From positions 2,728,001-2,792,000 of the forward strand of contig NZ_JACGWV010000001.1 in assembly GCF_014137995.1 (NCBI RefSeq): a stretch of 64,000 nt of DNA. The letters are read 5' to 3'. Numbering within the stretch: position 1 is the first letter of the stretch; every line of letters begins with the position of its first letter. The notes beneath the pieces are model-generated. The model made no database searches and was not told the DNA's origin. It was given only the letters and a program-made list of their open reading frames with translations. The position numbers and the translations under genes were made by a program. Shown here piece by piece: positions 1 to 64,000 of this stretch. The stretch is from Promicromonospora sukumoe (lineage in GTDB: Bacteria > Actinomycetota > Actinomycetes > Actinomycetales > Cellulomonadaceae).

Positions 1-14
1 CGGGCATGAGCCCG
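1..14. terminator. possible hairpin remnant at window edge
   Basis: CGGGC and GCCCG pair around an ATGA loop. This may be the end of a terminator belonging to a gene outside the window. The stem is short and there is no T-tract, so it could be chance. Confidence 0.2.
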
Positions 15-72
15 GCGCGCCCGTCCACCAGCAGAGCCCGTCCACCATCACTGTTCCCGAGGAGCCGCCCCG

Positions 73-735
73 ATGACCGAACCGCAGCCTGGGCTCGGCG
101 AGCCGCTGTCGGCGCAGATGTACCAGACGCTGCGCCGCGGCATCATCCTGGGCGAGTACCCGCAGGGGTCGCCGCTCAAGGAGGCCCGCCTGGCCGACGA
201 GCTCGCCGTCTCGCGCATCCCCATCCGCGCGGCGATCCCGCACCTGGAGAACGAGGGCTTCCTGACGACGGCGCCCCGGCGCAGCGCCCGCGTCACGACC
301 TGGACGGGACGCGCCGTCAACGAGCTGTTCGACGTGCGGCTCTCCATCGAGTCGCTGGCCGCCCGGCAGGCCGCGACCGCGGTGCGCGAGGGCGCGAGCA
401 CCGACGCCCTGACCGCGTCCCTCGACCTGGCGCACGCCGCCGTCGCGAGCAGCGAGCGCCTCGCCATCGCGGAGGCGCACACGACGTACCACGAGCGCAT
501 CGTGGAGCTCGCCGGAAACGAGCTGCTCGCCTCGATCATGCGCGGCGTGCTGGGCCGCATGACCTGGCTGTTCTACCTCACCGCGGAGCGCGACCCCGCC
601 GGCCAGTCGCACGAGCACGACGAGCTGGTCGAGGTCATCGGATCGGGCAACGACCGGCTGGCCGAGTCGATCGCGTTCGCCCACATCGAGAAGGGCCGGG
701 CGCCGTCGCTGGAGATCCTCCTGCGCGCCGACTGA
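73..735 (+). CDS. GntR-family (FCD-type) transcriptional regulator
   Basis: A 220-residue DNA-binding regulator. An N-terminal winged helix (about residues 10-75) carries the GntR pattern: a YQTLRRGIILGEYPQG start, then SRIPIRAAIPHLENEGF. An all-helical C-terminal part (about 85-215), with paired His residues near TTYHERIVELAGN, fits the FCD ligand-binding domain of the FadR subfamily. FCD proteins usually bind a small carboxylate or sugar acid and repress a nearby catabolic operon. No such operon adjoins it here, so its target may lie upstream of the window. The ATG is preceded by GAGGAG at good spacing. Two direct copies of CCCGTCCACCA lie just upstream (about positions 20-48) and could be an operator. 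Confidence 0.85.
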   Translation: MTEPQPGLGEPLSAQMYQTLRRGIILGEYPQGSPLKEARLADELAVSRIPIRAAIPHLENEGFLTTAPRRSARVTTWTGRAVNELFDVRLSIESLAARQAATAVREGASTDALTASLDLAHAAVASSERLAIAEAHTTYHERIVELAGNELLASIMRGVLGRMTWLFYLTAERDPAGQSHEHDELVEVIGSGNDRLAESIAFAHIEKGRAPSLEILLRAD

Positions 736-762
736 CGCACCGGCCGAGGGCGAGCCACCTGG

Positions 763-1716
763 TCACGCCGGCGTCAGCAGGGGCCCGCTCCTGCGGGTCG
801 CCCACCAGACGACCGCCGTGATCAGCACGACGGTGAGCGTGGGCACGAGCTGGTAGACCGCGCTGTCGACGTCCGCCCGGCTGGACAGGGCCCCGCCGAG
901 GTCTATGCGCAGGTACGGGGCCATGGCCAGGGAGAGGGTGTTGAGCACGGCGTGCAGCACGACCGCGATCTCCAGGCCGCCCGTGCGCCAGGTGATGATC
1001 GCCAGCGAGCCGAACAGCACCAGGTACCAGGCGATGACGTAGGGGTCGGTCGCGCCGTGCGCGAGCGTGAACAGCACGGCGGTGACCACGGTCCCGGCGA
1101 TCAGGCCGGCCCGCGAGCTGCGGGTCCAGCCGCCGACGACGCGGAAGATCAGGCCCCGCACGCCGTACTCCTCGCCCGCGGCCTGCAGCGGCGTGAGCAG
1201 CAGCGTGCCGAGCAGGATGGCGACGAGGTCGGTGTGCGACCAGGGGCTCTCCTCGACGGGCGTCAGGAAGCCGAGCACGATCACCAGGGCCCAGACCGGG
1301 GCGAGGACGAGCAGTGCCTTGCCGGCCACGTCGAACCGGAACCGGGAGGTCACGGAGTGCAGCGACGCCCCCGGCACGCCGTAGAGCAGGCGCTGGATGA
1401 TCATGCTCCACGGGATCAGCAGGCCGAGCGAGATCATCGAGCCCGCGTGGTAGAGCGGCGTGTAGTCGGTGCCCTGCATGATCGGCGGGACGAGGCCCCG
1501 CTGGACGTCGAACGGCGCGAGCGCCCAGCCGACCGCCGTCGGGAAGAAGACGAACCCGGCCGCCAGGAGCAGGATCGCGAGGATCCCGCGCCCGACGCGG
1601 CGCTTCTCGCCGGCGAGCACCCGGTGGTACTCCACCCCGCCGGGGACCGACGGGTCGTTCCCCGGCGCGGCCGGGCTGAGGAGCCAGCCCGGCTGCGCCG
1701 CCGCCGTGCGGCTCAT
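763..1716 (-). CDS. CPBP-family intramembrane metalloprotease
   Basis: A 317-residue multi-pass membrane protein with roughly seven to eight hydrophobic segments. It carries the CPBP/Abi (Rce1-like) motifs: the paired glutamates of GEEYGVRG (E182, E183), a His in TLAHGATD (H220), and the HAVLN motif (H255, N259). In characterised members these residues hold metal and water in an intramembrane glutamyl-type protease. Bacterial members are often linked to bacteriocin maturation, immunity or processing of membrane proteins; the substrate here is unknown. The start codon overlaps the stop of the upstream multidrug-export-like gene (ATGA), so the two are translationally coupled. Function is inferred from motifs only. 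Confidence 0.85.
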   Translation of the reverse strand: MSRTAAAQPGWLLSPAAPGNDPSVPGGVEYHRVLAGEKRRVGRGILAILLLAAGFVFFPTAVGWALAPFDVQRGLVPPIMQGTDYTPLYHAGSMISLGLLIPWSMIIQRLLYGVPGASLHSVTSRFRFDVAGKALLVLAPVWALVIVLGFLTPVEESPWSHTDLVAILLGTLLLTPLQAAGEEYGVRGLIFRVVGGWTRSSRAGLIAGTVVTAVLFTLAHGATDPYVIAWYLVLFGSLAIITWRTGGLEIAVVLHAVLNTLSLAMAPYLRIDLGGALSSRADVDSAVYQLVPTLTVVLITAVVWWATRRSGPLLTPA

Positions 1717-2261
1717 CGGACGGCCTGGAGCACGCCGCTGATGATCAGCGCGGTCAGCGTGGTCCAGGCGATGATCGCGATCGCCTGCCAGATCAGGATG
1801 CGGGCCTTGCCCACGCCGGAGGCGGCGAGCATGGTCGCGGTGAAGTGGGTGGGCAGCAGGAGCGGGCCGAGCATGCTCACGCCGGGCACGCCGTAGCGCT
1901 CGTAGGCGCGCTGGAACTTGGCCCGGCGGGCCGCCTTCCGCTCGCTCTCGGGCTCGGCCGGCGCCGAGCCGGAGGAGCCGCCGACCAGGACGGCGTCGCG
2001 GGCCTCGACCTTGGCGCGGCGGCGGGACACGACGGCGTTGCGGGCGCCGGTGCTGAGCAGCACGAGCACGGCAACGGTCACGAAGTTGCCGACCATGGCG
2101 GCGATCGCGGCGACGACCGGCGGGAGGCCGCCGAGGATGCCGATCGCGGCACCGCCCTCGCCCTCGATGAAGGGGATGGCGCCGGCGAGGGCGACGATCA
2201 GCGGCTGGAGGAGCTCGGGCACCTGCCCGAGCAGGTTCTGCAGGGTCTCGACGAGGTCCAT
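1713..2261 (-). CDS. small multidrug-export family membrane protein (COG2426-like)
   Basis: A 182-residue membrane protein. Residues 15-35 contain the IPFIEGEGGAAIGI pattern, which resembles the small multidrug-export (PF06695-type) family. Long hydrophobic segments surround a charged cytoplasmic stretch (about 85-125, rich in Arg, Glu and Ala), and the C-terminal helices include GVGKARILIWQAIAIIAW. The family name comes from a few reports of drug tolerance, and the transport role is poorly established. It is the first gene of a two-gene operon with the CPBP protease. It is divergent from a two-component system, with a palindrome between them, which suggests control by that system. Confidence 0.7.
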   Translation of the reverse strand: MDLVETLQNLLGQVPELLQPLIVALAGAIPFIEGEGGAAIGILGGLPPVVAAIAAMVGNFVTVAVLVLLSTGARNAVVSRRRAKVEARDAVLVGGSSGSAPAEPESERKAARRAKFQRAYERYGVPGVSMLGPLLLPTHFTATMLAASGVGKARILIWQAIAIIAWTTLTALIISGVLQAVR

Positions 2262-2385
2262 GGTGTGGCTCCTGTGGTGGGGGTGCCGGAGTGGTTCCCC
2301 GGCGCTGCACCTAGTTCACCTCGCGGCGGCGCCGCCCAGAAGTGTCGTCCTGTCACTCGTGATCGGGACCGTCGCATGCCTGGAC

Positions 2386-2401
2386 CATGACAAGTGTCAT
2401 G
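2386..2401. promoter_or_regulatory. palindromic operator candidate between export operon and two-component system
   Basis: CATGACA and TGTCATG form a perfect inverted repeat around AG, just upstream of the histidine kinase start. A second short dyad (TCAC-TC-GTGA) lies about 35 bases further upstream. DesR-type NarL-family regulators bind dyads of this general kind. Autoregulation and control of the divergent operon are inferences. Confidence 0.5.
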
Positions 2402-2417
2402 CCCGTAACCTGTGCCG

Positions 2418-3659
2418 ATGAGCATCCCGCCCGAACCCGTGAGCGCCGCCGCGGCGTCGGCGGAGGCCCGCGGCTCCCTGCGGCTGACCCGGAACATCAC
2501 CGCGACCTGGTGGTACGTCTCGATCGCTGTCGTGGTCTTCCAGCTCATGGTCGTCGGCTTCCTCGTGAGCACGCTGATCGAGGTCGGGTTCGACGCGCTG
2601 ACGACCGCTGCCGTCGGCGTCGGCGGGCTCCTGTGGTGGGCGGCGACGCTCGTCCCGCTGTTCGACTACCGGCACCGCACTGCCGACGCGCCGCTCGTGA
2701 ACTGGCGGCGCCACCTCGTGCCGCTCGTCACCGCGGCGGCCTTCGGGCTCGGGGCCGGGCTGGCCACGGGCGCCTGGGTGATCGGCGTGCTGCCCCTGAT
2801 CCAGATGGTCATGCTGCTGAACTGGCCGCCGGGGGTGCGCCTGCGCGTGGTGCTGGCCGCGACCGCCCTGCTCGTCGCGCTGGCCGTGATCGACATGCGC
2901 GTCACCCTCATCGAGGACCCGGCGGAGATCTGGGCCCAGTACTTCTTCCTCGCCGTCTTCCTGCCGATGATCACCGTCTCCTCGCTGTGGTCGTGGGACG
3001 TGCTGGCGGCGCTCGACCGGGCCCGCACCTCGGAGGCGCGGCTCGCGGCGACCCAGGAGCGGCTCCGGCTGGCGAACGACGTGCACGACCTGCAGGGACA
3101 CCACCTCCAGGTCGTCGCCCTGCAGCTCGAGCTCGCCGAGCGCCTCATGCCGCGTGACGCGGCGGCCGGCATGGAGCAGCTCCGCGCGGCGCGCGCCAGC
3201 GTCGACGACGCCCGGCAGGGCACCCGCGACCTGGCCACGCGCTTCCGCTCGGTCCCGCTGCGCGACGAGCTCGCCAACGCGGTGGACCTGCTGCGCGCGG
3301 CGGGCACGGAGGCCGAGGCCACCGTGGCGACCGACGCGTCGCTGGCCCCGGCGTCCGCCCTGGGCCCCGTGATCCGGGAGACGACGACGAACGTGCTGCG
3401 CCACGGCGGCGGCCGCTGGGCGCGTCTGTCGCTGACCCGCGCGAACGGGTCGTGGCGGTACGAGATCTCGAACGACGCCGCGCCCGACGTGCCGGAGCCC
3501 ACGGGCGCCACGGGCGGCGGTTCGGGCCTGAAGGGTCTCGCGGGGCGGGCCGCCGAGGCCGGCGGCGCCCTCGAGGTGCACCGCGAGGGCGAGACGTTCA
3601 CCGTGGTCGTCACGGTCCCTGCCGACGAAGGTTTCGCTGGAGAAGAGGTTGCTGGATGA
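2418..3659 (+). CDS. DesK/NarX-type sensor histidine kinase
   Basis: A 413-residue membrane sensor kinase. Four to five N-terminal transmembrane helices (about residues 30-190) are followed by a HisKA_3 dimerisation helix in which H223 of NDVHDLQGHHLQ is the expected phospho-acceptor. A compact HATPase domain follows, with an N-box (ETTTNVLRHG) and a GSGLKGLAGRA glycine box. The small size and the lack of a large extracellular domain suggest it senses membrane state or a membrane-active compound. I chose the ATG at 2418; an in-frame GTG lies six bases upstream. The stop overlaps the response regulator start (ATGA), so the pair is coupled. Confidence 0.9.
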   Translation: MSIPPEPVSAAAASAEARGSLRLTRNITATWWYVSIAVVVFQLMVVGFLVSTLIEVGFDALTTAAVGVGGLLWWAATLVPLFDYRHRTADAPLVNWRRHLVPLVTAAAFGLGAGLATGAWVIGVLPLIQMVMLLNWPPGVRLRVVLAATALLVALAVIDMRVTLIEDPAEIWAQYFFLAVFLPMITVSSLWSWDVLAALDRARTSEARLAATQERLRLANDVHDLQGHHLQVVALQLELAERLMPRDAAAGMEQLRAARASVDDARQGTRDLATRFRSVPLRDELANAVDLLRAAGTEAEATVATDASLAPASALGPVIRETTTNVLRHGGGRWARLSLTRANGSWRYEISNDAAPDVPEPTGATGGGSGLKGLAGRAAEAGGALEVHREGETFTVVVTVPADEGFAGEEVAG

Positions 3660-4258
3660 TCCGTGTGCTGCTCGCCGACGACGAGGGCATGATCCGGTCG
3701 GCGCTGGCCGCGCTGCTGGGCCTGGAACCCGACATCGAGGTCGTGGCGGAGTGCGCCGACGGCGCCGAGGCGGTCGCCGCCGCCGAGCGCCTCAAGCCCG
3801 ATGTGTGCCTGCTGGACCTGGAGATGCCGAAGCTCGACGGCGTCCAGGTCGCCGAGCGCCTGAACCGCACCCTGCCGACGCGGTGCGTGATCGTCACCCG
3901 CCACGCCCGCCCCGGGGTGCTGCGCCGGGCGCTGGCCTCGGGGGCCGCCGGGTTCCTGCCCAAGTCGCGGTCCGCGGACGAGGTCGCGGCGGTGATCCGG
4001 CGCGTCGCCGCGGGCGGGCGGTACGTGGACCCCGAGGTGGCGGCCGACGCACTGAGCGACGAGCGCTCGCCGCTGACCGACCGCGAGCTGGACGTGCTGC
4101 GGGCAGGCCGCCACGGCGAGACCACGAGCCAGATCGCCCGCACCCTGCTGCTCGCCCCGGGGACCGTCCGCAACCACGTCTCGACCGTGCTCGGCAAGCT
4201 CGCGGTCGAGACGCGGCAGCAGGCGGTGCTCCTCGCGGAGGAACGCGGCTGGATCTGA
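3656..4258 (+). CDS. NarL/DesR-type response regulator
   Basis: A 200-residue partner of the preceding kinase. The receiver domain (1-120) has acidic residues D8/D9, phospho-acceptor D54 in CLLDLEMPK and a Lys in FLPKS. The C-terminal LuxR-type helix-turn-helix (about 137-195) begins at LTDRELDVLRAG and contains TSQIARTLLLAPGTVRNHVS. It probably binds the dyads upstream of the kinase gene and of the divergent export/protease operon, but that is inferred from position only. Confidence 0.92.
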   Translation: MIRVLLADDEGMIRSALAALLGLEPDIEVVAECADGAEAVAAAERLKPDVCLLDLEMPKLDGVQVAERLNRTLPTRCVIVTRHARPGVLRRALASGAAGFLPKSRSADEVAAVIRRVAAGGRYVDPEVAADALSDERSPLTDRELDVLRAGRHGETTSQIARTLLLAPGTVRNHVSTVLGKLAVETRQQAVLLAEERGWI

Positions 4259-4283
4259 TCAGGACACGTCGACCTCGGCGTCC

Positions 4284-4946
4284 TCAGCCGTCGCCGTCGA
4301 ACAGACCGCCGTCGAGCAGCCAGTTGTAGCGCAGGCGCAGCGCGCGCTCGGTGCTCGCGACGAGGGTAGCGACCAGGATCCCGATGTTGAGCGCGGCCGG
4401 GAGCTGGACCGGGGACGTGAAGGTGCCGATGCGCTCGGCGACCGGCGGGATCTGGGTGACCTCCTCCACGATCTGCGGCACGCCGAGCACCAGCCCGACC
4501 ACCAGGACGACGAGCGAGACGAGGCCGATCAGGCGGCCCGCGACGGGGTGCGAGCGGTCCAGGCGGGCCCGGCGCCCCTCGGCGGAGGCGGCGTCGGGCA
4601 CGAGCTGGCGTTCCGTGCCGTCGGCGGCGACGTAGTGGCAGCGCTTGAGCCCGAAGCCGCTGTGCACCACCTCGATGTCGCCGCCCGGCACCGGGAACCG
4701 GGCCGGGAGCTTGGACCGGGCCTCGAGCCGGCCGTCCAGGTAGAGGCGGGCCCAGACGGTGCCGTTGTCGTCGCCGCCGTGCCGCACGTCCACCGACCAG
4801 GTCTGCGTGCGGCCGTCCTCGGCGGGGAGGGTCAGGTGCAGCAGCGAGCGGGTGAACGGCTGCCACCAGCGGAACCGCTGAAGGGGGCTGCCGTCGCCCG
4901 GCTGGACCCGCTCGGCGGCACGTCGTCGCTTCCAGTCCGAGAACAC
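4284..4946 (-). CDS. uncharacterised membrane protein
   Basis: A protein of about 220 residues that I do not recognise. The N-terminal half is soluble and beta-rich, with aromatic and charged stretches such as WSVDVRHGGDD and VWARLYLDGR. It is followed by two strong transmembrane helices (about residues 137-160 and 185-203) and a short tail, YNWLLDGGLFDGDG. The start is uncertain: GTG at 4946 gives MFSDWKRRR, and another in-frame GTG lies at 4955. It converges on the response regulator gene. Codon use is typical of the window, so it is likely a real gene, but no function can be assigned. Confidence 0.7.
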   Translation of the reverse strand: MFSDWKRRRAAERVQPGDGSPLQRFRWWQPFTRSLLHLTLPAEDGRTQTWSVDVRHGGDDNGTVWARLYLDGRLEARSKLPARFPVPGGDIEVVHSGFGLKRCHYVAADGTERQLVPDAASAEGRRARLDRSHPVAGRLIGLVSLVVLVVGLVLGVPQIVEEVTQIPPVAERIGTFTSPVQLPAALNIGILVATLVASTERALRLRYNWLLDGGLFDGDG

Positions 4947-5014
4947 ACCGGACACCGTAGCAACGGGCCCCTGCCGAGCGCCGCGAATCTCCGGCGTCGG
5001 CGCGGCGGGTGCGC

Positions 5015-5950
5015 TCAGCTCTTCAGGATCTCGCCGTCGCTCTCCAGGACGATCGGCACCCCGGCGGTCTTCCAGCGCAGCGGGACCACCTCGACGGGGG
5101 TGTCGCACGCCGTCAGGATGGCCCGGGGCGTGCGCCCCAGCCGGGCCGTGTGCCCACGGCCGCGGTGGTGCCGCGCGACCATCAGGACGTCCGCGTCGGC
5201 CGCGGCCTTGATCAACACCTGGTCGGGATTGCCCACGAGCACCGAGGTCTGCACGGCGACGCCCGGGTAGACGGCGGCCCAGTCCCGCACGACCGTCTCC
5301 AGCAGCCGGGTGGCCGTAGCGACCGACTCGGCGGTGTGGGAGTCGGTCAGGCCGAGGTCGGCGGCCATGTCCGGGACCTCGACGGCGTGCACCACCCGCA
5401 CGGCGGCGTGCCGACAGGACGCCAGCGAGAGCGCGCGGGTCAGCAGCTCGCCGGCGCTGGTGAACGTCTTGATCCCGACGACGATGCGGTCGTTGCCACC
5501 GTCCCGCCACCGGGCGGGGACCACCGTCACGGGCACCGCGGCCCGCGCCGCGACCTCGGCGGTCGTCGCCCGCGCGACCAGGCGCTCCGCCCCGTGCCGG
5601 GTCTCGCGGCCGAGCACCAGCAGGCCGCCGGACGCGGACGCCTCGACGAGCTGGGCCACCCGCGGCCCGAGCGCGAGCACCGGCTCGATCTGCAGCTCCG
5701 GGGCGATGGCGCTGGCGGTCGCGGCCACCCGGGTGACCGTGCCGCGGCCGGACCGTTCGAGGTAGGCGACGTCGCCTGCCTCCGCGGGCCACAGCCCGCT
5801 CTCGGGCAGGGGCGCCGGCACCACGTGCACCATGCGTATCCCGGTCCGGCGCAGCCGGGCCTCGTTGATCGCGTACCGCACGGCCCCGGCGCTCCGCTCG
5901 CTGCCGTCCACGGCGACGACGACGGGGGCGCGCAGCTGGTCGGCGGTCAT
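5015..5950 (-). CDS. tandem-domain universal stress protein (UspA family)
   Basis: A 311-residue protein with two consecutive Usp domains. The first starts with VVVAVDGSERSAGAVRYAI. The second starts near residue 150 (NDRIVVGIKTF) and ends with PVEVVPL. The glycine-rich nucleotide loops are weak: GRETRHG in the first and ARHHRGRGHTARLG in the second. ATP binding is therefore plausible only for one half. Tandem Usp proteins in actinobacteria are commonly induced by hypoxia or redox stress. The flavodoxin gene lies two bases upstream on the same strand, so they form an operon. Confidence 0.88.
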   Translation of the reverse strand: MTADQLRAPVVVAVDGSERSAGAVRYAINEARLRRTGIRMVHVVPAPLPESGLWPAEAGDVAYLERSGRGTVTRVAATASAIAPELQIEPVLALGPRVAQLVEASASGGLLVLGRETRHGAERLVARATTAEVAARAAVPVTVVPARWRDGGNDRIVVGIKTFTSAGELLTRALSLASCRHAAVRVVHAVEVPDMAADLGLTDSHTAESVATATRLLETVVRDWAAVYPGVAVQTSVLVGNPDQVLIKAAADADVLMVARHHRGRGHTARLGRTPRAILTACDTPVEVVPLRWKTAGVPIVLESDGEILKS

Positions 5951-5952
5951 GG

Positions 5953-6540
5953 TCAGGCCTCGCCCAGTCTGCCCTGCGGGTACGGGCGGTGGTAGGCGTG
6001 CTGGTGCGCGGAGCGCACCTCCGGCCGGGTCGGGCGCCGCTCGGCGACCTGTGCGCCCAGGGCCTTGCCCCACCCGTAGGCGCGGTCGAGCTCACCGTCC
6101 GCGAGGGGTCCGGTCACGTCGCCGACCCGGAAGCTGGCGGGCGAGGCGACCAAGGGGAAGCCCAGCCGGTCCAGCCGACGGCTCGCCGCGCGGGCGGCGG
6201 AGCCGGAGAGGCGGGAGGTCGACCGCGTGTCGAACGCCGCGGCCGCGGTCTGCGTCGTCACCCCCGGCAGCCCCCCGATCCACTCCCGGATGCCCCGGTC
6301 GTGCGAGCCGACGATCGGTGCCCGTCCGGCGGCGTCCCGGCGGGTCGAGGGCCAGGACATGCTGAAGGCGTGGGTCGGTCCGCCCACGACCAGCATGGTC
6401 ACGTCCGCCGGCACGGTGCGGGGCGCCGCCCCCACCTCGACGACGTCGGCATGCATGGACCCCTCGATACCCTCCGCGATCGCCCTCGCGACCGCCTCCG
6501 TGTTGCCGTACATGGACTCGTAGACCACCAGTGCACGCAT
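5953..6540 (-). CDS. flavodoxin-like protein
   Basis: A 195-residue protein. The N-terminus ALVVYESMYGNTEAVARAIAEG matches the FMN phosphate-binding loop (T/S-x-T/Y-G-N-T) of flavodoxins. VVGGPTHAFSM at about residues 50-62 fits the second flavin loop. The C-terminal tail (about 165-195) is rich in His, Arg and Tyr and is longer than in classic flavodoxins. It probably carries electrons, or is an FMN-dependent quinone-reductase relative. It is the first gene of an operon with the tandem universal stress protein and is divergent from the Acg-like nitroreductase gene. Confidence 0.85.
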   Translation of the reverse strand: MRALVVYESMYGNTEAVARAIAEGIEGSMHADVVEVGAAPRTVPADVTMLVVGGPTHAFSMSWPSTRRDAAGRAPIVGSHDRGIREWIGGLPGVTTQTAAAAFDTRSTSRLSGSAARAASRRLDRLGFPLVASPASFRVGDVTGPLADGELDRAYGWGKALGAQVAERRPTRPEVRSAHQHAYHRPYPQGRLGEA

Positions 6541-6620
6541 CAGCGCACCTCCTAACAGGTTCTTCTTCCACGCTCCGCGCCCGCCGGGCCGGGCGTCAGG
6601 GCCGTCCGGCCCACGTCCGC

Positions 6621-6654
6621 GGGACCTTTGGCCCGTGCCCGGACCTGCCGGTCC
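6621..6654. promoter_or_regulatory. possible DosR-like operator region
   Basis: GGGACCTTTGGCCC (6621-6634) and GGACC-TGCC-GGTCC (6641-6654) are two dyad-like sites with centres 20 bases apart, in the divergent region between flavodoxin-usp and the acg-like gene. The first resembles the GGGACT-WW-AGTCCC core of mycobacterial DosR boxes. Gene content (Usp, Acg) fits a dormancy regulon. The match is imperfect and short dyads are common in GC-rich DNA. Confidence 0.3.
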
Positions 6655-6669
6655 GCGAAGACTTGGTCG

Positions 6670-7656
6670 ATGGACGTCGTCGACGCACGCATGGAACGCA
6701 TCCTGCGGGCCGCCGCGAGCGCCCCGAGCGTGTTCAACACCCAGCCGTGGCAGGCGCAGGTCGAGGGCCGCACCCTGACCCTCCGCGCGGACCCGGCGCG
6801 GCAGCTGCACCACTCCGACCCGCACGGGCGGGAGATGCTGATCAGCTGCGGGGCGTTCCTGTTCAACGCCCGGACGGCCGCCCGCCGGGAGTCGCTGACC
6901 CCGTTCGTGCGGGTGCTGCCCGACCCCGCCGACGAGCTGCTGGTGGCGACGATGCGCCTGGAGCCGGGTCCAGTGCCGAACACCGACGAGCTGGAGCTGT
7001 GCGTGGCGATCGGGCGCCGCACGACGTCGCGGGTCCCGTTCGACGACCAGCCCCTGTTCACGGACGTGCTGATGGCCATCCGGCAGGCCGCGCGCGACGA
7101 GTGCGCGGACCTGCGCCCGATCCAGCCGTCCGAGCCGGTGCGTGCGAAGGTCCTGGACCTGGTGCGGCGGGCGGAGGCCCTCGCGGCGGAGGACCCGGCG
7201 GCCCGGGGCGAGGAGCTGGCCTGGACCGCGACGGACGCGGACCGGGCGGACGGCGTCCCCGCGGCCCTTCTCGGGCCGAACCCCACGAACGACGGCGCGC
7301 CGGTGCGCCGGTTCCTCAGCAGCACGGGCAGCGCGCAGTTCGAGCAGCACTCGACGATGGCGCTGCTCACGACGGCCGACGACTCCCCGCGCGACTGGGT
7401 GGTCGCGGGCCAGGCGCTCGAGCGCGTGCTGCTGGTCGCGACCGCGTACTTCGTGCACGCGTCGTTCGCGACGACGGTGCTGGAGAACCCGACGACGCGG
7501 CACGACCTGCGCCGGGTGCTGTCACTGGACGCGGCGCCGCAGATGCTCATGCGGCTGGGCTACAGCGCGCTGCCCCCGCACACCCCGCGCCTGGCCGCCG
7601 AGCAGGCCGGGATCGGGCAGGCCGGGGTGGACGGGGCGACCGTCAGGAGCGGATGA
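6670..7656 (+). CDS. Acg-family nitroreductase-like protein
   Basis: A 328-residue protein resembling the Acg/Rv2032 group of nitroreductase-fold proteins. The N-terminus [24 protein letters not shown] matches the usual SPSxxNTQPW flavin-contact region. Further family-like segments are [27 protein letters not shown] and, near the C-terminus, QMLMRLGY. In Mycobacterium tuberculosis Acg sequesters FMN and belongs to the dormancy regulon, without proven nitroreductase activity. I chose the ATG at 6670 ([12 protein letters not shown]). The last 14 bases overlap the convergent hydrolase gene. Confidence 0.85.
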
Positions 7657-8467
7657 ACTCCAGCAGGTCCGCGTTGATGACGTCGGCGTGCGTGGTCGGC
7701 ATGCCGTGCGGGAAGCCCGGGTACGTCTTCAGCGTCCCGTTGGGCAGCAGCTCCGCCGACAGCGGGCCCGCGTCGGCGTACGGGACGATCTGGTCGTCGT
7801 CGCCGTGCATCACCAGCACCGGCACGGTGATCTTGCGCAGGTCCTCGGTGAAGTCCGTCTCGGAGAACGCCGCGATGCCGTCGTAGTGCGCCTTGGCGCC
7901 GCCCTGCATGCCCTGGCGCCACCAGTTGCGCACCAGCGGCTCGCGCGTCTCGACGCCGGGCCGGTTGAACCCGTAGAACGGGCCGGCGGGCAGCGCCGTG
8001 TAGAACTCCGAGCGGCTCGCCTTGAGCTGGGCCCGCAGGTCGTCGAAGACGCTCTTCGGCAGCCCGCCGGGGTTGGCGTCGGTCTGGAGCATGAGCGGCG
8101 GCACGGCGGCGATGATCGCGGCCTTGGCCACGCGGTCCTCGCCGTGCCGGGCGATGTAGTGGACCACCTCGCCGCCGCCGGTGGAGTGGCCCACGTGGAT
8201 CGCGTCCTGCAGGTCCAGGTGCGCGGTCAGCGCGGCCAGGTCGTCGGCGTAGTGGTCCATGTCGTGGCCGTCGGCCACCTGGGTCGACCGGCCGTGCCCG
8301 CGGCGGTCGTGGGCGATGACCCGGTAGCCCTCGTGGAGGAAGAACAGCATCTGGGCGTCCCAGTCGTCCGCCGACAGGGGCCAGCCGTGGCTGAACACGA
8401 TCGGCTGCCCGCTCCCCCAGTCCTTGTAATAGATCTCGACGCCGTCATCAGTGACAATCTTCGGCAC
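7643..8467 (-). CDS. alpha/beta hydrolase, non-haem chloroperoxidase type
   Basis: A 274-residue single-domain alpha/beta hydrolase. The nucleophile elbow is GHSTGG with S95. An oxyanion-region HGWP lies at about residue 27, the DRRGHGRS motif at about 54-61, the acid in [11 protein letters not shown] and the catalytic His in GFPHGM. This composition, especially GHSTGGGEV and the GFNRPGVE cap segment, is typical of the chloroperoxidase/arylesterase group. These enzymes form peracids or hydrolyse esters in the cytoplasm. There is no signal peptide. It is a single gene and its natural substrate is unknown. Confidence 0.9.
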
Positions 8468-8625
8468 GTTTCCGTCTCCGTCCGCCGTCCGAGGAGCTGC
8501 CTCGGACGAGGCGAGCCCGGTGGGGGCCAGGACCGGCCCCGCCCTCAGCCAGCATCCATCGGGGCGGCGTCACCCGCAGTCCAGGATCGGCCTGTTCGCT
8601 GAGTTTCCCGGGTGATAAACGCGCC

Positions 8626-8641
8626 GGCGCCGGTGGGCGCC
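8626..8641 (-). terminator. hairpin terminator of VOC gene
   Basis: Two GGCGCC segments pair around a four-base loop, one base after the stop of the VOC gene. On the minus strand the stem is followed by GGCGCGTTTATCAC, a weak T-rich tail. Confidence 0.6.
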
Positions 8642-8642
8642 G

Positions 8643-9029
8643 TCAGTCCTGGATGAGCGCCACGACGTTGCCCGCCGGGTCGGTGATCCAGCCGATCGTC
8701 GGGCCCTGGGCGGGGTCGGTGCTGCGGGCCACACCGTGTTCGTCCTGGTCGAACCCGGGATAGCGGAGCAGCTTCACGCCCGCAGCCTCGAGCTCCATGA
8801 TGGCGGCGTCGATGTCCGGTACGACCAGGTTCAGCACGGTGTACGACGCCGGGGCGTGCGCCTCGCCCTTGGGGTACACGAACACCGACGCGCCCCCGCT
8901 CAGCTCGATCTCGAGACCGCCCATGTCGTTGGTGCGCACGGGCAGGCCGAGGGTGTCCCGGTAGAAGCGCAGCGCGGGGTCGAGGTCGTCGACGGAGAAG
9001 CCGCTGAAGGTGCGGAGCGTGGTGACCAT
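8643..9029 (-). CDS. VOC-family (glyoxalase/dioxygenase-like) protein
   Basis: A 128-residue protein of the vicinal-oxygen-chelate fold made of two beta-alpha-beta-beta-beta modules: LDPALRFYRDTLGLPVR in the first and VPDIDAAIMELEAAGV in the second. The ending GPTIGWITDPAGNVVALIQD is the usual C-terminal strand with a Glu/Asp-rich metal-site region. Family members are metal-dependent isomerases, dioxygenases or binding proteins for small toxic molecules. Substrate cannot be told from sequence. It stands alone between the hydrolase gene and the divergent copper-type module. Confidence 0.85.
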   Translation of the reverse strand: MVTTLRTFSGFSVDDLDPALRFYRDTLGLPVRTNDMGGLEIELSGGASVFVYPKGEAHAPASYTVLNLVVPDIDAAIMELEAAGVKLLRYPGFDQDEHGVARSTDPAQGPTIGWITDPAGNVVALIQD

Positions 9030-9113
9030 GGTGAGTTCCTTTTCCTCGGTGCTGTCCTACGGCTGACGCCGGTACGGCGTGGAACTCATCGGTGATCCGG
9101 TAGCCTCCGTGCC

Positions 9114-9602
9114 GTGCCCGTGATCTCCCTCCTCCGCTCGGCCGTCAGCGGCCCTCGGCGAGGCCTGATCGGGGCGCTGGCGATCCTCACCGTGATCGTC
9201 GGCGTGGTCACGATGCACTCGATGAGCGGGTCCCCGACCTCGCACGGGCACGCCGTGCCGCACGAGACCGCCGGGGTCGCGGTGGCGCAGGTCTCGACGG
9301 CGCAGGCCGACGCCGGGCACACCGGCACCGCGCCGGCCGCCGCCCACGTCCTGCTCCCGGCCCCCGTCTCGGACGACCACGCGGCCGACGAGGGCTCCTG
9401 CTGCGACGGGTGCGGCGGGCACGACGCCGCCATGGCGATGTGCCTCATGATCCTCGTCGCGCTCCTCGCCCTGGTCGCGCCCGCGCGGCGGCTCCTGTGG
9501 CGGGCCCCGCTGGCGCTCGCGATGTCCCTGACACCGGCGCTCGCCGTCGTCCGCGACCTCGCCGCGCCCAGCCTGCACGACCTCTGCATCTCCCGGACGT
9601 AG
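9114..9602 (+). CDS. DUF6153-like metal-site membrane protein
   Basis: A 162-residue membrane protein with a GTG start. It has an N-terminal hydrophobic segment (about residues 18-35), a long extracytoplasmic stretch rich in His and Ala (SHGHAVPHE), a Cys-rich motif CCDGCGGHD followed by MAMC, and two closely spaced C-terminal hydrophobic segments. Met, His and Cys clusters of this kind suit copper handling. Small proteins of this sort commonly sit next to DUF305 and CopC/CopD genes in actinobacteria, as here. The name DUF6153 is from memory of that family and should be treated as probable. Confidence 0.65.
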   Translation: MPVISLLRSAVSGPRRGLIGALAILTVIVGVVTMHSMSGSPTSHGHAVPHETAGVAVAQVSTAQADAGHTGTAPAAAHVLLPAPVSDDHAADEGSCCDGCGGHDAAMAMCLMILVALLALVAPARRLLWRAPLALAMSLTPALAVVRDLAAPSLHDLCISRT

Positions 9603-9611
9603 ACCCGGGCC

Positions 9612-9632
9612 CCGGCGCGCACCGCGCGCCGG
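9612..9632 (+). terminator. hairpin after DUF6153-like gene
   Basis: CCGGCGCGC and GCGCGCCGG form a perfect nine-base-pair stem around ACC, about 10 bases after the stop codon. There is no T-tract, as is common in high-GC bacteria. Confidence 0.55.
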
Positions 9633-9706
9633 CCCGACGAGCACGCCGCGCCCCAGCGCGGTCGTGCCGGTGAGTGCTGTCCCGAGACGAAGCAGAGGAA
9701 AGACCC

Positions 9707-10261
9707 ATGAAGCTCAAGCGCACCCTCATGTCCGCGTTCGCCCTGGCCGGGGCCCTGGCCCTGGCCGCCTGCTCGGGTTCCGGGGAACCCGAGCAGCACG
9801 CCGGGCACAACGACGCGGACGTCATGTTCGCGCAGATGATGATCCCGCACCACGAGCAGGCGGTGGAGATGGCCGACGTCGTCCTGGCGCGGCCCGACGC
9901 CGACCCGCGGGTCGCCGAGCTGGCCACGCAGATCAAGGCGGCGCAGGCCCCCGAGATCGAGGAGCTGGACGGCTGGCTCGACACGTGGGGCGCCGAGCGC
10001 ACCGCGGAGCACGACGGCCATGCCGGGATGGACGGGATGATGTCCGAGGCGGACCTCGAGGCGCTCGGCGCCGCGGCCGGCGCGGAGGCGGACCGCCTGT
10101 TCCTGGAGCAGATGGTGGCGCACCACGAGGGCGCCGTGGAGATGGCGCAGGCCGAGGTCGAGTCCGGCGAGGACGCGGGCGCGGTCGAGATGGCGCAGAC
10201 CATCGTCGACACGCAGGCGGCCGAGATCGAGACGATGGAAGAGCTCCTCGCCTCGATGTGA
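9707..10261 (+). CDS. DUF305 lipoprotein (copper/metal-associated)
   Basis: A 184-residue exported lipoprotein. A signal peptide ends in the lipobox LAAC at about residue 22. Two DUF305 repeats follow, each with the signature Q-M-(M/V)-x-x-H-H-E-x-A-V-E-M: FAQMMIPHHEQAVEM and LEQMVAHHEGAVEMA. The His/Met ladder continues in EHDGHAGMDGMM. The ferritin-like four-helix DUF305 fold occurs in metal-rich contexts and is frequently copper-induced. The start is set by AGAGGAAAG upstream of ATG 9707. It lies between the DUF6153-like gene and the CopC-CopD fusion, supporting a periplasmic copper role. Confidence 0.88.
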   Translation: MKLKRTLMSAFALAGALALAACSGSGEPEQHAGHNDADVMFAQMMIPHHEQAVEMADVVLARPDADPRVAELATQIKAAQAPEIEELDGWLDTWGAERTAEHDGHAGMDGMMSEADLEALGAAAGAEADRLFLEQMVAHHEGAVEMAQAEVESGEDAGAVEMAQTIVDTQAAEIETMEELLASM

Positions 10262-10267
10262 CCGACC

Positions 10268-10301
10268 GGTGGTGCGCCGGCCTCCGCGCCGGCGCACCAC
10301 C
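10268..10301 (+). terminator. strong hairpin between DUF305 and copC-copD genes
   Basis: A perfect 14-base-pair stem with a six-base loop (arms 10268-10281 and 10288-10301), starting six bases after the DUF305 stop and 21 bases before the next ATG. It may be a full terminator or an attenuator setting the DUF305:CopCD ratio. Confidence 0.75.
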
Positions 10302-10322
10302 CCCTTCCGAAGGAGCGCGCAC

Positions 10323-11747
10323 ATGCGCAGAACGTTCGCCGCCCTGGTCATCACGCTGTTCAGCACCCTGGTGCTGGCCCTGTGCTGCGCGCCGCCGGCC
10401 GCCGCGCACACCCGCCTGGAGTCGTCGGCACCCGCCGCCGGGTCCACCTCGACGGCCCCGGTCACCGAGGTCAGGCTGCGGTTCACGCTGCCCGTGAGCC
10501 TGCTCGGCGACGGCGTGGTGGTCGAGGGGCCCGACGGCGCCGTCCCGGCCGACGTCGCCCCCGCCCAGGACGGCCTCGTGCTGGTCGCGACGCCGGCCGA
10601 GGCGCTGGCCCCCGGCCGGTACACCGTCACCTGGACCGCCGCTGCCCAGGACGGCCACCCGCTGGAGGGCACCTTCGGCTTCCGCGTGGCGGGCACGGGC
10701 GGGCAGGCCGACGACGAACCAACCGGCGACGAGCCCTCCGGCGAGTCTGACGCCGATACGGGCACCGGCCACGACATGTCCGGCATGGACCACGACATGG
10801 GCCACGACGCGGCCGCGATGGACACCCCCGCGGCCCGCGCGGCGACCGCCGTCACCCGGCTGGGCAGCGCCGCCGCCCTCTGGGGCGGGCTGGTCGCCGC
10901 CGGTGGGCTGGTGTTCGCGGGCGTGGTGCTGCGCGGGCGGGACGAGGCGGACGTGCCGATCGTGCTGCGGCTGGTCCGGTGGTCGGGCGTGCTGCTGCTC
11001 GGCGGACTCCTCGTGCGGGTCCTGGCGGGCGCGGTGCTCGTGGCGCACGGCGACCTCGCCGCGGCCGTCTCGCCGTCCGCGATCGGCGACTCGCTGACCG
11101 GCACGACGCGCTGGGACGTGGGGCTGCAGGCCGCCGGCGGGGTCGCGATCGCCGTCGGCGCCTGGCGCACCCTGCCCGGCTCGTGGGCGGCGGGGCTCGG
11201 CGCCGCGCTGGCCGGGGCCGGGCAGGTGCTGGGCGGCCACAGCAACACCGTCGAGCCGCGCTGGCTCGTGGTGACGGCGGACGTGGCGCACCTGGCGTCG
11301 GCCGCCACCTGGGTGGGCGGCGTCGTCGCGCTGGCGTACCTGCTGCGGATGCGGCGCAGGGAGGGGCGCGACCTCGACGCCGCCCTGCTGGGCGCCCGGT
11401 TCTCCGTGGTCGCCGCGGCGTCCGTCGCGGTCGTCGGCGTGGGCGGGGTGCTGCTCGCGGCCGGCATCCTGGACCGCCCGGCCCAGCTCTGGGAGAGCAC
11501 CTGGGGGCTGCTCCTGCTCGCCAAGACCGGAGTGGTCGTGGTGGTCGCGGCCATCGGCACGCACAACCACCTCCGCGTCGTGCCCAGGCTCACGGCCCGA
11601 CGCCGCGCGGTGGTGCGGCACGCCGGCCGGTCCCGTGCCGCGGGCGGTGAGCTGCGGCGCAGCACCGGCCGCGAGACCGCCCTGATGGTGGTGGTCGTGC
11701 TGCTCACCGCCTGGCTCGTGGCGGCGTCCACCCAGCCGAACGGGTGA
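10323..11747 (+). CDS. CopC-CopD fusion copper resistance/uptake protein
   Basis: A 474-residue YcnJ-like fusion. A signal peptide ends in PPAAAHTRLESSAPAAGS, so the mature protein starts with the CopC copper-ligand His. The CopC beta-barrel (about residues 28-125) ends with AAQDGHPLEGTFGFRV, which holds the second conserved His. A linker rich in Met, His and Asp follows (GHDMSGMDHDMGHD, about 155-170). The CopD part (about 180-470) has around eight transmembrane segments, including HSNTVEPRWLVVTADVAHL. Together with DUF305 and the DUF6153-like gene it forms a copper-import or copper-resistance unit; the direction of transport is not evident. Confidence 0.9.
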   Translation: MRRTFAALVITLFSTLVLALCCAPPAAAHTRLESSAPAAGSTSTAPVTEVRLRFTLPVSLLGDGVVVEGPDGAVPADVAPAQDGLVLVATPAEALAPGRYTVTWTAAAQDGHPLEGTFGFRVAGTGGQADDEPTGDEPSGESDADTGTGHDMSGMDHDMGHDAAAMDTPAARAATAVTRLGSAAALWGGLVAAGGLVFAGVVLRGRDEADVPIVLRLVRWSGVLLLGGLLVRVLAGAVLVAHGDLAAAVSPSAIGDSLTGTTRWDVGLQAAGGVAIAVGAWRTLPGSWAAGLGAALAGAGQVLGGHSNTVEPRWLVVTADVAHLASAATWVGGVVALAYLLRMRRREGRDLDAALLGARFSVVAAASVAVVGVGGVLLAAGILDRPAQLWESTWGLLLLAKTGVVVVVAAIGTHNHLRVVPRLTARRRAVVRHAGRSRAAGGELRRSTGRETALMVVVVLLTAWLVAASTQPNG

Positions 11748-11841
11748 TCTCGCCCGGCGCCCGTATCAGCCCGGCCGCCGGCCCCTTCCGCACCAGTAGG
11801 AGCTCTCGCAGCGGGAGAGCGGCGGAAGAGGCGATGCTGCC

Positions 11842-13194
11842 ATGTCCACGAACATCCCCTGGGCCGTGCGGACGGGCCCGCGCGGGCCCGTCCCCGTCTA
11901 CGTGCTCCAGCTCGACCGGCGGGGCACCCTGACCTCGCCGGAGTCCCTCGCGGCGCTGGTCGCGGACGCGCGCGACGCCACCGACGTCGTCGTGATCTCC
12001 CACGGCTGGAACAACGACTGGCAGGCCGCCACCTCGCGGTACACCGACTTCTTCGACCACGTCGACGCCGTGCTGGGCGCGCGCCCGCCGGACCACCCGT
12101 TCCGGCCCGTCTACGTGGGCCTCTTCTGGCCCAGCGCCGCCCTGGTCCTACCGTGGGAGCGCGGCCCGGACATCGCGGGCGGCAGCGCGGACGGCGGCGG
12201 CGACGGCCTCGCCGGCGAGCTGGCCGCCGAGCTCGACGTGCTGGGCGACGACCTCGGCCCGGAGCTGGACGCCGAGCTGCGCGCCGCGCTGACCGGCCCC
12301 GTGGACGGCGCGGACCGGACCGACCTGGTCGCCGAGATCCTCGCGCACCTGCCCGCCTCAGACCCGGACGAGACCGGCGCGCCCGACCCCGGCCTGGACG
12401 GGCCCGCGCTGCGCGCCGTCTGGACCGACACGCTCGCGCGGGCCGAGCCGGCCCCGGCCCGTCCCGGCGGCATCATCCCCGACGACGACGGGGCGACGGC
12501 TCGTCCCCAGGTGGCGGGGTTCGACCCGCTGGAGCTGATCCGCTCCGGCATCCGCCTGGCCACGGTGCGCCAGATGAAGGACCGCGCCGGACGCGTCGGG
12601 GCCACCGGCGTCGCCGCCGTCCTGCGCAGGCTCGCGGACGAGACCCCGGCCCGCCTCCACCTGGTCGGCCACTCGTACGGCGGCCGGGTCGTCATGTCCG
12701 CCGTCTGCGCCGGCCCCGGGCCGAGCCGCCCCGTCGACTCGGTGCTGCTGCTCCAGCCGGCGCTGTCCGCCTGGGCGTTCGCGGCCGACGTCGACGGCCG
12801 GCCCGGCGGCTACCGCCCGGCCTTCGACCGCGTCCGCGGCCCGGTCGTCACGACCTGGTCCGCGCACGACCTGCCGCTCACGCGTGTGTTCCACCTCGCC
12901 CTGCGCCGGCGCGCCGACCTCGGCGAGGCCGAGATCGCCGGGCGCCCGCCGTCGCGCTTCGCCGCGCTCGGCGGCTTCGGCCCGCAGGGCGTGGGCGCGG
13001 AGGCGCTCGCCATCGACCGGATGCCCGACGTCGGCCAGCACTACCCGATCGGCGAGCACGCCGTCGACGGCAGGTACGAGGTGATCGGGGTCGACGGCAC
13101 GTGGTGCATCCCGGGGCACGGCGACGTCCAGTCCGACCAGACCGCCTGGGCGCTGCTGAGCCAGGTCCACGCAGCCGCGCACGCCGACGGATGA
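11842..13194 (+). CDS. alpha/beta hydrolase (serine esterase-like), first gene of CHAT operon
   Basis: A 450-residue cytoplasmic protein with alpha/beta hydrolase motifs. VVVISHGWNNDWQAA (about residues 50-65) supplies the oxyanion region. LVGHSYGGRVVMSA contains the nucleophile S278. The C-terminal His may be in PGHGDVQSD. A variable insertion (about 105-240) rich in Asp, Pro and Ala separates the two halves. It resembles DUF676/DUF900-type serine esterases. The start is supported by GGAAGAGG upstream. It is followed after 42 bases by the CHAT-like genes on the same strand, so a shared operon and function with these proteases are likely. Substrate unknown; a lipase or esterase effector is one possibility. 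Confidence 0.75.
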   Translation: MSTNIPWAVRTGPRGPVPVYVLQLDRRGTLTSPESLAALVADARDATDVVVISHGWNNDWQAATSRYTDFFDHVDAVLGARPPDHPFRPVYVGLFWPSAALVLPWERGPDIAGGSADGGGDGLAGELAAELDVLGDDLGPELDAELRAALTGPVDGADRTDLVAEILAHLPASDPDETGAPDPGLDGPALRAVWTDTLARAEPAPARPGGIIPDDDGATARPQVAGFDPLELIRSGIRLATVRQMKDRAGRVGATGVAAVLRRLADETPARLHLVGHSYGGRVVMSAVCAGPGPSRPVDSVLLLQPALSAWAFAADVDGRPGGYRPAFDRVRGPVVTTWSAHDLPLTRVFHLALRRRADLGEAEIAGRPPSRFAALGGFGPQGVGAEALAIDRMPDVGQHYPIGEHAVDGRYEVIGVDGTWCIPGHGDVQSDQTAWALLSQVHAAAHADG

Positions 13195-13236
13195 CAAGCG
13201 AACGAATGACCCGCGAACCGAGGAGGAGAGCCGCCG

Positions 13237-14652
13237 ATGGCGAAGACCCTGCGGTCGGAGATCGACCTGCCGACGCTGCGCATCAGCGTGGACCTGGCCA
13301 CGTCGGAGGCCGTGTTCGCGGTGGTCCGCGGCCGGGACCGGCCCACGGAGGCGGCCCGCTGCGCCCTGCGTGACCTGGGCCTGCCGCGCAGCACCACCGG
13401 TCACGTGGACGACCGGGCGCTGACCGTCCCGCCGGACGTCGTGGCCCGGGTGTCGCGCGCCGTCGCGGACGTCGGAGAGTCGCCGCTGCCCCCGCACAAC
13501 GCGCTGTGGCTTGAGTTCCCGGTCCCCCGCGGCCTGGTGCACGTGCTCCCCTGGGAGCGGCTGCTCGTCGCGCTGGGCCGGCCCCTGTTCCGGCTGCCGT
13601 TCCACCCCGTGCGCCCGCAGAAGCCGGGTCTGCAGCTCGACGTCGCGATCTGCTCCAGCTCGCCCTTCCCCGCGGTCCGGTTCGACCCGGCGCGGGTGGT
13701 CGCCGAGCTCGCGCACCGGTACCTCGACAACCCCGGCCGGCACGTCACGGTGCACCTGTTCACCGACGCCGGCCGGTACGCCGCGACGTGCGAAGCGGTC
13801 CGGCCGCTGCTGGGCCACGGCGACGTCGTCGTGCACGTGCCGCCGGAGCCGGACGTCACGGCCCGGCGCGCGCTCGGACCGCACCCGACCGCCAACCCGT
13901 GGCTGACCTGGATCCTGGACGCGATGCGGGGCGGCCGGCTCGACGTCGTGCACTTCGCGGCGCACGGCTACCTGTCCGACGGACGGGGCGCGCTGGCCCT
14001 GGCCGGGTCGCCGGCGCTCGACGGCGGCCCCGCCAGGTTCGTCGAGTCGGCCGAGCTGATCGAGCTCCTCGCGCGCGTGGGCGCCGTGGGCCTGGCGCTC
14101 TCGGACCCGCCCGGCAGCGACAGCGCGGCCGGGCTGCGCGACCTCGCCGACCACGTCGCCCAGTCCCGGCCGGGCGTGGCCGCGGTGCACGACATCGAGG
14201 CCGACCCCGAGGCCGAGCAGCTCGGCCGGAGCCTGCACACTGTGCTCGCGCCGTCGGGCCCGCTGACGGCGCCCCTGCCGGCGATGACCGCCTGGGTGCA
14301 CCCGCTGTTCGTCGAGGTCACCGGCGGCCCCGAGGCGCCCGCCGAGCCCATGACCTCGGACCTGCGCCGCCTCACCGACGGGCTGATGCTCCGCAAGGAC
14401 GGCCGGTCGGCGTTCCTGCAGGAGGCGACGCGCAAGGCCGCCGTCGAGGTGGACGGCGACTCGTGGGTCGCCTCGGCGTCGCGCAGCATCGAGCAGCTCC
14501 AGATGAGCTGGCTGCCCTACGCCGTCGACACCCCCGTCGACAAGGCCGCCGTCGACGCGCTGAGCAACGTCTCCTCGCTGCTGGAGGAGCACGTGCACCG
14601 CGCGTACCCGGAGCCCGAGGAGCCCCCGCCGGCGCAGGAAGGTCCGTCATGA
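13237..14652 (+). CDS. CHAT-like protein lacking the catalytic cysteine
   Basis: A 471-residue protein. Residues 95-110 (LVHVLPWERLLVAL) and 235-250 (LDVVHFAAHGYLSDG) match the start and catalytic-His region of CHAT (caspase-like) domains, with H243 in the His position. Where CHAT proteases have LNxC this protein reads LALSDPPGS (about 286-294), so the nucleophile is absent. The C-terminal 120 residues (TSDLRRLTDGLMLRKDG onward) look like a separate helical module. A strong Shine-Dalgarno site GAGGAGGAG precedes the ATG. The stop overlaps the next CHAT gene (ATGA). I infer a pseudoprotease acting as partner, sensor or inhibitor of the downstream active CHAT protein. Confidence 0.7.
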   Translation: MAKTLRSEIDLPTLRISVDLATSEAVFAVVRGRDRPTEAARCALRDLGLPRSTTGHVDDRALTVPPDVVARVSRAVADVGESPLPPHNALWLEFPVPRGLVHVLPWERLLVALGRPLFRLPFHPVRPQKPGLQLDVAICSSSPFPAVRFDPARVVAELAHRYLDNPGRHVTVHLFTDAGRYAATCEAVRPLLGHGDVVVHVPPEPDVTARRALGPHPTANPWLTWILDAMRGGRLDVVHFAAHGYLSDGRGALALAGSPALDGGPARFVESAELIELLARVGAVGLALSDPPGSDSAAGLRDLADHVAQSRPGVAAVHDIEADPEAEQLGRSLHTVLAPSGPLTAPLPAMTAWVHPLFVEVTGGPEAPAEPMTSDLRRLTDGLMLRKDGRSAFLQEATRKAAVEVDGDSWVASASRSIEQLQMSWLPYAVDTPVDKAAVDALSNVSSLLEEHVHRAYPEPEEPPPAQEGPS

Positions 14653-16043
14653 GCCGCGTCGTCTTCCAGCTCTCCGCCTTCGGCGAGGAGGGCGCCACCA
14701 CCCCGCTGGTGCGGCTGGTCGAGCCCGTCGACGACCTCGCCCTGGACCGGACCTTCGACTGCCCGGACGACGCAGGGACCGACGCCGCCGCCGTCAACGC
14801 CCGCGAGGGCGACCGGCTGTACCGGGCCCTGGCCGCGCACGAGCAGCTCGGCGACCAGCTCGCCGTGGCCCTGCACAGCGCGGACCGGCGGTTCCCCGTC
14901 TACGCGGAGATCCTGCCGCGCAGCGGCGCGGACGCGCTGCCGTGGGAGACCCTCCGCTTCCCCGGCGACGGGCCCTACCTGGCGCTGGAGGACAAGTACG
15001 CGCTGGCCCGCGTGGTCCGCACGACGGCGCCCCGGGTGCCGCTGTACCAGCTCGAGCCGCCGCTGAAGATCCTGGCGGTCCTGTCGTGCCTGGGGCTGGG
15101 GGCGGCCGCCGAGCTGCGCGAGCTCCGGGCCGCCGCGCTCGACGCCGGACCCGGCATGGCGCGCCTCCTGGTCGTCCTCAGCGAGGAGGAGCTCGCGACC
15201 GGGCTGCAGGCGGAGATCGACGCCGGGACCGCCCCGGAGGTCGCCGGGGTGCACCTGGTGCCGCCCGACCACCACGAGCTGGTCAAGCTGGTGAACGACT
15301 TCAAGCCGCACGTGCTGCACCTGTTCTGCCACGGCTCCACGGTGCCCGTGCCGCACGTGCGGCTGGCGCTCAAGCAGGACTGGGCCGCCGCGGACCCCGG
15401 GATCGGCCTGGCCCTGGAGAAGGAGCAGTTCGCGAAGTTCACGTGGGACACGGACGGCGGGCCCTGGCTCGTGGTCCTCAACTGCTGCGAGGGCGCCGCC
15501 TCGTCGGGGGACGGGGCGACGTCCCTCGCTCGTGACCTGGTCACCAAGGGGGTGGCGCCGGCCGCCGTCGGCATGCGCGAGCCGATCCGGAGCGCGGTCG
15601 CGAGCACGCTGACGCAGGGCCTGTACGGCGCCCTGCTGGGCGAGCTGGCCGCCCGGAGCAAGGCGGGCGCGACGCTGTCCGCGCCGCTGGACTGGGCGGC
15701 CCTGACCGTGGCGGCGCGCAACCGGCTGGTCTCCGGGCTCGGCGCCGGGATGACGCCCGCCGAGGCCAGGGACCAGAGCCGGGAGTGGACCCTGCCCGCC
15801 CTCTACCTGCGCTGGGAGGACTTCCAGCTCCAGCTCGTCGCCCCGCGCGACCCGGGCGGCGCGCCCCGGACCGACCCGGAGCAGGCACGGGCCTGGCGCC
15901 TGGAGGTCGCGGCGCTGCAGAGCCTGCTCGCCGCGCTGCCGCCCGGCCAGGGCGAGGCCTTCCGCGTGGGCGCCGCCGCCCGGATCGCGGAGCTGGCCGC
16001 GCTGCTCGGCGTCACGCCCGAGGCCCTGGACGAGGCGCCGTGA
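14649..16043 (+). CDS. CHAT-domain cysteine protease
   Basis: A 464-residue protein with an intact CHAT catalytic pair: H228 in HVLHLFCHGST and Cys279/280 in VVLNCCEGAAS. LPWETLRFPG at about residues 97-106 fits the usual start of the domain, and APAAVGMREPI and the following helices fit its later part. CHAT domains belong to clan CD (caspase/separase-like). They act as effectors in bacterial conflict systems, including gasdermin-activating and CRISPR-linked proteases. An accessory helical tail (about 405-464) follows. The gene overlaps both neighbours (ATGA upstream, GTGA downstream), so the three proteins are made together and may form one complex. Its target is unknown. Confidence 0.8.
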   Translation: MSRVVFQLSAFGEEGATTPLVRLVEPVDDLALDRTFDCPDDAGTDAAAVNAREGDRLYRALAAHEQLGDQLAVALHSADRRFPVYAEILPRSGADALPWETLRFPGDGPYLALEDKYALARVVRTTAPRVPLYQLEPPLKILAVLSCLGLGAAAELRELRAAALDAGPGMARLLVVLSEEELATGLQAEIDAGTAPEVAGVHLVPPDHHELVKLVNDFKPHVLHLFCHGSTVPVPHVRLALKQDWAAADPGIGLALEKEQFAKFTWDTDGGPWLVVLNCCEGAASSGDGATSLARDLVTKGVAPAAVGMREPIRSAVASTLTQGLYGALLGELAARSKAGATLSAPLDWAALTVAARNRLVSGLGAGMTPAEARDQSREWTLPALYLRWEDFQLQLVAPRDPGGAPRTDPEQARAWRLEVAALQSLLAALPPGQGEAFRVGAAARIAELAALLGVTPEALDEAP

Positions 16044-17500
16044 CCGCCGTCCCGGCCCAGGCCCCCGCCGTCGGCACCGGCTTCGAGGTGAGCAGCGACG
16101 CCTGGTCGGGCGCGGCGCCCGTCGCGGGGCGGTTCGTCGCGGACGTGCGGCCCTGGCTCACGCACGAGTTCACGGTCGCCGAGCGGACGGCGCGGCCCGC
16201 GCCCGCAGATCCCTGGGACTGGCGGCACCCCGACGTCGGCTGGGGGCTGGTGGCCCGGGAGCCCGACGGCGCCTCCCGGGACGACCTCGTGGCGCTCACC
16301 GACCTGCCCGCGGACATCCGCCGGCTCGTGGCGGCGCGTAACGGCCGGGTGTTCCGCTACCGGCCCGCCAGCGGGTACGCGCTGTGGACCCTGACCGACT
16401 ACGCGGGCGACGCGCAGCCCTTCGTCCCGGCCGCGCCGGCGGGCGCCGACGCCGGCGAGCTGCCGGCCTTCCTGCTCATCTACGGCGGCCCCGCGCAGGT
16501 GCCGTGGCGGGTGCAGTACATCCTCAACCCGGTGCGGTACGTGGGCCGCCTCGACCTGGACGGCGACGGGCTGACCCGTTACGTCGACGCCCTGCTCGGC
16601 GAGTGGCAGGACTCCGCGGCGCAGTGGTCGCGGCCCGTCGTCTGGGCCGTGGACCACGCGACGGGCGAGATCACCACGCTCATGCGCGATGTCGTCGCCG
16701 CGCCGCTCGACGCCGACCTGCGCGCGGACGCCGAGCTGTCGCCGACGTTCGTCGACGGGCGGGCCGCGCCCGCCACGGTCGCCGCGCTGACCGAGGCGCT
16801 GGCCGAGGCCCGCCCCGCCGTCGTCGTCACGACGAGCCACGGCCAGACCGGGCCGCTCGGCGACCCGGAGCGCCTGCGCGCGGACCTCGGCAAGCCCGTC
16901 GACCACGACCACACGCTGCTCGACCCCGAGGCCCTGCTGAGCACCTGGCAGCCGGACGGCGCCGTCTGGTTCGCGCAGGCCTGCTGCTCCGCCGGGGCGG
17001 ACAGCCCCTCGGCGTACGCCGGGCTGTTCGACGGCGACCTGGCGCGCACCTTCGACGGCGTCGCGACCCTGGGCGCCGTCACCTCGCCCCTGCCCCGGGC
17101 GCTGCTCGGGGCGCAGAAGCCGCTGCGCGCGTTCGTCGGGCACGTCGAGCCCACGTTCAACTGGACCCTGGCCTTCCCGCCCAACGCGCAGCCGCTGACC
17201 GCCCAGCTCCGCGAGGCGCTGTACGCGCGGCTGTTCCTGGGCCGGCCGGTCGGGTACGCGATGGAGCCGTACTACCGGCCCGTCGGCGCGCTGCTCCAGG
17301 GCTTCCAGCTCGCCGAGCAGGAGTTCCAGACCACGTTCGGGGAACGGGCGAAGCCTGCCCTCGACCTGATGGTCTACAGCCGGGTCACGGCCCACGACCG
17401 GGCCAGCACGGTGATCCTGGGCGACCCGACGGTCGCGATCCCCCTGCCGCCAGCGGCCGGGAACGGAGCTCAGACCCGGAACTCCACCCACAGCGGGTAG
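16040..17500 (+). CDS. caspase/gingipain-like (clan CD) protein
   Basis: A 486-residue protein with a GTG start overlapping the CHAT stop. The C-terminal half carries a clan-CD-like dyad: H267 in VVVTTSHGQTG and C315/C316 in VWFAQACCSAG. Near the end, STVILGDPTVAIPLP resembles the closing strand of gingipain-like (C25) and CHAT domains. The N-terminal half, with FLLIYGGPAQVPWRVQYILNPVRYVGRL, resembles the pro-part seen before C25-type catalytic domains. No signal peptide is visible, so it should act in the cytoplasm. It is the last gene of the four-gene operon and overlaps the convergent nuclease-fold gene by 31 bases. Confidence 0.7.
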   Translation: MTAVPAQAPAVGTGFEVSSDAWSGAAPVAGRFVADVRPWLTHEFTVAERTARPAPADPWDWRHPDVGWGLVAREPDGASRDDLVALTDLPADIRRLVAARNGRVFRYRPASGYALWTLTDYAGDAQPFVPAAPAGADAGELPAFLLIYGGPAQVPWRVQYILNPVRYVGRLDLDGDGLTRYVDALLGEWQDSAAQWSRPVVWAVDHATGEITTLMRDVVAAPLDADLRADAELSPTFVDGRAAPATVAALTEALAEARPAVVVTTSHGQTGPLGDPERLRADLGKPVDHDHTLLDPEALLSTWQPDGAVWFAQACCSAGADSPSAYAGLFDGDLARTFDGVATLGAVTSPLPRALLGAQKPLRAFVGHVEPTFNWTLAFPPNAQPLTAQLREALYARLFLGRPVGYAMEPYYRPVGALLQGFQLAEQEFQTTFGERAKPALDLMVYSRVTAHDRASTVILGDPTVAIPLPPAAGNGAQTRNSTHSG

Positions 17501-18435
17501 TGGTCGCTGAGCCGCCACGACACCTGGGTCTTGCTGAGGTCGCGCAGGGCGTGCGGCAGGAAGTCGAAGCCGCCGCCCCGACCCGTGTACGTGAGCCCGT
17601 CCAGGAGGGACGGCGCGCCGGGCCGCGCGGCGTCGCTGAACCACGCGATCTGGTCGTAGTGGTGGCGGTCCGGGTCGTCGTCGAAGATCGTGCGCGGCAC
17701 CCCGTTCAGCTCCGCGGGCGGCCACAGGCCCGTCGAGACGAAGGCCTCGAACAGCAGGTCGTCGAGCCGGTCGAGGTTGAAGTCGCCCAGTACCAGGAGG
17801 TTGCGATTCCAGTCGTCCGGGCGGTCGGCCCAGCCCCGCATCCACGTGGCGAAGGCGGTCAGCTCGCCGACCCGGTCGGCGGGCGCCTCGCCCCACAGCA
17901 CGTGCACGGTGGTCAGGATCAGCTCGGTCGCGGCGCGCACGAAGCCCGCGGCGTACGGGGTGCGGGCGAACTGCTCGACGTCGCCCCGCGCACCCGCGGG
18001 CAGCACCAGCTCGCCGACCAGCCCGGACGGCTGCACCCGCTCGGCGTCGTACACGAACGCGAGGCGCTCGCCGTTGCCGGGCCCGCCCTCGGTGACGTCG
18101 GACGCGATCACCCGGTACCGCGGGCCCAGCAGGCTCAGGAGCGCGAACAGTGCCGTGGTGTCGCGCCGGGTCTCCTGGACGGCCGTGACGTCGAACCGCG
18201 CGACCACCTCGGCGATGCAGGCGAGCGCGTGCCAGTCGCGCCGGGGGGTGTCGTGCTGCGTGGACCGCCACTTGTACGTGAGGCCGCCGAACGCGCGCAG
18301 GTTCCACGTGCCGACCAGCAGGTTGTCGGCCGCCTTGGCGGGGAGCTGGTCCGCGAGCGCGGCGCGCACCCGCTCGACGTCGTCGGTCACGGCGCCGGGG
18401 ACAGGACCGGGCGGCGGGGCGATGGTCGTGGTCAT
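17470..18435 (-). CDS. endonuclease/exonuclease/phosphatase-family protein
   Basis: A 321-residue protein with all classic EEP motifs: GTWNLRAF (metal-binding Asn), AVQETRRD (metal Glu), the central Tyr/Asp region AFVYDAERV, LVLGDFNLDRL (catalytic Asp and Asn) and SDHYPLWVEF (catalytic Asp-His). Such enzymes cut DNA, RNA or phosphoesters (DNase I, sphingomyelinase, inositol phosphatase types). No secretion signal is seen, which favours an intracellular nuclease or phosphatase. It faces the CHAT/caspase operon and overlaps its last gene by 31 bases at the 3' end. Whether it belongs to that system is inferred from location only. Confidence 0.82.
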   Translation of the reverse strand: MTTTIAPPPGPVPGAVTDDVERVRAALADQLPAKAADNLLVGTWNLRAFGGLTYKWRSTQHDTPRRDWHALACIAEVVARFDVTAVQETRRDTTALFALLSLLGPRYRVIASDVTEGGPGNGERLAFVYDAERVQPSGLVGELVLPAGARGDVEQFARTPYAAGFVRAATELILTTVHVLWGEAPADRVGELTAFATWMRGWADRPDDWNRNLLVLGDFNLDRLDDLLFEAFVSTGLWPPAELNGVPRTIFDDDPDRHHYDQIAWFSDAARPGAPSLLDGLTYTGRGGGFDFLPHALRDLSKTQVSWRLSDHYPLWVEFRV

Positions 18436-18626
18436 GGCACGTCACCTGCACAGCGGATCGGGAGCTACCGATACCTGGGAAGAGGATCACCAGGACTCGG
18501 TTGATACCGCCACGCACGGCTGAAACAGGTCATATCACAACCACGCTTTCATGCTTCCGCATCCAGGAGTGAGACTGCTGTCAGCCGGCGACCGCCGGGC
18601 AACGTGTGCGCAGGGGGCAGGTTCGC

Positions 18627-18896
18627 GTGACGTCCATGAGTGCCATCTGTATCGACGAGCTGGTAGCCGTACCCGACGCCGGGGGTGTGCCCGCCGTGCA
18701 GCCGGAGTGCGGGTCGACCCGAGCGGCGATCCCCGGCTACCTCGACCGCCGCCTCGACGCGCGCCGCAAGCGCCGCTTCGAGGCGCACATCGACCGGTGC
18801 GCCGGGTGCATCCGTGCGTTCATCGACGTGCGCCAGGTCGGCTGGGCGCAGCGGGGCGCGAGCCGCCCGCAGCGGGGCGTCCGCCGCTGGCCGTGA
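18627..18896 (+). CDS. small zf-HC2 (anti-sigma-like) zinc-finger protein
   Basis: An 89-residue protein starting at GTG 18627, which a G-rich Shine-Dalgarno site precedes; ATG 18636 is an alternative. The motif H-x3-C-x2-C (EAHIDRCAGCIRAF) after an upstream Cys (PECGSTRAAIPGYLDRRLD) is the zf-HC2 fold of zinc-containing anti-sigma factors. No transmembrane helix and no sigma factor gene are nearby, so it may be a free-standing redox or zinc-sensing adaptor. The last 77 bases overlap the convergent WYL regulator gene. Confidence 0.6.
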   Translation: MTSMSAICIDELVAVPDAGGVPAVQPECGSTRAAIPGYLDRRLDARRKRRFEAHIDRCAGCIRAFIDVRQVGWAQRGASRPQRGVRRWP

Positions 18897-19923
18897 CGTC
18901 CGTGGCTTCCGTGACTTCACGGGCGGCGCGCGCCGCGCGGGCGGCGAGGCCGGCGAACGCGGCGCGCAGGTCCGGCGGGCCGACGACCTCGACGTCGGCG
19001 TCGAACCGGGCCAGGTCGGCGGCCAGGGCCGCCCAGGACCACGCCCCGGTGCGCAGCCGGGTGCGGCCGGCGCCGAACTCCTCGGCGATCCCGTCGCCGG
19101 CGAACGGCGCGACCCGGGCGAGGGGCACGTCCAGGATCACCTCGCCGGTGCACGGCCAGGGGTCGGCGGGCGCGGCGTCGGCGCCGGGGTCGGCGCCCCG
19201 GAACCGGGCCGCCAGGAACGCGCCGACGTCGCCGCCCGGCACCTCCCGGGGCGTGAACCGCGGGCCGTTCGGCACGCGGAGCGTCATCCGGTCCACCCGG
19301 TAGGTGCGCCACTCCCCCGCCTCCGGCGCCCAGCCGACGACGTACCAGCGCCGCGCGCGGACCACGAGGTGGTGCGGCTGAACCCGCCGGGGCGGCCGCG
19401 GCCCCGTGTCAGGCTGCCCGGGCGTCGCGTAGTCGAACCGCACCTCCTCGCGCGCGCGGACGGCTGCGCTCAGCGCGAGCAGCACGTCGGTGTCGACCTG
19501 GGCGCCGCTGCCACCCGGCCCGGTCTCCGCCGCGGCGACCTCCAGGGCGTCGACCCGCTGCCGCAGCCGGGAGGGCAGCACCTGGCGCACGGTCGTCAGG
19601 GCGCGGGCGGCGGCCTCCTCGATGCCCGCCCCCGTCACGACGGCGAGCCGCAGCGCCACGGTGAGCGCGACGGCCTGCTCGTCGTCGAACAGCAGGGGCG
19701 GCAGGTCGCTGCCCGCCTCCAGCCGGTACCCGCCGTCGGGCCCGCGGGACGTCCGCACGGGGTAGCCGAGCTCGCGCAGGCGGTCGACGTCGCGGCGCAC
19801 CGTGCGGTCGGTGACGCCGAGCCGGCGCGCGAGCTGTTCGGCGGGCCAGTCGCGCCGGACCTGGAGCAGCGAGAGCAGGGACAGCAGGCGGGCGGACGTG
19901 GTCGCGGCGTCGGCGGTGGGCAT
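18820..19923 (-). CDS. YafY-type WYL-domain transcriptional regulator
   Basis: A 367-residue regulator. The N-terminal HTH_11 winged helix (about residues 8-65, SLLQVRRDWPAEQLARRLGVTDRTVRRDVDR split by the recognition helix) is followed by a WYL domain (about 135-215). A C-terminal WCX-like region ends near residue 335. The last 30 residues are Ala/Gly/Arg-rich and of doubtful order. In the divergent promoter a 25-base dyad is centred about 30 bases from its start, indicating autoregulation and control of the VOC gene on the other side. Such WYL-VOC pairs are common in actinobacteria. The ligand is unknown. Confidence 0.85.
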   Translation of the reverse strand: MPTADAATTSARLLSLLSLLQVRRDWPAEQLARRLGVTDRTVRRDVDRLRELGYPVRTSRGPDGGYRLEAGSDLPPLLFDDEQAVALTVALRLAVVTGAGIEEAAARALTTVRQVLPSRLRQRVDALEVAAAETGPGGSGAQVDTDVLLALSAAVRAREEVRFDYATPGQPDTGPRPPRRVQPHHLVVRARRWYVVGWAPEAGEWRTYRVDRMTLRVPNGPRFTPREVPGGDVGAFLAARFRGADPGADAAPADPWPCTGEVILDVPLARVAPFAGDGIAEEFGAGRTRLRTGAWSWAALAADLARFDADVEVVGPPDLRAAFAGLAARAARAAREVTEATDVTASGGRPAAGGSRPAAPSRPGARR

Positions 19924-19942
19924 GCCTCCCACGATGGCACGA

Positions 19943-19967
19943 GTACCGGACGTTCCCTGTCCGGTAC
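19943..19967. promoter_or_regulatory. inverted-repeat operator of WYL regulator
   Basis: GTACCGGAC and GTCCGGTAC are perfect nine-base arms around GTTCCCT, between the divergent WYL regulator and VOC genes. Position and symmetry fit the regulator's own operator. Confidence 0.75.
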
Positions 19968-20036
19968 GCCCGGCAGAGTGACGGGTGTCGCCGGAAACCT
20001 CCGGCGGCGACCCCACCCGCGAAGGACCACCACACC

Positions 20037-20504
20037 ATGTCGATCAACACCGTCGCCCACCTGAACTTCCGCGGCCAGGCCCGCGCGGCCCTGGAGTTCT
20101 ACCAGTCGGTCTTCGGCGGGCAGCTCCTCGTGACCACCTACGGCGACTTCGGCATGCCGGCCGGGCTGCCCGACGCCGGCAAGGTCGTCTTCGGCCACGT
20201 CGTGGCCGACAACGGCTTCCGGGTCATGGCCTACGACGTGCCCGGCGCCGAGCCGCTCCCCGCGGCCGACGCACCGACCACCCGCCGGGAGAACGGCACG
20301 ACCATCACCTCGGAGCCGTTCTTCCTGTCCGTGCGCGGCGAGACCGTCGAGGAGGTCGGCGCCCTCTGGGCGGCGCTGGCGGACGGCGCCACCGTCGTCG
20401 AGCCGTTCGGCCCGGCGCAGTGGGCGCCCGCGTTCGGGATGCTCACCGACCGCTTCGGCGTCACCTGGGTGCTCGACGTCGCTGCCGAGTACGTCCCTGC
20501 CTGA
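20037..20504 (+). CDS. PhnB/YdcE-like VOC protein
   Basis: A 155-residue VOC-fold protein. FRGQARAALEFYQSVFGGQLLVTTYGDFGMP is the usual N-terminal module of PhnB/3-demethylubiquinone-methyltransferase-like proteins; the segment here runs over residues 12-42. The C-terminal module ends in DRFGVTWVLDV. These proteins generally bind small metabolites; the catalytic role is mostly unproven. It is divergent from the WYL regulator and shares its operator, so it is probably the regulated gene. A very strong hairpin follows its stop. Confidence 0.85.
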   Translation: MSINTVAHLNFRGQARAALEFYQSVFGGQLLVTTYGDFGMPAGLPDAGKVVFGHVVADNGFRVMAYDVPGAEPLPAADAPTTRRENGTTITSEPFFLSVRGETVEEVGALWAALADGATVVEPFGPAQWAPAFGMLTDRFGVTWVLDVAAEYVPA

Positions 20505-20516
20505 CGTCGCCGGCGC

Positions 20517-20550
20517 GGCCCGGGCTCCGCGAGAACGCGGAGCCCGGGCC
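20517..20550 (+). terminator. strong intrinsic terminator
   Basis: A perfect 15-base-pair stem (arms 20517-20531 and 20536-20550) with an AGAA loop, 13 bases after the VOC stop. It isolates this gene from the phosphate transporter promoter. Confidence 0.85.
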
Positions 20551-20573
20551 CGACGCACACCATCAATGCTGCG

Positions 20574-20595
20574 ACAAGATGAACACCAGATGAAC
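20574..20595 (-). promoter_or_regulatory. PHO box upstream of pit
   Basis: Read on the minus strand, two adjacent 11-mers GTTCATCTGGT and GTTCATCTTGT match the direct-repeat PhoP-binding consensus known from Streptomyces (GTTCACC-type units). The site is about 60 bases before the pit start, in a locally AT-richer promoter region. Similar repeats occur before three units of the pst locus. Confidence 0.75.
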
Positions 20596-20656
20596 TATGA
20601 GGGAACATCGCCTGGATTTCAGTCAAAAACACAGATCACGACCAGGTTCGCCTCGC

Positions 20657-21949
20657 ATGATCGAGGCCGTGACCGAAACGCTCCTGCTCGCGCTCGTCGT
20701 CGTGACCGCGCTCGCCTTCGACTTCACGAACGGTTTTCACGACACGGGCAACGCGATGGCCACCTCCATCGCCACGCGCGCCCTCAAGCCCAAGGCAGCC
20801 GTGGCGCTGTCCGCCGTCCTCAACCTCGTCGGCGCGTTCCTGTCGCTCGCCGTCGCCGCGACGATTGCCAAGGGCATCGTCGACGCGGAGGTGATCACCC
20901 TTCCCGTCGTGCTCGCCGGCCTGGTGGGCGGCATCGTCTGGAACCTGCTGACGTGGTTGCTCGGCATCCCGTCCAGCTCCTCGCATGCGCTGGTCGGCGG
21001 CATGGTCGGCGCCGTCCTCGCCGCCGTCGGCACGTCGGGCGTGCTGTGGACCGGCGTGGTGTCCAAGGTGCTCGTGCCCGCGCTGCTCGCCCCGCTCATC
21101 GCGATCGCCGTCGCGGGCCTCGGCACCTGGTGCGTCGCCAAGCTGACGCGCGGCGTGCCGCAGGACCTGACCAACCGCGGCTTCCGCTGGGGCCAGATCG
21201 GCTCCGCCTCGCTCGTCTCGCTCGCGCACGGCACCAACGACGCGCAGAAGTCAATGGGCATCATCCTGCTCGCGCTCATCGCGGGCGGCGCCGTGCCCGC
21301 CGACTCCGGCGTGCCGCTCTGGGTGATCCTGAGCTGCGCCATCGCCATGGCCGTCGGCACCTACCTGGGCGGCTGGCGGGTCATCCGAACGCTCGGCAAG
21401 GGCCTCGTCGAGATCGACACCCGCCAGGGCATGGCCGCCGAGACCTCCTCGGCCGCCGTCATCCTGCTGTCCAGCCACTTCGGGTTCTCGCTGTCGACGA
21501 CGCACGTCGCCACCGGCTCGGTGCTCGGCTCCGGCGTCGGCATGCCGGGCGCGAAGGTGCGCTGGAGCGTCGCCGGCCGCATGTTCGTCGCCTGGGGCCT
21601 GACCCTGCCGGCCGCGGGCCTGGTCGGCGCGCTGTGCCACTGGCTGGAGTCCGCCATCGGCGGCACCGCGGGCACCCTCGCCGTCTTCGGGGTGCTGGTG
21701 GCCTCGTCGGCGGCCATCTGGATCGCGTCGCGGCGCACACCGGTCGACCACACCAACGTCAACGAGGAGTGGGACGAGGACAAGGGCGCGAACATCGAGC
21801 CCGTCGCCGCCACCACCGGCGAGGCGGGCGGCGAGCGCGTCGGCCCCGTGCCCGCCCTCGCGACGGCCTCGTCCGTCGGCCCGGCCATCGAGTCCGTGGG
21901 GACGGTCGGCGCCCCGGGCGCCGGCACCTCGCCGAAGGGAGACAACTGA
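20657..21949 (+). CDS. pit: PiT-family inorganic phosphate transporter
   Basis: A 430-residue membrane transporter. Both PiT signature repeats are present: FDFTNGFHDTGNAMATSIATR near the N-terminus (residues 19-39) and SLAHGTNDAQKSMGIILL in the second half, each followed by several transmembrane helices (about ten in all). It imports metal-phosphate with protons at low affinity. A C-terminal tail of about 60 residues, rich in Gly, Ala and Pro, is cytoplasmic. The start MIEAVTETLLLA is chosen because it begins the first helix. A PHO box lies upstream. The next gene overlaps by one base. Confidence 0.92.
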   Translation: MIEAVTETLLLALVVVTALAFDFTNGFHDTGNAMATSIATRALKPKAAVALSAVLNLVGAFLSLAVAATIAKGIVDAEVITLPVVLAGLVGGIVWNLLTWLLGIPSSSSHALVGGMVGAVLAAVGTSGVLWTGVVSKVLVPALLAPLIAIAVAGLGTWCVAKLTRGVPQDLTNRGFRWGQIGSASLVSLAHGTNDAQKSMGIILLALIAGGAVPADSGVPLWVILSCAIAMAVGTYLGGWRVIRTLGKGLVEIDTRQGMAAETSSAAVILLSSHFGFSLSTTHVATGSVLGSGVGMPGAKVRWSVAGRMFVAWGLTLPAAGLVGALCHWLESAIGGTAGTLAVFGVLVASSAAIWIASRRTPVDHTNVNEEWDEDKGANIEPVAATTGEAGGERVGPVPALATASSVGPAIESVGTVGAPGAGTSPKGDN

Positions 21950-22245
21950 TGAGCGAGTTCATCGAGTGGGGCGCACTGGGCCAGGTCCTCGTGGCCGGCG
22001 TGCTCGTCGGCGCCGGCATCCCCGCGCTGTTCGCGCTGGGGCTGCGCCTGCTGGCCGGCTCCGCGCAGGACCGCGAGGACGCGGCCAGGGCGGCGCAGGC
22101 GCGGACGACGGAGGACGGCCGCCCCGTCGCCGTCGCCATCCCGCGCCCCGGTCCCGCACGGATGGCCGGAGCGGTCCTGTGCCTGGCCCTCGTCGTCGCG
22201 GCGGTCGCCACGGGGCTGTTCGTCGTCGTCTCCGGCGGGCACTGA
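21949..22245 (+). CDS. small two-helix membrane protein coupled to pit
   Basis: A 98-residue protein with two transmembrane segments (about residues 10-37 and 73-94) and an intervening basic/acidic loop. Its ATG overlaps the pit stop, so translation is coupled. Small membrane genes directly after pit are common in actinobacteria and may be accessory or stabilising subunits. No family motif or function can be assigned. Confidence 0.75.
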   Translation: MSEFIEWGALGQVLVAGVLVGAGIPALFALGLRLLAGSAQDREDAARAAQARTTEDGRPVAVAIPRPGPARMAGAVLCLALVVAAVATGLFVVVSGGH

Positions 22246-22278
22246 CGCCGGGCACATAGGCGACGCACAGGTTCGGCC

Positions 22279-22309
22279 CAGGGAGCCCCCCGGAACGGGG
22301 GGCACCCTG
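22279..22309 (+). terminator. hairpin between pit operon and two-component system
   Basis: CAGGG-A-GCCCCCC pairs with GGGGGGC-A-CCCTG around a GGAAC loop: 12 base pairs with one A-A mismatch. It ends six bases before the response regulator start, so it could terminate the pit transcript or act in the leader of the next gene by hiding its ribosome site. Confidence 0.6.
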
Positions 22310-22314
22310 GAGGC

Positions 22315-23076
22315 ATGACCACAGCACCCGCGCCCGCCGGCCGGCAGCGCCTGACCCGGTCGGACGGGTCGCCCGTCCGGGTGCTCGTCGTCGACGACGA
22401 GCCCAACCTCACCGAGCTGCTCACCTCCGCGCTGCGGCTGGAGGGCATGGACGTCACCGCCGCCCCCGACGGCGCCTCCGCGATCCGCCGGGTGCGGGAG
22501 TCGACGCCGGACATCGTCGTGCTCGACGTCATGCTCCCCGACATGGACGGGCTCACCGTGCTGCGCCGCCTGCGCGAGCACGAGGCCCGGGTGCCCGTGC
22601 TGTTCCTGACCGCGCGCGACGCCGTCGAGGACCGCGTCTCCGGGCTCACCGCCGGCGGCGACGACTACGTGACCAAGCCGTTCAGCCTGGAGGAGGTCGT
22701 GGCCCGGCTGCGCGGCCTGCTCCGGCGCCGCGGCACGGCAGGCCCGGACGAGGACGCCGTCCTCGCCGTCGGCGACCTCCGCCTCGACGAGGACGCCCAC
22801 GAGGTCCGGCGCGCGGGCGAGGAGATCCACCTGACGGCGACCGAGTTCGAGCTGCTGCGCTACCTCATGCGCAACCCGCGGCGCGTGCTGTCCAAGGCGC
22901 AGATCCTCGACCGCGTCTGGAACTACGACTTCGGCGGGCAGGCGAACATCGTCGAGCTGTACGTGTCCTACCTGCGCCGCAAGATCGACCGGGGGCGCGA
23001 GCCCATGATCCACACGCTGCGCGGCGTCGGCTACGTGCTGCGGCCACCCAAGGGGACGGGCGAGACCCGTGCCTGA
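22315..23076 (+). CDS. OmpR/PhoP-type response regulator
   Basis: A 253-residue regulator. The receiver domain has D27/D28, phospho-acceptor D71 in IVVLDVMLPDMDG and Lys in DYVTKPFS. The winged-helix domain (about 150-245) contains TEFELLRYLMRNPRRVLSK, WNYDFGGQANIVELYVSYLRRKID and HTLRGVGYVLR. These segments are strikingly like Mycobacterium PhoP and TcrX/TrcR regulators. Orthology to the phosphate regulator that would bind PHO boxes is not established. It overlaps its kinase gene by eight bases. The first 20 residues are an extension beyond the usual start. Confidence 0.92.
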   Translation: MTTAPAPAGRQRLTRSDGSPVRVLVVDDEPNLTELLTSALRLEGMDVTAAPDGASAIRRVRESTPDIVVLDVMLPDMDGLTVLRRLREHEARVPVLFLTARDAVEDRVSGLTAGGDDYVTKPFSLEEVVARLRGLLRRRGTAGPDEDAVLAVGDLRLDEDAHEVRRAGEEIHLTATEFELLRYLMRNPRRVLSKAQILDRVWNYDFGGQANIVELYVSYLRRKIDRGREPMIHTLRGVGYVLRPPKGTGETRA

Positions 23077-24679
23077 GATCCCCGTGCCCACCGCACCCAC
23101 GCCGCCCGCGCGCGCCGCGCGCCGCCCCACCGCGCTGCGGCGGCGGCTCGTGCTCGTGCTCGCCGCGGTCGTCCTCGTGGTCACGGTGGGCCTCGGCGTC
23201 GCGTCGACGGCGGTGCTGCGCTCGCAGCTCCTGAGCCAGGCCGACCACGAGCTGGAGCAGGCGAGCCAGCGCCTCACGCAGGGCCCCCAAGTCCCCACCC
23301 TCCCCATGCCCGCGCCGGCCGGCGCCACCGGCACGGAGATCCGCTCCGCGTTCCCGCCCGGCCTGGGCCCCGGCAGCGTCGTCGTGCGCTACGTCGACGG
23401 CGAGCCCGTGCTCGCCGACCACGTCACCACGTCGCTGGAGCGGGAGGCGCTCGACGACACCCAGGTCACCGAGCTCCTCGCCGTGCCCGACGACGGCCAG
23501 GTCCACGACGTCCGGCTCACCGGCCTCGGCTCCTTTCGCGCGGTGCACACGACCACCGACGACGGTCAGCCGACGGTCGTGGCGGCCGGCACGGAGACCG
23601 TCGACGCGACCGTGCACCGCTACGTCCTGGTCGAGATCGCGCTCGGCGGCGCCGCGCTGCTCGCCGCCGTCGTCGTGGGCGCCTGGCTCGTGCGCCGCTC
23701 CCTGCGCCCGCTCGACGGCGTCACCGCCGCCGCCAGCCGCGTCTCCGAGCTGGAGCTCTCCCAGGGCGCGATCGCCACCATCCCCCGCGTGCCCGCCGAC
23801 CTGACCGACGAGCGCACCGAGGTCGGCCAGGTCGGCGCCGCGCTCAACCGCATGCTGCAGAACGTCGAGGTCTCGCTCCAGGCCCGGCACGACTCCGAGA
23901 CCCAGGTGCGCAGCTTCGTCGCCGACGCCAGCCACGAGCTCCGCACGCCCCTGGCCTCGATCCGCGGGTACGCCGAGCTCGTGCACCGCACCCCCGAGGA
24001 CGTGCCGCCCACCACCGCGCGCTCCCTGGACCGCATCGAGTCCGAGGCCATCCGCATGACCGGCCTCGTCGAGGACCTGCTGCTCCTGGCGCGGCTCGAC
24101 GCCGGACGGCAGCTCGACCGGGCACCCGTCGACCTGGCGGCGCTCGCCGTCGACGGCGTGATGGACGCGCACGCGGCCGGCCCGGACCGCACCTGGACCC
24201 TGGAGCTGCCGGACGCCGACGACGAGGCTCCCGACGGCGCGCCCGTCGTGACCGGCGACGAGGCCAGCCTGCGGCAGGTCGTGGCCAACCTGCTCGCCAA
24301 CGCGCGCACCCACACCCCGCCCGGGACCAGGGTGCACGTGCGGCTCGCGTCCGACGGCGACGCCGTCGTCCTGGAGGTCACCGACGACGGCCCGGGCATC
24401 CCCGCGGCGCTGCGCCCCACGCTGTTCCGCCGGTTCACGCGCGGCGACGCGGCCCGCAACCGCAACGGCGGGTCGACCGGCCTGGGCCTGGCGATCGCCG
24501 AGGCCATCGTCACCGAGCACGGCGGCACGCTCGCCGTCCGGTCGACCACCGCGGACGAGGACGGCCCGCCCGGCACCACGTTCACCGTGCGGCTGCCGCG
24601 CGCCGTGCCGGAGGTCCGGCAGCAGGACCTCAGCCGCCCGACGGGCCAGTCGTCCGGTCGGCGAGGATCTGCCGCGTGA
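23069..24679 (+). CDS. HAMP-containing sensor histidine kinase
   Basis: A 536-residue EnvZ/PhoR-like kinase with a GTG start. Transmembrane helix 1 (about residues 25-50) and helix 2 (about 188-210) flank an extracytoplasmic sensor domain of around 135 residues. A HAMP linker is followed by HisKA with H289 in DASHELRTPLASIRGYAELV. The HATPase domain has N-box VVANLLANARTH, G1 DDGPGIP and G2 GGSTGLGLAIAEA. It is the cognate kinase of the preceding regulator. The stimulus cannot be read from the sequence. The last 50 bases overlap the convergent MFS gene. Confidence 0.92.
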   Translation: MPEIPVPTAPTPPARAARRPTALRRRLVLVLAAVVLVVTVGLGVASTAVLRSQLLSQADHELEQASQRLTQGPQVPTLPMPAPAGATGTEIRSAFPPGLGPGSVVVRYVDGEPVLADHVTTSLEREALDDTQVTELLAVPDDGQVHDVRLTGLGSFRAVHTTTDDGQPTVVAAGTETVDATVHRYVLVEIALGGAALLAAVVVGAWLVRRSLRPLDGVTAAASRVSELELSQGAIATIPRVPADLTDERTEVGQVGAALNRMLQNVEVSLQARHDSETQVRSFVADASHELRTPLASIRGYAELVHRTPEDVPPTTARSLDRIESEAIRMTGLVEDLLLLARLDAGRQLDRAPVDLAALAVDGVMDAHAAGPDRTWTLELPDADDEAPDGAPVVTGDEASLRQVVANLLANARTHTPPGTRVHVRLASDGDAVVLEVTDDGPGIPAALRPTLFRRFTRGDAARNRNGGSTGLGLAIAEAIVTEHGGTLAVRSTTADEDGPPGTTFTVRLPRAVPEVRQQDLSRPTGQSSGRRGSAA

Positions 24680-26642
24680 GCTGGTCCACGAGCTGGGTGA
24701 CCTCCGGCTCGTCGCCGCCGGGCCACTCGGCCACGTAGCGCCGCAGCCGCTCCCGCTCGGCCTCCCGGATCTGCTCGGCGACCACGTCCCCGGCGGGCAG
24801 CGCCCGGACCGTGTCGCCGTCGACCGTCACGAGCCCGCGGGTCACGAGCGAGTCCGCGACGGCGCGCACGGTGCCCTCGGCGCGCCCCGCGTGCTCGGCC
24901 ATGAGGGGCACCTCCCGGGTGCGCTTGAGCGAGACCCGCGTGAGCATCCACGCCTGGCCGGGCGACAGGCCGACGTCCTGCGCCACGAGGTCGTAGACCC
25001 GCAGCGGGTCGCGCCGGCCGACCCGGCGCCACAGGATCATGCGCAGCTCCTCCAGCGAGGTGCGCGACGACGGGAGCGCGAAGGTGGCGCCGGTCGCGTG
25101 CCCGGCCTCGGCGTCGCCGCCGCGCGTCGCGGTGCGCAGCTCGACCTCGGGCAGCAGCCACGTCAGCAGGAACGCGAGCGCGGCCACGGGCACCGCGCCG
25201 AGGAACACGAGGTGCAGGGAGGTGGTGTAGGCGTCCAGGAACCAGGTCTGCACGTCGGGCGGGCACTGCGCGAGCCCCTGCGTGGACGCCGTCAGCGCGG
25301 CCGGGCCGCAGACGCCCTGCGCGGCGTCGGGCACGGAGGTCGCGGCCTCGGCCGCGAGCCGGTTGGCGAAGATCGTACCGAACACCGCGACGCCCACGGA
25401 CGAGCCGATGGTGCGGAAGTACGTGGTGCCCGACGTCGCCGTGCCGAGGTCGCGGTAGCTCACGGCGTTCTGGACGGCGATGACGAGCACCTGCGTGACC
25501 ATGCCGAGCCCCGCGCCGAAGACGAACATGCTCAGGCCGGCCTGGAGCGTCGTCGTGCCCTGGTCCATCAGCGAGAGCAGGAAGAGGCCCACCGTGGTGA
25601 CCGCCGTGCCGGCGATCGGGAAGACCTTGTAGCGCCCCGTGCGCGAGATGAGCTGCCCGGAGCCGATGGAGGTGATGAGCAGGCCGAGCATCATCGGCGT
25701 CATCTCCAGCCCGGACTCGGTGGGTGTCGAGCCCTTGACCGTCTGCAGGTAGAGCGGCAGGTAGGTGATGGCGCCGAACATCGCGAAGCCGACGGCGAAC
25801 CCGATCACGGCCGAGACGGAGAACACCCGGTTGCGGAACAGGTGCAGCGGCAGCACGGGCTCGGGGGCGCGCCGCTCGACCGCGACGAACGCGACCAGCC
25901 CGCCGACCGCGAGCGCGATCATGGCGTAGACGGGGGCGGAGCTCCACTCCCAGGTGGTGCCGCCCAGGCTGGTGAGCAGCACGATCGCGGTGGAGATCGT
26001 GGCGAGCAGGATGATGCCGGCGTAGTCGATGCGGGGCCGGGCCGCCGTGGTGATGCGGGGCAGCACCGAGGCGACGACGACCAGCGCGATGATCCCGACG
26101 GGGATGTTGACGTAGAAGACCCAGCGCCAGTCGAGGTTGTCGACGAAGAACCCGCCGAGCAGCGGCCCGGCGACCGACGAGACACCGAAGACGGCGCCGA
26201 ACAGGCCCTGGTACCGGCCGCGGTCCCGGGGCGGAACGACGTCGCCGATGATCGCCTGCGACAGCACCATGAGCCCGCCGCCGCCCACGCCCTGCACGGC
26301 GCGCCAGGCGATGAGCTGGCCCATGGTCTGCGACGTGCCGGACAGGATCGAGCCGACGAGGAAGATCAGGATGCAGGCGATGAACAGCGTCTTGCGCCCG
26401 AAGAGGTCACCGAGCTTGCCCCAGAGCACCGTGGTGGCGGTGCTCGCCAGCATGTAGGACGTCACGACCCAGGACAGGTGCTCCGCGCCACCCAGGTCGG
26501 AGACGATCGTGGGCAGCGCCGTGGCGACGATGGTCTGGTCCAGGGCGGCGAGCAGCATCGCGAGCATGAGCCCGCCGAAGATCGCCCAGACCCTGGCCTG
26601 CGGCAGGGTCTGCGGTTCCGCCTCTGCGCTCGGTGCGGTCAT
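24630..26642 (-). CDS. DHA2-type MFS drug exporter with C-terminal winged-helix domain
   Basis: A 670-residue fusion. Residues 15-510 form a 14-helix DHA2 transporter: LDQTIVATALPTIVSDLGG is motif D1, GKLGDLFGRKTLF is motif A and WRAVQGVGGGG is motif B. After a linker rich in Thr and Gly, residues 530-665 make a soluble MarR-like winged-helix module (SPGQAWMLTRVSLKRTREVPL, HAGRAEGTVRAVADSLVTRGLVTVDG). Family members export antiseptics and antibiotics by proton antiport. The appended domain could sense substrate or bind DNA near the membrane. The C-terminus overlaps the convergent kinase gene by 50 bases. Confidence 0.9.
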   Translation of the reverse strand: MTAPSAEAEPQTLPQARVWAIFGGLMLAMLLAALDQTIVATALPTIVSDLGGAEHLSWVVTSYMLASTATTVLWGKLGDLFGRKTLFIACILIFLVGSILSGTSQTMGQLIAWRAVQGVGGGGLMVLSQAIIGDVVPPRDRGRYQGLFGAVFGVSSVAGPLLGGFFVDNLDWRWVFYVNIPVGIIALVVVASVLPRITTAARPRIDYAGIILLATISTAIVLLTSLGGTTWEWSSAPVYAMIALAVGGLVAFVAVERRAPEPVLPLHLFRNRVFSVSAVIGFAVGFAMFGAITYLPLYLQTVKGSTPTESGLEMTPMMLGLLITSIGSGQLISRTGRYKVFPIAGTAVTTVGLFLLSLMDQGTTTLQAGLSMFVFGAGLGMVTQVLVIAVQNAVSYRDLGTATSGTTYFRTIGSSVGVAVFGTIFANRLAAEAATSVPDAAQGVCGPAALTASTQGLAQCPPDVQTWFLDAYTTSLHLVFLGAVPVAALAFLLTWLLPEVELRTATRGGDAEAGHATGATFALPSSRTSLEELRMILWRRVGRRDPLRVYDLVAQDVGLSPGQAWMLTRVSLKRTREVPLMAEHAGRAEGTVRAVADSLVTRGLVTVDGDTVRALPAGDVVAEQIREAERERLRRYVAEWPGGDEPEVTQLVDQLTRQILADRTTGPSGG

Positions 26643-26754
26643 GCGATGCCTCCCGGGTCCGGTGGACGGCGAGGCCTGCGCGGCCGTGCGTGTGCCCCCC
26701 GGAGGCAGACTGTCATGGCCCGTCCGGGTCGGCGCGCGCAGGCGCCGTCGGGCC

Positions 26755-27816
26755 TCAGCCCCCGATCCGGACCGCCGCCCGGTACCCGGCGTCCTCCATC
26801 CGGGACATGGCGTCGAGGGCGGCGTCGGCCACGGGGAGCAGGTGCGCGTCGACCCAGGTCTCCCCCGCGGCCGTGCCGACCCACGGGTCCTCCAGCACGA
26901 CGGCGCCGGGCACCGTGGCGTGGCACAGCACCCAGTGCGGCACGTCGAATCCGAGCATCGCCTTCAGGGAGACGAGGAGCAGCACGCGCTCGCCGCCGGC
27001 CAGGGCGGCGCGCAGGCCGGGCACGGTCAGGTGCCGGCCGTCGACCGGCAGGCCCGCCTCGGCCGCCTCCTCGCGGGAGAGCTCCTGGAGCAGGGCGCGC
27101 CAGTCCCGGTCGCCCTCGGGGTAGGAGTCGAGGATGACCGGCCCGTCGGTGTCGAGCGAGACCGTGACGGCCGACCCCGGCCAGCGCCGGTGCACGGCGA
27201 GGCCGAGCCGCACCGGGTCGCACGCGGGGAAGTTCGTGGCCTCGCGCCACAGCGACAGCTCCAGCCGCCGGTCGACGTCCTCCGGGCGGACGGCGCCGAG
27301 CTGTGCCTGGGCCATCACCGCGCCGGCCGCCCCGCAGGTGAAGTGGGTGCTCTGCTGGTAATGGGCGGGCTCACCAACCTGGTCGCGGTAGGGGCCGTCG
27401 TCGCCGGCGCCGTCGCCCAGCCAGCGCACGTACCCGGTCGCCGGCTGGGCGGCGTCGGGCACGAGGGGCGCGCGGAGCGGGGCGAAGCCCGCCTCCGCGG
27501 CGGCCTCCCCCGCCGTCCACCCCTCCCACTTCACCTGGGCGAGGCCCCGGCCGTGCGCGTGGCCGACGACGGCGCGCGCCGCCGCGACGGCGTCCCCCAC
27601 CGCGTCCACGATCTTGACGTAGGCGGTGCCGGGACGGGCGGTCACGAGGGCGGCGCCCGTGCCGTCGTCGAGCACGACGAGCCGCGGGTCCTGCACCGAC
27701 CGGTCGGCGGAGCGCCACCGGGCGAGCACGGCGTCCGGCACGATCCGGGCCGGCCCGGCGGGCAGCGCCGCGGGGTCCCAGGGGACGACGACGTGCCCGC
27801 CCGTCCGGTCAGTCAC
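26755..27816 (-). CDS. C39-like (papain-fold) cysteine peptidase family protein
   Basis: A 353-residue protein. The N-terminal 140 residues form a beta-rich region. The C-terminal part has a papain-like site with C161 in STHFTCGAAGAVMAQ, His in PHWVLCHATV and Asp in LEDPWVG. This matches actinobacterial proteins annotated as peptidase C39 family. No transporter domain or secretion signal is attached, so it is not a bacteriocin exporter. It overlaps the siderophore-binding lipoprotein gene by eight bases, implying co-expression under iron control. Its substrate is unknown; maturation of a peptide-derived siderophore is only speculation. Confidence 0.7.
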   Translation of the reverse strand: MTDRTGGHVVVPWDPAALPAGPARIVPDAVLARWRSADRSVQDPRLVVLDDGTGAALVTARPGTAYVKIVDAVGDAVAAARAVVGHAHGRGLAQVKWEGWTAGEAAAEAGFAPLRAPLVPDAAQPATGYVRWLGDGAGDDGPYRDQVGEPAHYQQSTHFTCGAAGAVMAQAQLGAVRPEDVDRRLELSLWREATNFPACDPVRLGLAVHRRWPGSAVTVSLDTDGPVILDSYPEGDRDWRALLQELSREEAAEAGLPVDGRHLTVPGLRAALAGGERVLLLVSLKAMLGFDVPHWVLCHATVPGAVVLEDPWVGTAAGETWVDAHLLPVADAALDAMSRMEDAGYRAAVRIGG

Positions 27817-28864
27817 CGGTGAGCGCGTCCGCGAAGGCGTCGACGGCCTGCTGCGTGGAGCGGGGCCCGCCCGCGCCCCAGACCAGCGGGAACTCGTACG
27901 CGCGGCCCTCCTCGACGGCGGGGAGCGAGGTCCAGAGCTCGCTCTCGTCGAGCGCGTCCACGTAGCCGGTGGTGTCGCCGTTGGAGAAGAAGAGGTTGGC
28001 GTCGCCCACGGCGGTGAGCCCCTCGACGTCGGTCTGGGCGAGGCCGTACTCGGCGTTCAGGCCGCCCGTGCCGTGGGAGTCGTTCACCTCGGTGCTCCAG
28101 GCCGGGGTGAGGCCCAGCTCCTTGCCGAGCTCGGTGAACAGCGCGCCCTCCGTGTAGGGGCGCAGGCTCAGGTTGCCGCCCTGGAGCCAACCGTCGAAGA
28201 ACAGGAAGTCGGTGGTCGGCAGGTCGAGGTCGGCGACCTCGGCCTTGCGCTCGGCGAGGTGGGCGTCGAACTCCGCGAGCACCTGCTCGGCGCGCTCGGT
28301 GCGGCCGGTCGCCTCCGCGACCAGCGAGAAGACGTCCTTCATGTTGCCCAGCGGGTCCTCGGGGTCGTTGCCGCGCGCGACCAGCACGGGGACGCCCTGC
28401 TTCTCGAACTGCGCGATGGCCTCGTCGCCGGCGCTGAAGCCCTCGATGATGACGAGGTCCGGGTCGGCGGCGAACAGGGCGGTGGCGTCGGGCTCCTCGC
28501 GGGTACCGACGTCGGCCACCCCGTCGGGGAGCTTCTCCGCCGAGACCCAGGTCGAGTAGCCCGCGGGGTCGGCGACGGCGACCGGCGTGACGCACAGCGT
28601 CAGCGCGTCCTCGACCTCCTGCCACTCCAGCACGGCGATGCGCTCGGCGGGCTGGTCCAGCTCGACGGTGCGGCCGACGCCGTCCACGAGGGACACCGGC
28701 CCGGTCGAGGTCTCGGTCGTGTCGTCGGCGCAGCTCCCGGAGGCGGGCGCCGAGGGCTCGGGGGCGGACGCGTCCACCGCCGTCGTCCCGCATCCGGTGA
28801 CGGCGAGCGCCAGCGCGAACACGGCGGCTCCGACGGCGGCGGGGCTTCTCCTGGGCACGACCAT
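27809..28864 (-). CDS. iron-siderophore ABC transporter substrate-binding lipoprotein
   Basis: A 351-residue exported lipoprotein. The signal peptide ends in lipobox VTGC at residue 25. The mature part is a type III (FepB/FhuD-like) binding protein: VDGVGRTVELDQPAERIAVL opening strand, ADPDLVIIEGFSAGD, KQGVPVLVARG, and GYVDALDESELWTSLPAVEEGRAYE near the end, split by a long connecting helix. It captures ferric siderophore outside the membrane for an ABC importer that is not in this window. Two overlapping iron boxes lie about 75-100 bases upstream, and an AraC regulator precedes it. Confidence 0.9.
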   Translation of the reverse strand: MVVPRRSPAAVGAAVFALALAVTGCGTTAVDASAPEPSAPASGSCADDTTETSTGPVSLVDGVGRTVELDQPAERIAVLEWQEVEDALTLCVTPVAVADPAGYSTWVSAEKLPDGVADVGTREEPDATALFAADPDLVIIEGFSAGDEAIAQFEKQGVPVLVARGNDPEDPLGNMKDVFSLVAEATGRTERAEQVLAEFDAHLAERKAEVADLDLPTTDFLFFDGWLQGGNLSLRPYTEGALFTELGKELGLTPAWSTEVNDSHGTGGLNAEYGLAQTDVEGLTAVGDANLFFSNGDTTGYVDALDESELWTSLPAVEEGRAYEFPLVWGAGGPRSTQQAVDAFADALTGD

Positions 28865-28936
28865 GGGACTTTCCTCTTTCTGCTTGCGGAGCGGGACGGG
28901 GCATGGCGCCCGACGCGGCTGTGCCGGCGTGCCCGC

Positions 28937-28965
28937 TGAGGTGAGCCTAAGTAAGGCTTACCTTC
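28937..28965. promoter_or_regulatory. IdeR/DmdR-type iron box
   Basis: Two overlapping 19-base sites: CTAAGTAAGGCTTACCTTC (28947-28965) matches the TWAGGTWAGSCTWACCTWA consensus at 16 positions. TGAGGTGAGCCTAAGTAAG (28937-28955) matches at about 13. They sit upstream of the siderophore-binding lipoprotein gene, so iron-dependent repression is expected. Confidence 0.85.
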
Positions 28966-28994
28966 GTCCGCAATGCCGTAGACCCGACAGCAGA

Positions 28995-29876
28995 TCAGGG
29001 TTTCCGGCCAGCAGTGTCCGAGGAGGAGGCGCGTTCGGCGGCGAAGGCGCCCGGCGTCGTCCCCATGACGCGCCGGAAGGCGTCGATGAACGTGCCCGGA
29101 TGCGCGTAGCCCAGGTCCTCGGACACGTCCTGCACGCTGCCGCCCGCGCCGAGCAGCTCCAGCGACCGGTGCACCCGCACGGCCCGCCGCCACTGCGCGA
29201 ACGACAGCCCGGTCGCCGCCCGGAACACTCGTGTGATCGTCCGCGCGCTCGTCCCCGACGCCCGCGCCCACTCCTCCAGCGACCGCTCGTCCGCGGGGTC
29301 GGCCAGGAGGGCCTCGACGATCGTGTCGACCCGGTCGTCGGCGGGCAGCCGCACGGCGAGCTGCCGCTTGGACGGCTCCAGCACGTCGAAGACCACCGCC
29401 TCCGCCCGGGCCCGGGCCGCGGGGTCGAGGTCCCGGCGCGCCAGGCGGATCAGCAGGGCCTGCAGCACGGGCCCCATCGCCACGACGGTCGGGCCGCCGA
29501 GGACGGGCGGGGCGTGCTCGGGGGTGTGCTCGGGCGCGAAGAACGCGTCGTACAGCTCCACCCCCGCCGTCAGCCGGCCGGCGTGCTCCTGCCCCGCCGG
29601 CACCCACAGGCCGAAGCCCTCCGAGACGGTGAACACCTGGCCGCCCACCCGCGCCGTCAGGGTGCCGTGGCGCACCCAGACCAGCTCGTGCGCGGGGTGG
29701 ACGTGCGGCTCCCACTCCGTGGCCGTGTCGACGACGTGCGACTCGGCCACGATCGTGAACGCCGCGGGGGCGTCCGCCGGGACCGGGTAGGTGCGGCCGA
29801 CCGACGCCGCCGGATCGCGGCGCCAGGAGCCGCGCGCGTCGCCGGTGTCGGCGGTGTCGCGGGTGGAGGGGGCCAT
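28995..29876 (-). CDS. AraC-family regulator with cupin sensor domain
   Basis: A 293-residue regulator. A cupin-like N-terminal half (about residues 30-120; EPHVHPAHELVWVRHGTLTARVGG and VPAGQEHAG carry the cupin His residues) is followed by two AraC helix-turn-helix units (about 200-285; LEEWARASGTSARTITRVFRA and VQDVSEDLGYAHPGTFIDAFRRVMG). Regulators of this type next to siderophore-binding proteins often activate uptake when the ferric siderophore is present. It lies 11 bases after the tetR stop of the upstream operon, so it could also be read from there. Confidence 0.88.
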   Translation of the reverse strand: MAPSTRDTADTGDARGSWRRDPAASVGRTYPVPADAPAAFTIVAESHVVDTATEWEPHVHPAHELVWVRHGTLTARVGGQVFTVSEGFGLWVPAGQEHAGRLTAGVELYDAFFAPEHTPEHAPPVLGGPTVVAMGPVLQALLIRLARRDLDPAARARAEAVVFDVLEPSKRQLAVRLPADDRVDTIVEALLADPADERSLEEWARASGTSARTITRVFRAATGLSFAQWRRAVRVHRSLELLGAGGSVQDVSEDLGYAHPGTFIDAFRRVMGTTPGAFAAERASSSDTAGRKP

Positions 29877-29887
29877 GCGTACGGAGT

Positions 29888-30493
29888 CTAGGTTCCGGGC
29901 TCGACGGCCATGCCCCGCCAGGCGACGCGGATGCCCTCGCGGCAGCGGGCCAGCGCCTCCGGGTCGTCGAGGGTCACGCCGCGCACCACGAACTGGTAGT
30001 AGAAGACGCCGTTGACCAGGTCGATGCAGGCGTCGAGGTCGAGGTCGGGCCGCAGCACGCCCCGCTCGATGCCGGCCCGCAGCACCGCGACCATGCCGCC
30101 GCGGCGCCGCGAGACGTGCGACCGCCAGTAGGCCTGCGCGAGCTTGCGGTCCGTCATCGCCAGGCGCATCCGCAGCCGGAACCGCTCCTCGGAGTACGCC
30201 TCCCGCGTCGTGGCCGGCGCCGTGGTGTAGGCGTCGAGCACGTTCTGCAGCAGGTCGCCGTCGAGCGGGATGGTGTGCGGCGCGCGGCCCCGGTCCAGGG
30301 CCGTCGCGACGAGGTCGGTCATGCTCGGCCAGCGCCGGTAGATCGCCGCGCGGCTCACGCCGCTGAGCTCGACGACCCGGCTCACCGTGATCTCCTCGCC
30401 GCGGTCCAGGAGCTCGACGGCGGCGTCGACGATCCGCTCGTCGTGCCCCTGGGCCCGTGGGCGGCCGGGGCCGCGCGCCGGGCCGTCCGTCAC
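29888..30493 (-). CDS. TetR-family regulator at end of phn-type operon
   Basis: A 201-residue repressor with a GTG start overlapping the phosphatase stop (GTGA). The N-terminal helix-turn-helix (about residues 15-62) contains ITVSRVVELSGVSRAAIYRRWPSM. The C-terminal ligand domain has the TetR_C family pattern with RRRGGMVAVLRAGIERGVLRPDLD. It is the last gene of the phnDCE-phosphatase operon and probably represses it through the palindrome upstream of phnD. The inducer is likely the transported or dephosphorylated compound, which is inference. Confidence 0.85.
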   Translation of the reverse strand: MTDGPARGPGRPRAQGHDERIVDAAVELLDRGEEITVSRVVELSGVSRAAIYRRWPSMTDLVATALDRGRAPHTIPLDGDLLQNVLDAYTTAPATTREAYSEERFRLRMRLAMTDRKLAQAYWRSHVSRRRGGMVAVLRAGIERGVLRPDLDLDACIDLVNGVFYYQFVVRGVTLDDPEALARCREGIRVAWRGMAVEPGT

Positions 30494-31293
30494 GCGGCCG
30501 GGCGCAGGGCGCGGGCGCGGAGCTGGGCGACCAGCCCGTCGGTGAGCCCGGCCGCGCGCAGGGGCGCCAGCGGGTCGCCGTGCCGCTCGGTGAGCGCCGC
30601 GAACAGCTCGCGCATCGGCTCCGCCGAGAACTCCGTGCTGACGGCGGCCAGCGCCGCCTCGTCCAGCTCGATGCCGAACCGGCTCATCAGCGGCCGCATG
30701 ACGGGCGAGATGCGCGCCATGATGGCCGCGGAGTTCTCGCCGGTGCGTACGTAGTCGGTGACGATGTCGTCCTGGTCGGCGCCGAGCGCGAGCAGCAGGG
30801 ACGCGGCGAGCACGCCCGTGCGGTCCTGGCCGGCGGCGCAGTGGAACGCGACGGCGCCCGGCGCGTGGGCGATGATCGCCAGCGCCGTCACGATCTGCGG
30901 GGCGGCACCCTCGTACATCCGCAGGTACATGCGGCCGAACTTGGTCTGGTCCATCATCTCGGCGACCGCGGCGGGGTGCGCACCGGCGGTGCCGGCTGAT
31001 TGGTCAGCTGCCTGGCCGATGTCCGCCAGCAGCGGCACGTGGTGGTAGCTGACGTTCGAGTGCGTGCCGAGCGGGCCGCGGCCGGTCACGCCGAGCTCGT
31101 CGGTGGAGCGCAGGTCGATGATCGCCCGCACCCCGCCGTCGACCAGGCCGCGGGCGACGTCGTCGGTCACGAGGGCGAGGTCATCGGCGCGCAGGGCGAA
31201 GCCCGGGCGGACGACGCCGCCGTCGACGGGGATGCCGCCCAGGTCGCGGAGGTTGACGGGGGCGCTCAGCGTGAGCGCGGGGATGCTGGTCAT
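30490..31293 (-). CDS. tyrosine/dual-specificity phosphatase family protein
   Basis: A 267-residue enzyme with the phosphatase signature HCAAGQDRTG: nucleophile C152 and phosphate-binding R158 of C-x5-R. LRDLGGIPVDGG at the N-terminus and ADDLALVTDDVARGLVDGGVRAIIDLRS (about 36-63) are typical of the Y_phosphatase3 group found in bacteria. These act on phosphotyrosine, phosphoinositides or small phosphoesters. It overlaps phnE (ATGA) and tetR (GTGA), so it belongs to the transport operon. It may release phosphate from the imported compound. Such an enzyme inside a PhnCDE-type operon is noteworthy. Confidence 0.88.
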   Translation of the reverse strand: MTSIPALTLSAPVNLRDLGGIPVDGGVVRPGFALRADDLALVTDDVARGLVDGGVRAIIDLRSTDELGVTGRGPLGTHSNVSYHHVPLLADIGQAADQSAGTAGAHPAAVAEMMDQTKFGRMYLRMYEGAAPQIVTALAIIAHAPGAVAFHCAAGQDRTGVLAASLLLALGADQDDIVTDYVRTGENSAAIMARISPVMRPLMSRFGIELDEAALAAVSTEFSAEPMRELFAALTERHGDPLAPLRAAGLTDGLVAQLRARALRPAA

Positions 31294-32099
31294 GTGATCT
31301 TCCTTCGGATGACGGCGCTGGCCTGGTCGATGACCGTGACCAGCACGATGATGCAGATGACGATCGCGCTGAGGTGACCGTAGTCGTACATGCGCATGGC
31401 GGTGGTGAGCTCCAGCCCGATGCCGCCGGCGCCGACCATGCCCAGGATGGTCGCGCCGCGCACGTTGCCCTCGAAGAGCAGCAGCGTGTACGACACGAGC
31501 AGCGGCCCCGCCTGGGGCAGCACCCCGTACTGGACCACCTGGCGGCGGGAGGCGCCGACGGCCTGCATCGCGGTCACCGGACCGGCGTCGACCGCCTCCA
31601 TGGCCTCCGCGAAGACCTTGCCGATCGACCCGATCGAGCCGACCGTCATCGCGAGGATGCCGGCGAACGGGCCCAGCCCCACGGCGGAGACGAACATGAG
31701 GGCGAAGACGAGGTCGGGCAGCGACCGGATGACGTTCATGACCCACCGGGTCGGGTAGTACAGCCAGCGGGGCGCGATGTTCGACGCCGCGCCGAAGGCG
31801 GCGACCAGCGACAGGACCGCGCCGAGCACGGTGCCGACGATCGCCATCTGCAGCGTCTCGACCAGCAGCTCGACGATGGTGCCGAACTTGTCCCAGGTGG
31901 GCGGGAACAGCCGCAGCAGGAAGTCACCCATGTTGACGGTGCCCTCACCGAGCTTGGCGAAGTCGAACTCCGCGCCGACGAACGACCACACCAGCAGGAC
32001 GCCGACGACGGGCAGGCCGAGCAGGAACCGCGCACGGGGCACGTTGACGGCGCGCTCGAGACGGGCGCGGGTGCGCGGGTCAGGCGTGATCGTCGACAC
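31290..32099 (-). CDS. phnE: PhnE-like ABC transporter permease
   Basis: A 269-residue inner-membrane permease with about six transmembrane helices. The EAA loop is visible as MEAVDAGPVTAMQAVGASRRQVVQYGVLPQAGPLL (about 165-200), as in phosphonate/phosphite permeases, and RSLPDLVFALMFVSAVGLGPFAG is a typical PhnE segment. It pairs with the PhnC-like ATPase, whose gene overlaps by 20 bases. The substrate is a phosphonate, phosphite or phosphoester by family. No C-P lyase or phosphonatase gene is in the window. Confidence 0.87.
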   Translation of the reverse strand: MSTITPDPRTRARLERAVNVPRARFLLGLPVVGVLLVWSFVGAEFDFAKLGEGTVNMGDFLLRLFPPTWDKFGTIVELLVETLQMAIVGTVLGAVLSLVAAFGAASNIAPRWLYYPTRWVMNVIRSLPDLVFALMFVSAVGLGPFAGILAMTVGSIGSIGKVFAEAMEAVDAGPVTAMQAVGASRRQVVQYGVLPQAGPLLVSYTLLLFEGNVRGATILGMVGAGGIGLELTTAMRMYDYGHLSAIVICIIVLVTVIDQASAVIRRKIT

Positions 32100-32895
32100 G
32101 GTCGGCCTTCCGGGGGTGGGTGTCGTCGTGGGCGCCGTCGGGCGTCTCGTCGTGCGCGTAGAGCACGTCGAGCGCCGCGGCGTCGAGCCGGTCCGTAGGA
32201 GCGGAGACGAGGACCTCGCCGTGCCGCAGGCCGACGATGCGGTCGGAGTGCTCCAGCGCGAGCGGCAGCACGTGCAGGCTCACGAGCACCGGTATCCCGT
32301 CCTGGCGGGCGATGTCGTGCAGGAGCTCCAGGACGGCGTGCGACATCCTCGGGTCGAGCGACGCGACGGGCTCGTCCGCGAGGACGATCCGGGGGTTCTG
32401 CATGAGGGCGCGGGCGATGGCGACGCGCTGCTGCTGCCCGCCCGAGAGGGACCGGGCCTGGTCGGTGGCCTTGTGGGCGATGCCGACCCGGTCGAGCAGC
32501 TCCATGGCGCGCCGGCGGTGGGCGCTGCTGAAGCCGCCGGCCAGGTTGATCGGCCCGGCGTCGTGCAGGGAGCCGGTGAGCACGTTGGTGAGCACGCTGA
32601 GCCGGCCGACCAGGTTGAACTGCTGGAACACCTGGCCGACCGACGCGCGCACGTCGCGCAGCCGGCGCCGCGGGAGGTTCGTCATGTCGTGGCCGACGAC
32701 GTGCACGGAACCGCCGTTGATCGGCGCGAAGCCGGTGAGGCTGCGCATCAGGGTCGACTTCCCGGAGCCGGACGAGCCCAGGAGGGCAACCATCTCGCCC
32801 GGGAACAGGTCGAGGTCGACGCCGTCGAGCACGAGCGGGCCGTCGCCGTAGGCGACCCGGAGGTCGCGCACCGAGACGAGTGCGGGGCCGGTCAC
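32080..32895 (-). CDS. phnC: PhnC-like ABC transporter ATP-binding protein
   Basis: A 271-residue ATPase. Walker A GSSGSGKST, Q-loop GQVFQQFNLVGRLSVLTNVL, signature [19 protein letters not shown], Walker B IVLADEPVASLDP and switch His in VSLHVLPLALEHSD are all intact. Q-loop and NVLTGSL wording is typical of PhnC. A C-terminal tail of about 25 residues, rich in His and Asp (PDGAHDDTHPRKADRVDDHA ends the protein), could bind metal. The gene overlaps phnE and follows the binding-protein gene by two bases. Confidence 0.9.
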   Translation of the reverse strand: MTGPALVSVRDLRVAYGDGPLVLDGVDLDLFPGEMVALLGSSGSGKSTLMRSLTGFAPINGGSVHVVGHDMTNLPRRRLRDVRASVGQVFQQFNLVGRLSVLTNVLTGSLHDAGPINLAGGFSSAHRRRAMELLDRVGIAHKATDQARSLSGGQQQRVAIARALMQNPRIVLADEPVASLDPRMSHAVLELLHDIARQDGIPVLVSLHVLPLALEHSDRIVGLRHGEVLVSAPTDRLDAAALDVLYAHDETPDGAHDDTHPRKADRVDDHA

Positions 32896-32897
32896 GG

Positions 32898-33821
32898 TCA
32901 GCCCAGGTCCGAGATGTCGACGTCGGCGATCGCCGCGATGTCGACGAACGGCTGGAAGATCGACGGGTCCGGGTCGACGATCGGCTCGGTGCCCTGCATC
33001 GCCTCGAACATCGCGCCGAGGGACTCGGCGTTCTCCTCGACGAACACCTTCGGCAGGGCTTCCTTGAGCAGCTCGCGCTTGTCGTCGGCGAGCTCCTGGT
33101 CGGCGAGCACGGTGACCGCGACGGGCATCGAGGCGCTCTCGCCGATCGAGCGGGTCTCGCCCTTCTCGAACGGGAACATCGGGTCGCCGAGGCCCGCCAT
33201 GGACGGGAAGATCGTCGACGTGCAGGCGACGTCGGCCTGGCCCTCCTTGAGGGCGGTGAAGCTCATGTCGTGCCCGCCGCTGAACATCGGCGTGTAGTCG
33301 GCGTCCTTCTCCAGGCCGGCGTCGTGCAGCATGGCGACCGGCATGAAGTAGCCGGAGCTGGAGGCGGGGTCCGCGAAGGCGACGACGGTCTCAGGCGTGA
33401 CGTCGTCGAGCGACTCCAGGGGCGAGCCGTCGAGCACGAGGCACGTCGAGACCGGGTCGTCGTTGCCCGGCCAGGCGACCAGGGAGTCGACCTCGCCGGT
33501 GTTGACCGCGAGCGCGGACGGGAACCCGCTCATGAACCCGATGTCGACGTGGTGGTTGCGCAGGGCCTCGACGACCGCCGTGTAGTCGGGCACGTCGACG
33601 ATCTCGACCTCGCGGCCGGTCTCGGCCTCGACCAGGCCGGCAAAGGCCTCGATGGGGTTCTCGGCGCCGGGGTCCTCGCCGAGCGGGGTGGTGGCGAAGG
33701 TGATGGGGGCGTCCGGGTCCGACGCCGCGGCGTCGGCGGCGCCGGCCGACGCGGAGCAGCCGGCGAGCAGGACGGTACCGAGGGCGAGCAGGCCCAGAGC
33801 CGGGAGGGCGCGAGGGCGCAT
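32898..33821 (-). CDS. phnD: PhnD-like phosphonate/phosphite-binding lipoprotein
   Basis: A 307-residue exported lipoprotein with lipobox LLAGC at about residue 21. The mature part is a type II binding protein: ITFATTPLGEDPGAENPIEAFAGLVEAETG (N-terminal lobe), HVDIGFMSGFPSAL, ADPASSSGYFMPVAMLHDAGL (the PhnD ligand-loop region) and GGHDMSFTALKEGQADVACTS. It is the first gene of the phnD-phnC-phnE-phosphatase-tetR operon. The start MRPRALPALG is set by the signal peptide. A perfect AT-rich palindrome lies about 40-60 bases upstream. The ligand (phosphonate, phosphite or other) is unresolved. Confidence 0.88.
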   Translation of the reverse strand: MRPRALPALGLLALGTVLLAGCSASAGAADAAASDPDAPITFATTPLGEDPGAENPIEAFAGLVEAETGREVEIVDVPDYTAVVEALRNHHVDIGFMSGFPSALAVNTGEVDSLVAWPGNDDPVSTCLVLDGSPLESLDDVTPETVVAFADPASSSGYFMPVAMLHDAGLEKDADYTPMFSGGHDMSFTALKEGQADVACTSTIFPSMAGLGDPMFPFEKGETRSIGESASMPVAVTVLADQELADDKRELLKEALPKVFVEENAESLGAMFEAMQGTEPIVDPDPSIFQPFVDIAAIADVDISDLG

Positions 33822-34202
33822 CGGCGTTCCTTTCGGGAGAGCCGGGCGGTGCCCGGCGGGATATCGCGACTGGCGATATCGATATGGAACCCCGAGGAGA
33901 TGGCCGCGAATTACGAGACCGCGGTCCTGTAACGGAAGCACGGATGAAGATCGGGTGACCGGGCGGCGCCGGGACCGGAACCGGAACCTGGACCTGGACC
34001 TGGACCTGGAGCGAGGCGGAGCGGGGCCGGGCCGCGGCCGGAAGAGCGCTCGACCCTTCCTTCAGGAGAACGTGGGAGCTGGAGCCTGAATCGGGACCGA
34101 TGCCGGAGGGCGGCGCCGCAGCTTGACCGCAGCGCCGAGCGGGAGCCGGACCCGGTCCCGGTCTGGTGCCGGCCCCGGTGCAGGTGCAGGTGCTCTCCTC
34201 GA
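33822..34202. other. intergenic region with hexamer repeats
   Basis: 381 bases between phnD and the HNH gene. It holds the TetR-type palindrome near the phnD end. At about 33970-34015 there is a short tandem array of the hexamer CCTGGA and related GGAACC/GGACCT units. No convincing gene is seen in the rest. Confidence 0.6.
33860..33880. promoter_or_regulatory. palindromic TetR operator of phn-type operon
   Basis: GATATCGC and GCGATATC form perfect arms around GACTG, 39 bases upstream of phnD. Its AT-rich sequence stands out against the surrounding DNA, and a TetR gene ends the same operon, so autorepression is likely. Confidence 0.75.
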
Positions 34203-36293
34203 TCAGAACGGTGGTGCCCCCGGGTCGGACGGGTCGGGGGCGACTGCCGTCGGTGTGGCCGGGGCGTAGGCGCGGGGCAGGCGGCGTCCGGTGAGGGCAC
34301 GCATCGTCAGGTCGTTGCTCGTGCCCGGGTCGACCTGCTCCAGGTCGACCCGGGTGTCCAGCACCGTCGGCGGCCGGGTGTGCGTCCTGCCCGTGGGCGT
34401 GGTCCAGGTCGTGATCCCGGTGACCGGGTCGCGTTCGACGCCCCAGCCAGCATGGGTCTTGAACAGGTGGTGTCGACGACAGAGCGCGTGCAGGTTCCCC
34501 GCGTTCGTCTGTCCGGGCACGTTCCTGCCCGTGGCCCCGGCCCGCTCTCTCCACTGGTGGTCGAAGGGTTCGATGTGGTCCAGGTCGCACGTCGTCGCCG
34601 GGGTGTCGCACCCGATGAACGTGCAGGTCCCGTCCCTGGCCTCCACCGCCGCCCGGAGCACCTTGCCCGGTGTGTACGACTGGGACGAGTAGTCGACCAG
34701 GACCCCCGTGACCGGGTCCGTGAGCAGCCGCCGCCAGGTGGCGTCCTCGGCGAGGAGCCGCGCGACGTCTGCCGGGACCGGTCCGAACCCGTCCAGCTCA
34801 GCGGGCGCGTCGTCCAGACCCAGAAGCGTGCTCGCCGGGACGGTGACGCGGACGACCGGCCGGGTGGGCACCACCCGCACGACCGTCTCGTGCACGACGG
34901 GCGCCCGCCCACCGCAGGCGCAGACAGCGTCGGCCGCAGCGCTGGTAGCGGTGTCAGCGCCCGTGCTGTTCTCGGTGCTAGTGCTGATGTCGGCGCTCGT
35001 GCCGATGTCAGTGCCTGTGCCGATGTCAGTGCCCGTGGCGCTCGCGCCGGTGGTGCCGACCCGCGTGCTCGCCGTCGTACCCGTCATGTCGGACGTCGAG
35101 CCGCTGTCGGCCGACGCCGACCCTGGAGCTCCCGTGCCCACGGAGCTCGCCGCGCGCACGTTTGTCCCCGGGGCCCCCTCGGTCACGGTGGCCGCGAAGC
35201 GGTCCGCTGGCAGCAGCCGGCCCGTCACAATGCCGGTCAGGCAGTCCGCCCGGAGCTGGCCGAGGGTGCGCTCCTCGCCGGCGGTGTACCGGAGCTGGTG
35301 CGCCATGTCGTCGACGACGCCCCACACGGCCGCCGCGTCCACGGCGGGCAGGTACGCCGACAGCCAGCCCATGTCGTTCTCGGCCCGATCGAGCTGGACG
35401 TTGCGGTCCAGAGCCGCCGCCCGCGCGGTCTCCTCGGCGCCGTGCCGGGCCTTCGCGAAGGCCAGCAGCTTGCTCCGGAGCCAGCGCCACGTCCGGGACG
35501 GAGCCTGCGGCAGGTATCGGGCGATCGCCTCGGCCCGCTCGGCCACCGTGAGCTGCGCGGCGGAGCGCAGCAGGGTGTGCGCCTTGCGCACGTCGATCCG
35601 CCCCGAGACGAGAGCACTGATCACCGTGGGGTGCTGGGCACCGGACTCGGCCCGGACCACTACCTCGGACCCCTCGGCCTGCGTGATCGCGAGCTCGGCC
35701 GTGACCTGCCCGACCAGCGAGTCGTGGGCCAGCGGGTGGGTCTCCCGCGCGGCCCGCTCCGCCACGGCCTGCGCCTGCACGCCCGCCGCCCACGACTGCA
35801 GCCGGGCGCACGCGCCCACCAGCTCCCCCAGTACGTCGTCGGACAACGCGGCGAGCGCCGCCGACCCGGCCTCAGCTCCAGCCGGGAGATCGACTGCCGA
35901 ACCGGCCGTCGGCACCGCAGCGGGTTCAGCGGCAGGCACGGCGTCGGGTCCGACAGCAAGTCCGACAGCGGTCCCGACAACAGGTCCGGTGCCCGCGGCC
36001 TCGCACGGCGCGGCACCCAGCCCGGTGTACTCGGCGACCACTCGTGCCAGCTCCGCGCCGGGCGCGCCGGCCAGCGCCTCCCGCAGCACCTCGACGGGCC
36101 ACAGCGCCACCGGGCCGGACGACGCCGTACCGTCCGACAGACGACTCGACTCCGGTCGCGACGGAGCGCTCCGCAGGTACTGCTCGTCCCGCTCGGCGAA
36201 CAGCGCCTCACCTTCGGCGAACAGTGCGGGCGAGCCAGGCGTCGTCGGGCATGCTGCCGGCCGCGGGATCCTCGGCAGGAGGGGACGCCTCAT
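34203..36293 (-). CDS. DUF222 and HNH endonuclease domain protein (13E12 repeat family)
   Basis: A 696-residue protein. A long DUF222 region (about residues 145-345, LAALSDDVLGELVGACARLQSW onward) precedes the C-terminal HNH nuclease (about 565-650): CTFIGCDTPATTCDLDHIEPFDH and NLHALCRRHHLFKTHAGW, with zinc Cys residues and the catalytic His pair. This is the actinobacterial 13E12/REP-like family, which is highly multiplied in these genomes and of unknown role. A low-complexity Thr/Gly/Asp/Ser stretch (about 395-450, TGTDIGTGTDIGT) interrupts the middle. GGGAG precedes the ATG. A small open frame with its own strong ribosome site overlaps the 5' end, so a longer or frameshifted start is possible. 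Confidence 0.82.
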   Translation of the reverse strand: MRRPLLPRIPRPAACPTTPGSPALFAEGEALFAERDEQYLRSAPSRPESSRLSDGTASSGPVALWPVEVLREALAGAPGAELARVVAEYTGLGAAPCEAAGTGPVVGTAVGLAVGPDAVPAAEPAAVPTAGSAVDLPAGAEAGSAALAALSDDVLGELVGACARLQSWAAGVQAQAVAERAARETHPLAHDSLVGQVTAELAITQAEGSEVVVRAESGAQHPTVISALVSGRIDVRKAHTLLRSAAQLTVAERAEAIARYLPQAPSRTWRWLRSKLLAFAKARHGAEETARAAALDRNVQLDRAENDMGWLSAYLPAVDAAAVWGVVDDMAHQLRYTAGEERTLGQLRADCLTGIVTGRLLPADRFAATVTEGAPGTNVRAASSVGTGAPGSASADSGSTSDMTGTTASTRVGTTGASATGTDIGTGTDIGTSADISTSTENSTGADTATSAAADAVCACGGRAPVVHETVVRVVPTRPVVRVTVPASTLLGLDDAPAELDGFGPVPADVARLLAEDATWRRLLTDPVTGVLVDYSSQSYTPGKVLRAAVEARDGTCTFIGCDTPATTCDLDHIEPFDHQWRERAGATGRNVPGQTNAGNLHALCRRHHLFKTHAGWGVERDPVTGITTWTTPTGRTHTRPPTVLDTRVDLEQVDPGTSNDLTMRALTGRRLPRAYAPATPTAVAPDPSDPGAPPF

Positions 36294-36447
36294 GGAGCAC
36301 TCCCGCCAGGAGAGGCACCACGCACATGGGGTCGTCGGCCAGCGCGGCGGAAACGCCCTTCCGCTCGGACACCTCGCCCGGCCCTCGACCGGTCAAGAAC
36401 GACACGGTCGCCAAGCCTCCACCGCCGTCGGCCCGCTGCTTGCCCAT
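36208..36447 (-). CDS. small ORF overlapping 5' end of HNH gene
   Basis: A 79-residue frame with a very good Shine-Dalgarno site (GGGGGAGGTGGC about eight bases before ATG 36447). It shares 86 bases with the HNH gene in another frame. The product has no recognisable motif (MGKQRADGGGG start, PDDAWLARTVRRR end). It may be a leader ORF coupled to HNH translation, or the true N-terminus of the HNH protein separated by a frameshift. Confidence 0.4.
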   Translation of the reverse strand: MGKQRADGGGGLATVSFLTGRGPGEVSERKGVSAALADDPMCVVPLLAGVLHEASPPAEDPAAGSMPDDAWLARTVRRR

Positions 36448-36572
36448 GCTGCCACCTCCCCCGATACCCGGAAAACAATCAAAATTAAACCATGCACATC
36501 ATTCCTGCGGACGTTTGTTCGATCCTACGTGGAGCCACTGACGGCCGCTCGTTGTTCTGCCTGCCGCGTAAA
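36448..36572 (-). promoter_or_regulatory. AT-rich promoter region of HNH gene
   Basis: The stretch GGAAAACAATCAAAATTAAA (about 36469-36488) is by far the most AT-rich in this part of the window. It lies just upstream of the small ORF and HNH gene, so it probably contains their promoter. No exact -35/-10 pair is assigned. Confidence 0.4.
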
Positions 36573-36588
36573 CGGCGCCCTTCGGCGC
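36573..36588 (-). terminator. hairpin after PASTA kinase gene
   Basis: GCGCC and GGCGC pair around a four-base loop about 50 bases past the kinase stop. On the minus strand the stem is followed by CGTTTACG. It is a weak terminator candidate that would end the pst-kinase transcript. Confidence 0.45.
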
Positions 36589-36639
36589 GCACAGGGAGCG
36601 TCGGACCGATAGTCATATTGCGGGGTCAGGACGACCAAG

Positions 36640-39066
36640 TCAGGGCGGCGGCGACCCCGACGGCACAGGGTCGGGCTCTCCCACGAGCACCGTCACCGTG
36701 ACGCCCAGGCGCAGCACGGTTCGTGCGGGCGGCGCGGTGCCGACGACCGGGGTCCGCGGCGACGTCCCCGCGATGTCCGGCACCACTTCGAAACCGGCGG
36801 ACTCCAGCTCGGCCAGCGCGGCGCCCAGCGTCATGTCGGCCACGGCGGGCACCGCGTTCCGGCCGCTCGCCACGGTGACCGCCACCGCGGCGCCGGACTC
36901 CACGATCCGGCCGGGCGCGGGATGCTGTTCGAGCACCGTCCCGGCGAGTTCGGCCGAGTCCTCGCGGGTCACGTCACCGAGCGTCAGCCCGACGGCGCGC
37001 AGCGCCTCCTGCGCCTCCGTGAGCGTGCCCGTCAGCACGGGCACCGCGGAACGGTCCGCCGACGGCGGTCGAGCCGTCGCCGTCGGCGTCCCGGAGGAGG
37101 TCGCCGACGGTGACGCACTCGGGGCCTGCGATGCGGCGCCACTGCTCGGCGAACCCGACGGCGAGGCAGACTGCGACGCGGTCGACGCCGAAGGTGACGG
37201 GCTCGCCGTCGACATCGGTGCCGGCGTGAGCGACACGGAACCGCCGGCACTCGGCGAGTCCCCCGCTCCGGCCTGCGGCAGACCGGGGGCCGCGACTGCC
37301 GCCCACACCGCCAACCCCGCCAGGAGCAGGGCGAGCGCCACCGCGCCGACGCCGGCGGCGCCGGCCCGGCGCGCGACGACCGGTGCCGCCCCGGGCCCGT
37401 CCTCGACCGGCGCGAGGTACGCGAGGTCGGCGGTCCGGCGCGGTCCGTCGCCGCTGCCGGGGCCCGGGTCACCGTCGGGGCGCAGCTCGCCCGGGATGTC
37501 TCCCGCAGTGCGCTCCTCGTTGCTGTCCCCCGGCCCGGTCTGTTCGCCCGGGCCCGCGCCCCGCGCCGAGGTGGTCAGACGTTCCTCGTCCGGAAACGTC
37601 CCGGCCCCGTTGATACCGCCCGCGCCCGCTCCGGCACCCAAGGTCGGGACGGCTCCCGACGACGCCACCACACCCGAGGTCGCCCCTACTCCCGAGGCCG
37701 TCGCCACGCCCGCACCACCAACCCCGCCGATACCCGCACCCAGTCCAGGCCCCGCAGCCACACCCAAACCCACACCAGCACCAGCACCAGCACCAGCACC
37801 AGCACCAGCACCAGCGAACCCGACCGACCCCGCGTCCGCCGTCGTCCCGGCTATCGCGGCCGTCCCGGTCGCCCCCGCCGTCCAGGCCGTCCGGCCGATC
37901 GCCTCCGCGAGCGCCGTGCGCATCTCGGCGGCGTCCCGAAACCGGCGGACCGGTGTCTTGTTCATGGCGCGCGTCACGACGCGGTCCAGGGCCCGGGCCG
38001 CGGGGGCCAGCGCGGACGGCACGGGAGGCGGCGCCGAGACGTGCGCGCTGAGCACCTGGGCGTCGGTGTCACGCGGGAAGGGCGGGCGCCCGGTGAGCAG
38101 GTAGTAGAGGAGCGCTCCCGCCTGGTAGACGTCGCCGGCCACGCGGACCGGCCGCCCCTGGGCCTGCTCGGGCGACATGAACTGGGGGTTGCCCACGACG
38201 GTTCGCGCGCCGTCCGCGCCCGGTGCGCTCGGCCGGCCGACGCCGGGCCCCGCCCGGCCGGAGACGACGGTGCGCCCCGGTCCGTGCGCCGCGCCGAGCA
38301 CGGCCGTCACGGCGGACCCGTCGGAGCCGGGTCCGGTCCGCAGCACGTTCTCGCCCACGCGGAGCACGTCGTGCCCGACGACGCCACGCCCGACGGCGCC
38401 GTTCCCGACCGTGCCGTTCCCGACGGTGCCGTCCCCTTCGCCACGCCCAACGGTGCCGTTCCCGACGACGGCACGGCCCACGGCGGTCCGCCCCGCGGCG
38501 TCGGCCAGGCCGAAGTCGACGAGCCGCACGTGCTCCGCCCGCAGCACCTCGCCGGGGGCCGCACCGTGGAGCAGCACGTTCGCCGGGGACACGTCGCGGT
38601 GCACCAGCCCCGCGGCGTGCGCGACGCCGAGCGCGGCCAGCACACCGTCGAGCACCGCGGCGGCCTCGGCCGAGGGCAGCGGGCCGCCGTCGGCGACCCG
38701 TTCGCCGACGCTGCCGCCGTCCACCAGGTCCAGGGCGATCCAGGCGAGCACGGTCCCGGCGTCGTCGTGGACGCCGGAGCGCCGCACCGCCCCGATGTTC
38801 GGGTGGCGCAGCTCCTGGGCGGCCCGGGCCTCGGCCAGGAACGCGTCGCGGGCGGCGGCGTCGGCGCTCAGGTGCGGGTGCAGGATCTTGACCGCGACCG
38901 GGGCCCCGGCAGCACCAGCAGCACCAGCAGCACCAGCAGCGCCAGCAGCGCCAGCACCAGCCAGGTCCTCCGCCGCGAACACCGACGCCGTCCCGCCCAC
39001 GCCGAGCAGGTCGCCGAGCTCGTACCGTCCGCCGAACGGCACGCCCGACGGCGACCCGTCCGTCAC
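36640..39066 (-). CDS. PASTA-domain Ser/Thr protein kinase coupled to pstB
   Basis: An 808-residue membrane kinase with a GTG start overlapping the pstB stop (GTGA). The kinase domain (about residues 14-335) has glycine loop [18 protein letters not shown] lysine, catalytic [11 protein letters not shown] (D158, N163) and VDFGLAD. The Lys of the usual HRDxKxxN is Ser160. A Gly/Val/Asn repeat (VGNGTVG) is inserted after the DFG segment. One transmembrane helix ([22 protein letters not shown] split about 545-570) leads to a Ser/Pro linker and two PASTA repeats at the C-terminus, which normally bind peptidoglycan. It probably links wall state or phosphate to phosphorylation of neighbours. Confidence 0.85.
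37773..37816 (-). repeat. hexanucleotide repeat in kinase gene
   Basis: About seven tandem ACCAGC units (plus-strand view) encode an alternating Ala-Gly run in the kinase juxtamembrane linker. Unit length is a multiple of three, so copy number changes would lengthen or shorten the linker without a frameshift. Confidence 0.75.
38905..38957 (-). repeat. short tandem repeat inside kinase N-lobe
   Basis: Nine-base CAGCACCAG-type units encode Ala-Ala-Gly repeats between the glycine loop and the VAVK lysine of the kinase. This is an unusual place for a flexible insertion and it could vary between strains. Confidence 0.7.
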
Positions 39067-40052
39067 CCGAACCGGCCGTTCACGTAGTCGTAGGTGCGCT
39101 CGTCCTGCGGCTCGGAGAACATGGCCTCCGTGTCGCCGTGCTCCACGATCGCGCCGGGCGTGCCCTGGGCCGCGAGGAAGAACGCGCACTGCTGGGACAC
39201 GCGCTGCGCCTGCTGCATGTTGTGGGTGACGATCACGATCGTCACCTCCTTCTGCAGCTCCACCATGGTCTCCTCGATGACGCGCGTGGAGGTGGGGTCC
39301 AGCGCCGAGCAGGGCTCGTCCATGAGCAGCACCTTGGGACGCACGGCCAGGGACCGGGCGATGCACAGGCGCTGCTGCTGGCCACCGGACAGGCCGCCGC
39401 CGGGCTGGGCGAGCCGGTCCTTGACCTCCCGCCAGAGGCCGGCCGAGGTGAGCGAGCGCTCCACCAGCTCGTCCTTCTCGTCCCGCGACGCGCGCACACC
39501 GGTGAGCTTGAGCCCGGCCACGACGTTGTCGTAGATCGACATCGCGGGGAACGGGTTCGGCTTCTGGAAGACCATGCCGATGTCCTTGCGGGCGTCCTGG
39601 ATCTTCTTCCGGCGGTCGTAGATGTCCTCGCCGTCCAGGCGCACCTCGCCGGCCAGCGCGGCGATCGGCACGAGCTCGTGCATGCGGTTGAGGATGCGCA
39701 GGAACGTCGACTTGCCGCAGCCCGACGGCCCGATGAGCGCCGTCACCTGGCCGGCCGGCATGGTCAGCGACACGCGCTCCAGCACCTTGTGCGACCCGAA
39801 CCACGCGGACACGTTCCGCGCGTCGAGCACCGACAGGGCGGCCTCCGGCCGCGGGACGGCGGGGGCCGGCGCCCCGGGCGGGGCCTCGGGTCCGACGGCG
39901 GGGCCCACGCCGGGGCCGACGCCAGGGCCGACGGCGGGCAGCGTGATGGTCCGTCCGACGTCGGCGGGCGCGGGGTCCGTGACGGTACCGGCGGCGGCAC
40001 TCGCGGTGCCGGCAGCACCTCCGGTCCCGCCGGTCTGGTTCTCCGTGGTCAT
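39063..40052 (-). CDS. pstB: phosphate ABC transporter ATP-binding protein PstB
   Basis: A 329-residue ATPase. Walker [11 protein letters not shown]-loop [16 protein letters not shown], signature [19 protein letters not shown], Walker [14 protein letters not shown] and the switch His in [12 protein letters not shown] are diagnostic of PstB. The N-terminus carries about 75 extra residues rich in Gly, Pro and Ala ([14 protein letters not shown]), absent from typical 250-260 residue PstB proteins. It energises phosphate import by PstC-PstA. It sits about 11 kb from them (pstS end to pstB start), after the surface-protein genes, and overlaps the PASTA kinase gene. Confidence 0.95.
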
Positions 40053-40063
40053 GACTGGTCCTC

Positions 40064-41104
40064 TCAGAGCAGGTTCGGCAGCGCGTCCATGACGATGTCG
40101 GCGCAGGTCACACCGAGCGCGAGCAGCAAGGGGACGCCGATCAGCCAGGCGTGCCACCGCCCCCACGACGTCCACAGCCACCACAGGGCGACGCCCGCGG
40201 CCACGAAGAGCACGAGCACGAAGAACGCGGTGAACCAGGCGCCGTCGTCGCCCGCCATCTCCCGTTCCTCGGTGGGCAGCGCGGGCTCGGCGAGCACCTT
40301 CGTGGGGGTCTCCTGCACGTCGGAGACGAGCTGCGCGTCCACGTGCAGCACGCCGGACGGGAACAGCTCGAGCCCGTCGGCGGTCATCAGCTCCAGACGC
40401 CCCTGCCCGACGGCGAGCGGCTCGGGCAGCGGGTCGCCCGCGCGGCGCAGGCCGAAGACCTGGAAGGTGTGCGTGCCCTGGCCGGTGGTCACGCGGATCT
40501 CGTCGCCGGGCACGAGCCGGTCCAGGGCGCCGAACGGCCCGCCGTAGGTGAGCTGGCGGCCCAGGACCACGGCGGTCCCGGCCTGTCCCGGCAGCACGGA
40601 GTCGCGCCGGTGCCCGGGGCCCGACCGGAGCACCCGCGAGGTGGAGCTCTCCGCCACCACCTCGGAGACGCCCAGCGCAGGGATCTCCAGGAGCGCGACC
40701 GGCGTGCCCGCCGGGACCAGGTCCCCGTTCAGGTCGAGCTGGCCCACCGGCGTCTCGGCCTTGGCCAGCGACGTCCGCAGCTCGTCGTACGCCAGCACCT
40801 GGGCCCGGTGGTGCTGCGCCGCCGAGAACAGCGCCACGTGCGCCACGAACGCGAGCAGCAGCATCGACACCGTGAGGATCGCGGCCCCCGCCCACCAGCG
40901 GGTGTCGCGCGGGACGGGCTGCCGGGGCGTCGCCGCGGCCACGGCCGCCGCGAGGCGGGCGGTACGACGCCGGGCGCCCCACGTGGTGGGCCCGACGGTG
41001 TTGGGCACGGCGTAGGGGTTCGACGGGTCGGCGGGCGCCGGGTTCGGGTTGTCCGGCAGCCCCTGGGCGTCCTGGTCCTTGGTGTCGGTCACGGGGTTGC
41101 TCAT
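40064..41104 (-). CDS. sortase-fold membrane protein without catalytic residues
   Basis: A 346-residue membrane protein. A transmembrane helix (about 70-93) is followed by a sortase-like domain (about 130-255): [29 protein letters not shown] and [16 protein letters not shown] are clear class E/D sortase segments. The catalytic His site reads LGRQ (R183 instead of His). The TLxTC site reads LELMTADG (A242 instead of Cys). Two C-terminal transmembrane helices follow (about 273-291 and 302-322). It cannot be a classical transpeptidase. I infer a scaffold that binds sorting-like tails of the neighbouring surface proteins. It lies 11 bases before pstB. Confidence 0.8.
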
Positions 41105-41952
41105 CAGGCCGCCACCCCCGCGCTCCCGGCCACCGGCAGGCCGGCGCCGGGCGCCCGCATCAGCCGCACCACGTACCAGCCGCCCACCCCGGCGCCGGCC
41201 GCCCCGAGGCCGCCGCCGGTCCACCAGGCCCAGGCCGGGATGCCGCCGCCGGCCTGCGAGCCGGGCGCCGCCACCAGTACCTGGGCCACCGCGACCTGCC
41301 CGCACCAGCCCGTGAACTGCACCGCGCGCGGGCCGGCGGCCACCTCGTCCGGGAGGGTGACGGCGGCCTCGACCACGCCGCGGCCGTCCGCGCGCGTCGA
41401 CTCCACCCGCTGCGGCGCGGTGAACAGCACGACCTGCACCCGCTCGCCGTCCTCGAAGCCCTTCGCGCGCACCACCACCTCCTCGCCCGGGAGGCGGACG
41501 TCGTCGTCGAGCGTCGCCGGGTCGCCGTCGGCCGCGGGCTCGGTCGGCACGACGGGCTCGGCGGGCACGCACTTCCCGGACGGGCCGGGCGTGCTCGGGT
41601 CGTCGTCCGCGGGATCGCCACCGCCCCCGCCCGAGCCGCCTCCGCCCGCACCCCCGGCACCACCTCCACCGCCGACGCCGCCCCCGGCGCCCCCGCCCCC
41701 ACCCGCGCCGTTCCCGTCGCTCGCACCGGGCCGGGTCGGGTCCCCGGAGGGGTCGCCCGGGTCGTCCGTCGGCTCCCCGGTCGGGTCCTCCGTCGGCTCC
41801 TCGGTCGGCTCCTCCGTCGGGTCGACGTCGGGGATGGTCACGCTGATCCCGGTGTCCTCGCCCTCGTCGGCGTACCCCGCGCTGACCGGGCCGAGCACCA
41901 GCGCGGCGGCACCCAGCAGGACGACGGCGAGCAGCACGCGAGCCGCGCTCAT
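41104..41952 (-). CDS. TEEP-repeat, glycine-rich anchored surface protein
   Basis: A 282-residue exported protein. A signal peptide (1-28, ending SAGYADEG) is followed by a [17 protein letters not shown] repeat, a long poly-Gly linker (about 80-112) and a small folded beta domain (about 125-235, with two Cys in GKCVPAE and FTGWCGQ that may pair). A C-terminal transmembrane helix (about 237-262) ends in a short tail. There is no LPxTG motif. Its ATG overlaps the DUF916-like gene stop, and its stop overlaps the sortase-like gene. It is probably displayed on the cell surface. Confidence 0.75.
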
Positions 41953-43154
41953 CGCAGGGCCTCGCTCTCACGGTGTACGTCGCCGGGCGCCCCGGGCGCG
42001 CCCGCAGCCGGCCCCGCCAGCGCCTCGGCCCGGACCCGCTCGGTGTACGCGGCGAGGTCCTCGGCCAGCAGCCGCCGGGACCGGCGGCGCCACACCACGA
42101 CCGCCCAGACACCCCCGGCCACGAGCAGCACGATCGCGGCGGTCGGCCACGGCACGGCCCAGGCCTGCGCCGACGCGCGCGCCGGGGCGGGCAGCACGTC
42201 GTCGGGCCCCGAGCCGGTGCGCTCGACGGCGACGGGCGTCACGGTGACGTCGGCGAAGAGGAGCAGCGCGGGCACCACCCCGGGCACCTCGGCGACGACG
42301 TGCGCCGTGCCGCCGGGCACCAGGTTCCGCACCGGCTCGACGTCGACCGCGCCGAGGTCGATGCCGAACGGCCCGCTCACCCGGACCTCGGGCTCGCCGG
42401 AGATGCGCGTGTTGCCGGTGTTGGTCAGGTCGAACCCGGCGGTCGCGGTGCCGGCCCCGAAGGGGTTGGCCACGCCGTCGAACCCGGCGACCGTCCCGGT
42501 CACGGTGAGCTCGGGCTGCACCGGCCCGTCGACGCGCAGGTAGATCCGCGTGCCGACGCGCTGCTCCACCTGCACGGCCGAGCCGTCGCCGTCCGCCGCG
42601 CGCGAGCGGAAGGAGGCGACGATGCCGGCGGCGTGGTCGCCGGGCGTCGCGTCGTGCGGCACCGTGATGGTGAAGGGCACGTCGGCGCGGGCGCCGGGCT
42701 CCAGCTCGACGACGGCGCCGACACCGGCCGCGCAGGTCGCCTCGGCGTCGTCCCCCGAGTCGGGGCAGACGGCGGGGCCGGAGTCCACCGCGGTCCAGGA
42801 CCCGAGGCCGGTCGAGGCCTGGTCGGCGGCGACCAGCGTGAACGCGCCGGTCCGGTAGTCCGTGGTCGCGTCCGAGGCGTAGACCCGGAAGGTCGCCGGG
42901 CGGTCCGAGAAGTTGGACACCGACACCCAGTCGCTCACGGTCGTGCCGGGCTCGACGTCGTAGGTGAGCTCGGTGCGCCCGTCCGGCCCCTCCGGGCCGG
43001 CGGGCTGGACGCTCCACGTCACCTCGCGGTCGTCGACGGCGAGGACCGGCACCGCGGGCACCGGCACCGCGTGCGCGGACGCGACCGGGCCGGCGAGGGC
43101 GGCGAGCACCCCGGCGGCGAGCACGCCGCGCGCGAGAGGTCTTGGGACGGTCAT
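41949..43154 (-). CDS. DUF916/WxLIP-like surface membrane protein
   Basis: A 401-residue exported protein: signal peptide 1-28, then VTWSVQPAGPEGPDGRTELTYDVEPGTTVSDWVSVSNFSD in pieces typical of the DUF916 (WxL-interacting, peptidoglycan-binding) domain. A second immunoglobulin-like domain follows (about 200-320, GFDLTNTGNTRISGEP). A single transmembrane helix (about 340-360) and a basic cytoplasmic tail end the protein. In Firmicutes DUF916 proteins tie WxL surface proteins to the wall. A WxL-like protein is encoded nearby. A PHO box lies about 165-185 bases upstream. Confidence 0.78.
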   Translation of the reverse strand: MTVPRPLARGVLAAGVLAALAGPVASAHAVPVPAVPVLAVDDREVTWSVQPAGPEGPDGRTELTYDVEPGTTVSDWVSVSNFSDRPATFRVYASDATTDYRTGAFTLVAADQASTGLGSWTAVDSGPAVCPDSGDDAEATCAAGVGAVVELEPGARADVPFTITVPHDATPGDHAAGIVASFRSRAADGDGSAVQVEQRVGTRIYLRVDGPVQPELTVTGTVAGFDGVANPFGAGTATAGFDLTNTGNTRISGEPEVRVSGPFGIDLGAVDVEPVRNLVPGGTAHVVAEVPGVVPALLLFADVTVTPVAVERTGSGPDDVLPAPARASAQAWAVPWPTAAIVLLVAGGVWAVVVWRRRSRRLLAEDLAAYTERVRAEALAGPAAGAPGAPGDVHRESEALR

Positions 43155-43316
43155 CGTGAGGTTCTCCAGACCCGGTCGCGGCCCCTGCCGGACCGCGGGA
43201 TGCATGCCGGCGCCGCTGCTCCGCGCGGTGCCGGTCCCGACACCCGAATCATCGTGACGGGCGCTCGGGTCGGGCAAACATCGGGGAGGCGGAGAGCACG
43301 TTGCGGCCCGGCGACG

Positions 43317-43338
43317 CCGAGGTGGACACCAGGTAGAC
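43317..43338 (-). promoter_or_regulatory. PHO box upstream of DUF916-like gene
   Basis: Minus-strand 11-mers GTCTACCTGGT and GTCCACCTCGG are adjacent direct repeats matching the GTYCAYC-type PhoP box. A weaker third unit lies one turn further downstream. Confidence 0.65.
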
Positions 43339-43444
43339 GCCGCTCCCCCGGCCGCAGATTCAGCGCTCTGACCTGCGGTTTTACGGGGAACGGCGGCCCG
43401 TCGCCGGGCGGCTCGTCGCAGGTGTCGGGCAGCAGGCCCGCCCA

Positions 43445-43463
43445 AGAACCACCCAAAGGGAGG
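43445..43463. repeat. conserved upstream element copy 1
   Basis: ACCACCCAAAGGGAGGGG (plus-strand view) is nearly identical to elements at about 50760 and 55376. Each is 115-140 bases beyond a PHO box, upstream of a minus-strand surface or transport gene. Function unknown. Confidence 0.6.
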
Positions 43464-43477
43464 GGCGCTCGACCGGA

Positions 43478-43801
43478 TCACGGCGTCGATTCGGTCAGGC
43501 GGTACAAGCGACCGGCCAGCGCATCAAGCTCGGCGTTCGCCCGGCGATCCTCGTCAGCGGACCCGGCCCTGAGATAGATGTCCATCAGCCCTCCCATACC
43601 CAGCACGATCCGATGCAGGTCGCGGACCGCGGACAGGCGGTCGTGCTCGGAGCCGTGCCGAAGCACGCTCGCCCGCTGCTCGAGCCAGGCCGCACCGGAA
43701 GCGTTCCCGTGCCGTCCGAGGAGGTCCACGAGCGAGGTGACGACGTCGATGATCTCGGGCACGTGGGCCGACGCATCGCCCGAAGGCCCAGGTGCGTCCA
43801 T
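43478..43801 (-). CDS. small uncharacterised protein (DUF6966-like)
   Basis: A 107-residue soluble, helical protein. IDVVTSLVDLLGRHG, AAWLEQRA, GMGGLMDIYL and ELDALAGRLYRLTES resemble a family of small proteins I recall as DUF6966, with a conserved glycine-rich GMG turn. No function is known. It is the only non-secreted, non-transport protein inside the pst surface locus and might be a late insertion. It is flanked upstream by very strong hairpins and downstream by the DUF916 promoter region. Confidence 0.6.
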   Translation of the reverse strand: MDAPGPSGDASAHVPEIIDVVTSLVDLLGRHGNASGAAWLEQRASVLRHGSEHDRLSAVRDLHRIVLGMGGLMDIYLRAGSADEDRRANAELDALAGRLYRLTESTP

Positions 43802-43831
43802 CGCGGGATCTGCTCTCTCTTGTCGGAGTGC

Positions 43832-43849
43832 CCGGCCCTTCGGGGCCGG
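43832..43849. terminator. TTCG-loop hairpin
   Basis: CCGGCCC-TTCG-GGGCCGG is a perfect seven-base-pair hairpin, about 30 bases before the small DUF6966-like gene. With the larger hairpin next to it, it forms a double terminator or leader structure. Confidence 0.6.
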
Positions 43850-43861
43850 ACGGCGGAGGCC

Positions 43862-43908
43862 CGCCCCGTGGTCCCGGCCCGCTGGGTGCGGGCCGGGACC
43901 ACGGGGCG
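43862..43908 (-). terminator. very strong terminator after Ig-domain gene
   Basis: A perfect 21-base-pair stem (arms 43862-43882 and 43888-43908) with a five-base loop, about 20 bases past the stop of the 287-aa secreted protein gene. Confidence 0.85.
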
Positions 43909-43928
43909 AGCCGTTCGAGGTGAGACCG

Positions 43929-44792
43929 TCAGCAGCTCACGCGGACCTTGTTCGACGTGGAGGCCGCGTGCTGGGCGTCGCCCGTGTACTGCGCGCGGAA
44001 GGTGTACGACTTCCACGGCTTGAGGCCGGTCACCCGGACGGACGCGACGCCGTCGGACACCGTGCCGGTGCCGACGACCTTGCCCGTGGCGACGTCGGTG
44101 AACTTGACGGCGCCCGTGGCCGAGGCCGGGCCGACCTCGGCGGTCAGCGTGGCCGAGGTGCCGCGGACCTTGGCCGCCAGGGTGGTGGTCGTGGCCTCCT
44201 TCACGTGCTCCCAGGTGCCCGTGTTGGTCGCGTCGTTCCAGGCCAGGCGGACGTCGACCGAGAAGTACCGCGAGGCCCCCACGCCGTCACCGGCGGGCGG
44301 GAACGTGTCGCCCGGCACGTCGCCCGGGTCGCAGGTGATGACGTAGGTGGCGACGCCGCTGTGCCCGTCGAACTGGGCGGCGGGGAAGCCGAAGGCCGCC
44401 CAGCGGGACGCCGAGGTGCCGGTCCGCAGGATCGGGGCCCCGTCGAGGCCGGAGCCCTCGATCGTGGAGTCGGCCAGCTTGACCAGGGCGGGCAGGCCGG
44501 TGTTGGTGCCGGACACGGCCGTCGGCCAGGTGCCGTCCGGCCAGACGAAGAGCACGCGGGACGAGCCGCGGTACCCCTCGGGGCACCCCGCCTCGGTCGC
44601 GAGGGACTGGGGGCCGCCGGCGGCGGAGATCTCGCCGGCGGTCGTGTCGAGGGTGATACCACCCAGGCGGTTGTCGGGGTCGAGCACCGGGTGCACGGCC
44701 TGTGCGGCGGGGGCGGCCACGGCGGCCCCGAGGACGAGGGTCAGCGCGGCCGCGAGGCCCGCGGCCACGCGGCTGACGGTGGAGCGAGACAT
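43929..44792 (-). CDS. secreted protein with Ig-like domain (short paralogue)
   Basis: A 287-residue exported protein; the signal peptide (1-34) ends in APAAQAVHP. The N-terminal domain (about 35-190) is closely similar to that of the 458-aa neighbour: LDPDNRLGGITLDTTAGEIS, GCPEGYRGSSRVLFVWPDGTW, GSGLDGAPI, GVATYVITCDPG and YFSVDVRLAWND. It is followed by one bacterial Ig-like domain (TGAVKFTDVATGKVVGTGTV, YTFRAQYTGDAQHAAST). It lacks the WxL-like C-terminus and any anchor, so it is a truncated or specialised paralogue, probably held by interaction with the DUF916 protein. Confidence 0.75.
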   Translation of the reverse strand: MSRSTVSRVAAGLAAALTLVLGAAVAAPAAQAVHPVLDPDNRLGGITLDTTAGEISAAGGPQSLATEAGCPEGYRGSSRVLFVWPDGTWPTAVSGTNTGLPALVKLADSTIEGSGLDGAPILRTGTSASRWAAFGFPAAQFDGHSGVATYVITCDPGDVPGDTFPPAGDGVGASRYFSVDVRLAWNDATNTGTWEHVKEATTTTLAAKVRGTSATLTAEVGPASATGAVKFTDVATGKVVGTGTVSDGVASVRVTGLKPWKSYTFRAQYTGDAQHAASTSNKVRVSC

Positions 44793-44946
44793 GAATCCTG
44801 CCTTTGTCGTAGAATTCACCCCAAAGGTCACAGCGACCTGTGCCCTGACGGGCACCGCCCCTCACCCGGGTCGCACCCCGGGTGAGGGGCATCCTCGTGC
44901 GGGCGGGGACGGTACCCGCACGGGAATCCTTGGGCCCGCGGCCCGG
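44793..44946 (-). other. structured intergenic module, copy 1
   Basis: In minus-strand order it folds into four hairpins: CGTGCGGG/CCCGCACG (44896-44922), a perfect 14-base-pair stem (44857-44890), GTGCCC-GTCA-GGGCAC (44840-44855) and AGGTC/GACCT (44825-44839). TTTGGGG follows, then the downstream ATG. The first two probably terminate the upstream gene. The last two form the leader of the downstream gene. The same order recurs at 47663-47841. Confidence 0.7.
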
Positions 44947-46323
44947 TCAGATGAGGGTCAGCGTGAGGGTCGCGGCGTAGTTACCGGCGGGCGTGCTGGC
45001 AGGTGCCCGGAGCGTGACCCCCGCGCCGACGCGCGTCTCGGTCTGCGCCACGCCCGCGGGCGCCTGGGCGAGCGGCTTGTCGGACGAGAGCCCGCCGCCC
45101 GTGCCCGGCGCGACGTCGGCGCCCGCCGTGCCCGCGTTGCCGGTCCCGACCAGCTCCGGCTCCCAGCCGAGCGCCGACCCGGCGATGATGGCGTCGCCGG
45201 GGCCGTCGAAGTCGGACGTGCGGCCGTTGAGCGTCCACTGCTCGCGCTCGGACCGGGTGTCGGTGACCCGCACCTCGGACAGCGTGCCGGTGGCGACGAA
45301 CTCCTCGCCCTCCAGCGCGGCGTCGGCCAGGGCGACACCGCCCGGCGTGACCGTGAACCGCAGCCCCTGAGCCGACGCCGGGATGGTCACCGTGACCTCC
45401 GTGTCCTGCGGCGGGACGGGCTCGCCGACCGTCGTCACCACGGCGTCGTTCGACGTCGAGGCGTCGTGCAGGGCGTCGCCCGCGTACTGCGCGCGGAACG
45501 TGTACCTGGTGTCGGCCTCCAGGTCGGAGACGTTCACCCACGCCGTGCCGTCCTCCAGCGTGTCCGTGCCCACGGTCGCGCCCGTGCCCACGTCCGTGAA
45601 GGTCACCTCGCCGGTCGCGGCACCGGGGGCGACGGCGGCGGTGAGCCGCACCGAGCCGTCGTTACCGGCGGTCGGGGTCAGCGTCGTGGTGGTGTCCACC
45701 TTCTCGACGGGGCCGTCGGGGACGACTTCCCAGGTACCGACGTTGGTCTGGTCGTCCCAGATGATCCGCACGTCGGTGGAGAAGTACTTCGCGTCGCCGA
45801 CGCCCTCGGCGGCGGGCGGGAGGCTGCCGTCAGGAGCCTGTCCCGGGTAGCAGGTGATCACGTACGACGCGACGCCGCTGCGCCGGTCGAAGTTGTTGCC
45901 GACGAAGCCGGCCCCGTTCCACCGGGACGCGAACCGGCCCTCGGCCTCGTTCGGTGCCGCGTTCCGGCGATCGATCGGTGCGCCGTCGAGGCCGCTCCCG
46001 GCGACCGCCTCGATGTAGGCGTACGCCGGGGACTGCGACGCGTTCGTAGTCGTCCAGGTGCCGTCCGACCAGACGAACAGCACGCGCGACGATCCACGGA
46101 ACCCCGCAGGGCAGCCGCTCTCGGTGGTCAGGCGCTGCGGGCCGCCCAGCCAGGTGATCTCGCCCTGGCTCACGTCGAAGGTGATGGACCCGAGGCGGTC
46201 GGCCGGGTCCAGGCCCGGGGCCAGTGCCTCGGCGGTCGTGGCCGTCAGGCCGGACAGGACCACCGCGACGGCGGTGGCCAGGGCTGTGCCCGCGCGGCGG
46301 GCCGTGTTCTCTCGCATCGTCAT
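44947..46323 (-). CDS. secreted Ig-domain protein with WxL-like C-terminal domain
   Basis: A 458-residue exported protein; ATGs at 46323 and 46317 are both possible starts. After the signal peptide comes the same N-terminal domain as in the downstream paralogue (LDPADRLGSITFDVSQGEI, GSSRVLFVWSDGTW, GVASYVITCYPG). An Ig-like domain follows (TGEVTFTDVGTGATVGTDTL). The C-terminal domain (about 315-458) resembles Firmicutes WxL domains: VRVTDTRSEREQWTLNG, a Gly-rich middle, and the ending PAGNYAATLTLTLI. WxL domains bind peptidoglycan non-covalently and partner with DUF916 proteins, one of which is encoded 1.8 kb away. Confidence 0.75.
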   Translation of the reverse strand: MTMRENTARRAGTALATAVAVVLSGLTATTAEALAPGLDPADRLGSITFDVSQGEITWLGGPQRLTTESGCPAGFRGSSRVLFVWSDGTWTTTNASQSPAYAYIEAVAGSGLDGAPIDRRNAAPNEAEGRFASRWNGAGFVGNNFDRRSGVASYVITCYPGQAPDGSLPPAAEGVGDAKYFSTDVRIIWDDQTNVGTWEVVPDGPVEKVDTTTTLTPTAGNDGSVRLTAAVAPGAATGEVTFTDVGTGATVGTDTLEDGTAWVNVSDLEADTRYTFRAQYAGDALHDASTSNDAVVTTVGEPVPPQDTEVTVTIPASAQGLRFTVTPGGVALADAALEGEEFVATGTLSEVRVTDTRSEREQWTLNGRTSDFDGPGDAIIAGSALGWEPELVGTGNAGTAGADVAPGTGGGLSSDKPLAQAPAGVAQTETRVGAGVTLRAPASTPAGNYAATLTLTLI

Positions 46324-46371
46324 TCCTTGTCGTCAGTCGGGCTGGCTGGTCCGGTGCGCACGGCGACCGGG

Positions 46372-46408
46372 GCGTCGCCCCGACGAGGCCGGCTCGTCGG
46401 GGCGACGC
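46372..46408 (-). terminator. strong terminator after 395-aa PstS-like gene
   Basis: A perfect 16-base-pair stem (46372-46387 with 46393-46408) and a five-base loop, about 65 bases past the stop codon. Confidence 0.8.
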
Positions 46409-46474
46409 GTGGAACGGTCGGGTCCGTCCGCACGACGGCGGGCAGACCCGGTCAGCCGGAGCTGACGAGTTCCG

Positions 46475-47662
46475 TCAGTTGCTGCGGAGGGACGTGGTGT
46501 CGCCGGCGCGGTACGTCACGCCGTTGATCGGGACGCCGTTGACGCCGGTCTCGCGGTTGATGAGCGAACCGAAGCCGAAGTCCTCGATCGTGAAGCTGTC
46601 CTCGTCGGAGACCGCCGAGTAGACGGCGCCGCCGGCACCGACGAACGCGGACGCGAGGTTCGCGTTCGTGGAGATCTCGGCGAACTGCACCACGGTGAAC
46701 ACCGGGCGGGCGATCGGGAACGCGGTGTTCAGCGTCCCGTCCGTGTTGACCGGCTCGACGGCGGAGCCGCCGCTGGTGACGGCGTGCAGCACCGCACCGT
46801 GGCGGCGGTCCTGCACGTCCACGCCGTAGAGGGTCGTCAGGGCGTCGGCGTTGCCCTGCGCCACGTGCTGCGCGATCGAGAACGGCACGATGGAGCCGGG
46901 CACGGCCGCGAGAGCGGCGCCGTCGTGCTCCTGGACGGAGCCGCCGGTGTAGGTCCACGCCACGGCCGAGCCGAGCGTGGTCTCGCTGAGACCGAGCTGA
47001 CCGATGAAGAACGAGCGCGTGCCCGAGCCGGTCTGCGGGAGGAACGGCACGATGTCCGCGTTCGTGTTGCTCTGCAGGCCGATCGTGTAGGTCTGGCCGT
47101 TGCTGAGCGCCACGTTCTGGCCGTTCGACGCGCTGTAGATCGCCGTCAGGTCGGCCTTGGTCAGGCCGTCGGGCACACCGGCGGTGGCCGAGGCGTAGGT
47201 GACGGCGTCCACGGCGAGCGGGATGTACGAGTAGGCCCCGTTGGCCGCGGGCGTCGAGGGGGCGCTGGAGGAACGGGCGAACGTGATGTCGCTCGGGCTC
47301 AGCGTGACACCCTGCCACTGACCGCTCGTCTTGGCCGCCTTGAGCGCGTTGACGCCGTTGCCGGAACCGTTCGGCCGGACGAAGGTCGCCCCACCGGTGC
47401 GGGTCTGGATCGTCGCGGAACCCGTCGCGTCCCACGAGCCGAGAACGAGCTGGCCACCGTTGGTGACCACGGCCGCGAGGCCGTTGTTCAGGTCCTGGGT
47501 CGTGTCGGAACCGACACCGTCGACCGGACGCGCCCGGTCGATCTGGCCGGTGGCGGGGTTGATCGGGTCAGCCGAGGCGCCGAGCGCCCCGCCCAGGAGA
47601 AGCGCAGCGGTCGCCGCGCCGGCGAGCAGCGCACGGGCCCCTCGCAGGTGGTGCATGGACAT
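46475..47662 (-). CDS. PstS-like secreted substrate-binding protein (short)
   Basis: A 395-residue exported protein. I chose the ATG at 47662 (MSMHHLRGARALL) because GAAAGG sits six bases upstream; another ATG is at 47677. PstS features are clear: VDGVGSDTTQDL, SGNGVNALKA, ITFARSSSAPS, PLAVDAVTYA, LTKADLTAIYSASNG and PQTGSGTRSFF (phosphate-loop region). There is no lipobox and no C-terminal anchor, so the protein is released or held by others. It ends with AGDTTSLRSN. It is one of three PstS-type proteins in the locus and may bind phosphate or a phosphorylated wall polymer. Confidence 0.8.
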   Translation of the reverse strand: MSMHHLRGARALLAGAATAALLLGGALGASADPINPATGQIDRARPVDGVGSDTTQDLNNGLAAVVTNGGQLVLGSWDATGSATIQTRTGGATFVRPNGSGNGVNALKAAKTSGQWQGVTLSPSDITFARSSSAPSTPAANGAYSYIPLAVDAVTYASATAGVPDGLTKADLTAIYSASNGQNVALSNGQTYTIGLQSNTNADIVPFLPQTGSGTRSFFIGQLGLSETTLGSAVAWTYTGGSVQEHDGAALAAVPGSIVPFSIAQHVAQGNADALTTLYGVDVQDRRHGAVLHAVTSGGSAVEPVNTDGTLNTAFPIARPVFTVVQFAEISTNANLASAFVGAGGAVYSAVSDEDSFTIEDFGFGSLINRETGVNGVPINGVTYRAGDTTSLRSN

Positions 47663-47841
47663 GGCATGCCTTTCCATCTAGGGTCTCCCCCCAAAGGTCG
47701 CGTGCGACCGTGTGTCCTTGCGGACACGGCCCCTCACCCTGGTTTTCGCGCCCCGGGTGGGGGGCCTTCCACGTGCGGGCGGGGGTGGTGCCCGCACGGA
47801 AACCTGTGTGGAGTTGTGCTCGCCGTCGAGCGGTCCGGGGA
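47663..47841 (-). other. structured intergenic module, copy 2
   Basis: The same hairpin order as the module at 44793-44946: CGTGCGGGC/GCCCGCACG (47772-47798), a 12-pair stem with one mismatch (47728-47766), GTGTCC-GCAA-GGACAC (47712-47727) and GGTCGC/GCGACC (47696-47709), then TTTGGGG before the downstream start. Loop and stem bases differ while pairing is kept, which suggests selected RNA structure. Confidence 0.7.
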
Positions 47842-50532
47842 TCAGCCCGTCAGCTCGCGGCGGCGCATGAGGAACGGCGCGCCGACCATGCCGGCCAGCC
47901 CCGCCACGAGGGTGCCGCCCAGCGCCACCGACGCCGACAGCGGCGCCGTGTCCTCGGTCGCGGCGGCCTCGTTCCGGGTCGTGGAGCCGTCGCCCGGCCC
48001 GGCGCTCGCTCCGGGGTCGGACGACGGTCCGCCGTCCGCGGGGTCGTCGCCGTCGACGGGGACCGGCACGGTGGCGCCGGTGTCGTCCGGGTCGCCGGTC
48101 CCGCCGTCGTCGTCCGGGCCGCCGGGCCCGCCGGCCGGGTCGTCGCCGCCCGGGGGCGCGTCGTCCTCCTCCGGCGGGTTGCGCAGCAGGTCGGCGAGCG
48201 CGTGCGCGCGGTCGACCTGGTCCGCGGTGAGCGGCACGTAGCCCTCGGGCAGCCCGCCCCGCGCGCCGGTGTGCACGTTCCCGTCGCCCGCGGCGTGGTC
48301 GAGCAGTCCGGCGTAGTCGGTCCGCGCGTCGGCGGTGAGGGTCTCCGACCCCAGGTTCACGACGCCGTACAGCGTGGTGGACAGCGGGTACGCGCCGGCC
48401 GGCAGCGCGCCGGGGTCGTTCACCGCGACGCCCGTGCGCCGGTCGACCCGCTGGGCCTTGACCGCCGCCGCGACCGTCGTGTCGTCGTAGGCGACGAACT
48501 CGCGGGCGGACTCCACGCTGCCGGCGTCGGTGACCTCGGGAAGCGGCAGCGCCAGCCGGGCGGTGTTCAGGCCGTACAGCTCCGCGGCGGGGGCCGTCAC
48601 CGGGCCCAGCGCCAGGCGGCCCAGCGTGCTCCCGGCCAGGTCCGGCGCGCCGACCGACCAGACACCGGTGGTGCCCACCCCGACGAACACGTTGGGGTCC
48701 CAGGAGAAGGTCAGCCGGCGGTCCGACCGGAGCACCCGCGCGGCGTTCGTGTCGAAGGAGCCCGAGTACGGGGAGTAGGCCGTCGAGTCGAGCTGGAGGC
48801 CGCGGTTCTCGGCGTCCGCCACGCTCTTGCTCGGCGCCACCGAGCGGTCCGCCTTGGGGAACGTGTCCAGCGGCGCGCCCAGCAGGTCGGTGCCGCCGCC
48901 GGCCGCGTCGGGGTGGTCCGGCGGCAGGTAGTAGCGGTTCACGGTGTTGTCCCAGGGGTCCGGGGTCCCGCGCAGGAACTCGACGGCGTCGGCGTCGGCC
49001 AGCACGTACTCCCACAGCAGCCGGATGGCGTCGTCGCCCTGCGGCCCGACCACCAGCCAGACGGCGCGGCCGCTGACGGGGTGGAGCTCGGGGTTGCCGA
49101 GCGCCTGCCACTCCTCGTCGTCGGCGATCGTGTCGCTGCCGAGGAACTCGTACGACTCGCCGACGATCGACGACCCCCACGCACCCGCGACCTGCGGCAC
49201 GTCATAGCGGAACGACTGGGTGAGCAGCTTCGCGACCAGGCGCGGCGTCAGCCGGACGTCGGTGTACACCGGTCCGGCGGAGTTCTCCGCGATGTTCCGG
49301 GGGCCGTCCGCGACGAACCCGATCGCGACCGACGTGTTGGCCAGGGGCGCGTACCGCAGGTCCGCGTCGTCCAGCAGCTCCGGGTCGGCGGGGCCGATCG
49401 TGTCCGGGGTCAGCGGCTCCGACACGGCGGCCAGGTCGGCCTGACCCGTGAGGAGCTGGGAGCGCGCCAGGTCACCGGAGTTCGTGGTCAGGCTGAACGT
49501 CGCGCCGTCGTCCCCCGCGCACAGCGCCGGCTGCCACGACGACGACGCCTCGGCGAACAGCTCGCTGCCCACGACGCGCCGCTCGGCGGAGCCGGGCGGG
49601 CAGGACTGGTACGGGTTGTCGAAGTCCAGGGGCACGACCACCCGGTTGGCCCAGAAGGTGCAGCGCGCGGCGACCGGCGAACCCTTCTGCTCGAACGAGA
49701 CCTCGCCGAACGCGCCCGGCGAGAGCACGTCCATGCAGGGCGTGCCGTCGGCGAGCGAGCCCGAGTGCGTGCCGCGCGGCACCACCACGAGCCAGCAGCG
49801 CTCGCCGGCCGCCTCCGGGTCGCCGCACCCGAGGTAGGGCTGCGCGGCGCTGGTCTGCACGACGAAGCTGGCCTTCGCGGTCCCGTCCGCCGCGACGGGC
49901 ACGATCGGCAGCTCGTTCGACGTCGACGCCACGTAGAAGGCGCCGACCCCCGCGTTCGCGCCCGCGCCGTCCGGCGGCACCACCGGGGCGCTGACGTCGC
50001 CGCCGACGCTGCGGAACACCGTGCCGTCCCGGCCCGCCGTCCAGCTCGTGACCTGCCCGAGCAGCTCGGACGCCTTGGACGTGCTCCCGCCGACGTCGTT
50101 GGCGGAGTAGCCGCCCCACTGGCACGTCTCCGCGAAGTCCGCGGCGTTCGGGTCCGCGCCCCAGCACTGCATCACCTGCAGGAAGTTGTTGGCCCCGTTC
50201 GGCTGCCCGCGCAGCACGGTGGGGCTCATCCCGGACGCGGTGACCGTCACGGCCTGGTCGGTCAGGTGCTCGGTCTGCGACACCGTGACCTCGAGGTTCT
50301 TGAAGTCCGCCCAGTGCCCGGACCCGTCGGCGTCGTCGGCCAGGCCCGAGCGGTCGGGCTGGAACCGCTGCAGGTCACCGTTGCCGCCGGCCCACCGCAC
50401 CGTCACGGCCGAGTCGGTCCCCTCGCCCGCCGCGCGGGCGCCCGACGGCGCGTACAGCGCCACGAGCCCGCCGGCCGAGGCCAGCGCGACGACCGCGCCG
50501 AGTGCGCTGATCGTGCGGCTGCGGAGCTTCAT
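47842..50532 (-). CDS. large PstS-like surface-anchored protein
   Basis: An 896-residue exported protein with signal peptide 1-34. The middle has PstS-like features: DLAAVSEPLTP, LTPRLVAKLLTQSFR, GSDTIADDEEWQALGNPELHPVSGRAVW (split), DRRLTFSWDP and PAGAYPLSTTLYGVVNLG. The protein is more than twice the size of PstS, with an added Cys-containing N-terminal region (CWGADPNAADFAETCQWGGYS, about residues 115-135). A Gly/Pro/Asp linker (about 790-850) leads to a C-terminal transmembrane helix and a basic MRRRELTG tail. It is likely a membrane-tethered binding protein reaching through the wall. PHO-box repeats precede it. Confidence 0.75.
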   Translation of the reverse strand: MKLRSRTISALGAVVALASAGGLVALYAPSGARAAGEGTDSAVTVRWAGGNGDLQRFQPDRSGLADDADGSGHWADFKNLEVTVSQTEHLTDQAVTVTASGMSPTVLRGQPNGANNFLQVMQCWGADPNAADFAETCQWGGYSANDVGGSTSKASELLGQVTSWTAGRDGTVFRSVGGDVSAPVVPPDGAGANAGVGAFYVASTSNELPIVPVAADGTAKASFVVQTSAAQPYLGCGDPEAAGERCWLVVVPRGTHSGSLADGTPCMDVLSPGAFGEVSFEQKGSPVAARCTFWANRVVVPLDFDNPYQSCPPGSAERRVVGSELFAEASSSWQPALCAGDDGATFSLTTNSGDLARSQLLTGQADLAAVSEPLTPDTIGPADPELLDDADLRYAPLANTSVAIGFVADGPRNIAENSAGPVYTDVRLTPRLVAKLLTQSFRYDVPQVAGAWGSSIVGESYEFLGSDTIADDEEWQALGNPELHPVSGRAVWLVVGPQGDDAIRLLWEYVLADADAVEFLRGTPDPWDNTVNRYYLPPDHPDAAGGGTDLLGAPLDTFPKADRSVAPSKSVADAENRGLQLDSTAYSPYSGSFDTNAARVLRSDRRLTFSWDPNVFVGVGTTGVWSVGAPDLAGSTLGRLALGPVTAPAAELYGLNTARLALPLPEVTDAGSVESAREFVAYDDTTVAAAVKAQRVDRRTGVAVNDPGALPAGAYPLSTTLYGVVNLGSETLTADARTDYAGLLDHAAGDGNVHTGARGGLPEGYVPLTADQVDRAHALADLLRNPPEEDDAPPGGDDPAGGPGGPDDDGGTGDPDDTGATVPVPVDGDDPADGGPSSDPGASAGPGDGSTTRNEAAATEDTAPLSASVALGGTLVAGLAGMVGAPFLMRRRELTG

Positions 50533-50593
50533 CGAGGTTCTCCGTTCGACTCGTGCCCTGACGCCGGAATCATTGCGGGGACGCCGCGGGAAA

Positions 50594-50626
50594 GGCAACC
50601 GGCGAAACGGTGGACGGCCCGTGGAG
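50594..50626 (-). promoter_or_regulatory. PHO-type repeats upstream of large PstS-like gene
   Basis: Minus-strand 11-mers CTCCACGGGCC, GTCCACCGTTT and CGCCGGTTGCC are in register. The central one is a good GTYCAYC unit and the flanks are weaker. Position (62-94 bases upstream of the ATG) suits a PhoP-dependent promoter. Confidence 0.5.
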
Positions 50627-50757
50627 AAAGGCCGACACCGCGGCGGACGGAAGATGAACGACACGTTTCAGGGGCACCGGGACCGGTGCGGCAACTGGTC
50701 TTTTCCCGCGGACCCGGGCCGCGGCGACACGCCGGGCCCCCGGAGCATCCGCCCTGC

Positions 50758-50777
50758 ACACCACCCGAAAGGAGGGG
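50758..50777. repeat. conserved upstream element copy 2
   Basis: ACACCACCCGAAAGGAGGGG, the same element as at about 43445 and 55374, about 230 bases upstream of the minus-strand gene start. Confidence 0.6.
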
Positions 50778-50915
50778 GCCGGGCCCCTCCGTTCGCAGGG
50801 GGGTCCCGACGGCGCGCCGAGCAACCCGGCACCCGTCGGGAGGAATTACTTTCACCCTTTTCCACGAAACAGCCGGATGCATTTATCGCACCATTCCCTG
50901 AACAGCCGCAGCGGG

Positions 50916-50933
50916 CCCCGCAAATGCGCGGGG
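50916..50933 (-). terminator. hairpin after pstS
   Basis: CCCCGC and GCGGGG pair around a six-base loop, about 16 bases past the pstS stop. No T-tract follows on the minus strand. It may partly separate pstCAS from the downstream genes. Confidence 0.5.
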
Positions 50934-50948
50934 AAAAGGCGTCCGGGA

Positions 50949-52712
50949 TCACGACCCGGCACCCCCAGGAGCGGGAACAGGGAGGCCCCTGCGGGCACGC
51001 CGGCCGACGAGCGGCGGCAGCACCGCGACGAGGACCATCACGGCGCCCAGGGCGACCATCACGAGCCGCGGCCAGAGCCCGCCGTCGGCCACGGGGAGCG
51101 ACTGCGGCGTCGCCGCCACCAGCACGGGCTCCGCGCCGTCGGCCACCACCTCGGCGTCGCCGCCGCCGTCCGTCGCGGGGCCCTCCGTCGCGCCGCCCGG
51201 GCCGCCGTCGTCGTCCGGCCCGCCGGACCCGCCGTCGTCCCCCGGGCCCGCGTCCCCCTGACCGCCGCCGCCCGCTCCCCCGGCGCCGGGCCCGCCCGGG
51301 CCGCCGCCGTCGTCCTCGCCGTCCCCGCCACCGCCCGACGGCGCGGTCGGCGTGTCCTTGGACCCGCCCGTTCCCGTGCTGCACTGCGTCGGGCCCTGCT
51401 TGTCGCAGGCGGGCGGGTAGGGCGCCTCCTCGGCCAGCCGGTTGGTGCCGTCGGGCGAGAACGTCGGGTTGTTGCAGTCGTTGATCCCCTTGATCACGGG
51501 GTCGCCGCCGGGGATCTTCTGGATCTGCGTCTGCCCGGCCTTGACCAGGTTGATCGGGAGCGGCGAGTAGCCCAGCGTGTCGGCCTGCTGCTGCCCCTCG
51601 CACAGGAAGTACGCGCCGAAGTCGGCGAGGGTCAGGCCCTTGTCCAGGGAGAACCCGGCGTCCTGCGACGTGGGCAGGATGATGTACGAGTAGCTGGACA
51701 GCGGGTACACGCGCCGGTCGGAGAACGAGTAGACGTCCCGCAGGTTCTGCGTGAGGTAGTCCGGCGAGCTCCGGTCCTCGTTGATCCGCGCCTTGAGGAG
51801 CGCCACGGCGACGTTCGCCGCCGTCGGCTCCGTGTAGTAGCCCGCCCGGTTCAGCATCTTGGCCACCGGGAAGCCGGCGTTGAGCGCGTAGGAGTACTCC
51901 ACGAACGTGATCGCCCCCACCGCGTGCGACTGCGCCACGTACCCGGCGACGCCGTTCGACCCGGCGCGCGACACGAAGCCCGAGCCCGGCGCCACCGGGT
52001 AGTTCGACGTCACGCCGCAGTGCCCGTTGATCAGCGGGCGGTTCACCTTGCCGCAGTACGCGTCCCAGGCCCGGCTCTGCTCCTGGCGCATCCAGATGGA
52101 GAACTGGGCGGTGGCGCCCGAGCCGTCGGAGCGCACGACCGGCACGATCGGGATGCCCGGCAGGGCGAGCTGCGGGTTGTCCTTCTTGATCTTCGGGTCG
52201 TCCCAGCGGGTGACGGTCCCGGTGAAGATCGCCGCGATCGTGGCGCCCGAGAGCCGCAGGTTCGTGACGCGCTTGCCGCCGACCTGCAGGTTGTACATGA
52301 ACGCCGTGCCGCCCGCGACGATCGGCATGTAGGCGAACGCGCGGGCCGGGCGCGCGTCGCCCTCGTTGGAGTTGGCGATCGCGTACGGGATCTCGCTGAC
52401 GCCGAAGTCCGCCGTCCCGTTCGCGAAGCTGTTGCGGCCCTGGGTGGAGCCCGACTCGGAGTAGGTGATCTTCCACTGGTAGTTGGACCAGACGTTGCGG
52501 ATCCACTGCTGCAGCGCGTTGGCCGACCAGGTGGAGCCCGCGCCGTTGATCGGCGCGTGCACCTTGCCGACGGCGGCGGGGGCCACGTCCCGGGGCAGGT
52601 CCCGCTGGGCGGCCTGCGCGGGCACGACGGCGCCCGCGACCACGAGCAGCACGCCGAGCCCGGCGATCAGGGCGCGGACGCGCAGCCCGCCGCGCGCGGA
52701 GGTGGCGGTCAT
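50949..52712 (-). CDS. pstS: phosphate-binding protein PstS with C-terminal membrane anchor
   Basis: A 587-residue protein (typical PstS is 320-370). The signal peptide ends in PAQAAQ with no lipobox. The PstS fold covers about 45-430: INGAGSTWSANALQQWI, GSTQGRNSFANGTADFGVSEIPY (split), FTGTVTRWDDPKI, VVRSDGSGATAQFS (phosphate-binding loop) and AITFVEYSYALNAGFPV. A Gly/Asp-rich linker (about 445-530) and a C-terminal transmembrane helix replace the lipid anchor. Its start overlaps the pstA stop (ATGA). The order pstC-pstA-pstS, with the binding protein last, is unusual. Confidence 0.9.
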   Translation of the reverse strand: MTATSARGGLRVRALIAGLGVLLVVAGAVVPAQAAQRDLPRDVAPAAVGKVHAPINGAGSTWSANALQQWIRNVWSNYQWKITYSESGSTQGRNSFANGTADFGVSEIPYAIANSNEGDARPARAFAYMPIVAGGTAFMYNLQVGGKRVTNLRLSGATIAAIFTGTVTRWDDPKIKKDNPQLALPGIPIVPVVRSDGSGATAQFSIWMRQEQSRAWDAYCGKVNRPLINGHCGVTSNYPVAPGSGFVSRAGSNGVAGYVAQSHAVGAITFVEYSYALNAGFPVAKMLNRAGYYTEPTAANVAVALLKARINEDRSSPDYLTQNLRDVYSFSDRRVYPLSSYSYIILPTSQDAGFSLDKGLTLADFGAYFLCEGQQQADTLGYSPLPINLVKAGQTQIQKIPGGDPVIKGINDCNNPTFSPDGTNRLAEEAPYPPACDKQGPTQCSTGTGGSKDTPTAPSGGGGDGEDDGGGPGGPGAGGAGGGGQGDAGPGDDGGSGGPDDDGGPGGATEGPATDGGGDAEVVADGAEPVLVAATPQSLPVADGGLWPRLVMVALGAVMVLVAVLPPLVGRRARRGLPVPAPGGAGS

Positions 52713-53989
52713 CGCTCTGCCTTCTTCTCGTCGGTCCCTGCGGCGTCGTCCGGCGAGCCGCCGGACGGTGGTGGTGCGGCGTCCCGGAACCGGGCAGCGA
52801 CCCGGGCCGAGGCACGCTGTGCCCGGCGGGCGCCGGCCGGGCTCAGGACGCCCGCGCCCTTGCCCCCGATCAGGCGCGCGAGCAGGAAGAGCACGAACAC
52901 GAGCACCATGAGCACCGCCGCCGCGCCGAACCCGCGGGCGATCTGCGAGGGCTCGGGGCTCTTGACGAGCGTGAAGGTGGCCAGCGGCAGCGAGACCATC
53001 GGCCCGTCGAACGGGTTCCAGTTGTAGTAGGTCGTGTACCCGGCGACGAGCAGGATGGGGCTGGTCTCCCCGATGCCGCGCGCGGTGCCCAGCACGATCG
53101 CCGTCATGAGGCCCGACTTGCTGGTGGGCAGCACCACGTTCCAGATGGTGCTCCAGTGGCTGGCGCCCATCGCGAACGACGCCTCCTTGAGCGTCGCCGG
53201 GACGAGGCGGAGCACGACGTCGGCCGACCGGATGATGATCGGCAGGATCATGATCGTGATCGCCAGCGACGCCGCGAAGCCGGACTTGGGCGCGCCGAGG
53301 ATCAGGATGTACGTGGCGAGGATGAACAGCCCGCACAGGATGGACGGCAGGGCGGTCATCGCCTCGGTCACGGTGCGCACGATGCGCGTGAACGGGCTGG
53401 GGAACTCCGCCAGGCACACGGCGGTCAGCAGGCCCAGCGGGATCGAGATGAGCAGGGCGAACGAGATCATGACCAGGGTGCCGACGGCGGCGTGCGCCAT
53501 GCCGCCGACGGTCAGCGGGTCCAGGGGTCCGGCCATCGACAGGTCCTGCGTCCAGAAGTTGACCTGCGTGAACGCCGGCCGGCCCTCCGACAGGGCGAAG
53601 ACCACGACCACCACCAGCGCGAGCAGCAGCACGACGGCGCCCGAGTGGACGATCACGCCCGCCACGCGGTCCTTGATGGTGATGCGGTCGTCGTCGAAGC
53701 CGATCAGCACCACGAAGAAGCCGAGGAACAGCAGGTAGGCGATCAGCACGAACGGCAGGGCGCCCCGGAACGGCAGCACCTGGGTGAACAGCCACGCCGT
53801 CGCCGCGATGCCGGCCGCGGCCGCGCCGACCACCCGCAGCACGTCCTCGCGGCGCAGGCCGGACAGCTCGCGGCGTACCTCGGGGCCCGCGGGCGTGATG
53901 CGGCCGTCGCGGCCGGGCAGGTGGGTCCGGGTGAACCGGCCGGGCCGGTCGGCGCGGCGGGCGCCGTGGGCGGTGTCGGTGACAGTCAT
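52709..53989 (-). CDS. pstA: phosphate ABC transporter permease PstA
   Basis: A 426-residue permease, longer than the usual 280-300 because of about 70 N-terminal cytoplasmic residues, two or three extra N-terminal helices (about 50-130) and a 50-residue polar C-terminus. The core holds LISIPLGLLTAVCLAEF, TEAMTALPSILCGLFIL, and the EAA-type loop LKEASFAMGASHWSTIWNVVLPTSKSG (split), then GTARGIGETSPILLVAGYT, all characteristic of PstA. It forms the channel with PstC, whose gene ends seven bases upstream. Confidence 0.93.
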   Translation of the reverse strand: MTVTDTAHGARRADRPGRFTRTHLPGRDGRITPAGPEVRRELSGLRREDVLRVVGAAAAGIAATAWLFTQVLPFRGALPFVLIAYLLFLGFFVVLIGFDDDRITIKDRVAGVIVHSGAVVLLLALVVVVVFALSEGRPAFTQVNFWTQDLSMAGPLDPLTVGGMAHAAVGTLVMISFALLISIPLGLLTAVCLAEFPSPFTRIVRTVTEAMTALPSILCGLFILATYILILGAPKSGFAASLAITIMILPIIIRSADVVLRLVPATLKEASFAMGASHWSTIWNVVLPTSKSGLMTAIVLGTARGIGETSPILLVAGYTTYYNWNPFDGPMVSLPLATFTLVKSPEPSQIARGFGAAAVLMVLVFVLFLLARLIGGKGAGVLSPAGARRAQRASARVAARFRDAAPPPSGGSPDDAAGTDEKKAER

Positions 53990-53996
53990 GGTGTCC

Positions 53997-55133
53997 TCAG
54001 CTCGCAGCGCCCGAGCGGGAACGCTGGATGATGAATCCGGCGGCGAAGTTGATCAGCATCGTGATCAGGAACAGGACCAGTCCCGCGGCCATCAGGGCGG
54101 AGACCTCGAAGTCGTTGGCCTCGCCGTGCTTGAGCGCGATCAGCGAGCTGATCGAGTTGGTCCCCGTGCTCAGCACCTGCCAGTTGATGACGAACAGCGG
54201 GCTGATCACCAGGTAGACGGCGATGGTCTCCCCCAGCGCCCGGCCCAGGCCGAGCATGGTGCCGCCGATGATCCCGCCGGTCCCGAACGGGTAGACGACG
54301 TTGCGGATCACGCCCCACTTGCTGGCGCCCAGCGCGAGCGCCCCCTCGCGTTCCCCCACGGGCGCCTGGTCGAACACCTCGCGCATGATCGCCGCCGAGA
54401 TCGGCGCGACCATCATCGAGACGATCAGGCCCGCAAGGATCGCCGACGCCGTGAACACCGTCGGCGTGGCGAGCGGGTCGTCGGGGTCGAACTGGGACAC
54501 CGCGAAGACCGGAATCCAGCCGAAGTACGTGGAGACCCACTCGGCGACGGGCAGCAGGTTGCCCTCCAGCCAGTAGGCGCCCCACAGGCCGTAGACGACG
54601 CTCGGGATCGCCGCCATCAGGTCGATCACGCCGATCAGGAACCGCTTGATCCCCGCGGGCGCGTACTCGGTGATGTACGTGGCGGTGACGAGCGCGAGCG
54701 GCACGGCCACGCTGATGGCGGTCAGGCCGATGACGACGGTCCCGAACAGCACGGCCGCGATGCCGAACCGACCCGAGTTCGGCTCCCAGTCCTGCTCGGT
54801 GACGAAGTCCCAGCCGGCGACGTCGATCGCCTGGGCGCCCCGCCACAGCAGGAACACGCCGACGAGCGTCATGATCAGGAGCACCAGCGTGCCGCCGGAG
54901 TGGGCCGCCGCGCGGAACGTGAGGTCCTGCCAGCCGCGCCGGCTGACCAGCGGGCGGGTCGGGTCCACGAGCGCGTCGCGCGGGGCGGGCGACGTCTCCA
55001 GGCCGAGCTCGCGCAGCTCGGTGCGCTGCCGCTCCAGCTCGGCGACCGCGGCGTCCCGCGGGGCGGCCTGGTCGCTCTCAGGTCGGGGGCGTTCGCGGTG
55101 CTCGGGCACCGGTTCGCCGGGGTCGGGGCTCAT
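53997..55133 (-). CDS. pstC: phosphate ABC transporter permease PstC
   Basis: A 378-residue permease. A cytoplasmic N-terminal extension of about 60 residues (rich in Arg, Pro and Glu) precedes the first helix. Core motifs: LVTATYITEYAPAGIKRFLIGVIDLMAAIPSVVYGLWG (split), the EAA loop GALALGASKWGVIRNVVYPFGTGG (split) and GLGRALGETIAVYLVISP, as in PstC. It is the first gene of the pstC-pstA-pstS unit, with a PHO box 87-130 bases upstream. The ATG at 55133 follows AGGAGACC at good spacing. Confidence 0.93.
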   Translation of the reverse strand: MSPDPGEPVPEHRERPRPESDQAAPRDAAVAELERQRTELRELGLETSPAPRDALVDPTRPLVSRRGWQDLTFRAAAHSGGTLVLLIMTLVGVFLLWRGAQAIDVAGWDFVTEQDWEPNSGRFGIAAVLFGTVVIGLTAISVAVPLALVTATYITEYAPAGIKRFLIGVIDLMAAIPSVVYGLWGAYWLEGNLLPVAEWVSTYFGWIPVFAVSQFDPDDPLATPTVFTASAILAGLIVSMMVAPISAAIMREVFDQAPVGEREGALALGASKWGVIRNVVYPFGTGGIIGGTMLGLGRALGETIAVYLVISPLFVINWQVLSTGTNSISSLIALKHGEANDFEVSALMAAGLVLFLITMLINFAAGFIIQRSRSGAAS

Positions 55134-55219
55134 CGTGAGGTCTCCTGTCGGGCTCCCGGCACGGACGGTGGCATCATCGTCAGGCGCCCGTCCGGCGGGC
55201 AAACAACGCGGACGCGGCG

Positions 55220-55263
55220 AACAGGTTGACGGACGGCGAGGTCGAGATGGACGCGAGGTGGAC
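55220..55263 (-). promoter_or_regulatory. PHO box array upstream of pstC
   Basis: Four consecutive minus-strand 11-mers: GTCCACCTCGC, GTCCATCTCGA, CCTCGCCGTCC and GTCAACCTGTT. Units 1, 2 and 4 match the PhoP direct-repeat consensus and the third is degenerate. They also cover the possible ATG (55247) of the divergent kinase gene. Confidence 0.75.
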
Positions 55264-56716
55264 GACGGCGGAGCCGGCGGACGGCATCGGCGACAACCCG
55301 CGGTTCGCGGCGTCCCCGGCCGAGGTGCGGCGGGCCGCGCGCGCCGCCCGGCGCGGCCGGCGGGGCGCCAAGGACCACCCGAAAGGAGGGGCCCTCACGC
55401 TCCGCCTGACCCGCTGGGTGGGGCGCGACGTCGTCCTCGTCGCCTTCGTCGCCAACATCGCCGCCTACCTCGGCGCGCTCGCGCTGCTCGACGGGACCGG
55501 CGCCGTGCACACGGCGCAGACCGAGGACTGGCGCGTGGCCGCCGTCGTGCTACTGGTCTCCTTCCAGGCGCTGTGGCTGCACTGGGTCCAGCGGCAGGCG
55601 TTCGGCACGCTGTGCGCCTCCCTGGTGCTCTGGTTCGGCGCGCTGCTGATCGGCGGCGCGGACCCGCTCCTGCTGCAGCCGGGCGTGCTGCTCGCCGTGT
55701 TCTGCTACGCCGCGGGACGGCCCGGCCGGTGGCGCGGTGCCGCCGTCGTGCTGTTCGTCGTCGCGACGGCCGGGGTGCTGCTGGCGGACGAGGCGCTGCA
55801 CCCGACGCCCGGCGCGCCGGGCTGGCGGGACCCGGCCATGGTGGTGGCCCTCGTGCTGGAGGCCGTCGGCGTCGTCGCGGTGCCCGCCCTGCTGGGGGCC
55901 TGGTACGCGCAGCTGCGCGACCGCGCCGAACGCATCGCCGCGCTGGCGCACGAGATCGCCGGCCGGGAGGCGCACCGCACCGCCGACGCCGTCACCGCCA
56001 CGCGGCGCACGCTGGCGCAGGAGCTGCACGACACGTCGTCGGCCCACCTGGCCGCGATCCTCACGCTGAGCACCGCGGCCGAGGCCGGCGCGGCGGCGGG
56101 CGGCACGCCCGACCCGCGGCTGATCGCGCAGATCCGGGACGAGGGGGAACACCTCTACCAGGGGTTCGAGCGGATGGTCTCCCGCATGCGGCACGACGAC
56201 CGCACCCTGGCGGAGACCCATCAGCCCGGCCCGGCGGCGGGCCAGCACACCGTGGCGCAGATCGCCGAGTTGGCCGCCGGGCACCAGCGGGTCGCCGAGG
56301 TGCCCGTGACCCTGCGGCACGACCCCGGCCTCGCCGAGATCGACCAGCGCCTCGGCCCCCTGCGCAGCCACACCGCCTACCGGGTGGTGCAGGAGGCGCT
56401 GAGCAACGCGCGCAAGCACGCCGCCGGCACCGGCGTGACCGTCGTCCTGGAGGACGACGGCAGGAGCCTGCTGCTGCGCGTCGAGAACGAGAGTTCACCC
56501 GAGCCGGGGCCGCCGAACCGTGGTGGCGCCGTGGTCGGACCGCATAGCCTGAGCCTCGGTTACGGGATCGAGGGCATGCGTGACCGGCTCGCCGCCGTGG
56601 GCGGCAGCCTGCGCACCGGCCCTCGGCACGGCGGAGGATGGGCCGTGCAGGCTCTCCTGCCCCATCCCCCGCACCGGACCGGCACCACCGACGGCAGGCA
56701 CGCTACGGAGGGGTGA
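55247..56716 (+). CDS. NarX/LiaS-type sensor histidine kinase divergent from pstC
   Basis: About 489 residues from the ATG at 55247, but the start is uncertain: an in-frame TTG lies at 55226 and a GTG at 55418, and the first ATG falls within the PHO box. From about residue 60, five to six transmembrane helices form a membrane sensor with no large external domain. HisKA_3 has the phospho-acceptor His in LAQELHDTSSAHLAAIL. The HATPase domain has VVQEALSNARKHAAGTG and a GYGIEGMRDRLAAVGG glycine box. It is coupled to the NarL-type regulator four bases downstream. A link to the pst locus is suggested by the shared promoter region. Confidence 0.85.
   Translation: MDARWTTAEPADGIGDNPRFAASPAEVRRAARAARRGRRGAKDHPKGGALTLRLTRWVGRDVVLVAFVANIAAYLGALALLDGTGAVHTAQTEDWRVAAVVLLVSFQALWLHWVQRQAFGTLCASLVLWFGALLIGGADPLLLQPGVLLAVFCYAAGRPGRWRGAAVVLFVVATAGVLLADEALHPTPGAPGWRDPAMVVALVLEAVGVVAVPALLGAWYAQLRDRAERIAALAHEIAGREAHRTADAVTATRRTLAQELHDTSSAHLAAILTLSTAAEAGAAAGGTPDPRLIAQIRDEGEHLYQGFERMVSRMRHDDRTLAETHQPGPAAGQHTVAQIAELAAGHQRVAEVPVTLRHDPGLAEIDQRLGPLRSHTAYRVVQEALSNARKHAAGTGVTVVLEDDGRSLLLRVENESSPEPGPPNRGGAVVGPHSLSLGYGIEGMRDRLAAVGGSLRTGPRHGGGWAVQALLPHPPHRTGTTDGRHATEG
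55374..55392. repeat. conserved upstream element copy 3
   Basis: ACCACCCGAAAGGAGGGG, matching the copies near 43445 and 50758. Here it falls in the 5' part of the divergent histidine kinase frame; AAAGGAGG could alternatively act as a ribosome site. Confidence 0.6.
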
Positions 56717-56720
56717 CCCC

Positions 56721-57377
56721 GTGATCACGACGCTGGTGGTCGACGACGCCGGGAGCGTCCGCCGGTCGCTGCGGCTCCTGCTCGACACCACGCCCGACAT
56801 CCGCGTGGCCGGCGAGGCGAGCAACGGCGTCGACGCCGTCCGCCTGGCCCGCGCGCTGCGGCCCGACGTCGTGCTCATGGACCTGCGCATGCCGGGCGGC
56901 GGCGGGCTGGACGCCATCGCCGCGTTGAGCGGTCCCGGCGTCGAGCGGCCCGTCCCCGTCCTGGTGTTCACCACGTTCCACCTGGACGAGTACATCTACG
57001 GGGCGTTCGAGCGCGGCGCCGTCGGCTACCTGCTGAAGAAGAACCCCGGCGACATCCCGGCGGCCGTCCGCGCCGCGGTCAACGCCAGCGCGCTCCAGTC
57101 GCCCGCGGTGCGCGAGCGGCTGATCGCCGAGTACGCCCGCAGCAGCGGCCCGGCGGGCGCCGCCCCGGCGGACAGCATCGCCGGGCTGCTCACCGACCGG
57201 GAGCTGGAGGTGGTCGCCGCCCTGGCCGAGGGGCTGAGCAACAAGCTCATCGCGGCCCGCCTCAACCTCGGCGAGAACACCGTGAAGTGGCACATCGGCA
57301 ACATGCTCGACAAGACCGGCACCCGCGACCGCACCCAGCTCGCGATCTGGGCGTACCAGCACGGGCTCAACCCCTGA
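56721..57377 (+). CDS. NarL-type response regulator
   Basis: A 218-residue regulator with a GTG start. The receiver domain has D8/D9, D54 in VVLMDLRMPGGGG and Lys in YLLKKNPGD. The LuxR-type helix-turn-helix (about 155-212) reads LTDRELEVVAALAEGLSNKLIAARLNLGENTVKWHIGNML (split). It is the partner of the preceding kinase. It overlaps the convergent P-type ATPase gene by 11 bases. Its targets are unknown; PHO boxes are bound by OmpR-type PhoP, not by NarL-type proteins, so this system may add a second input to the pst promoters. Confidence 0.92.
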   Translation: MITTLVVDDAGSVRRSLRLLLDTTPDIRVAGEASNGVDAVRLARALRPDVVLMDLRMPGGGGLDAIAALSGPGVERPVPVLVFTTFHLDEYIYGAFERGAVGYLLKKNPGDIPAAVRAAVNASALQSPAVRERLIAEYARSSGPAGAAPADSIAGLLTDRELEVVAALAEGLSNKLIAARLNLGENTVKWHIGNMLDKTGTRDRTQLAIWAYQHGLNP

Positions 57378-60252
57378 CGGGGTGCCGCACCCGCCACACC
57401 AGCTTGCGCAGCTCGTCGAACCACAGCACCGACGACGCCATCCCGACCGCCACGGCCCAGTGCGCCAGGTCGAGGCTCGCGGTGCCGAAGGCCACCTGGA
57501 GGAACGGCACCTGCACGACGGCCACCTGGAGCAGCACGCCGAGCACGATCGCGCCCCAGAGCCACCGGTTCACGAACATGCGGTGGAACGCGCTCGTGGT
57601 CTCGGAGCGGGAGTTGAGCACGTTGAAGAGCTGGGCCAGCACGAGCGTGGTGAACCCGGCGGTGCGGGCCACGGTCAGGTCGTCGCCGCCCTCGACCAGG
57701 CCGCCCGGCAGGAAGATGTCGATGGTCAGCAGGGTCGCCACGCCCATGACCAGGCCGATGCTCAGCACCCCGCGCCACATCCGCGCGTCGATGATCCGCT
57801 CGTGCGGGCCGCGCGGGGGCCGGGCCATGACGTCGTCGGTCTCCGGGTCCACGCCCATCGCCAGGGCCGGCCCGGAGTCGGTGACCAGGTTGATCCACAG
57901 GATCTGCGTGGCCAGCAGCGGGACGACGACGGCCTCCCCGCCGGACGCGCCCTCCAGGCCCAGGACCCCGGCGAACACGACGCCGAACAGCACCGTGCAC
58001 ACCTCGCCCATGTTCGAGGAGAGCAGGTAGCGCAGGAACTTCTTGATGTTGTCGAAGATGATCCGGCCCTGGCGGACCGCCGCGACGATCGTGGCGAAGT
58101 TGTCGTCGCCGAGGATCATCTTGGCCGACTCCTTGGTCACCTCGGTCCCCGTGACGCCCATCGCGACGCCGATGTCGGCGGTCTTCAGCGCGGGCGCGTC
58201 GTTCACGCCGTCGCCGGTCATCGCCACCACGTGCCCGTCGGCCTGGAGCGCGTCGACGATCTGCAGCTTGTTCTGCGGCGCGACGCGCGCGTAGACCGAG
58301 ACGGTGCGGGTGGTCTCGCGCAGCCGGGCGGCGTCCAGGCGGTCCAGCTCCGTCCCGGTGACGGCCCGGGCGCCCGGCTCCACGATGCCCAGGTCGCTCG
58401 CGATCCGGGTGGCCGTGATCGGGTGGTCGCCGGTGATCATCATGATGCGGATGCCGGCCCGGTGGGCCTCGGCCACGGCGTCGGCGACCTCGGGCCGGGG
58501 CGGGTCGATGATGCCGACCACGCCCAGGTAGACCAGGTCGGACTCGTGCTCCTCCAGGGCCTCGGTGCCCAGGTCCTCCGGGACCCGCCGGTACGCCACG
58601 CCGAGCGTGCGGTACGCCTGCCGGGACAGCCGCTCGACGTCGGCGAGCGCCGCCGCCCGTCGGTCGTCGTCGAGCGGGACGACGTCGTCGCCGACCTGGA
58701 GGTCGGTGCAGCGCGGCAGGAGCACGTCGGGGGCGCCCTTGGTGACCAGGGCCCAGGCGCCCTCGCCGGGCGGGTCGACGAGCGCGGACATGAGCTTGCG
58801 CTCGGAGGTGAAGGGCACCTCGCCGCGGCGCTCGAACCCGGAGACGCGGTCCACGGTGCCGGCGAGCTTGTGCGCGGCGACGAGGAAGGCGGCCTCGGTG
58901 GGGTCGCCCTGGACGGTCCAGCCGCCGTCGGCGTTCCCGTCGGGCGACCCGCCGTCCGCCCGCGTGAGCTGGGCGTCGTTGGCCAGCGACCCGCCGCCGA
59001 GCACCATGCTCGCCTCCCGGGCCAGCCGCTCGTCGTCCAGGGGCGCCCCGCCACCAGCCCCGCCACCACCGGCCCCACCAAGCAACGCCTCCCCCTCCGG
59101 CCGGTACCCCACGCCGGTCAGCGTGACCTCGCCCGACGCCGTGACGACCCGCTGGACGGTCATCTCGTTCTTGGTCAGGGTGCCGGTCTTGTCCGACGCG
59201 ATGACGGACGCGGAGCCCAGCGTCTCGGCGGAGTGCAACTTCTTGACGACGGCGTTGCGGCGGGCCATGGCCTGCACGCCGACGGCGAGGACCACCGACA
59301 GGATGGCGGGCAGCCCCTCGGGGACGGCGGCGACGGCGAGGGAGACGCCGAGCAGCAGCACGGTGACGAGGTCGGCCGGGGTGCTCACCTCGTTGACGAC
59401 GGCGGCCAGCACCATCACGACCACGGCGATGCCGATCACCGTCAGCCCGAGCACGCGGCTGACGTGCGCGATCTCGCGCTGCAGCGGCGTGACCTCCTCC
59501 TCCGTGGAGTCGAGCAGCCGCGCGATGGCGCCCATCTGGGTGTCCATCCCGGTCGCGACGACGACGGCGCGCCCCACGCCCTGCGCCACGGCGGTGCCCT
59601 TGAACACCATGTCGAACCGGTCGCCGAGCGGCGCGGGGGCCGCGAGCACGGCGGCGTCCTTGAGCACCGCCTCGCTCTCGCCCGTGAGCGAGGACTCCTG
59701 CACGCGCAGGGTGGTCGCGCTCAGCAGGCGGGCGTCGGCGCCGACGGCGTCCCCCTCGGCCAGCACGAGCACGTCGCCGCGCACGAGCTCGGCCGAGCGC
59801 ACCGTGACGCGGCGCCCGTCGCGCAGCACGGTGGACATCGCCTCGGTCATGGAGCGCAGTGCCGCGACGGCGCTCTCGGCCTTGCTCTCCTGGACGAGGC
59901 CGAGCACCGCGTTGAGGACCACGATCGCGGCGATGACGACGGCGTCCACGGGCACGCCGTGCGCGTCCTCGACCCACCACACGGCGAGCGAGATGGCGAC
60001 CGCCACCAGCAGCAGCGCGACGAGCGGGTCCTGGAACTGGTCCAGCACCTTGCGCCACAGCGGCACGGGCGGCCGCGAGCGCAGCTCGTTGGGTCCGTCG
60101 GCGGCCAGGCGCCGCGCGGCCTCGGCGGCGGTCAGCCCGGTGGCGGGGTCGACGCCGAGGTCGCGGGCGACGTCGTCCGCCGCCCGCACCGACGGGTCCG
60201 GTGCGGGCAGCGGGACGTACGACGACGGGATGCCCGGCTGCGGTGAGGCCAC
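57367..60252 (-). CDS. P2-type (Ca2+-like) cation-transporting ATPase
   Basis: A 961-residue membrane pump. It has an N-terminal cation ATPase domain (LGVDPATGLTAAEAARRL), actuator motif SSLTGESEAV, transmembrane motif AVPEGLPAILSVV (the PEGL signature of PMR1/SERCA-like Ca2+ or Mn2+ pumps), phosphorylation loop ASDKTGTLTKNEMT, hinge GDGVNDAPALKTADIGVAMG and C-terminal helices with NLVTDSGPALAMGVDP. It probably exports calcium or manganese. A Gly/Ala-rich loop (about 395-410) interrupts the nucleotide domain. A single gene with no adjacent regulator. Confidence 0.93.
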   Translation of the reverse strand: MASPQPGIPSSYVPLPAPDPSVRAADDVARDLGVDPATGLTAAEAARRLAADGPNELRSRPPVPLWRKVLDQFQDPLVALLLVAVAISLAVWWVEDAHGVPVDAVVIAAIVVLNAVLGLVQESKAESAVAALRSMTEAMSTVLRDGRRVTVRSAELVRGDVLVLAEGDAVGADARLLSATTLRVQESSLTGESEAVLKDAAVLAAPAPLGDRFDMVFKGTAVAQGVGRAVVVATGMDTQMGAIARLLDSTEEEVTPLQREIAHVSRVLGLTVIGIAVVVMVLAAVVNEVSTPADLVTVLLLGVSLAVAAVPEGLPAILSVVLAVGVQAMARRNAVVKKLHSAETLGSASVIASDKTGTLTKNEMTVQRVVTASGEVTLTGVGYRPEGEALLGGAGGGGAGGGAPLDDERLAREASMVLGGGSLANDAQLTRADGGSPDGNADGGWTVQGDPTEAAFLVAAHKLAGTVDRVSGFERRGEVPFTSERKLMSALVDPPGEGAWALVTKGAPDVLLPRCTDLQVGDDVVPLDDDRRAAALADVERLSRQAYRTLGVAYRRVPEDLGTEALEEHESDLVYLGVVGIIDPPRPEVADAVAEAHRAGIRIMMITGDHPITATRIASDLGIVEPGARAVTGTELDRLDAARLRETTRTVSVYARVAPQNKLQIVDALQADGHVVAMTGDGVNDAPALKTADIGVAMGVTGTEVTKESAKMILGDDNFATIVAAVRQGRIIFDNIKKFLRYLLSSNMGEVCTVLFGVVFAGVLGLEGASGGEAVVVPLLATQILWINLVTDSGPALAMGVDPETDDVMARPPRGPHERIIDARMWRGVLSIGLVMGVATLLTIDIFLPGGLVEGGDDLTVARTAGFTTLVLAQLFNVLNSRSETTSAFHRMFVNRWLWGAIVLGVLLQVAVVQVPFLQVAFGTASLDLAHWAVAVGMASSVLWFDELRKLVWRVRHPVRG

Positions 60253-60292
60253 AGTCGATCATCCACCGAAGGTGTCCGGGACGCGCGCCCCG

Positions 60293-61312
60293 TCACCCGC
60301 CGTTCGACTGGCGCACGCCCTCGGCCAGGGCGTCGAACCGGTAGACGAACCCGCCCGCCGGACCGCTGACGGTGACGTAGGCGTCGGTGGTGCCCGGCCG
60401 GATCGCGACGTTGGTCGCGGACAGCAGGCCCTGGTGCCCGTCGGGCACGGAGACGGTGGTCAGGTGCGTGCCGTCGGGGCCGTAGACGCGGATCTCCGGT
60501 ATGCCGTGCATCCCCTGGTAGAGGTTGCCCGCGGCGTCGACGGCGTTCGAGTCGGTCTGCGCGAGGCCGCCGTCGACCTGGATCGCCGTGTGCCCCGCCG
60601 TCACCGCCGTGCCCGTCTCGTCGAGCACGAGCCGGTCGATCCGGTTGGCGTCGAGCAGGCTGACCCAGAGCGCGCCGCCGTCGAGGTCGAACGAGATGCC
60701 GTTCGGGTTGGGCAGGTTCGCGGCCAGCACGGTGGGCCGGCCGGTGTGGCGGTCGAACCGCAGCACCCGGCCGTCCGCCGTGCCCGCGGGGTAGGCGACG
60801 GGCGACGAGTCCGTCACGTAGAGGTGGCCGTCGTCGTCGAACGTCAGGTCGTCCAGGTGCATGGCCCGGCCCTTGACCTGTCCGTCGGCGACAACGCGCG
60901 GGTCGGTGCCGTCCGGGGTGATGGAGACGATGCGGCCGCCGGCGTAGTCGGTGAGGTACAGGCGGCCGTCGTAGGGGCTGACCTGGGCGGACGTGTAGGC
61001 GCCCACCTCGTCCGTGTAGACGGCGTCGACCTCGCGCGTGCCGACGTCGACGGCCAGGACCTTGGGCTCTCCGGTGGGCGCGGTGACGTCGACCAGGTGG
61101 AGCCGGCCGTCGTCCAGGAACACGGGGCCCTCCAGCAGGGTCATCCCCGTCTCCTCGTGCACGGAGGTGACCTTCAGGACGCGCTCGGCGGTGACCCGCT
61201 GCGCGGTGCCGGCGGGCATATCGTTCGACGCCGCCGGGCCGGCCGCGCACCCGGCCGGCGCGAGCGCGAGCACGAGCGCCCCGGCCGCCAGGGCCACGGA
61301 CCGGCGGCTCAT
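60293..61312 (-). CDS. SMP-30/gluconolactonase-like lipoprotein
   Basis: A 339-residue exported lipoprotein; the lipobox PAGC is at about residue 22. The mature part is a six-bladed beta-propeller of the SMP-30/Drp35 lactonase type: LLEGPVFLDDGRLHLVDV (metal Glu), DDLTFDDDGHLYVTDSS, LPNPNGISFDLDGGALWVS (metal Asn) and TDSNAVDAAGNLY with Asp in the last blades. Such enzymes open lactones with a divalent metal. Its start overlaps the stop of the monooxygenase gene (ATGA). This fits a pathway in which the monooxygenase makes a lactone or ester, although this protein is predicted to lie outside the membrane. Confidence 0.83.
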   Translation of the reverse strand: MSRRSVALAAGALVLALAPAGCAAGPAASNDMPAGTAQRVTAERVLKVTSVHEETGMTLLEGPVFLDDGRLHLVDVTAPTGEPKVLAVDVGTREVDAVYTDEVGAYTSAQVSPYDGRLYLTDYAGGRIVSITPDGTDPRVVADGQVKGRAMHLDDLTFDDDGHLYVTDSSPVAYPAGTADGRVLRFDRHTGRPTVLAANLPNPNGISFDLDGGALWVSLLDANRIDRLVLDETGTAVTAGHTAIQVDGGLAQTDSNAVDAAGNLYQGMHGIPEIRVYGPDGTHLTTVSVPDGHQGLLSATNVAIRPGTTDAYVTVSGPAGGFVYRFDALAEGVRQSNGG

Positions 61313-63138
61313 CGCCCGGCCTCCCCCGCCGGCGCCGCCTCCGGCAGCACCAGCACCTCGCTCATGTCGCCCTCGCGCCACTGCGCGAGCAGGCGGTGGA
61401 AGGCGACCGGCCCGGGGCTGTACGACGTCGGCGCGCCGCCCTTCCGCGTGCCCTCGCCGTTGTAGTACCCGGGCGTGCACTCCGCGAGGAACGCCGAGCT
61501 GTCCTGCCCCTCGCCCACCGTCGCGATGGTCGCCGCCCAGGCGTCCTGCGCCTCCTCCGTCGGCTCGACGTACCGCGCTCCCGCCTTCCCGGCCCGCTCG
61601 ACGACGGCGGCGATGTGCCCCGCCTGCTCCTGCAGGATGTGCACGAAGTTCACCGAGTTGGCGTTCTGCATGCCGCCCAGGTGGAACAGGTTCGGGAACC
61701 CGTGGGTGTAGAAGCCGTGCAGCGTGCGCGGGCCGCGCGCCCACGCCCCGAGCAGCGAGGTGCCACCCCGGCCCTGGACGGGCAGCGTGCCGGACACCAC
61801 GCCCGAGACCCCGACCTCGAAGCCCGTGGCGAGGACGACGCAGTCCACCTCGTACTCGTCGTCGCCCACCACCACGCCGTGCTCCGTCATCCGGGTCACG
61901 CCGCCGTGGTCGGCGGTGTCCACGAGCGTCACGTTCGGCAGGTTGAAAGACTGCAGGTACTGGTCGCTGAAGCCCGGCCGCTTGCACATGTACCGGTACC
62001 AGGGCTTGAGCGCCTCGGCCGTGGCGGGGTCGTCGACCACCTCGTCGACCCGCGCCCGGATCTGGTTCATCTTGACGAAGTCCGCGAGCTCGTCGAGCCG
62101 CTCCCGCTCGGCCGGGTCGAGCGTCGTGTCCACGGCGCCGGTGATCATCTGGCGCTGGAGCCGCGCCGTGCCGGTCCAGCCGTCCTGGGTCAGGTCCTCG
62201 GCGACGTCCTCCCCCGCCAGGACCGCGAGGAAGTTCTCCATCCGCTCGCGCTGCCAGCCGGGCCGCAGCGACGCCGCCCACTCCGGGTCGGTGGGCCGGT
62301 TGTCGCGCACGTCCACCGACGACGGCGTGCGTTGCAGCACGTACAGGTGCGCGGCGTCGCGGGCGAGGTGCGGGATCGCCTGCAGCCCGGTGGCCCCCGT
62401 GCCGATGACGGCCACGCGCTTGTCGGCGAGCCCCGTCAGGCCGCCGTCCGCCGTGCCGCCCGTGTACCCGTAGTCCCAGCGGCTGGTGTGGAAGGTGTGG
62501 CCGCGGAAGTCCTCGATGCCGGGGATGCCGGGCAGCTTGGCCTGCGAGAGCGTGCCCGAGGACACCACGACGTACCGGGCCCGCATCGTGTCGCCGCGGT
62601 CCGTGGTCACCCGCCACTCGTCGGCGGCCTCGTCCCAGGTCAGGTCGGTGACCCGCGTGTGGAAGACGGCGTCCCGGTACAGCCCGTAGTGCTCCGCGAT
62701 CCGGACGGCGTGCTGCCGGATCTCCTCGCCCGGCGCGTACCGCCACCGCGGCACGTAGCCGGTCTCCTCCAGCAGCGGCATGTAGACGTACGACTCGATG
62801 TCGCAGTGGATGCCCGGGTACCGGTTCCAGTACCAGGTGCCGCCGAAGTCGCCCGCCTCGTCCATCATCCGCACCGACTCGACGCCGGCCTCGCGCAGCC
62901 GGGCGCCGGTGAGCAGGCCGCCGAACCCGCCGCCCACCACGAGCACCTCGACCCGGTCCGTCAGCGGCTCCCGCTCGACGCGCTCCGTGTACGGGTCCGT
63001 CGCGTAGTAGCCGAACTCCCCCGCGGCCCGCCGGTACTGCGCCGTGCCGTCCGGCCGGACGCGGCGGTCGCGCTCGCGGCGGTATCTCTCGCGCAGGGCG
63101 TCCGGGTCGAGCGTGTCGGTGCTGGTCAGATGAGACAA
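61309..63138 (-). CDS. Baeyer-Villiger-type flavin monooxygenase
   Basis: About 609 residues from a TTG start at 63138, supported by GAGAGG six bases upstream; an ATG at 63186 would add 16 residues but touches the operator. Two Rossmann folds are visible: VVGGGFGGLLTGARL for FAD and VIGTGATGLQAIPHLA for NADPH. Between them lies the Baeyer-Villiger fingerprint F-x-G-x3-H-x3-W (FRGHTFHTSRWDY). GTWYWNRYPGIHCDIESYVY is typical of cyclohexanone/steroid-type enzymes. It inserts oxygen into ketones, giving esters or lactones. It is coupled to the lactonase-like gene and divergent from a TetR gene. Confidence 0.9.
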   Translation of the reverse strand: MSHLTSTDTLDPDALRERYRRERDRRVRPDGTAQYRRAAGEFGYYATDPYTERVEREPLTDRVEVLVVGGGFGGLLTGARLREAGVESVRMMDEAGDFGGTWYWNRYPGIHCDIESYVYMPLLEETGYVPRWRYAPGEEIRQHAVRIAEHYGLYRDAVFHTRVTDLTWDEAADEWRVTTDRGDTMRARYVVVSSGTLSQAKLPGIPGIEDFRGHTFHTSRWDYGYTGGTADGGLTGLADKRVAVIGTGATGLQAIPHLARDAAHLYVLQRTPSSVDVRDNRPTDPEWAASLRPGWQRERMENFLAVLAGEDVAEDLTQDGWTGTARLQRQMITGAVDTTLDPAERERLDELADFVKMNQIRARVDEVVDDPATAEALKPWYRYMCKRPGFSDQYLQSFNLPNVTLVDTADHGGVTRMTEHGVVVGDDEYEVDCVVLATGFEVGVSGVVSGTLPVQGRGGTSLLGAWARGPRTLHGFYTHGFPNLFHLGGMQNANSVNFVHILQEQAGHIAAVVERAGKAGARYVEPTEEAQDAWAATIATVGEGQDSSAFLAECTPGYYNGEGTRKGGAPTSYSPGPVAFHRLLAQWREGDMSEVLVLPEAAPAGEAGR

Positions 63139-63185
63139 GGCAGACCTCTCGTCAGCGGTTCGGCGGGTGTTCCCCGCCGAGGACA

Positions 63186-63213
63186 TGAAAACGTACATCC
63201 ATGTACGTTTTCA
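63186..63213. promoter_or_regulatory. 28-bp palindromic TetR operator
   Basis: TGAAAACGTACAT and ATGTACGTTTTCA are perfect 13-base arms around CC, between the divergent monooxygenase and TetR genes. Its AT-richness and exact symmetry make it the likely operator for both promoters. It also creates false MYVF starts on both strands. Confidence 0.88.
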
Positions 63214-63260
63214 ACCCCTGCCCGTGTGGCGCCCCGCACGAGGGCCGCTACCCTCGCCCC

Positions 63261-63848
63261 ATGCCCGCAGAACGCACGCGACGCGACGCAGCGCGCAACC
63301 GGGACCTGCTCGTGGCCGCGGCCCGCCGCGCCTTCGCCGCCCACGGGCCCGACGTGCCGCTGGAGGACATCGCGAGCGAGGCCGGCGTCAGCCGCACCAC
63401 GCTGCACCGCCACTTCGCCAACCGGGAGGCGCTCGCCTCGGCCGTGCTGGAGCAGAACGTCGCCGACATCGAGGCCCGGGCCGCCGGCCTGGCCGACGCC
63501 GACGACGGCGCCGAGCGGCTGTTCCACTACCTGCTGGACGTGCAGTTCGAGGCCCCGTGGCTCGGGCGCGTCGTGGCGGACGGCCGCATGCCCGGCACGG
63601 CGGACCTGGGCACCCGGACGGCGGCTGCGCTCGACCCGCTGCTGGACCGGGCCCGGGAACGCGGCCGGGTGCACCCCGGCGTCACCACCGACGACGTGCT
63701 GTTGACCCTGCCGATGGTGATGGCCGTCCAGGCGGCCACGGCGGCCACCGCGGGCGGCGGCACGCCGTCCCGCGTGGGCGCGACACGCGCCCTGCTGCAC
63801 CGGGGTGTGTTCACCACCGAGCCGCCGACGGCGCCGTCGGCGGGGTGA
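63261..63848 (+). CDS. TetR-family repressor of monooxygenase operon
   Basis: A 195-residue regulator. The helix-turn-helix (about residues 10-57) reads LLVAAARRAFAAHGPDVPLEDIASEAGVSRTTLHRHFANREAL (split over its helices). The C-terminal ligand domain is helical and ends in low-complexity Thr/Pro. I chose the ATG at 63261 (MPAERTRRDAARN) because the upstream frame arises from the palindrome. It presumably represses the monooxygenase-lactonase operon and itself, with release by a ketone or lactone; the inducer is inferred. Confidence 0.88.
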   Translation: MPAERTRRDAARNRDLLVAAARRAFAAHGPDVPLEDIASEAGVSRTTLHRHFANREALASAVLEQNVADIEARAAGLADADDGAERLFHYLLDVQFEAPWLGRVVADGRMPGTADLGTRTAAALDPLLDRARERGRVHPGVTTDDVLLTLPMVMAVQAATAATAGGGTPSRVGATRALLHRGVFTTEPPTAPSAG

Positions 63849-63851
63849 GCG

Positions 63852-64000
63852 TCACCCGGACGGGTACGCGCGCGGGAACCAGCCGTGCACCACGCTGCGC
63901 CACGCGTCGTGGAAGGACCGGCCGACGCGCCACTCGTGCCAGGTCAGGGCGAGGATCAGGACGTCCAGGACGACCAGCGCCACGACGCCGATGCCGGGGC
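63852..64000 (-). CDS. partial membrane protein gene (C-terminal end)
   Basis: The window ends inside this gene. The visible C-terminal 48 or so residues read GIGVVALVVLDVLILALTW (a transmembrane helix) and then WRVGRSFHDAWRSVVHGWFP and YPSG before a TGA. Codon use is typical of the window. It converges with the TetR gene, leaving three bases between the stops. Nothing more can be said about function. Confidence 0.6.
   Translation of the reverse strand, partial: PGIGVVALVVLDVLILALTWHEWRVGRSFHDAWRSVVHGWFPRAYPSG

Follow-up and report, generated by a model that had tools for sequence, protein, structure and literature searches.

A conserved actinobacterial locus joins a Pst-type transporter to three binding proteins and a catalytically dead sortase

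The window analysed here, 64,000 nucleotides of Promicromonospora sukumoe (GCF_014137995.1, NZ_JACGWV010000001.1, positions 2,728,001 to 2,792,000 of the forward strand), carries at window positions 36640-57377 a locus in which pstC, pstA and pstS are separated from pstB by about 11 kb of genes, most of them for exported proteins. This raises the question of whether transporter and surface genes form one system and what such a system would do. A preliminary description had proposed a phosphate-responsive envelope machine, and its account of the coordinates, the gene content of the 11 kb (two domain labels apart) and the PASTA kinase after pstB and two-component system diverging from pstC agrees with the features below, as do its start/stop overlaps at 52709, 41949, 41104 and 39063, read from gene starts and stops.

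55226..57377, plus strand: histidine kinase and LuxR-type response regulator, optional neighbours (4/53 and 6/53 loci)
55173..55267, minus strand: copy of the promoter module between the kinase gene and pstC, overlapping the first codons of the histidine kinase frame
53997..55133, minus strand: pstC permease, core; TIGR02138 240.7 bits, cut-off 196.45; 53/53 loci with enough flank
52709..53989, minus strand: pstA permease, core; TIGR00974 195.2 bits, cut-off 193.45; 53/53 loci
50949..52712, minus strand: PstS1, core, Asp56 replaced by Glu, C-terminal hydrophobic anchor; PF12849 122.8 bits, TIGR00975 191.4 bits (cut-off 205)
47842..50532, minus strand: S2, core, degenerate PstS-like protein of 896 aa, its N-terminal region large and its C terminus bearing a hydrophobic anchor
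47670..47814, minus strand: leader RNA copy 1, 5' of S3; R1 149.9 bits, R2 135.6 bits (models partly built from the same sequence)
46475..47662, minus strand: S3, core, secreted PstS-like binding protein; PF12849 in 8/23 family members
44947..46323, minus strand: Ig1, accessory Ig-domain protein; PF16640 41.6 bits
44800..44938, minus strand: leader RNA copy 2, 5' of Ig2; R1 137.5 bits, R2 123.1 bits (models partly built from the same sequence)
43929..44792, minus strand: Ig2, accessory Ig-domain protein; PF16640 48.9 bits
43478..43801, minus strand: small open reading frame, window only, outside the conserved system; no Pfam match
43248..43342, minus strand: promoter module copy 5' of the DUF916 gene; 75% identity to the pstC copy over 96 bp, E 3e-11
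41949..43151, minus strand: DUF916/WxLIP-like protein, accessory; PF06030 28.1 bits, cut-off 27.3; 25/53 loci
41104..41952, minus strand: TEEP, accessory, an acidic repeat protein rich in proline; PF04886 repeat at 23.1 bits (cut-off 26.2, not reached); 29/53 loci
40064..41104, minus strand: pseudosortase, core, sortase fold with three hydrophobic segments and a C-terminal LPNL; PF04203 52.2 bits
39063..40052, minus strand: pstB ATPase, core; TIGR00972 345.6 bits, cut-off 343.2; Walker A, LSGGQ and Walker B intact
36640..39066, minus strand: PASTA Ser/Thr kinase, optional neighbour; PF00069, PF03793; at least 11/53 loci

Whether the genes belong together is answered by their neighbourhoods in relatives. 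The genes for PstC, PstA, PstS1, S2, the sortase-fold protein and PstB occur together in all 53 relatives with enough flank, S3 in 52 of them, and since the same order pstS1-S2-S3-pseudosortase-pstB is fixed in 52/53 relatives from several families, the arrangement is far beyond chance. The linkage between pst and surface genes on which the one-system view had been staked is thus conserved. The promoter module that pstC and the DUF916 gene share in the window and in locus L160 likewise supports one unit. Approached from single genes, a pseudosortase lies downstream of S2, in the same orientation and at most 12 kb away, at 50 of 60 S2 places, S2 lies upstream at 50 of 61 pseudosortase places, and 47 genomes hold both. 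Some copies have no adjoining pstB (L114 of genome G095), and genome G170 has two locus copies, one without a listed PstB. The small open reading frame had been called DUF6966-like; this assignment is not supported and the frame is placed outside the conserved system, because a Pfam search at E up to 0.01 gave no match for it and it was found in none of the other loci mapped. S2 was found in 53 of 394 genomes of a class-wide sample, or about one in seven, yet its named relatives are labelled hypothetical or PBP-domain proteins. This actinobacterial gene set of a Pst-type transporter, three binding proteins and a dead sortase is apparently undescribed, as no description was found in searches of the open-licence PMC literature, outside which most subscription journals lie.

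A single rearranged phosphate operon would be the simplest account of the split pst genes. It is ruled out, because a complete canonical pst cluster is present elsewhere in the window's genome (G000 C2:1052.8-1058.1 kb) and a separate canonical PstB accompanies the locus in 30/30 locus-bearing genomes searched; a quick tree also separates locus PstBs from canonical ones. The locus resembles the high-affinity phosphate importer PstSCAB in uniting a PstS-family protein with PstC, PstA and PstB that reach phosphate-importer equivalog cut-offs, the PstB motifs being judged by eye from the sequence. It differs in forming a second system alongside canonical PstB, in a PstS1 that falls below the equivalog cut-off and has Glu for Asp56, in two added PstS-like products of which one lacks the phosphate loop, and in including a pseudosortase and mostly lacking a PHO box. 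PstB and PstC matches in such loci should therefore not be equated with the housekeeping phosphate importer.

The binding proteins point away from ordinary phosphate capture. Asp56 of PstS is the residue that recognises protonated phosphate, and its equivalent is Asp in all ten canonical PstS proteins listed by motif search from eight fetched regions, whereas position 56 of PstS1 is Glu in the window and, among 78 rows, Glu in 71, Asp in four and a gap in three. Phe11 is replaced by Trp in 75/75 readable rows, while the equivalents of Arg135, Asp137, Ser139 and Gly140 are retained (75-76/76), so that the predicted PstS1 pocket departs from that of phosphate PstS. Its hydrophobic anchor spans residues 551-569. 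The two further PstS-like products that had been noticed between pstS and pstB are both upheld. S2 aligns with PstS1 in hhalign at 95.7% and with PstS in the PDB at E 9e-7, a match confined to the C-terminal lobe, and has no GSG (phosphate) loop. For S3 the comparison with PstS1 is weak (57.7%), but 8/23 family members match PF12849 (best 9.5e-11) and the loops GSDTT and GSG.R are invariant; a PDB match at E 0.34 was dismissed as chance. In some genera S3 is fused to Ig domains, and the Big_3_5 domain of Ig1 and Ig2 stands at the C terminus in 4/4 long copies scanned.

The sortase-fold protein had been taken for catalytically dead, and the alignment bears this out. With an active sortase as control in the same alignment, the catalytic His is Arg in 61/61 homologues and the catalytic Cys is replaced in all 61 (Ala 54, Gly 6, Thr 1); the catalytic Arg is replaced in 60/61 at the likely column, with an Arg seven residues on in 28/61 in a gapped alignment. 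Its best NCBIfam match is to class E sortases, at 69 bits against a family cut-off of 160. Compared with this class as presented in the accessible sections on Streptomyces coelicolor SrtE1 (PMC5148588), the pseudosortase has lost His and Cys and probably Arg as well, and it also differs in two extra hydrophobic segments, the LPNL C terminus and its place in an ABC transporter operon.

Taken together, the observed gene content and its fixed order, the loss of catalytic residues, the changed pocket, the canonical PstB alongside and the conserved RNA are best read, with a probability of roughly 0.5, as a wall-spanning PstCAB-type ABC importer with several binding proteins for a phosphate-like ligand, for which we infer ligand class, docking and transport direction. 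The substrate-capture side of a second PstCAB-type importer would thereby be extended across the thick actinobacterial wall. On the outside, secreted S3 with its Ig-domain partners would bind either a tetrahedral oxyanion or a phosphorylated molecule. The receptor on which loaded S3 docks may consist of S2, related to PstS, putatively tethered to the membrane and now without its ligand loop, together with the pseudosortase, whose sortase fold is bound to the membrane and presumably unable to cut or join. Membrane-tethered PstS1 would then pass the ligand to PstC-PstA, with PstB powering uptake, and in part of the group the leader RNA with its pseudoknot may decouple S3 expression from that of the other operon genes. 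Weighing against this reading are the weak likeness of S3 to PstS1, a leader RNA found in only part of the loci, the optional Ig, DUF916 and TEEP parts, and the locus copies that have no adjoining pstB. More tentatively, and by analogy, the locus might encode a novel type of uptake machine that crosses the monoderm wall, loosely TonB-receptor-like, in which S3 shuttles ligand to a receptor of dead sortase and dead PstS serving a private PstCAB, with a riboswitch-like RNA setting S3 output in part of the group. If the importer reading is true, it shows how a transporter fed by binding proteins may reach ligand on the far side of a thick wall, and the sortase fold gains a use without catalysis.

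A different function would follow if the unit extended the capture of inorganic phosphate and were switched on by PhoP at low phosphate, in line with the phosphate responsiveness first proposed. The equivalog scores of PstC, PstA and PstB, the four retained PstS1 pocket residues, a PHO-box pair as good as canonical in one locus promoter (L155) and a weak one in another (L086), 11-nt spaced repeats in the window's shared promoter module, and the phosphonate-binding ABC set beyond the kinase gene all speak for it. However, a PHO box stands 5' of canonical pstS in 6/6 cases and a clear one 5' of locus pstC in only 1/13, leaving 12/13 promoters outside the window without; in five genomes where canonical and locus promoters were both scored, four locus promoters have none. 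The scoring matrix is weak for the window's genus, whose own canonical promoter scores 19.3, and hence uninformative on the window's locus. Together with canonical PstB in 30/30 genomes and the altered PstS1 pocket (Glu for Asp56), the scarcity of PHO boxes at the other loci makes phosphate-starvation control unlikely, and the claim of phosphate responsiveness is not sustained.

It is rather improbable that PstCAB instead energises or senses the assembly of a secreted S3/Ig coat, with the pseudosortase as surface-protein chaperone. Such a role would suit the signal sequences, the hydrophobic anchors at C termini, the pseudosortase itself, the S3-Ig fusions and the DUF916 and Ig proteins of many loci, but the permeases PstC and PstA are of the importer type, a ligand pocket is retained in PstS1, and of the 53 complete loci 28 have no DUF916 and 24 no TEEP. 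The DUF916/WxLIP likeness had been recognised earlier and stands above the Pfam cut-off; the two Ig-domain assignments also hold, while the WxL-likeness given to one of them does not, Ig1 having no WxL domain in Pfam. Neither a WxL domain nor DUF3324 was matched at E up to 0.01 in ten locus proteins scanned. With the WxL/WxLIP and csc surface clusters of Firmicutes, as outlined in the accessible portions of PMC10599100 and PMC1534035, the locus shares a DUF916 protein with hydrophobic segments near the C terminus that adjoins secreted proteins; it differs from them in the missing WxL and DUF3324 matches and in that DUF916 is optional (25/53) and coupled to a transporter.

Still less probable is a signalling complex in which transporter and binding proteins act as the outside sensor for the two-component system or the PASTA kinase. 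In the window the former diverges from pstC and the kinase gene overlaps pstB, and the same promoter module recurs 5' of pstC and 5' of the DUF916 gene, there and in L160 (genome G001, with an S2 84% identical to that of the window). Against this, the counts among 53 loci are 4 for the histidine kinase, 6 for the response regulator and at least 11 for the PASTA kinase, which can lie beyond the reach of the count. These neighbours are ruled out as core parts, and because they are optional, the joint sensing of phosphate and wall polymer suggested earlier is not the conserved function. A scan of the flanks of 38 selected loci covered 72 upstream and 71 of 75 downstream open reading frames, leaving out locus pstB itself (L025, L036), a frame opposite the kinase gene (L012) and one just after pstB (L039); the kinase was found in 5/71, probably one too low, since the L039 position shows a kinase in the locus map, and no other family exceeded 4/71 downstream or 3/72 upstream. 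Some 2.7 kb separate the kinase gene from the window's phosphonate-binding ABC set. That unrelated genes merely lie side by side is already refuted by the linkage counts, the order being held in 52/53 loci across several families.

Within the wall-spanning importer reading, the leader RNA would act on S3 expression. It was found 5' of S3 in 28/75 loci searched and has covarying hairpins and a pseudoknot. Rfam gave no match in the window at the gathering threshold nor in 36600-57400 at E up to 1, and a single tRNA in loci L027, L030 and L036 at E up to 1. In L160 the leader was not found, both leader-bearing gaps being missing, and the start of S3 there corresponds to residue 30 of S3 in the window. 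Like riboswitches and other leader RNAs, it combines hairpins with a pseudoknot close to one gene's ribosome-binding site; unlike them, it matches no Rfam family at E up to 1 and sits between two operon genes. It is a new candidate regulatory RNA. In the pseudoknot the P1 loop is predicted to pair with sequence upstream of the S3 ribosome-binding site. Its duplex energies were not significant in a 12-sequence subset (413/2000 permutations as good) and clear with 20 sequences (2/2000), and the pseudoknot was accepted on these energies combined with a free alignment, not on the energies alone.

Relatives of S2, the degenerate 896-aa PstS-like protein of the locus, were found in 500 of 528 stretches matched when its alignment (A1) was searched against 84,980 species genomes, and the best 80 loci were kept, a choice biased toward those most like the window. 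Their sources include Promicromonospora, Myceligenerans, Microbacterium, Cryobacterium, Agromyces, Aeromicrobium, Cellulomonas, Curtobacterium, Micromonospora and Streptomyces. Genes were mapped onto these loci with iterated profiles of the window genes, and the 53 with enough flank were counted, 27 being too short. All 53 carry pstC, pstA, pstS1, S2, pstB and the gene of the pseudosortase, a sortase-fold protein without catalytic His and Cys; S3, a secreted PstS-like binding protein, is found in 52, and the order pstS1-S2-S3-pseudosortase-pstB is likewise kept in 52, the sole exception being L014, which has no S3 match. The core shared by the loci is read as an ATP-driven importer, accompanied by three PstS-like proteins, one of them degenerate, and by a membrane pseudosortase.

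The linkage was followed in both directions in 394 genomes sampled evenly across the class, with a threshold of >200 bits for the pseudosortase. S2 occurs in 53 genomes, the pseudosortase in 48 and both in 47; at 50 of 60 S2 places the pseudosortase is encoded no more than 12 kb downstream in the same orientation, and S2 lies upstream at 50 of 61 pseudosortase places. At the 50 linked places the two are separated by at most 1.2 kb in 27 cases and by 2.4-7.1 kb in 23. Among the 10 unlinked S2 places, those of G100 and G105 are near contig ends and that of G384 is 354 bases from one, and in five genomes with unlinked S2 (G077, G100, G132, G119, G041) the pseudosortase is on another contig. Four of the 11 unlinked pseudosortase places belong to genomes without an S2 match (G052, G173, G086, G096). 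The linkage of the surface genes to pst, proposed in the preliminary description, is thus borne out by the fixed order in 52 of 53 neighbourhoods and by the class-wide sample.

Variants of the unit exist. A compact form (L097-L105) keeps the core, with the pseudosortase directly after S2 and then a divergent S3 match (34-166 bits); pstB comes first in L101 and L102, and L106 has no S3 match. L108 (G173) is arranged divergently, pstC-pstA-pstB-pstS1 lying on the strand opposite to S2-pseudosortase-S3, perhaps an early-branching form. Accessory genes are less constant: across the 53 loci the DUF916 gene was counted in 25, the acidic proline-rich repeat protein TEEP in 29, the histidine kinase in 4, its response regulator in 6 and the PASTA kinase in at least 11, a lower bound as it may lie beyond the reach of the count. 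The Ig-domain proteins Ig1 and Ig2 reach 48 and 45, counts that Ig domains fused onto S3 have probably raised. In L064, L076 and L087, Ig1-like and DUF916 genes follow pstB rather than lying inside the unit. Since protein kinases are the only recurrent family in the downstream flanks (5 of 71), and upstream no family occurs in more than 3 of 72, the pst genes are taken as the ends of the unit. Between histidine kinase and pstC, L011 (3573-5300) and L012 (3605-5300) hold an open reading frame encoding about 550 aa. In the window, the following set lies about 2.7 kb past the PASTA kinase, with a 696-aa frame without Pfam match in between:

31290-33941, minus strand: phosphonate-binding ABC set (PF12974 binding protein, permease, and ATPase near 32185-32877)

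The gene list of the preliminary description was correct overall; it erred on the identity of the small ORF and in calling one protein WxL-like. The organism belongs to Promicromonospora, its closest protein match being 99% identical and from P. sukumoe. The window copies of PstC, PstA and PstB pass the phosphate equivalog cut-offs, PstS1 falls below its own (191.4 against 205), and S2 and S3 match no Pfam family. In a hydrophobicity scan PstS1 and S2 show C-terminal anchors, the DUF916 protein two hydrophobic stretches in its C-terminal third and the sortase-fold protein three, while the sole stretch of S3, Ig2 and TEEP is N-terminal and none in Ig1 exceeds the threshold.

The family nearest to the sortase-fold protein is that of the class E sortases, whose cut-off of 160 bits it misses with a score of 69. 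PMC5148588 describes what His251, Cys320 and Arg329 do in SrtE1. Aligned to an active sortase occurring in L014, all 61 locus proteins, including that of the window, have Arg for the catalytic His, and the Cys position holds Ala in 54, Gly in 6 and Thr in 1; at the column that probably corresponds to the catalytic Arg, 60 have another residue, but the stretch is gapped and 28 have an Arg seven residues on, so that loss of this residue is no more than probable. The loss of His and Cys throughout agrees with the earlier prediction of a catalytically dead protein. Conserved and new in these proteins are a GHRRD-like segment, GR and TGQG, together with an LPNL that stands, nearly invariant, at the extreme C terminus past the last hydrophobic segment (window 40064-40080). 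S2 is degenerate in its own way: its C-terminal part aligns over most of its length with the locus PstS1 (hhalign 95.7%) and its last lobe matches M. tuberculosis PstS1 in PDB (9e-7), the R-x-D-G-S-G loop is lost, and only 2 of 27 relatives reach PBP_like_2 (best 8e-4). Pseudoenzymes whose fold is preserved across such distances are most simply scaffolds.

With the pocket numbering and residue roles of E. coli PstS, alignment counts show Ser38 retained in PstS1 in 75 of 75 readable sequences, Arg135 and Gly140 in 76 of 76, and Asp137 and Ser139 each in 75 of 76; Phe11 is changed to Trp in 75 of 75 and Asp56 to Glu in 71 of 75. By regular-expression search, the ten canonical PstS listed all have an SD motif at the place of Asp56. 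In S3, GSDTT, R..S..G, RSS and GSG.R are invariant (23 of 23), PBP_like_2 is matched by 8 of 23 members, and four long copies (Cellulomonas, Frondihabitans, Microcella, Curtobacterium) end in Big_3_5, the domain of Ig1 and Ig2. L061 and L115 each hold at least two S3 matches, which suggests that the outer binding protein diversifies.

The window locus is the second Pst-type system of its genome, which has one cluster with two PstS, PstC, PstA and PstB on contig 2. Thirty genomes were chosen among 56 S2-positive ones (53 of the class-wide sample, own genome included, plus G001, G008 and G016). In every one of them a PstB scoring 360-386 bits stands apart from the locus, and there is an additional one of 329-351 bits, mostly adjoining S2 by coordinates; the latter is on a different contig from S2 in G137, and G170 and G095 have two locus copies and a single such PstB, the fetched copy of G095 (L114) lacking pstB after the pseudosortase. 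In a quick tree a branch (SH-aLRT 84) separates 75 locus PstBs from the canonical ones, 29 of 30 of which form one group; the split of all labelled rows has a low support of 44, and the tree also contains nine long-branch rows of other ABC proteins.

The retained Arg/Ser/Gly pocket of PstS1 makes an oxyanion or a phosphorylated compound the likely ligand. The preliminary description had regarded the locus as a phosphate-responsive unit; uptake of inorganic phosphate, controlled by starvation, is not the preferred reading. The PHO box is absent from 4 of 5 locus promoters in the genomes where canonical and locus regions were both scored. The scoring used a Streptomyces PHO-box consensus. Each of the six canonical pstS upstream regions scored above all 60 of its shuffles. 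The 13 locus upstream regions scored besides that of the window include L155, which also exceeds all 60, and L086, whose score 1 of 60 shuffles reaches; for each of the others at least 4 of 60 do. The consensus is weak for the genus of the window, which scores 18.8 (3 of 60 shuffles) against 19.3 (4 of 60) for its own canonical region. A 96-bp promoter module has a second window copy upstream of the DUF916 gene (75%, E 3e-11); in L160, the locus of G001, its copies lie directly upstream of pstC and upstream of DUF916. L011 and L012 also have a copy upstream of DUF916; their other copy, 1.7-1.9 kb from pstC, is at the 5' end of the histidine kinase gene. As it contains GTCCA repeats at 11-nt spacing, control by a PhoB-like regulator is possible in this family. 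Secreted S3, tethered PstS1 and S2 and the membrane pseudosortase are compatible with a relay that would lead from the outer side of the wall to PstCAB. No description of this gene set was found in the open-licence PMC literature searched, which included PMC5148588, PMC11707648, PMC10599100 and PMC1534035.

Two leaders of about 140 nt in the window, upstream of S3 and of Ig2, align with the same two sites in P. panici (L012) and Myceligenerans (L011), and no Rfam match to the leader was obtained in the window, L027, L030 or L036. In the own genome a covariance model gave two matches at E <=0.001, both at the locus (150 of 4,145 candidates scored); in 296 class genomes at 1e-6 the own genome was the sole match, a result of little weight since the filters were strict and passed over some genomes that bear S2. 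A second model, R2, built from fourteen of the matched sequences, gave 42 matches in 75 sources at E <=0.01. Of these, 31 are sense and full length, spread over 28 sources (L008 and L012 being apparently one species) and located by coordinates upstream of S3, or upstream of Ig2 in three species from two genera; ten are opposite-strand hairpin copies and one lies elsewhere (L030:3116, E 0.009). Among the 75 sources none was found in Streptomyces, Micromonospora, Cellulomonas or the compact loci, nor in L160. There, S2 runs straight into an S3 whose beginning corresponds to residue 30 of the window copy, and 15 bases separate Ig1 from Ig2. Both leader-bearing gaps are thus absent, either by true loss or through an assembly fault at strong hairpins. 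Around 7878 and 10512-10527 of L160, a close relative, the leader gaps, the S2 end and the S3 signal peptide are all missing.

Two-sided changes affect 23 of 40 pairs in A6, the alignment fitted to the model; the corresponding figures are 10.7 for shuffles and 3-7 after sliding. In A7, a free MAFFT alignment of 16 loci, RNAalifold itself joins the P1 loop to a stretch ahead of the S3 ribosome-binding site; pairing in this helix is 82.5%, compared with 30-49% after sliding, and its covariation score is reached by 0 of 500 shuffles, while its counts of two-sided pairs and of pair types are no higher than in shuffles. The first leader copy bears on the start of S3, for which there are two candidates:

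47677, minus strand: ATG, first candidate start of S3
47662, minus strand: ATG, second candidate start of S3

The leader overruns the first ATG, and the second, behind GGAAAGG, is the likelier start.
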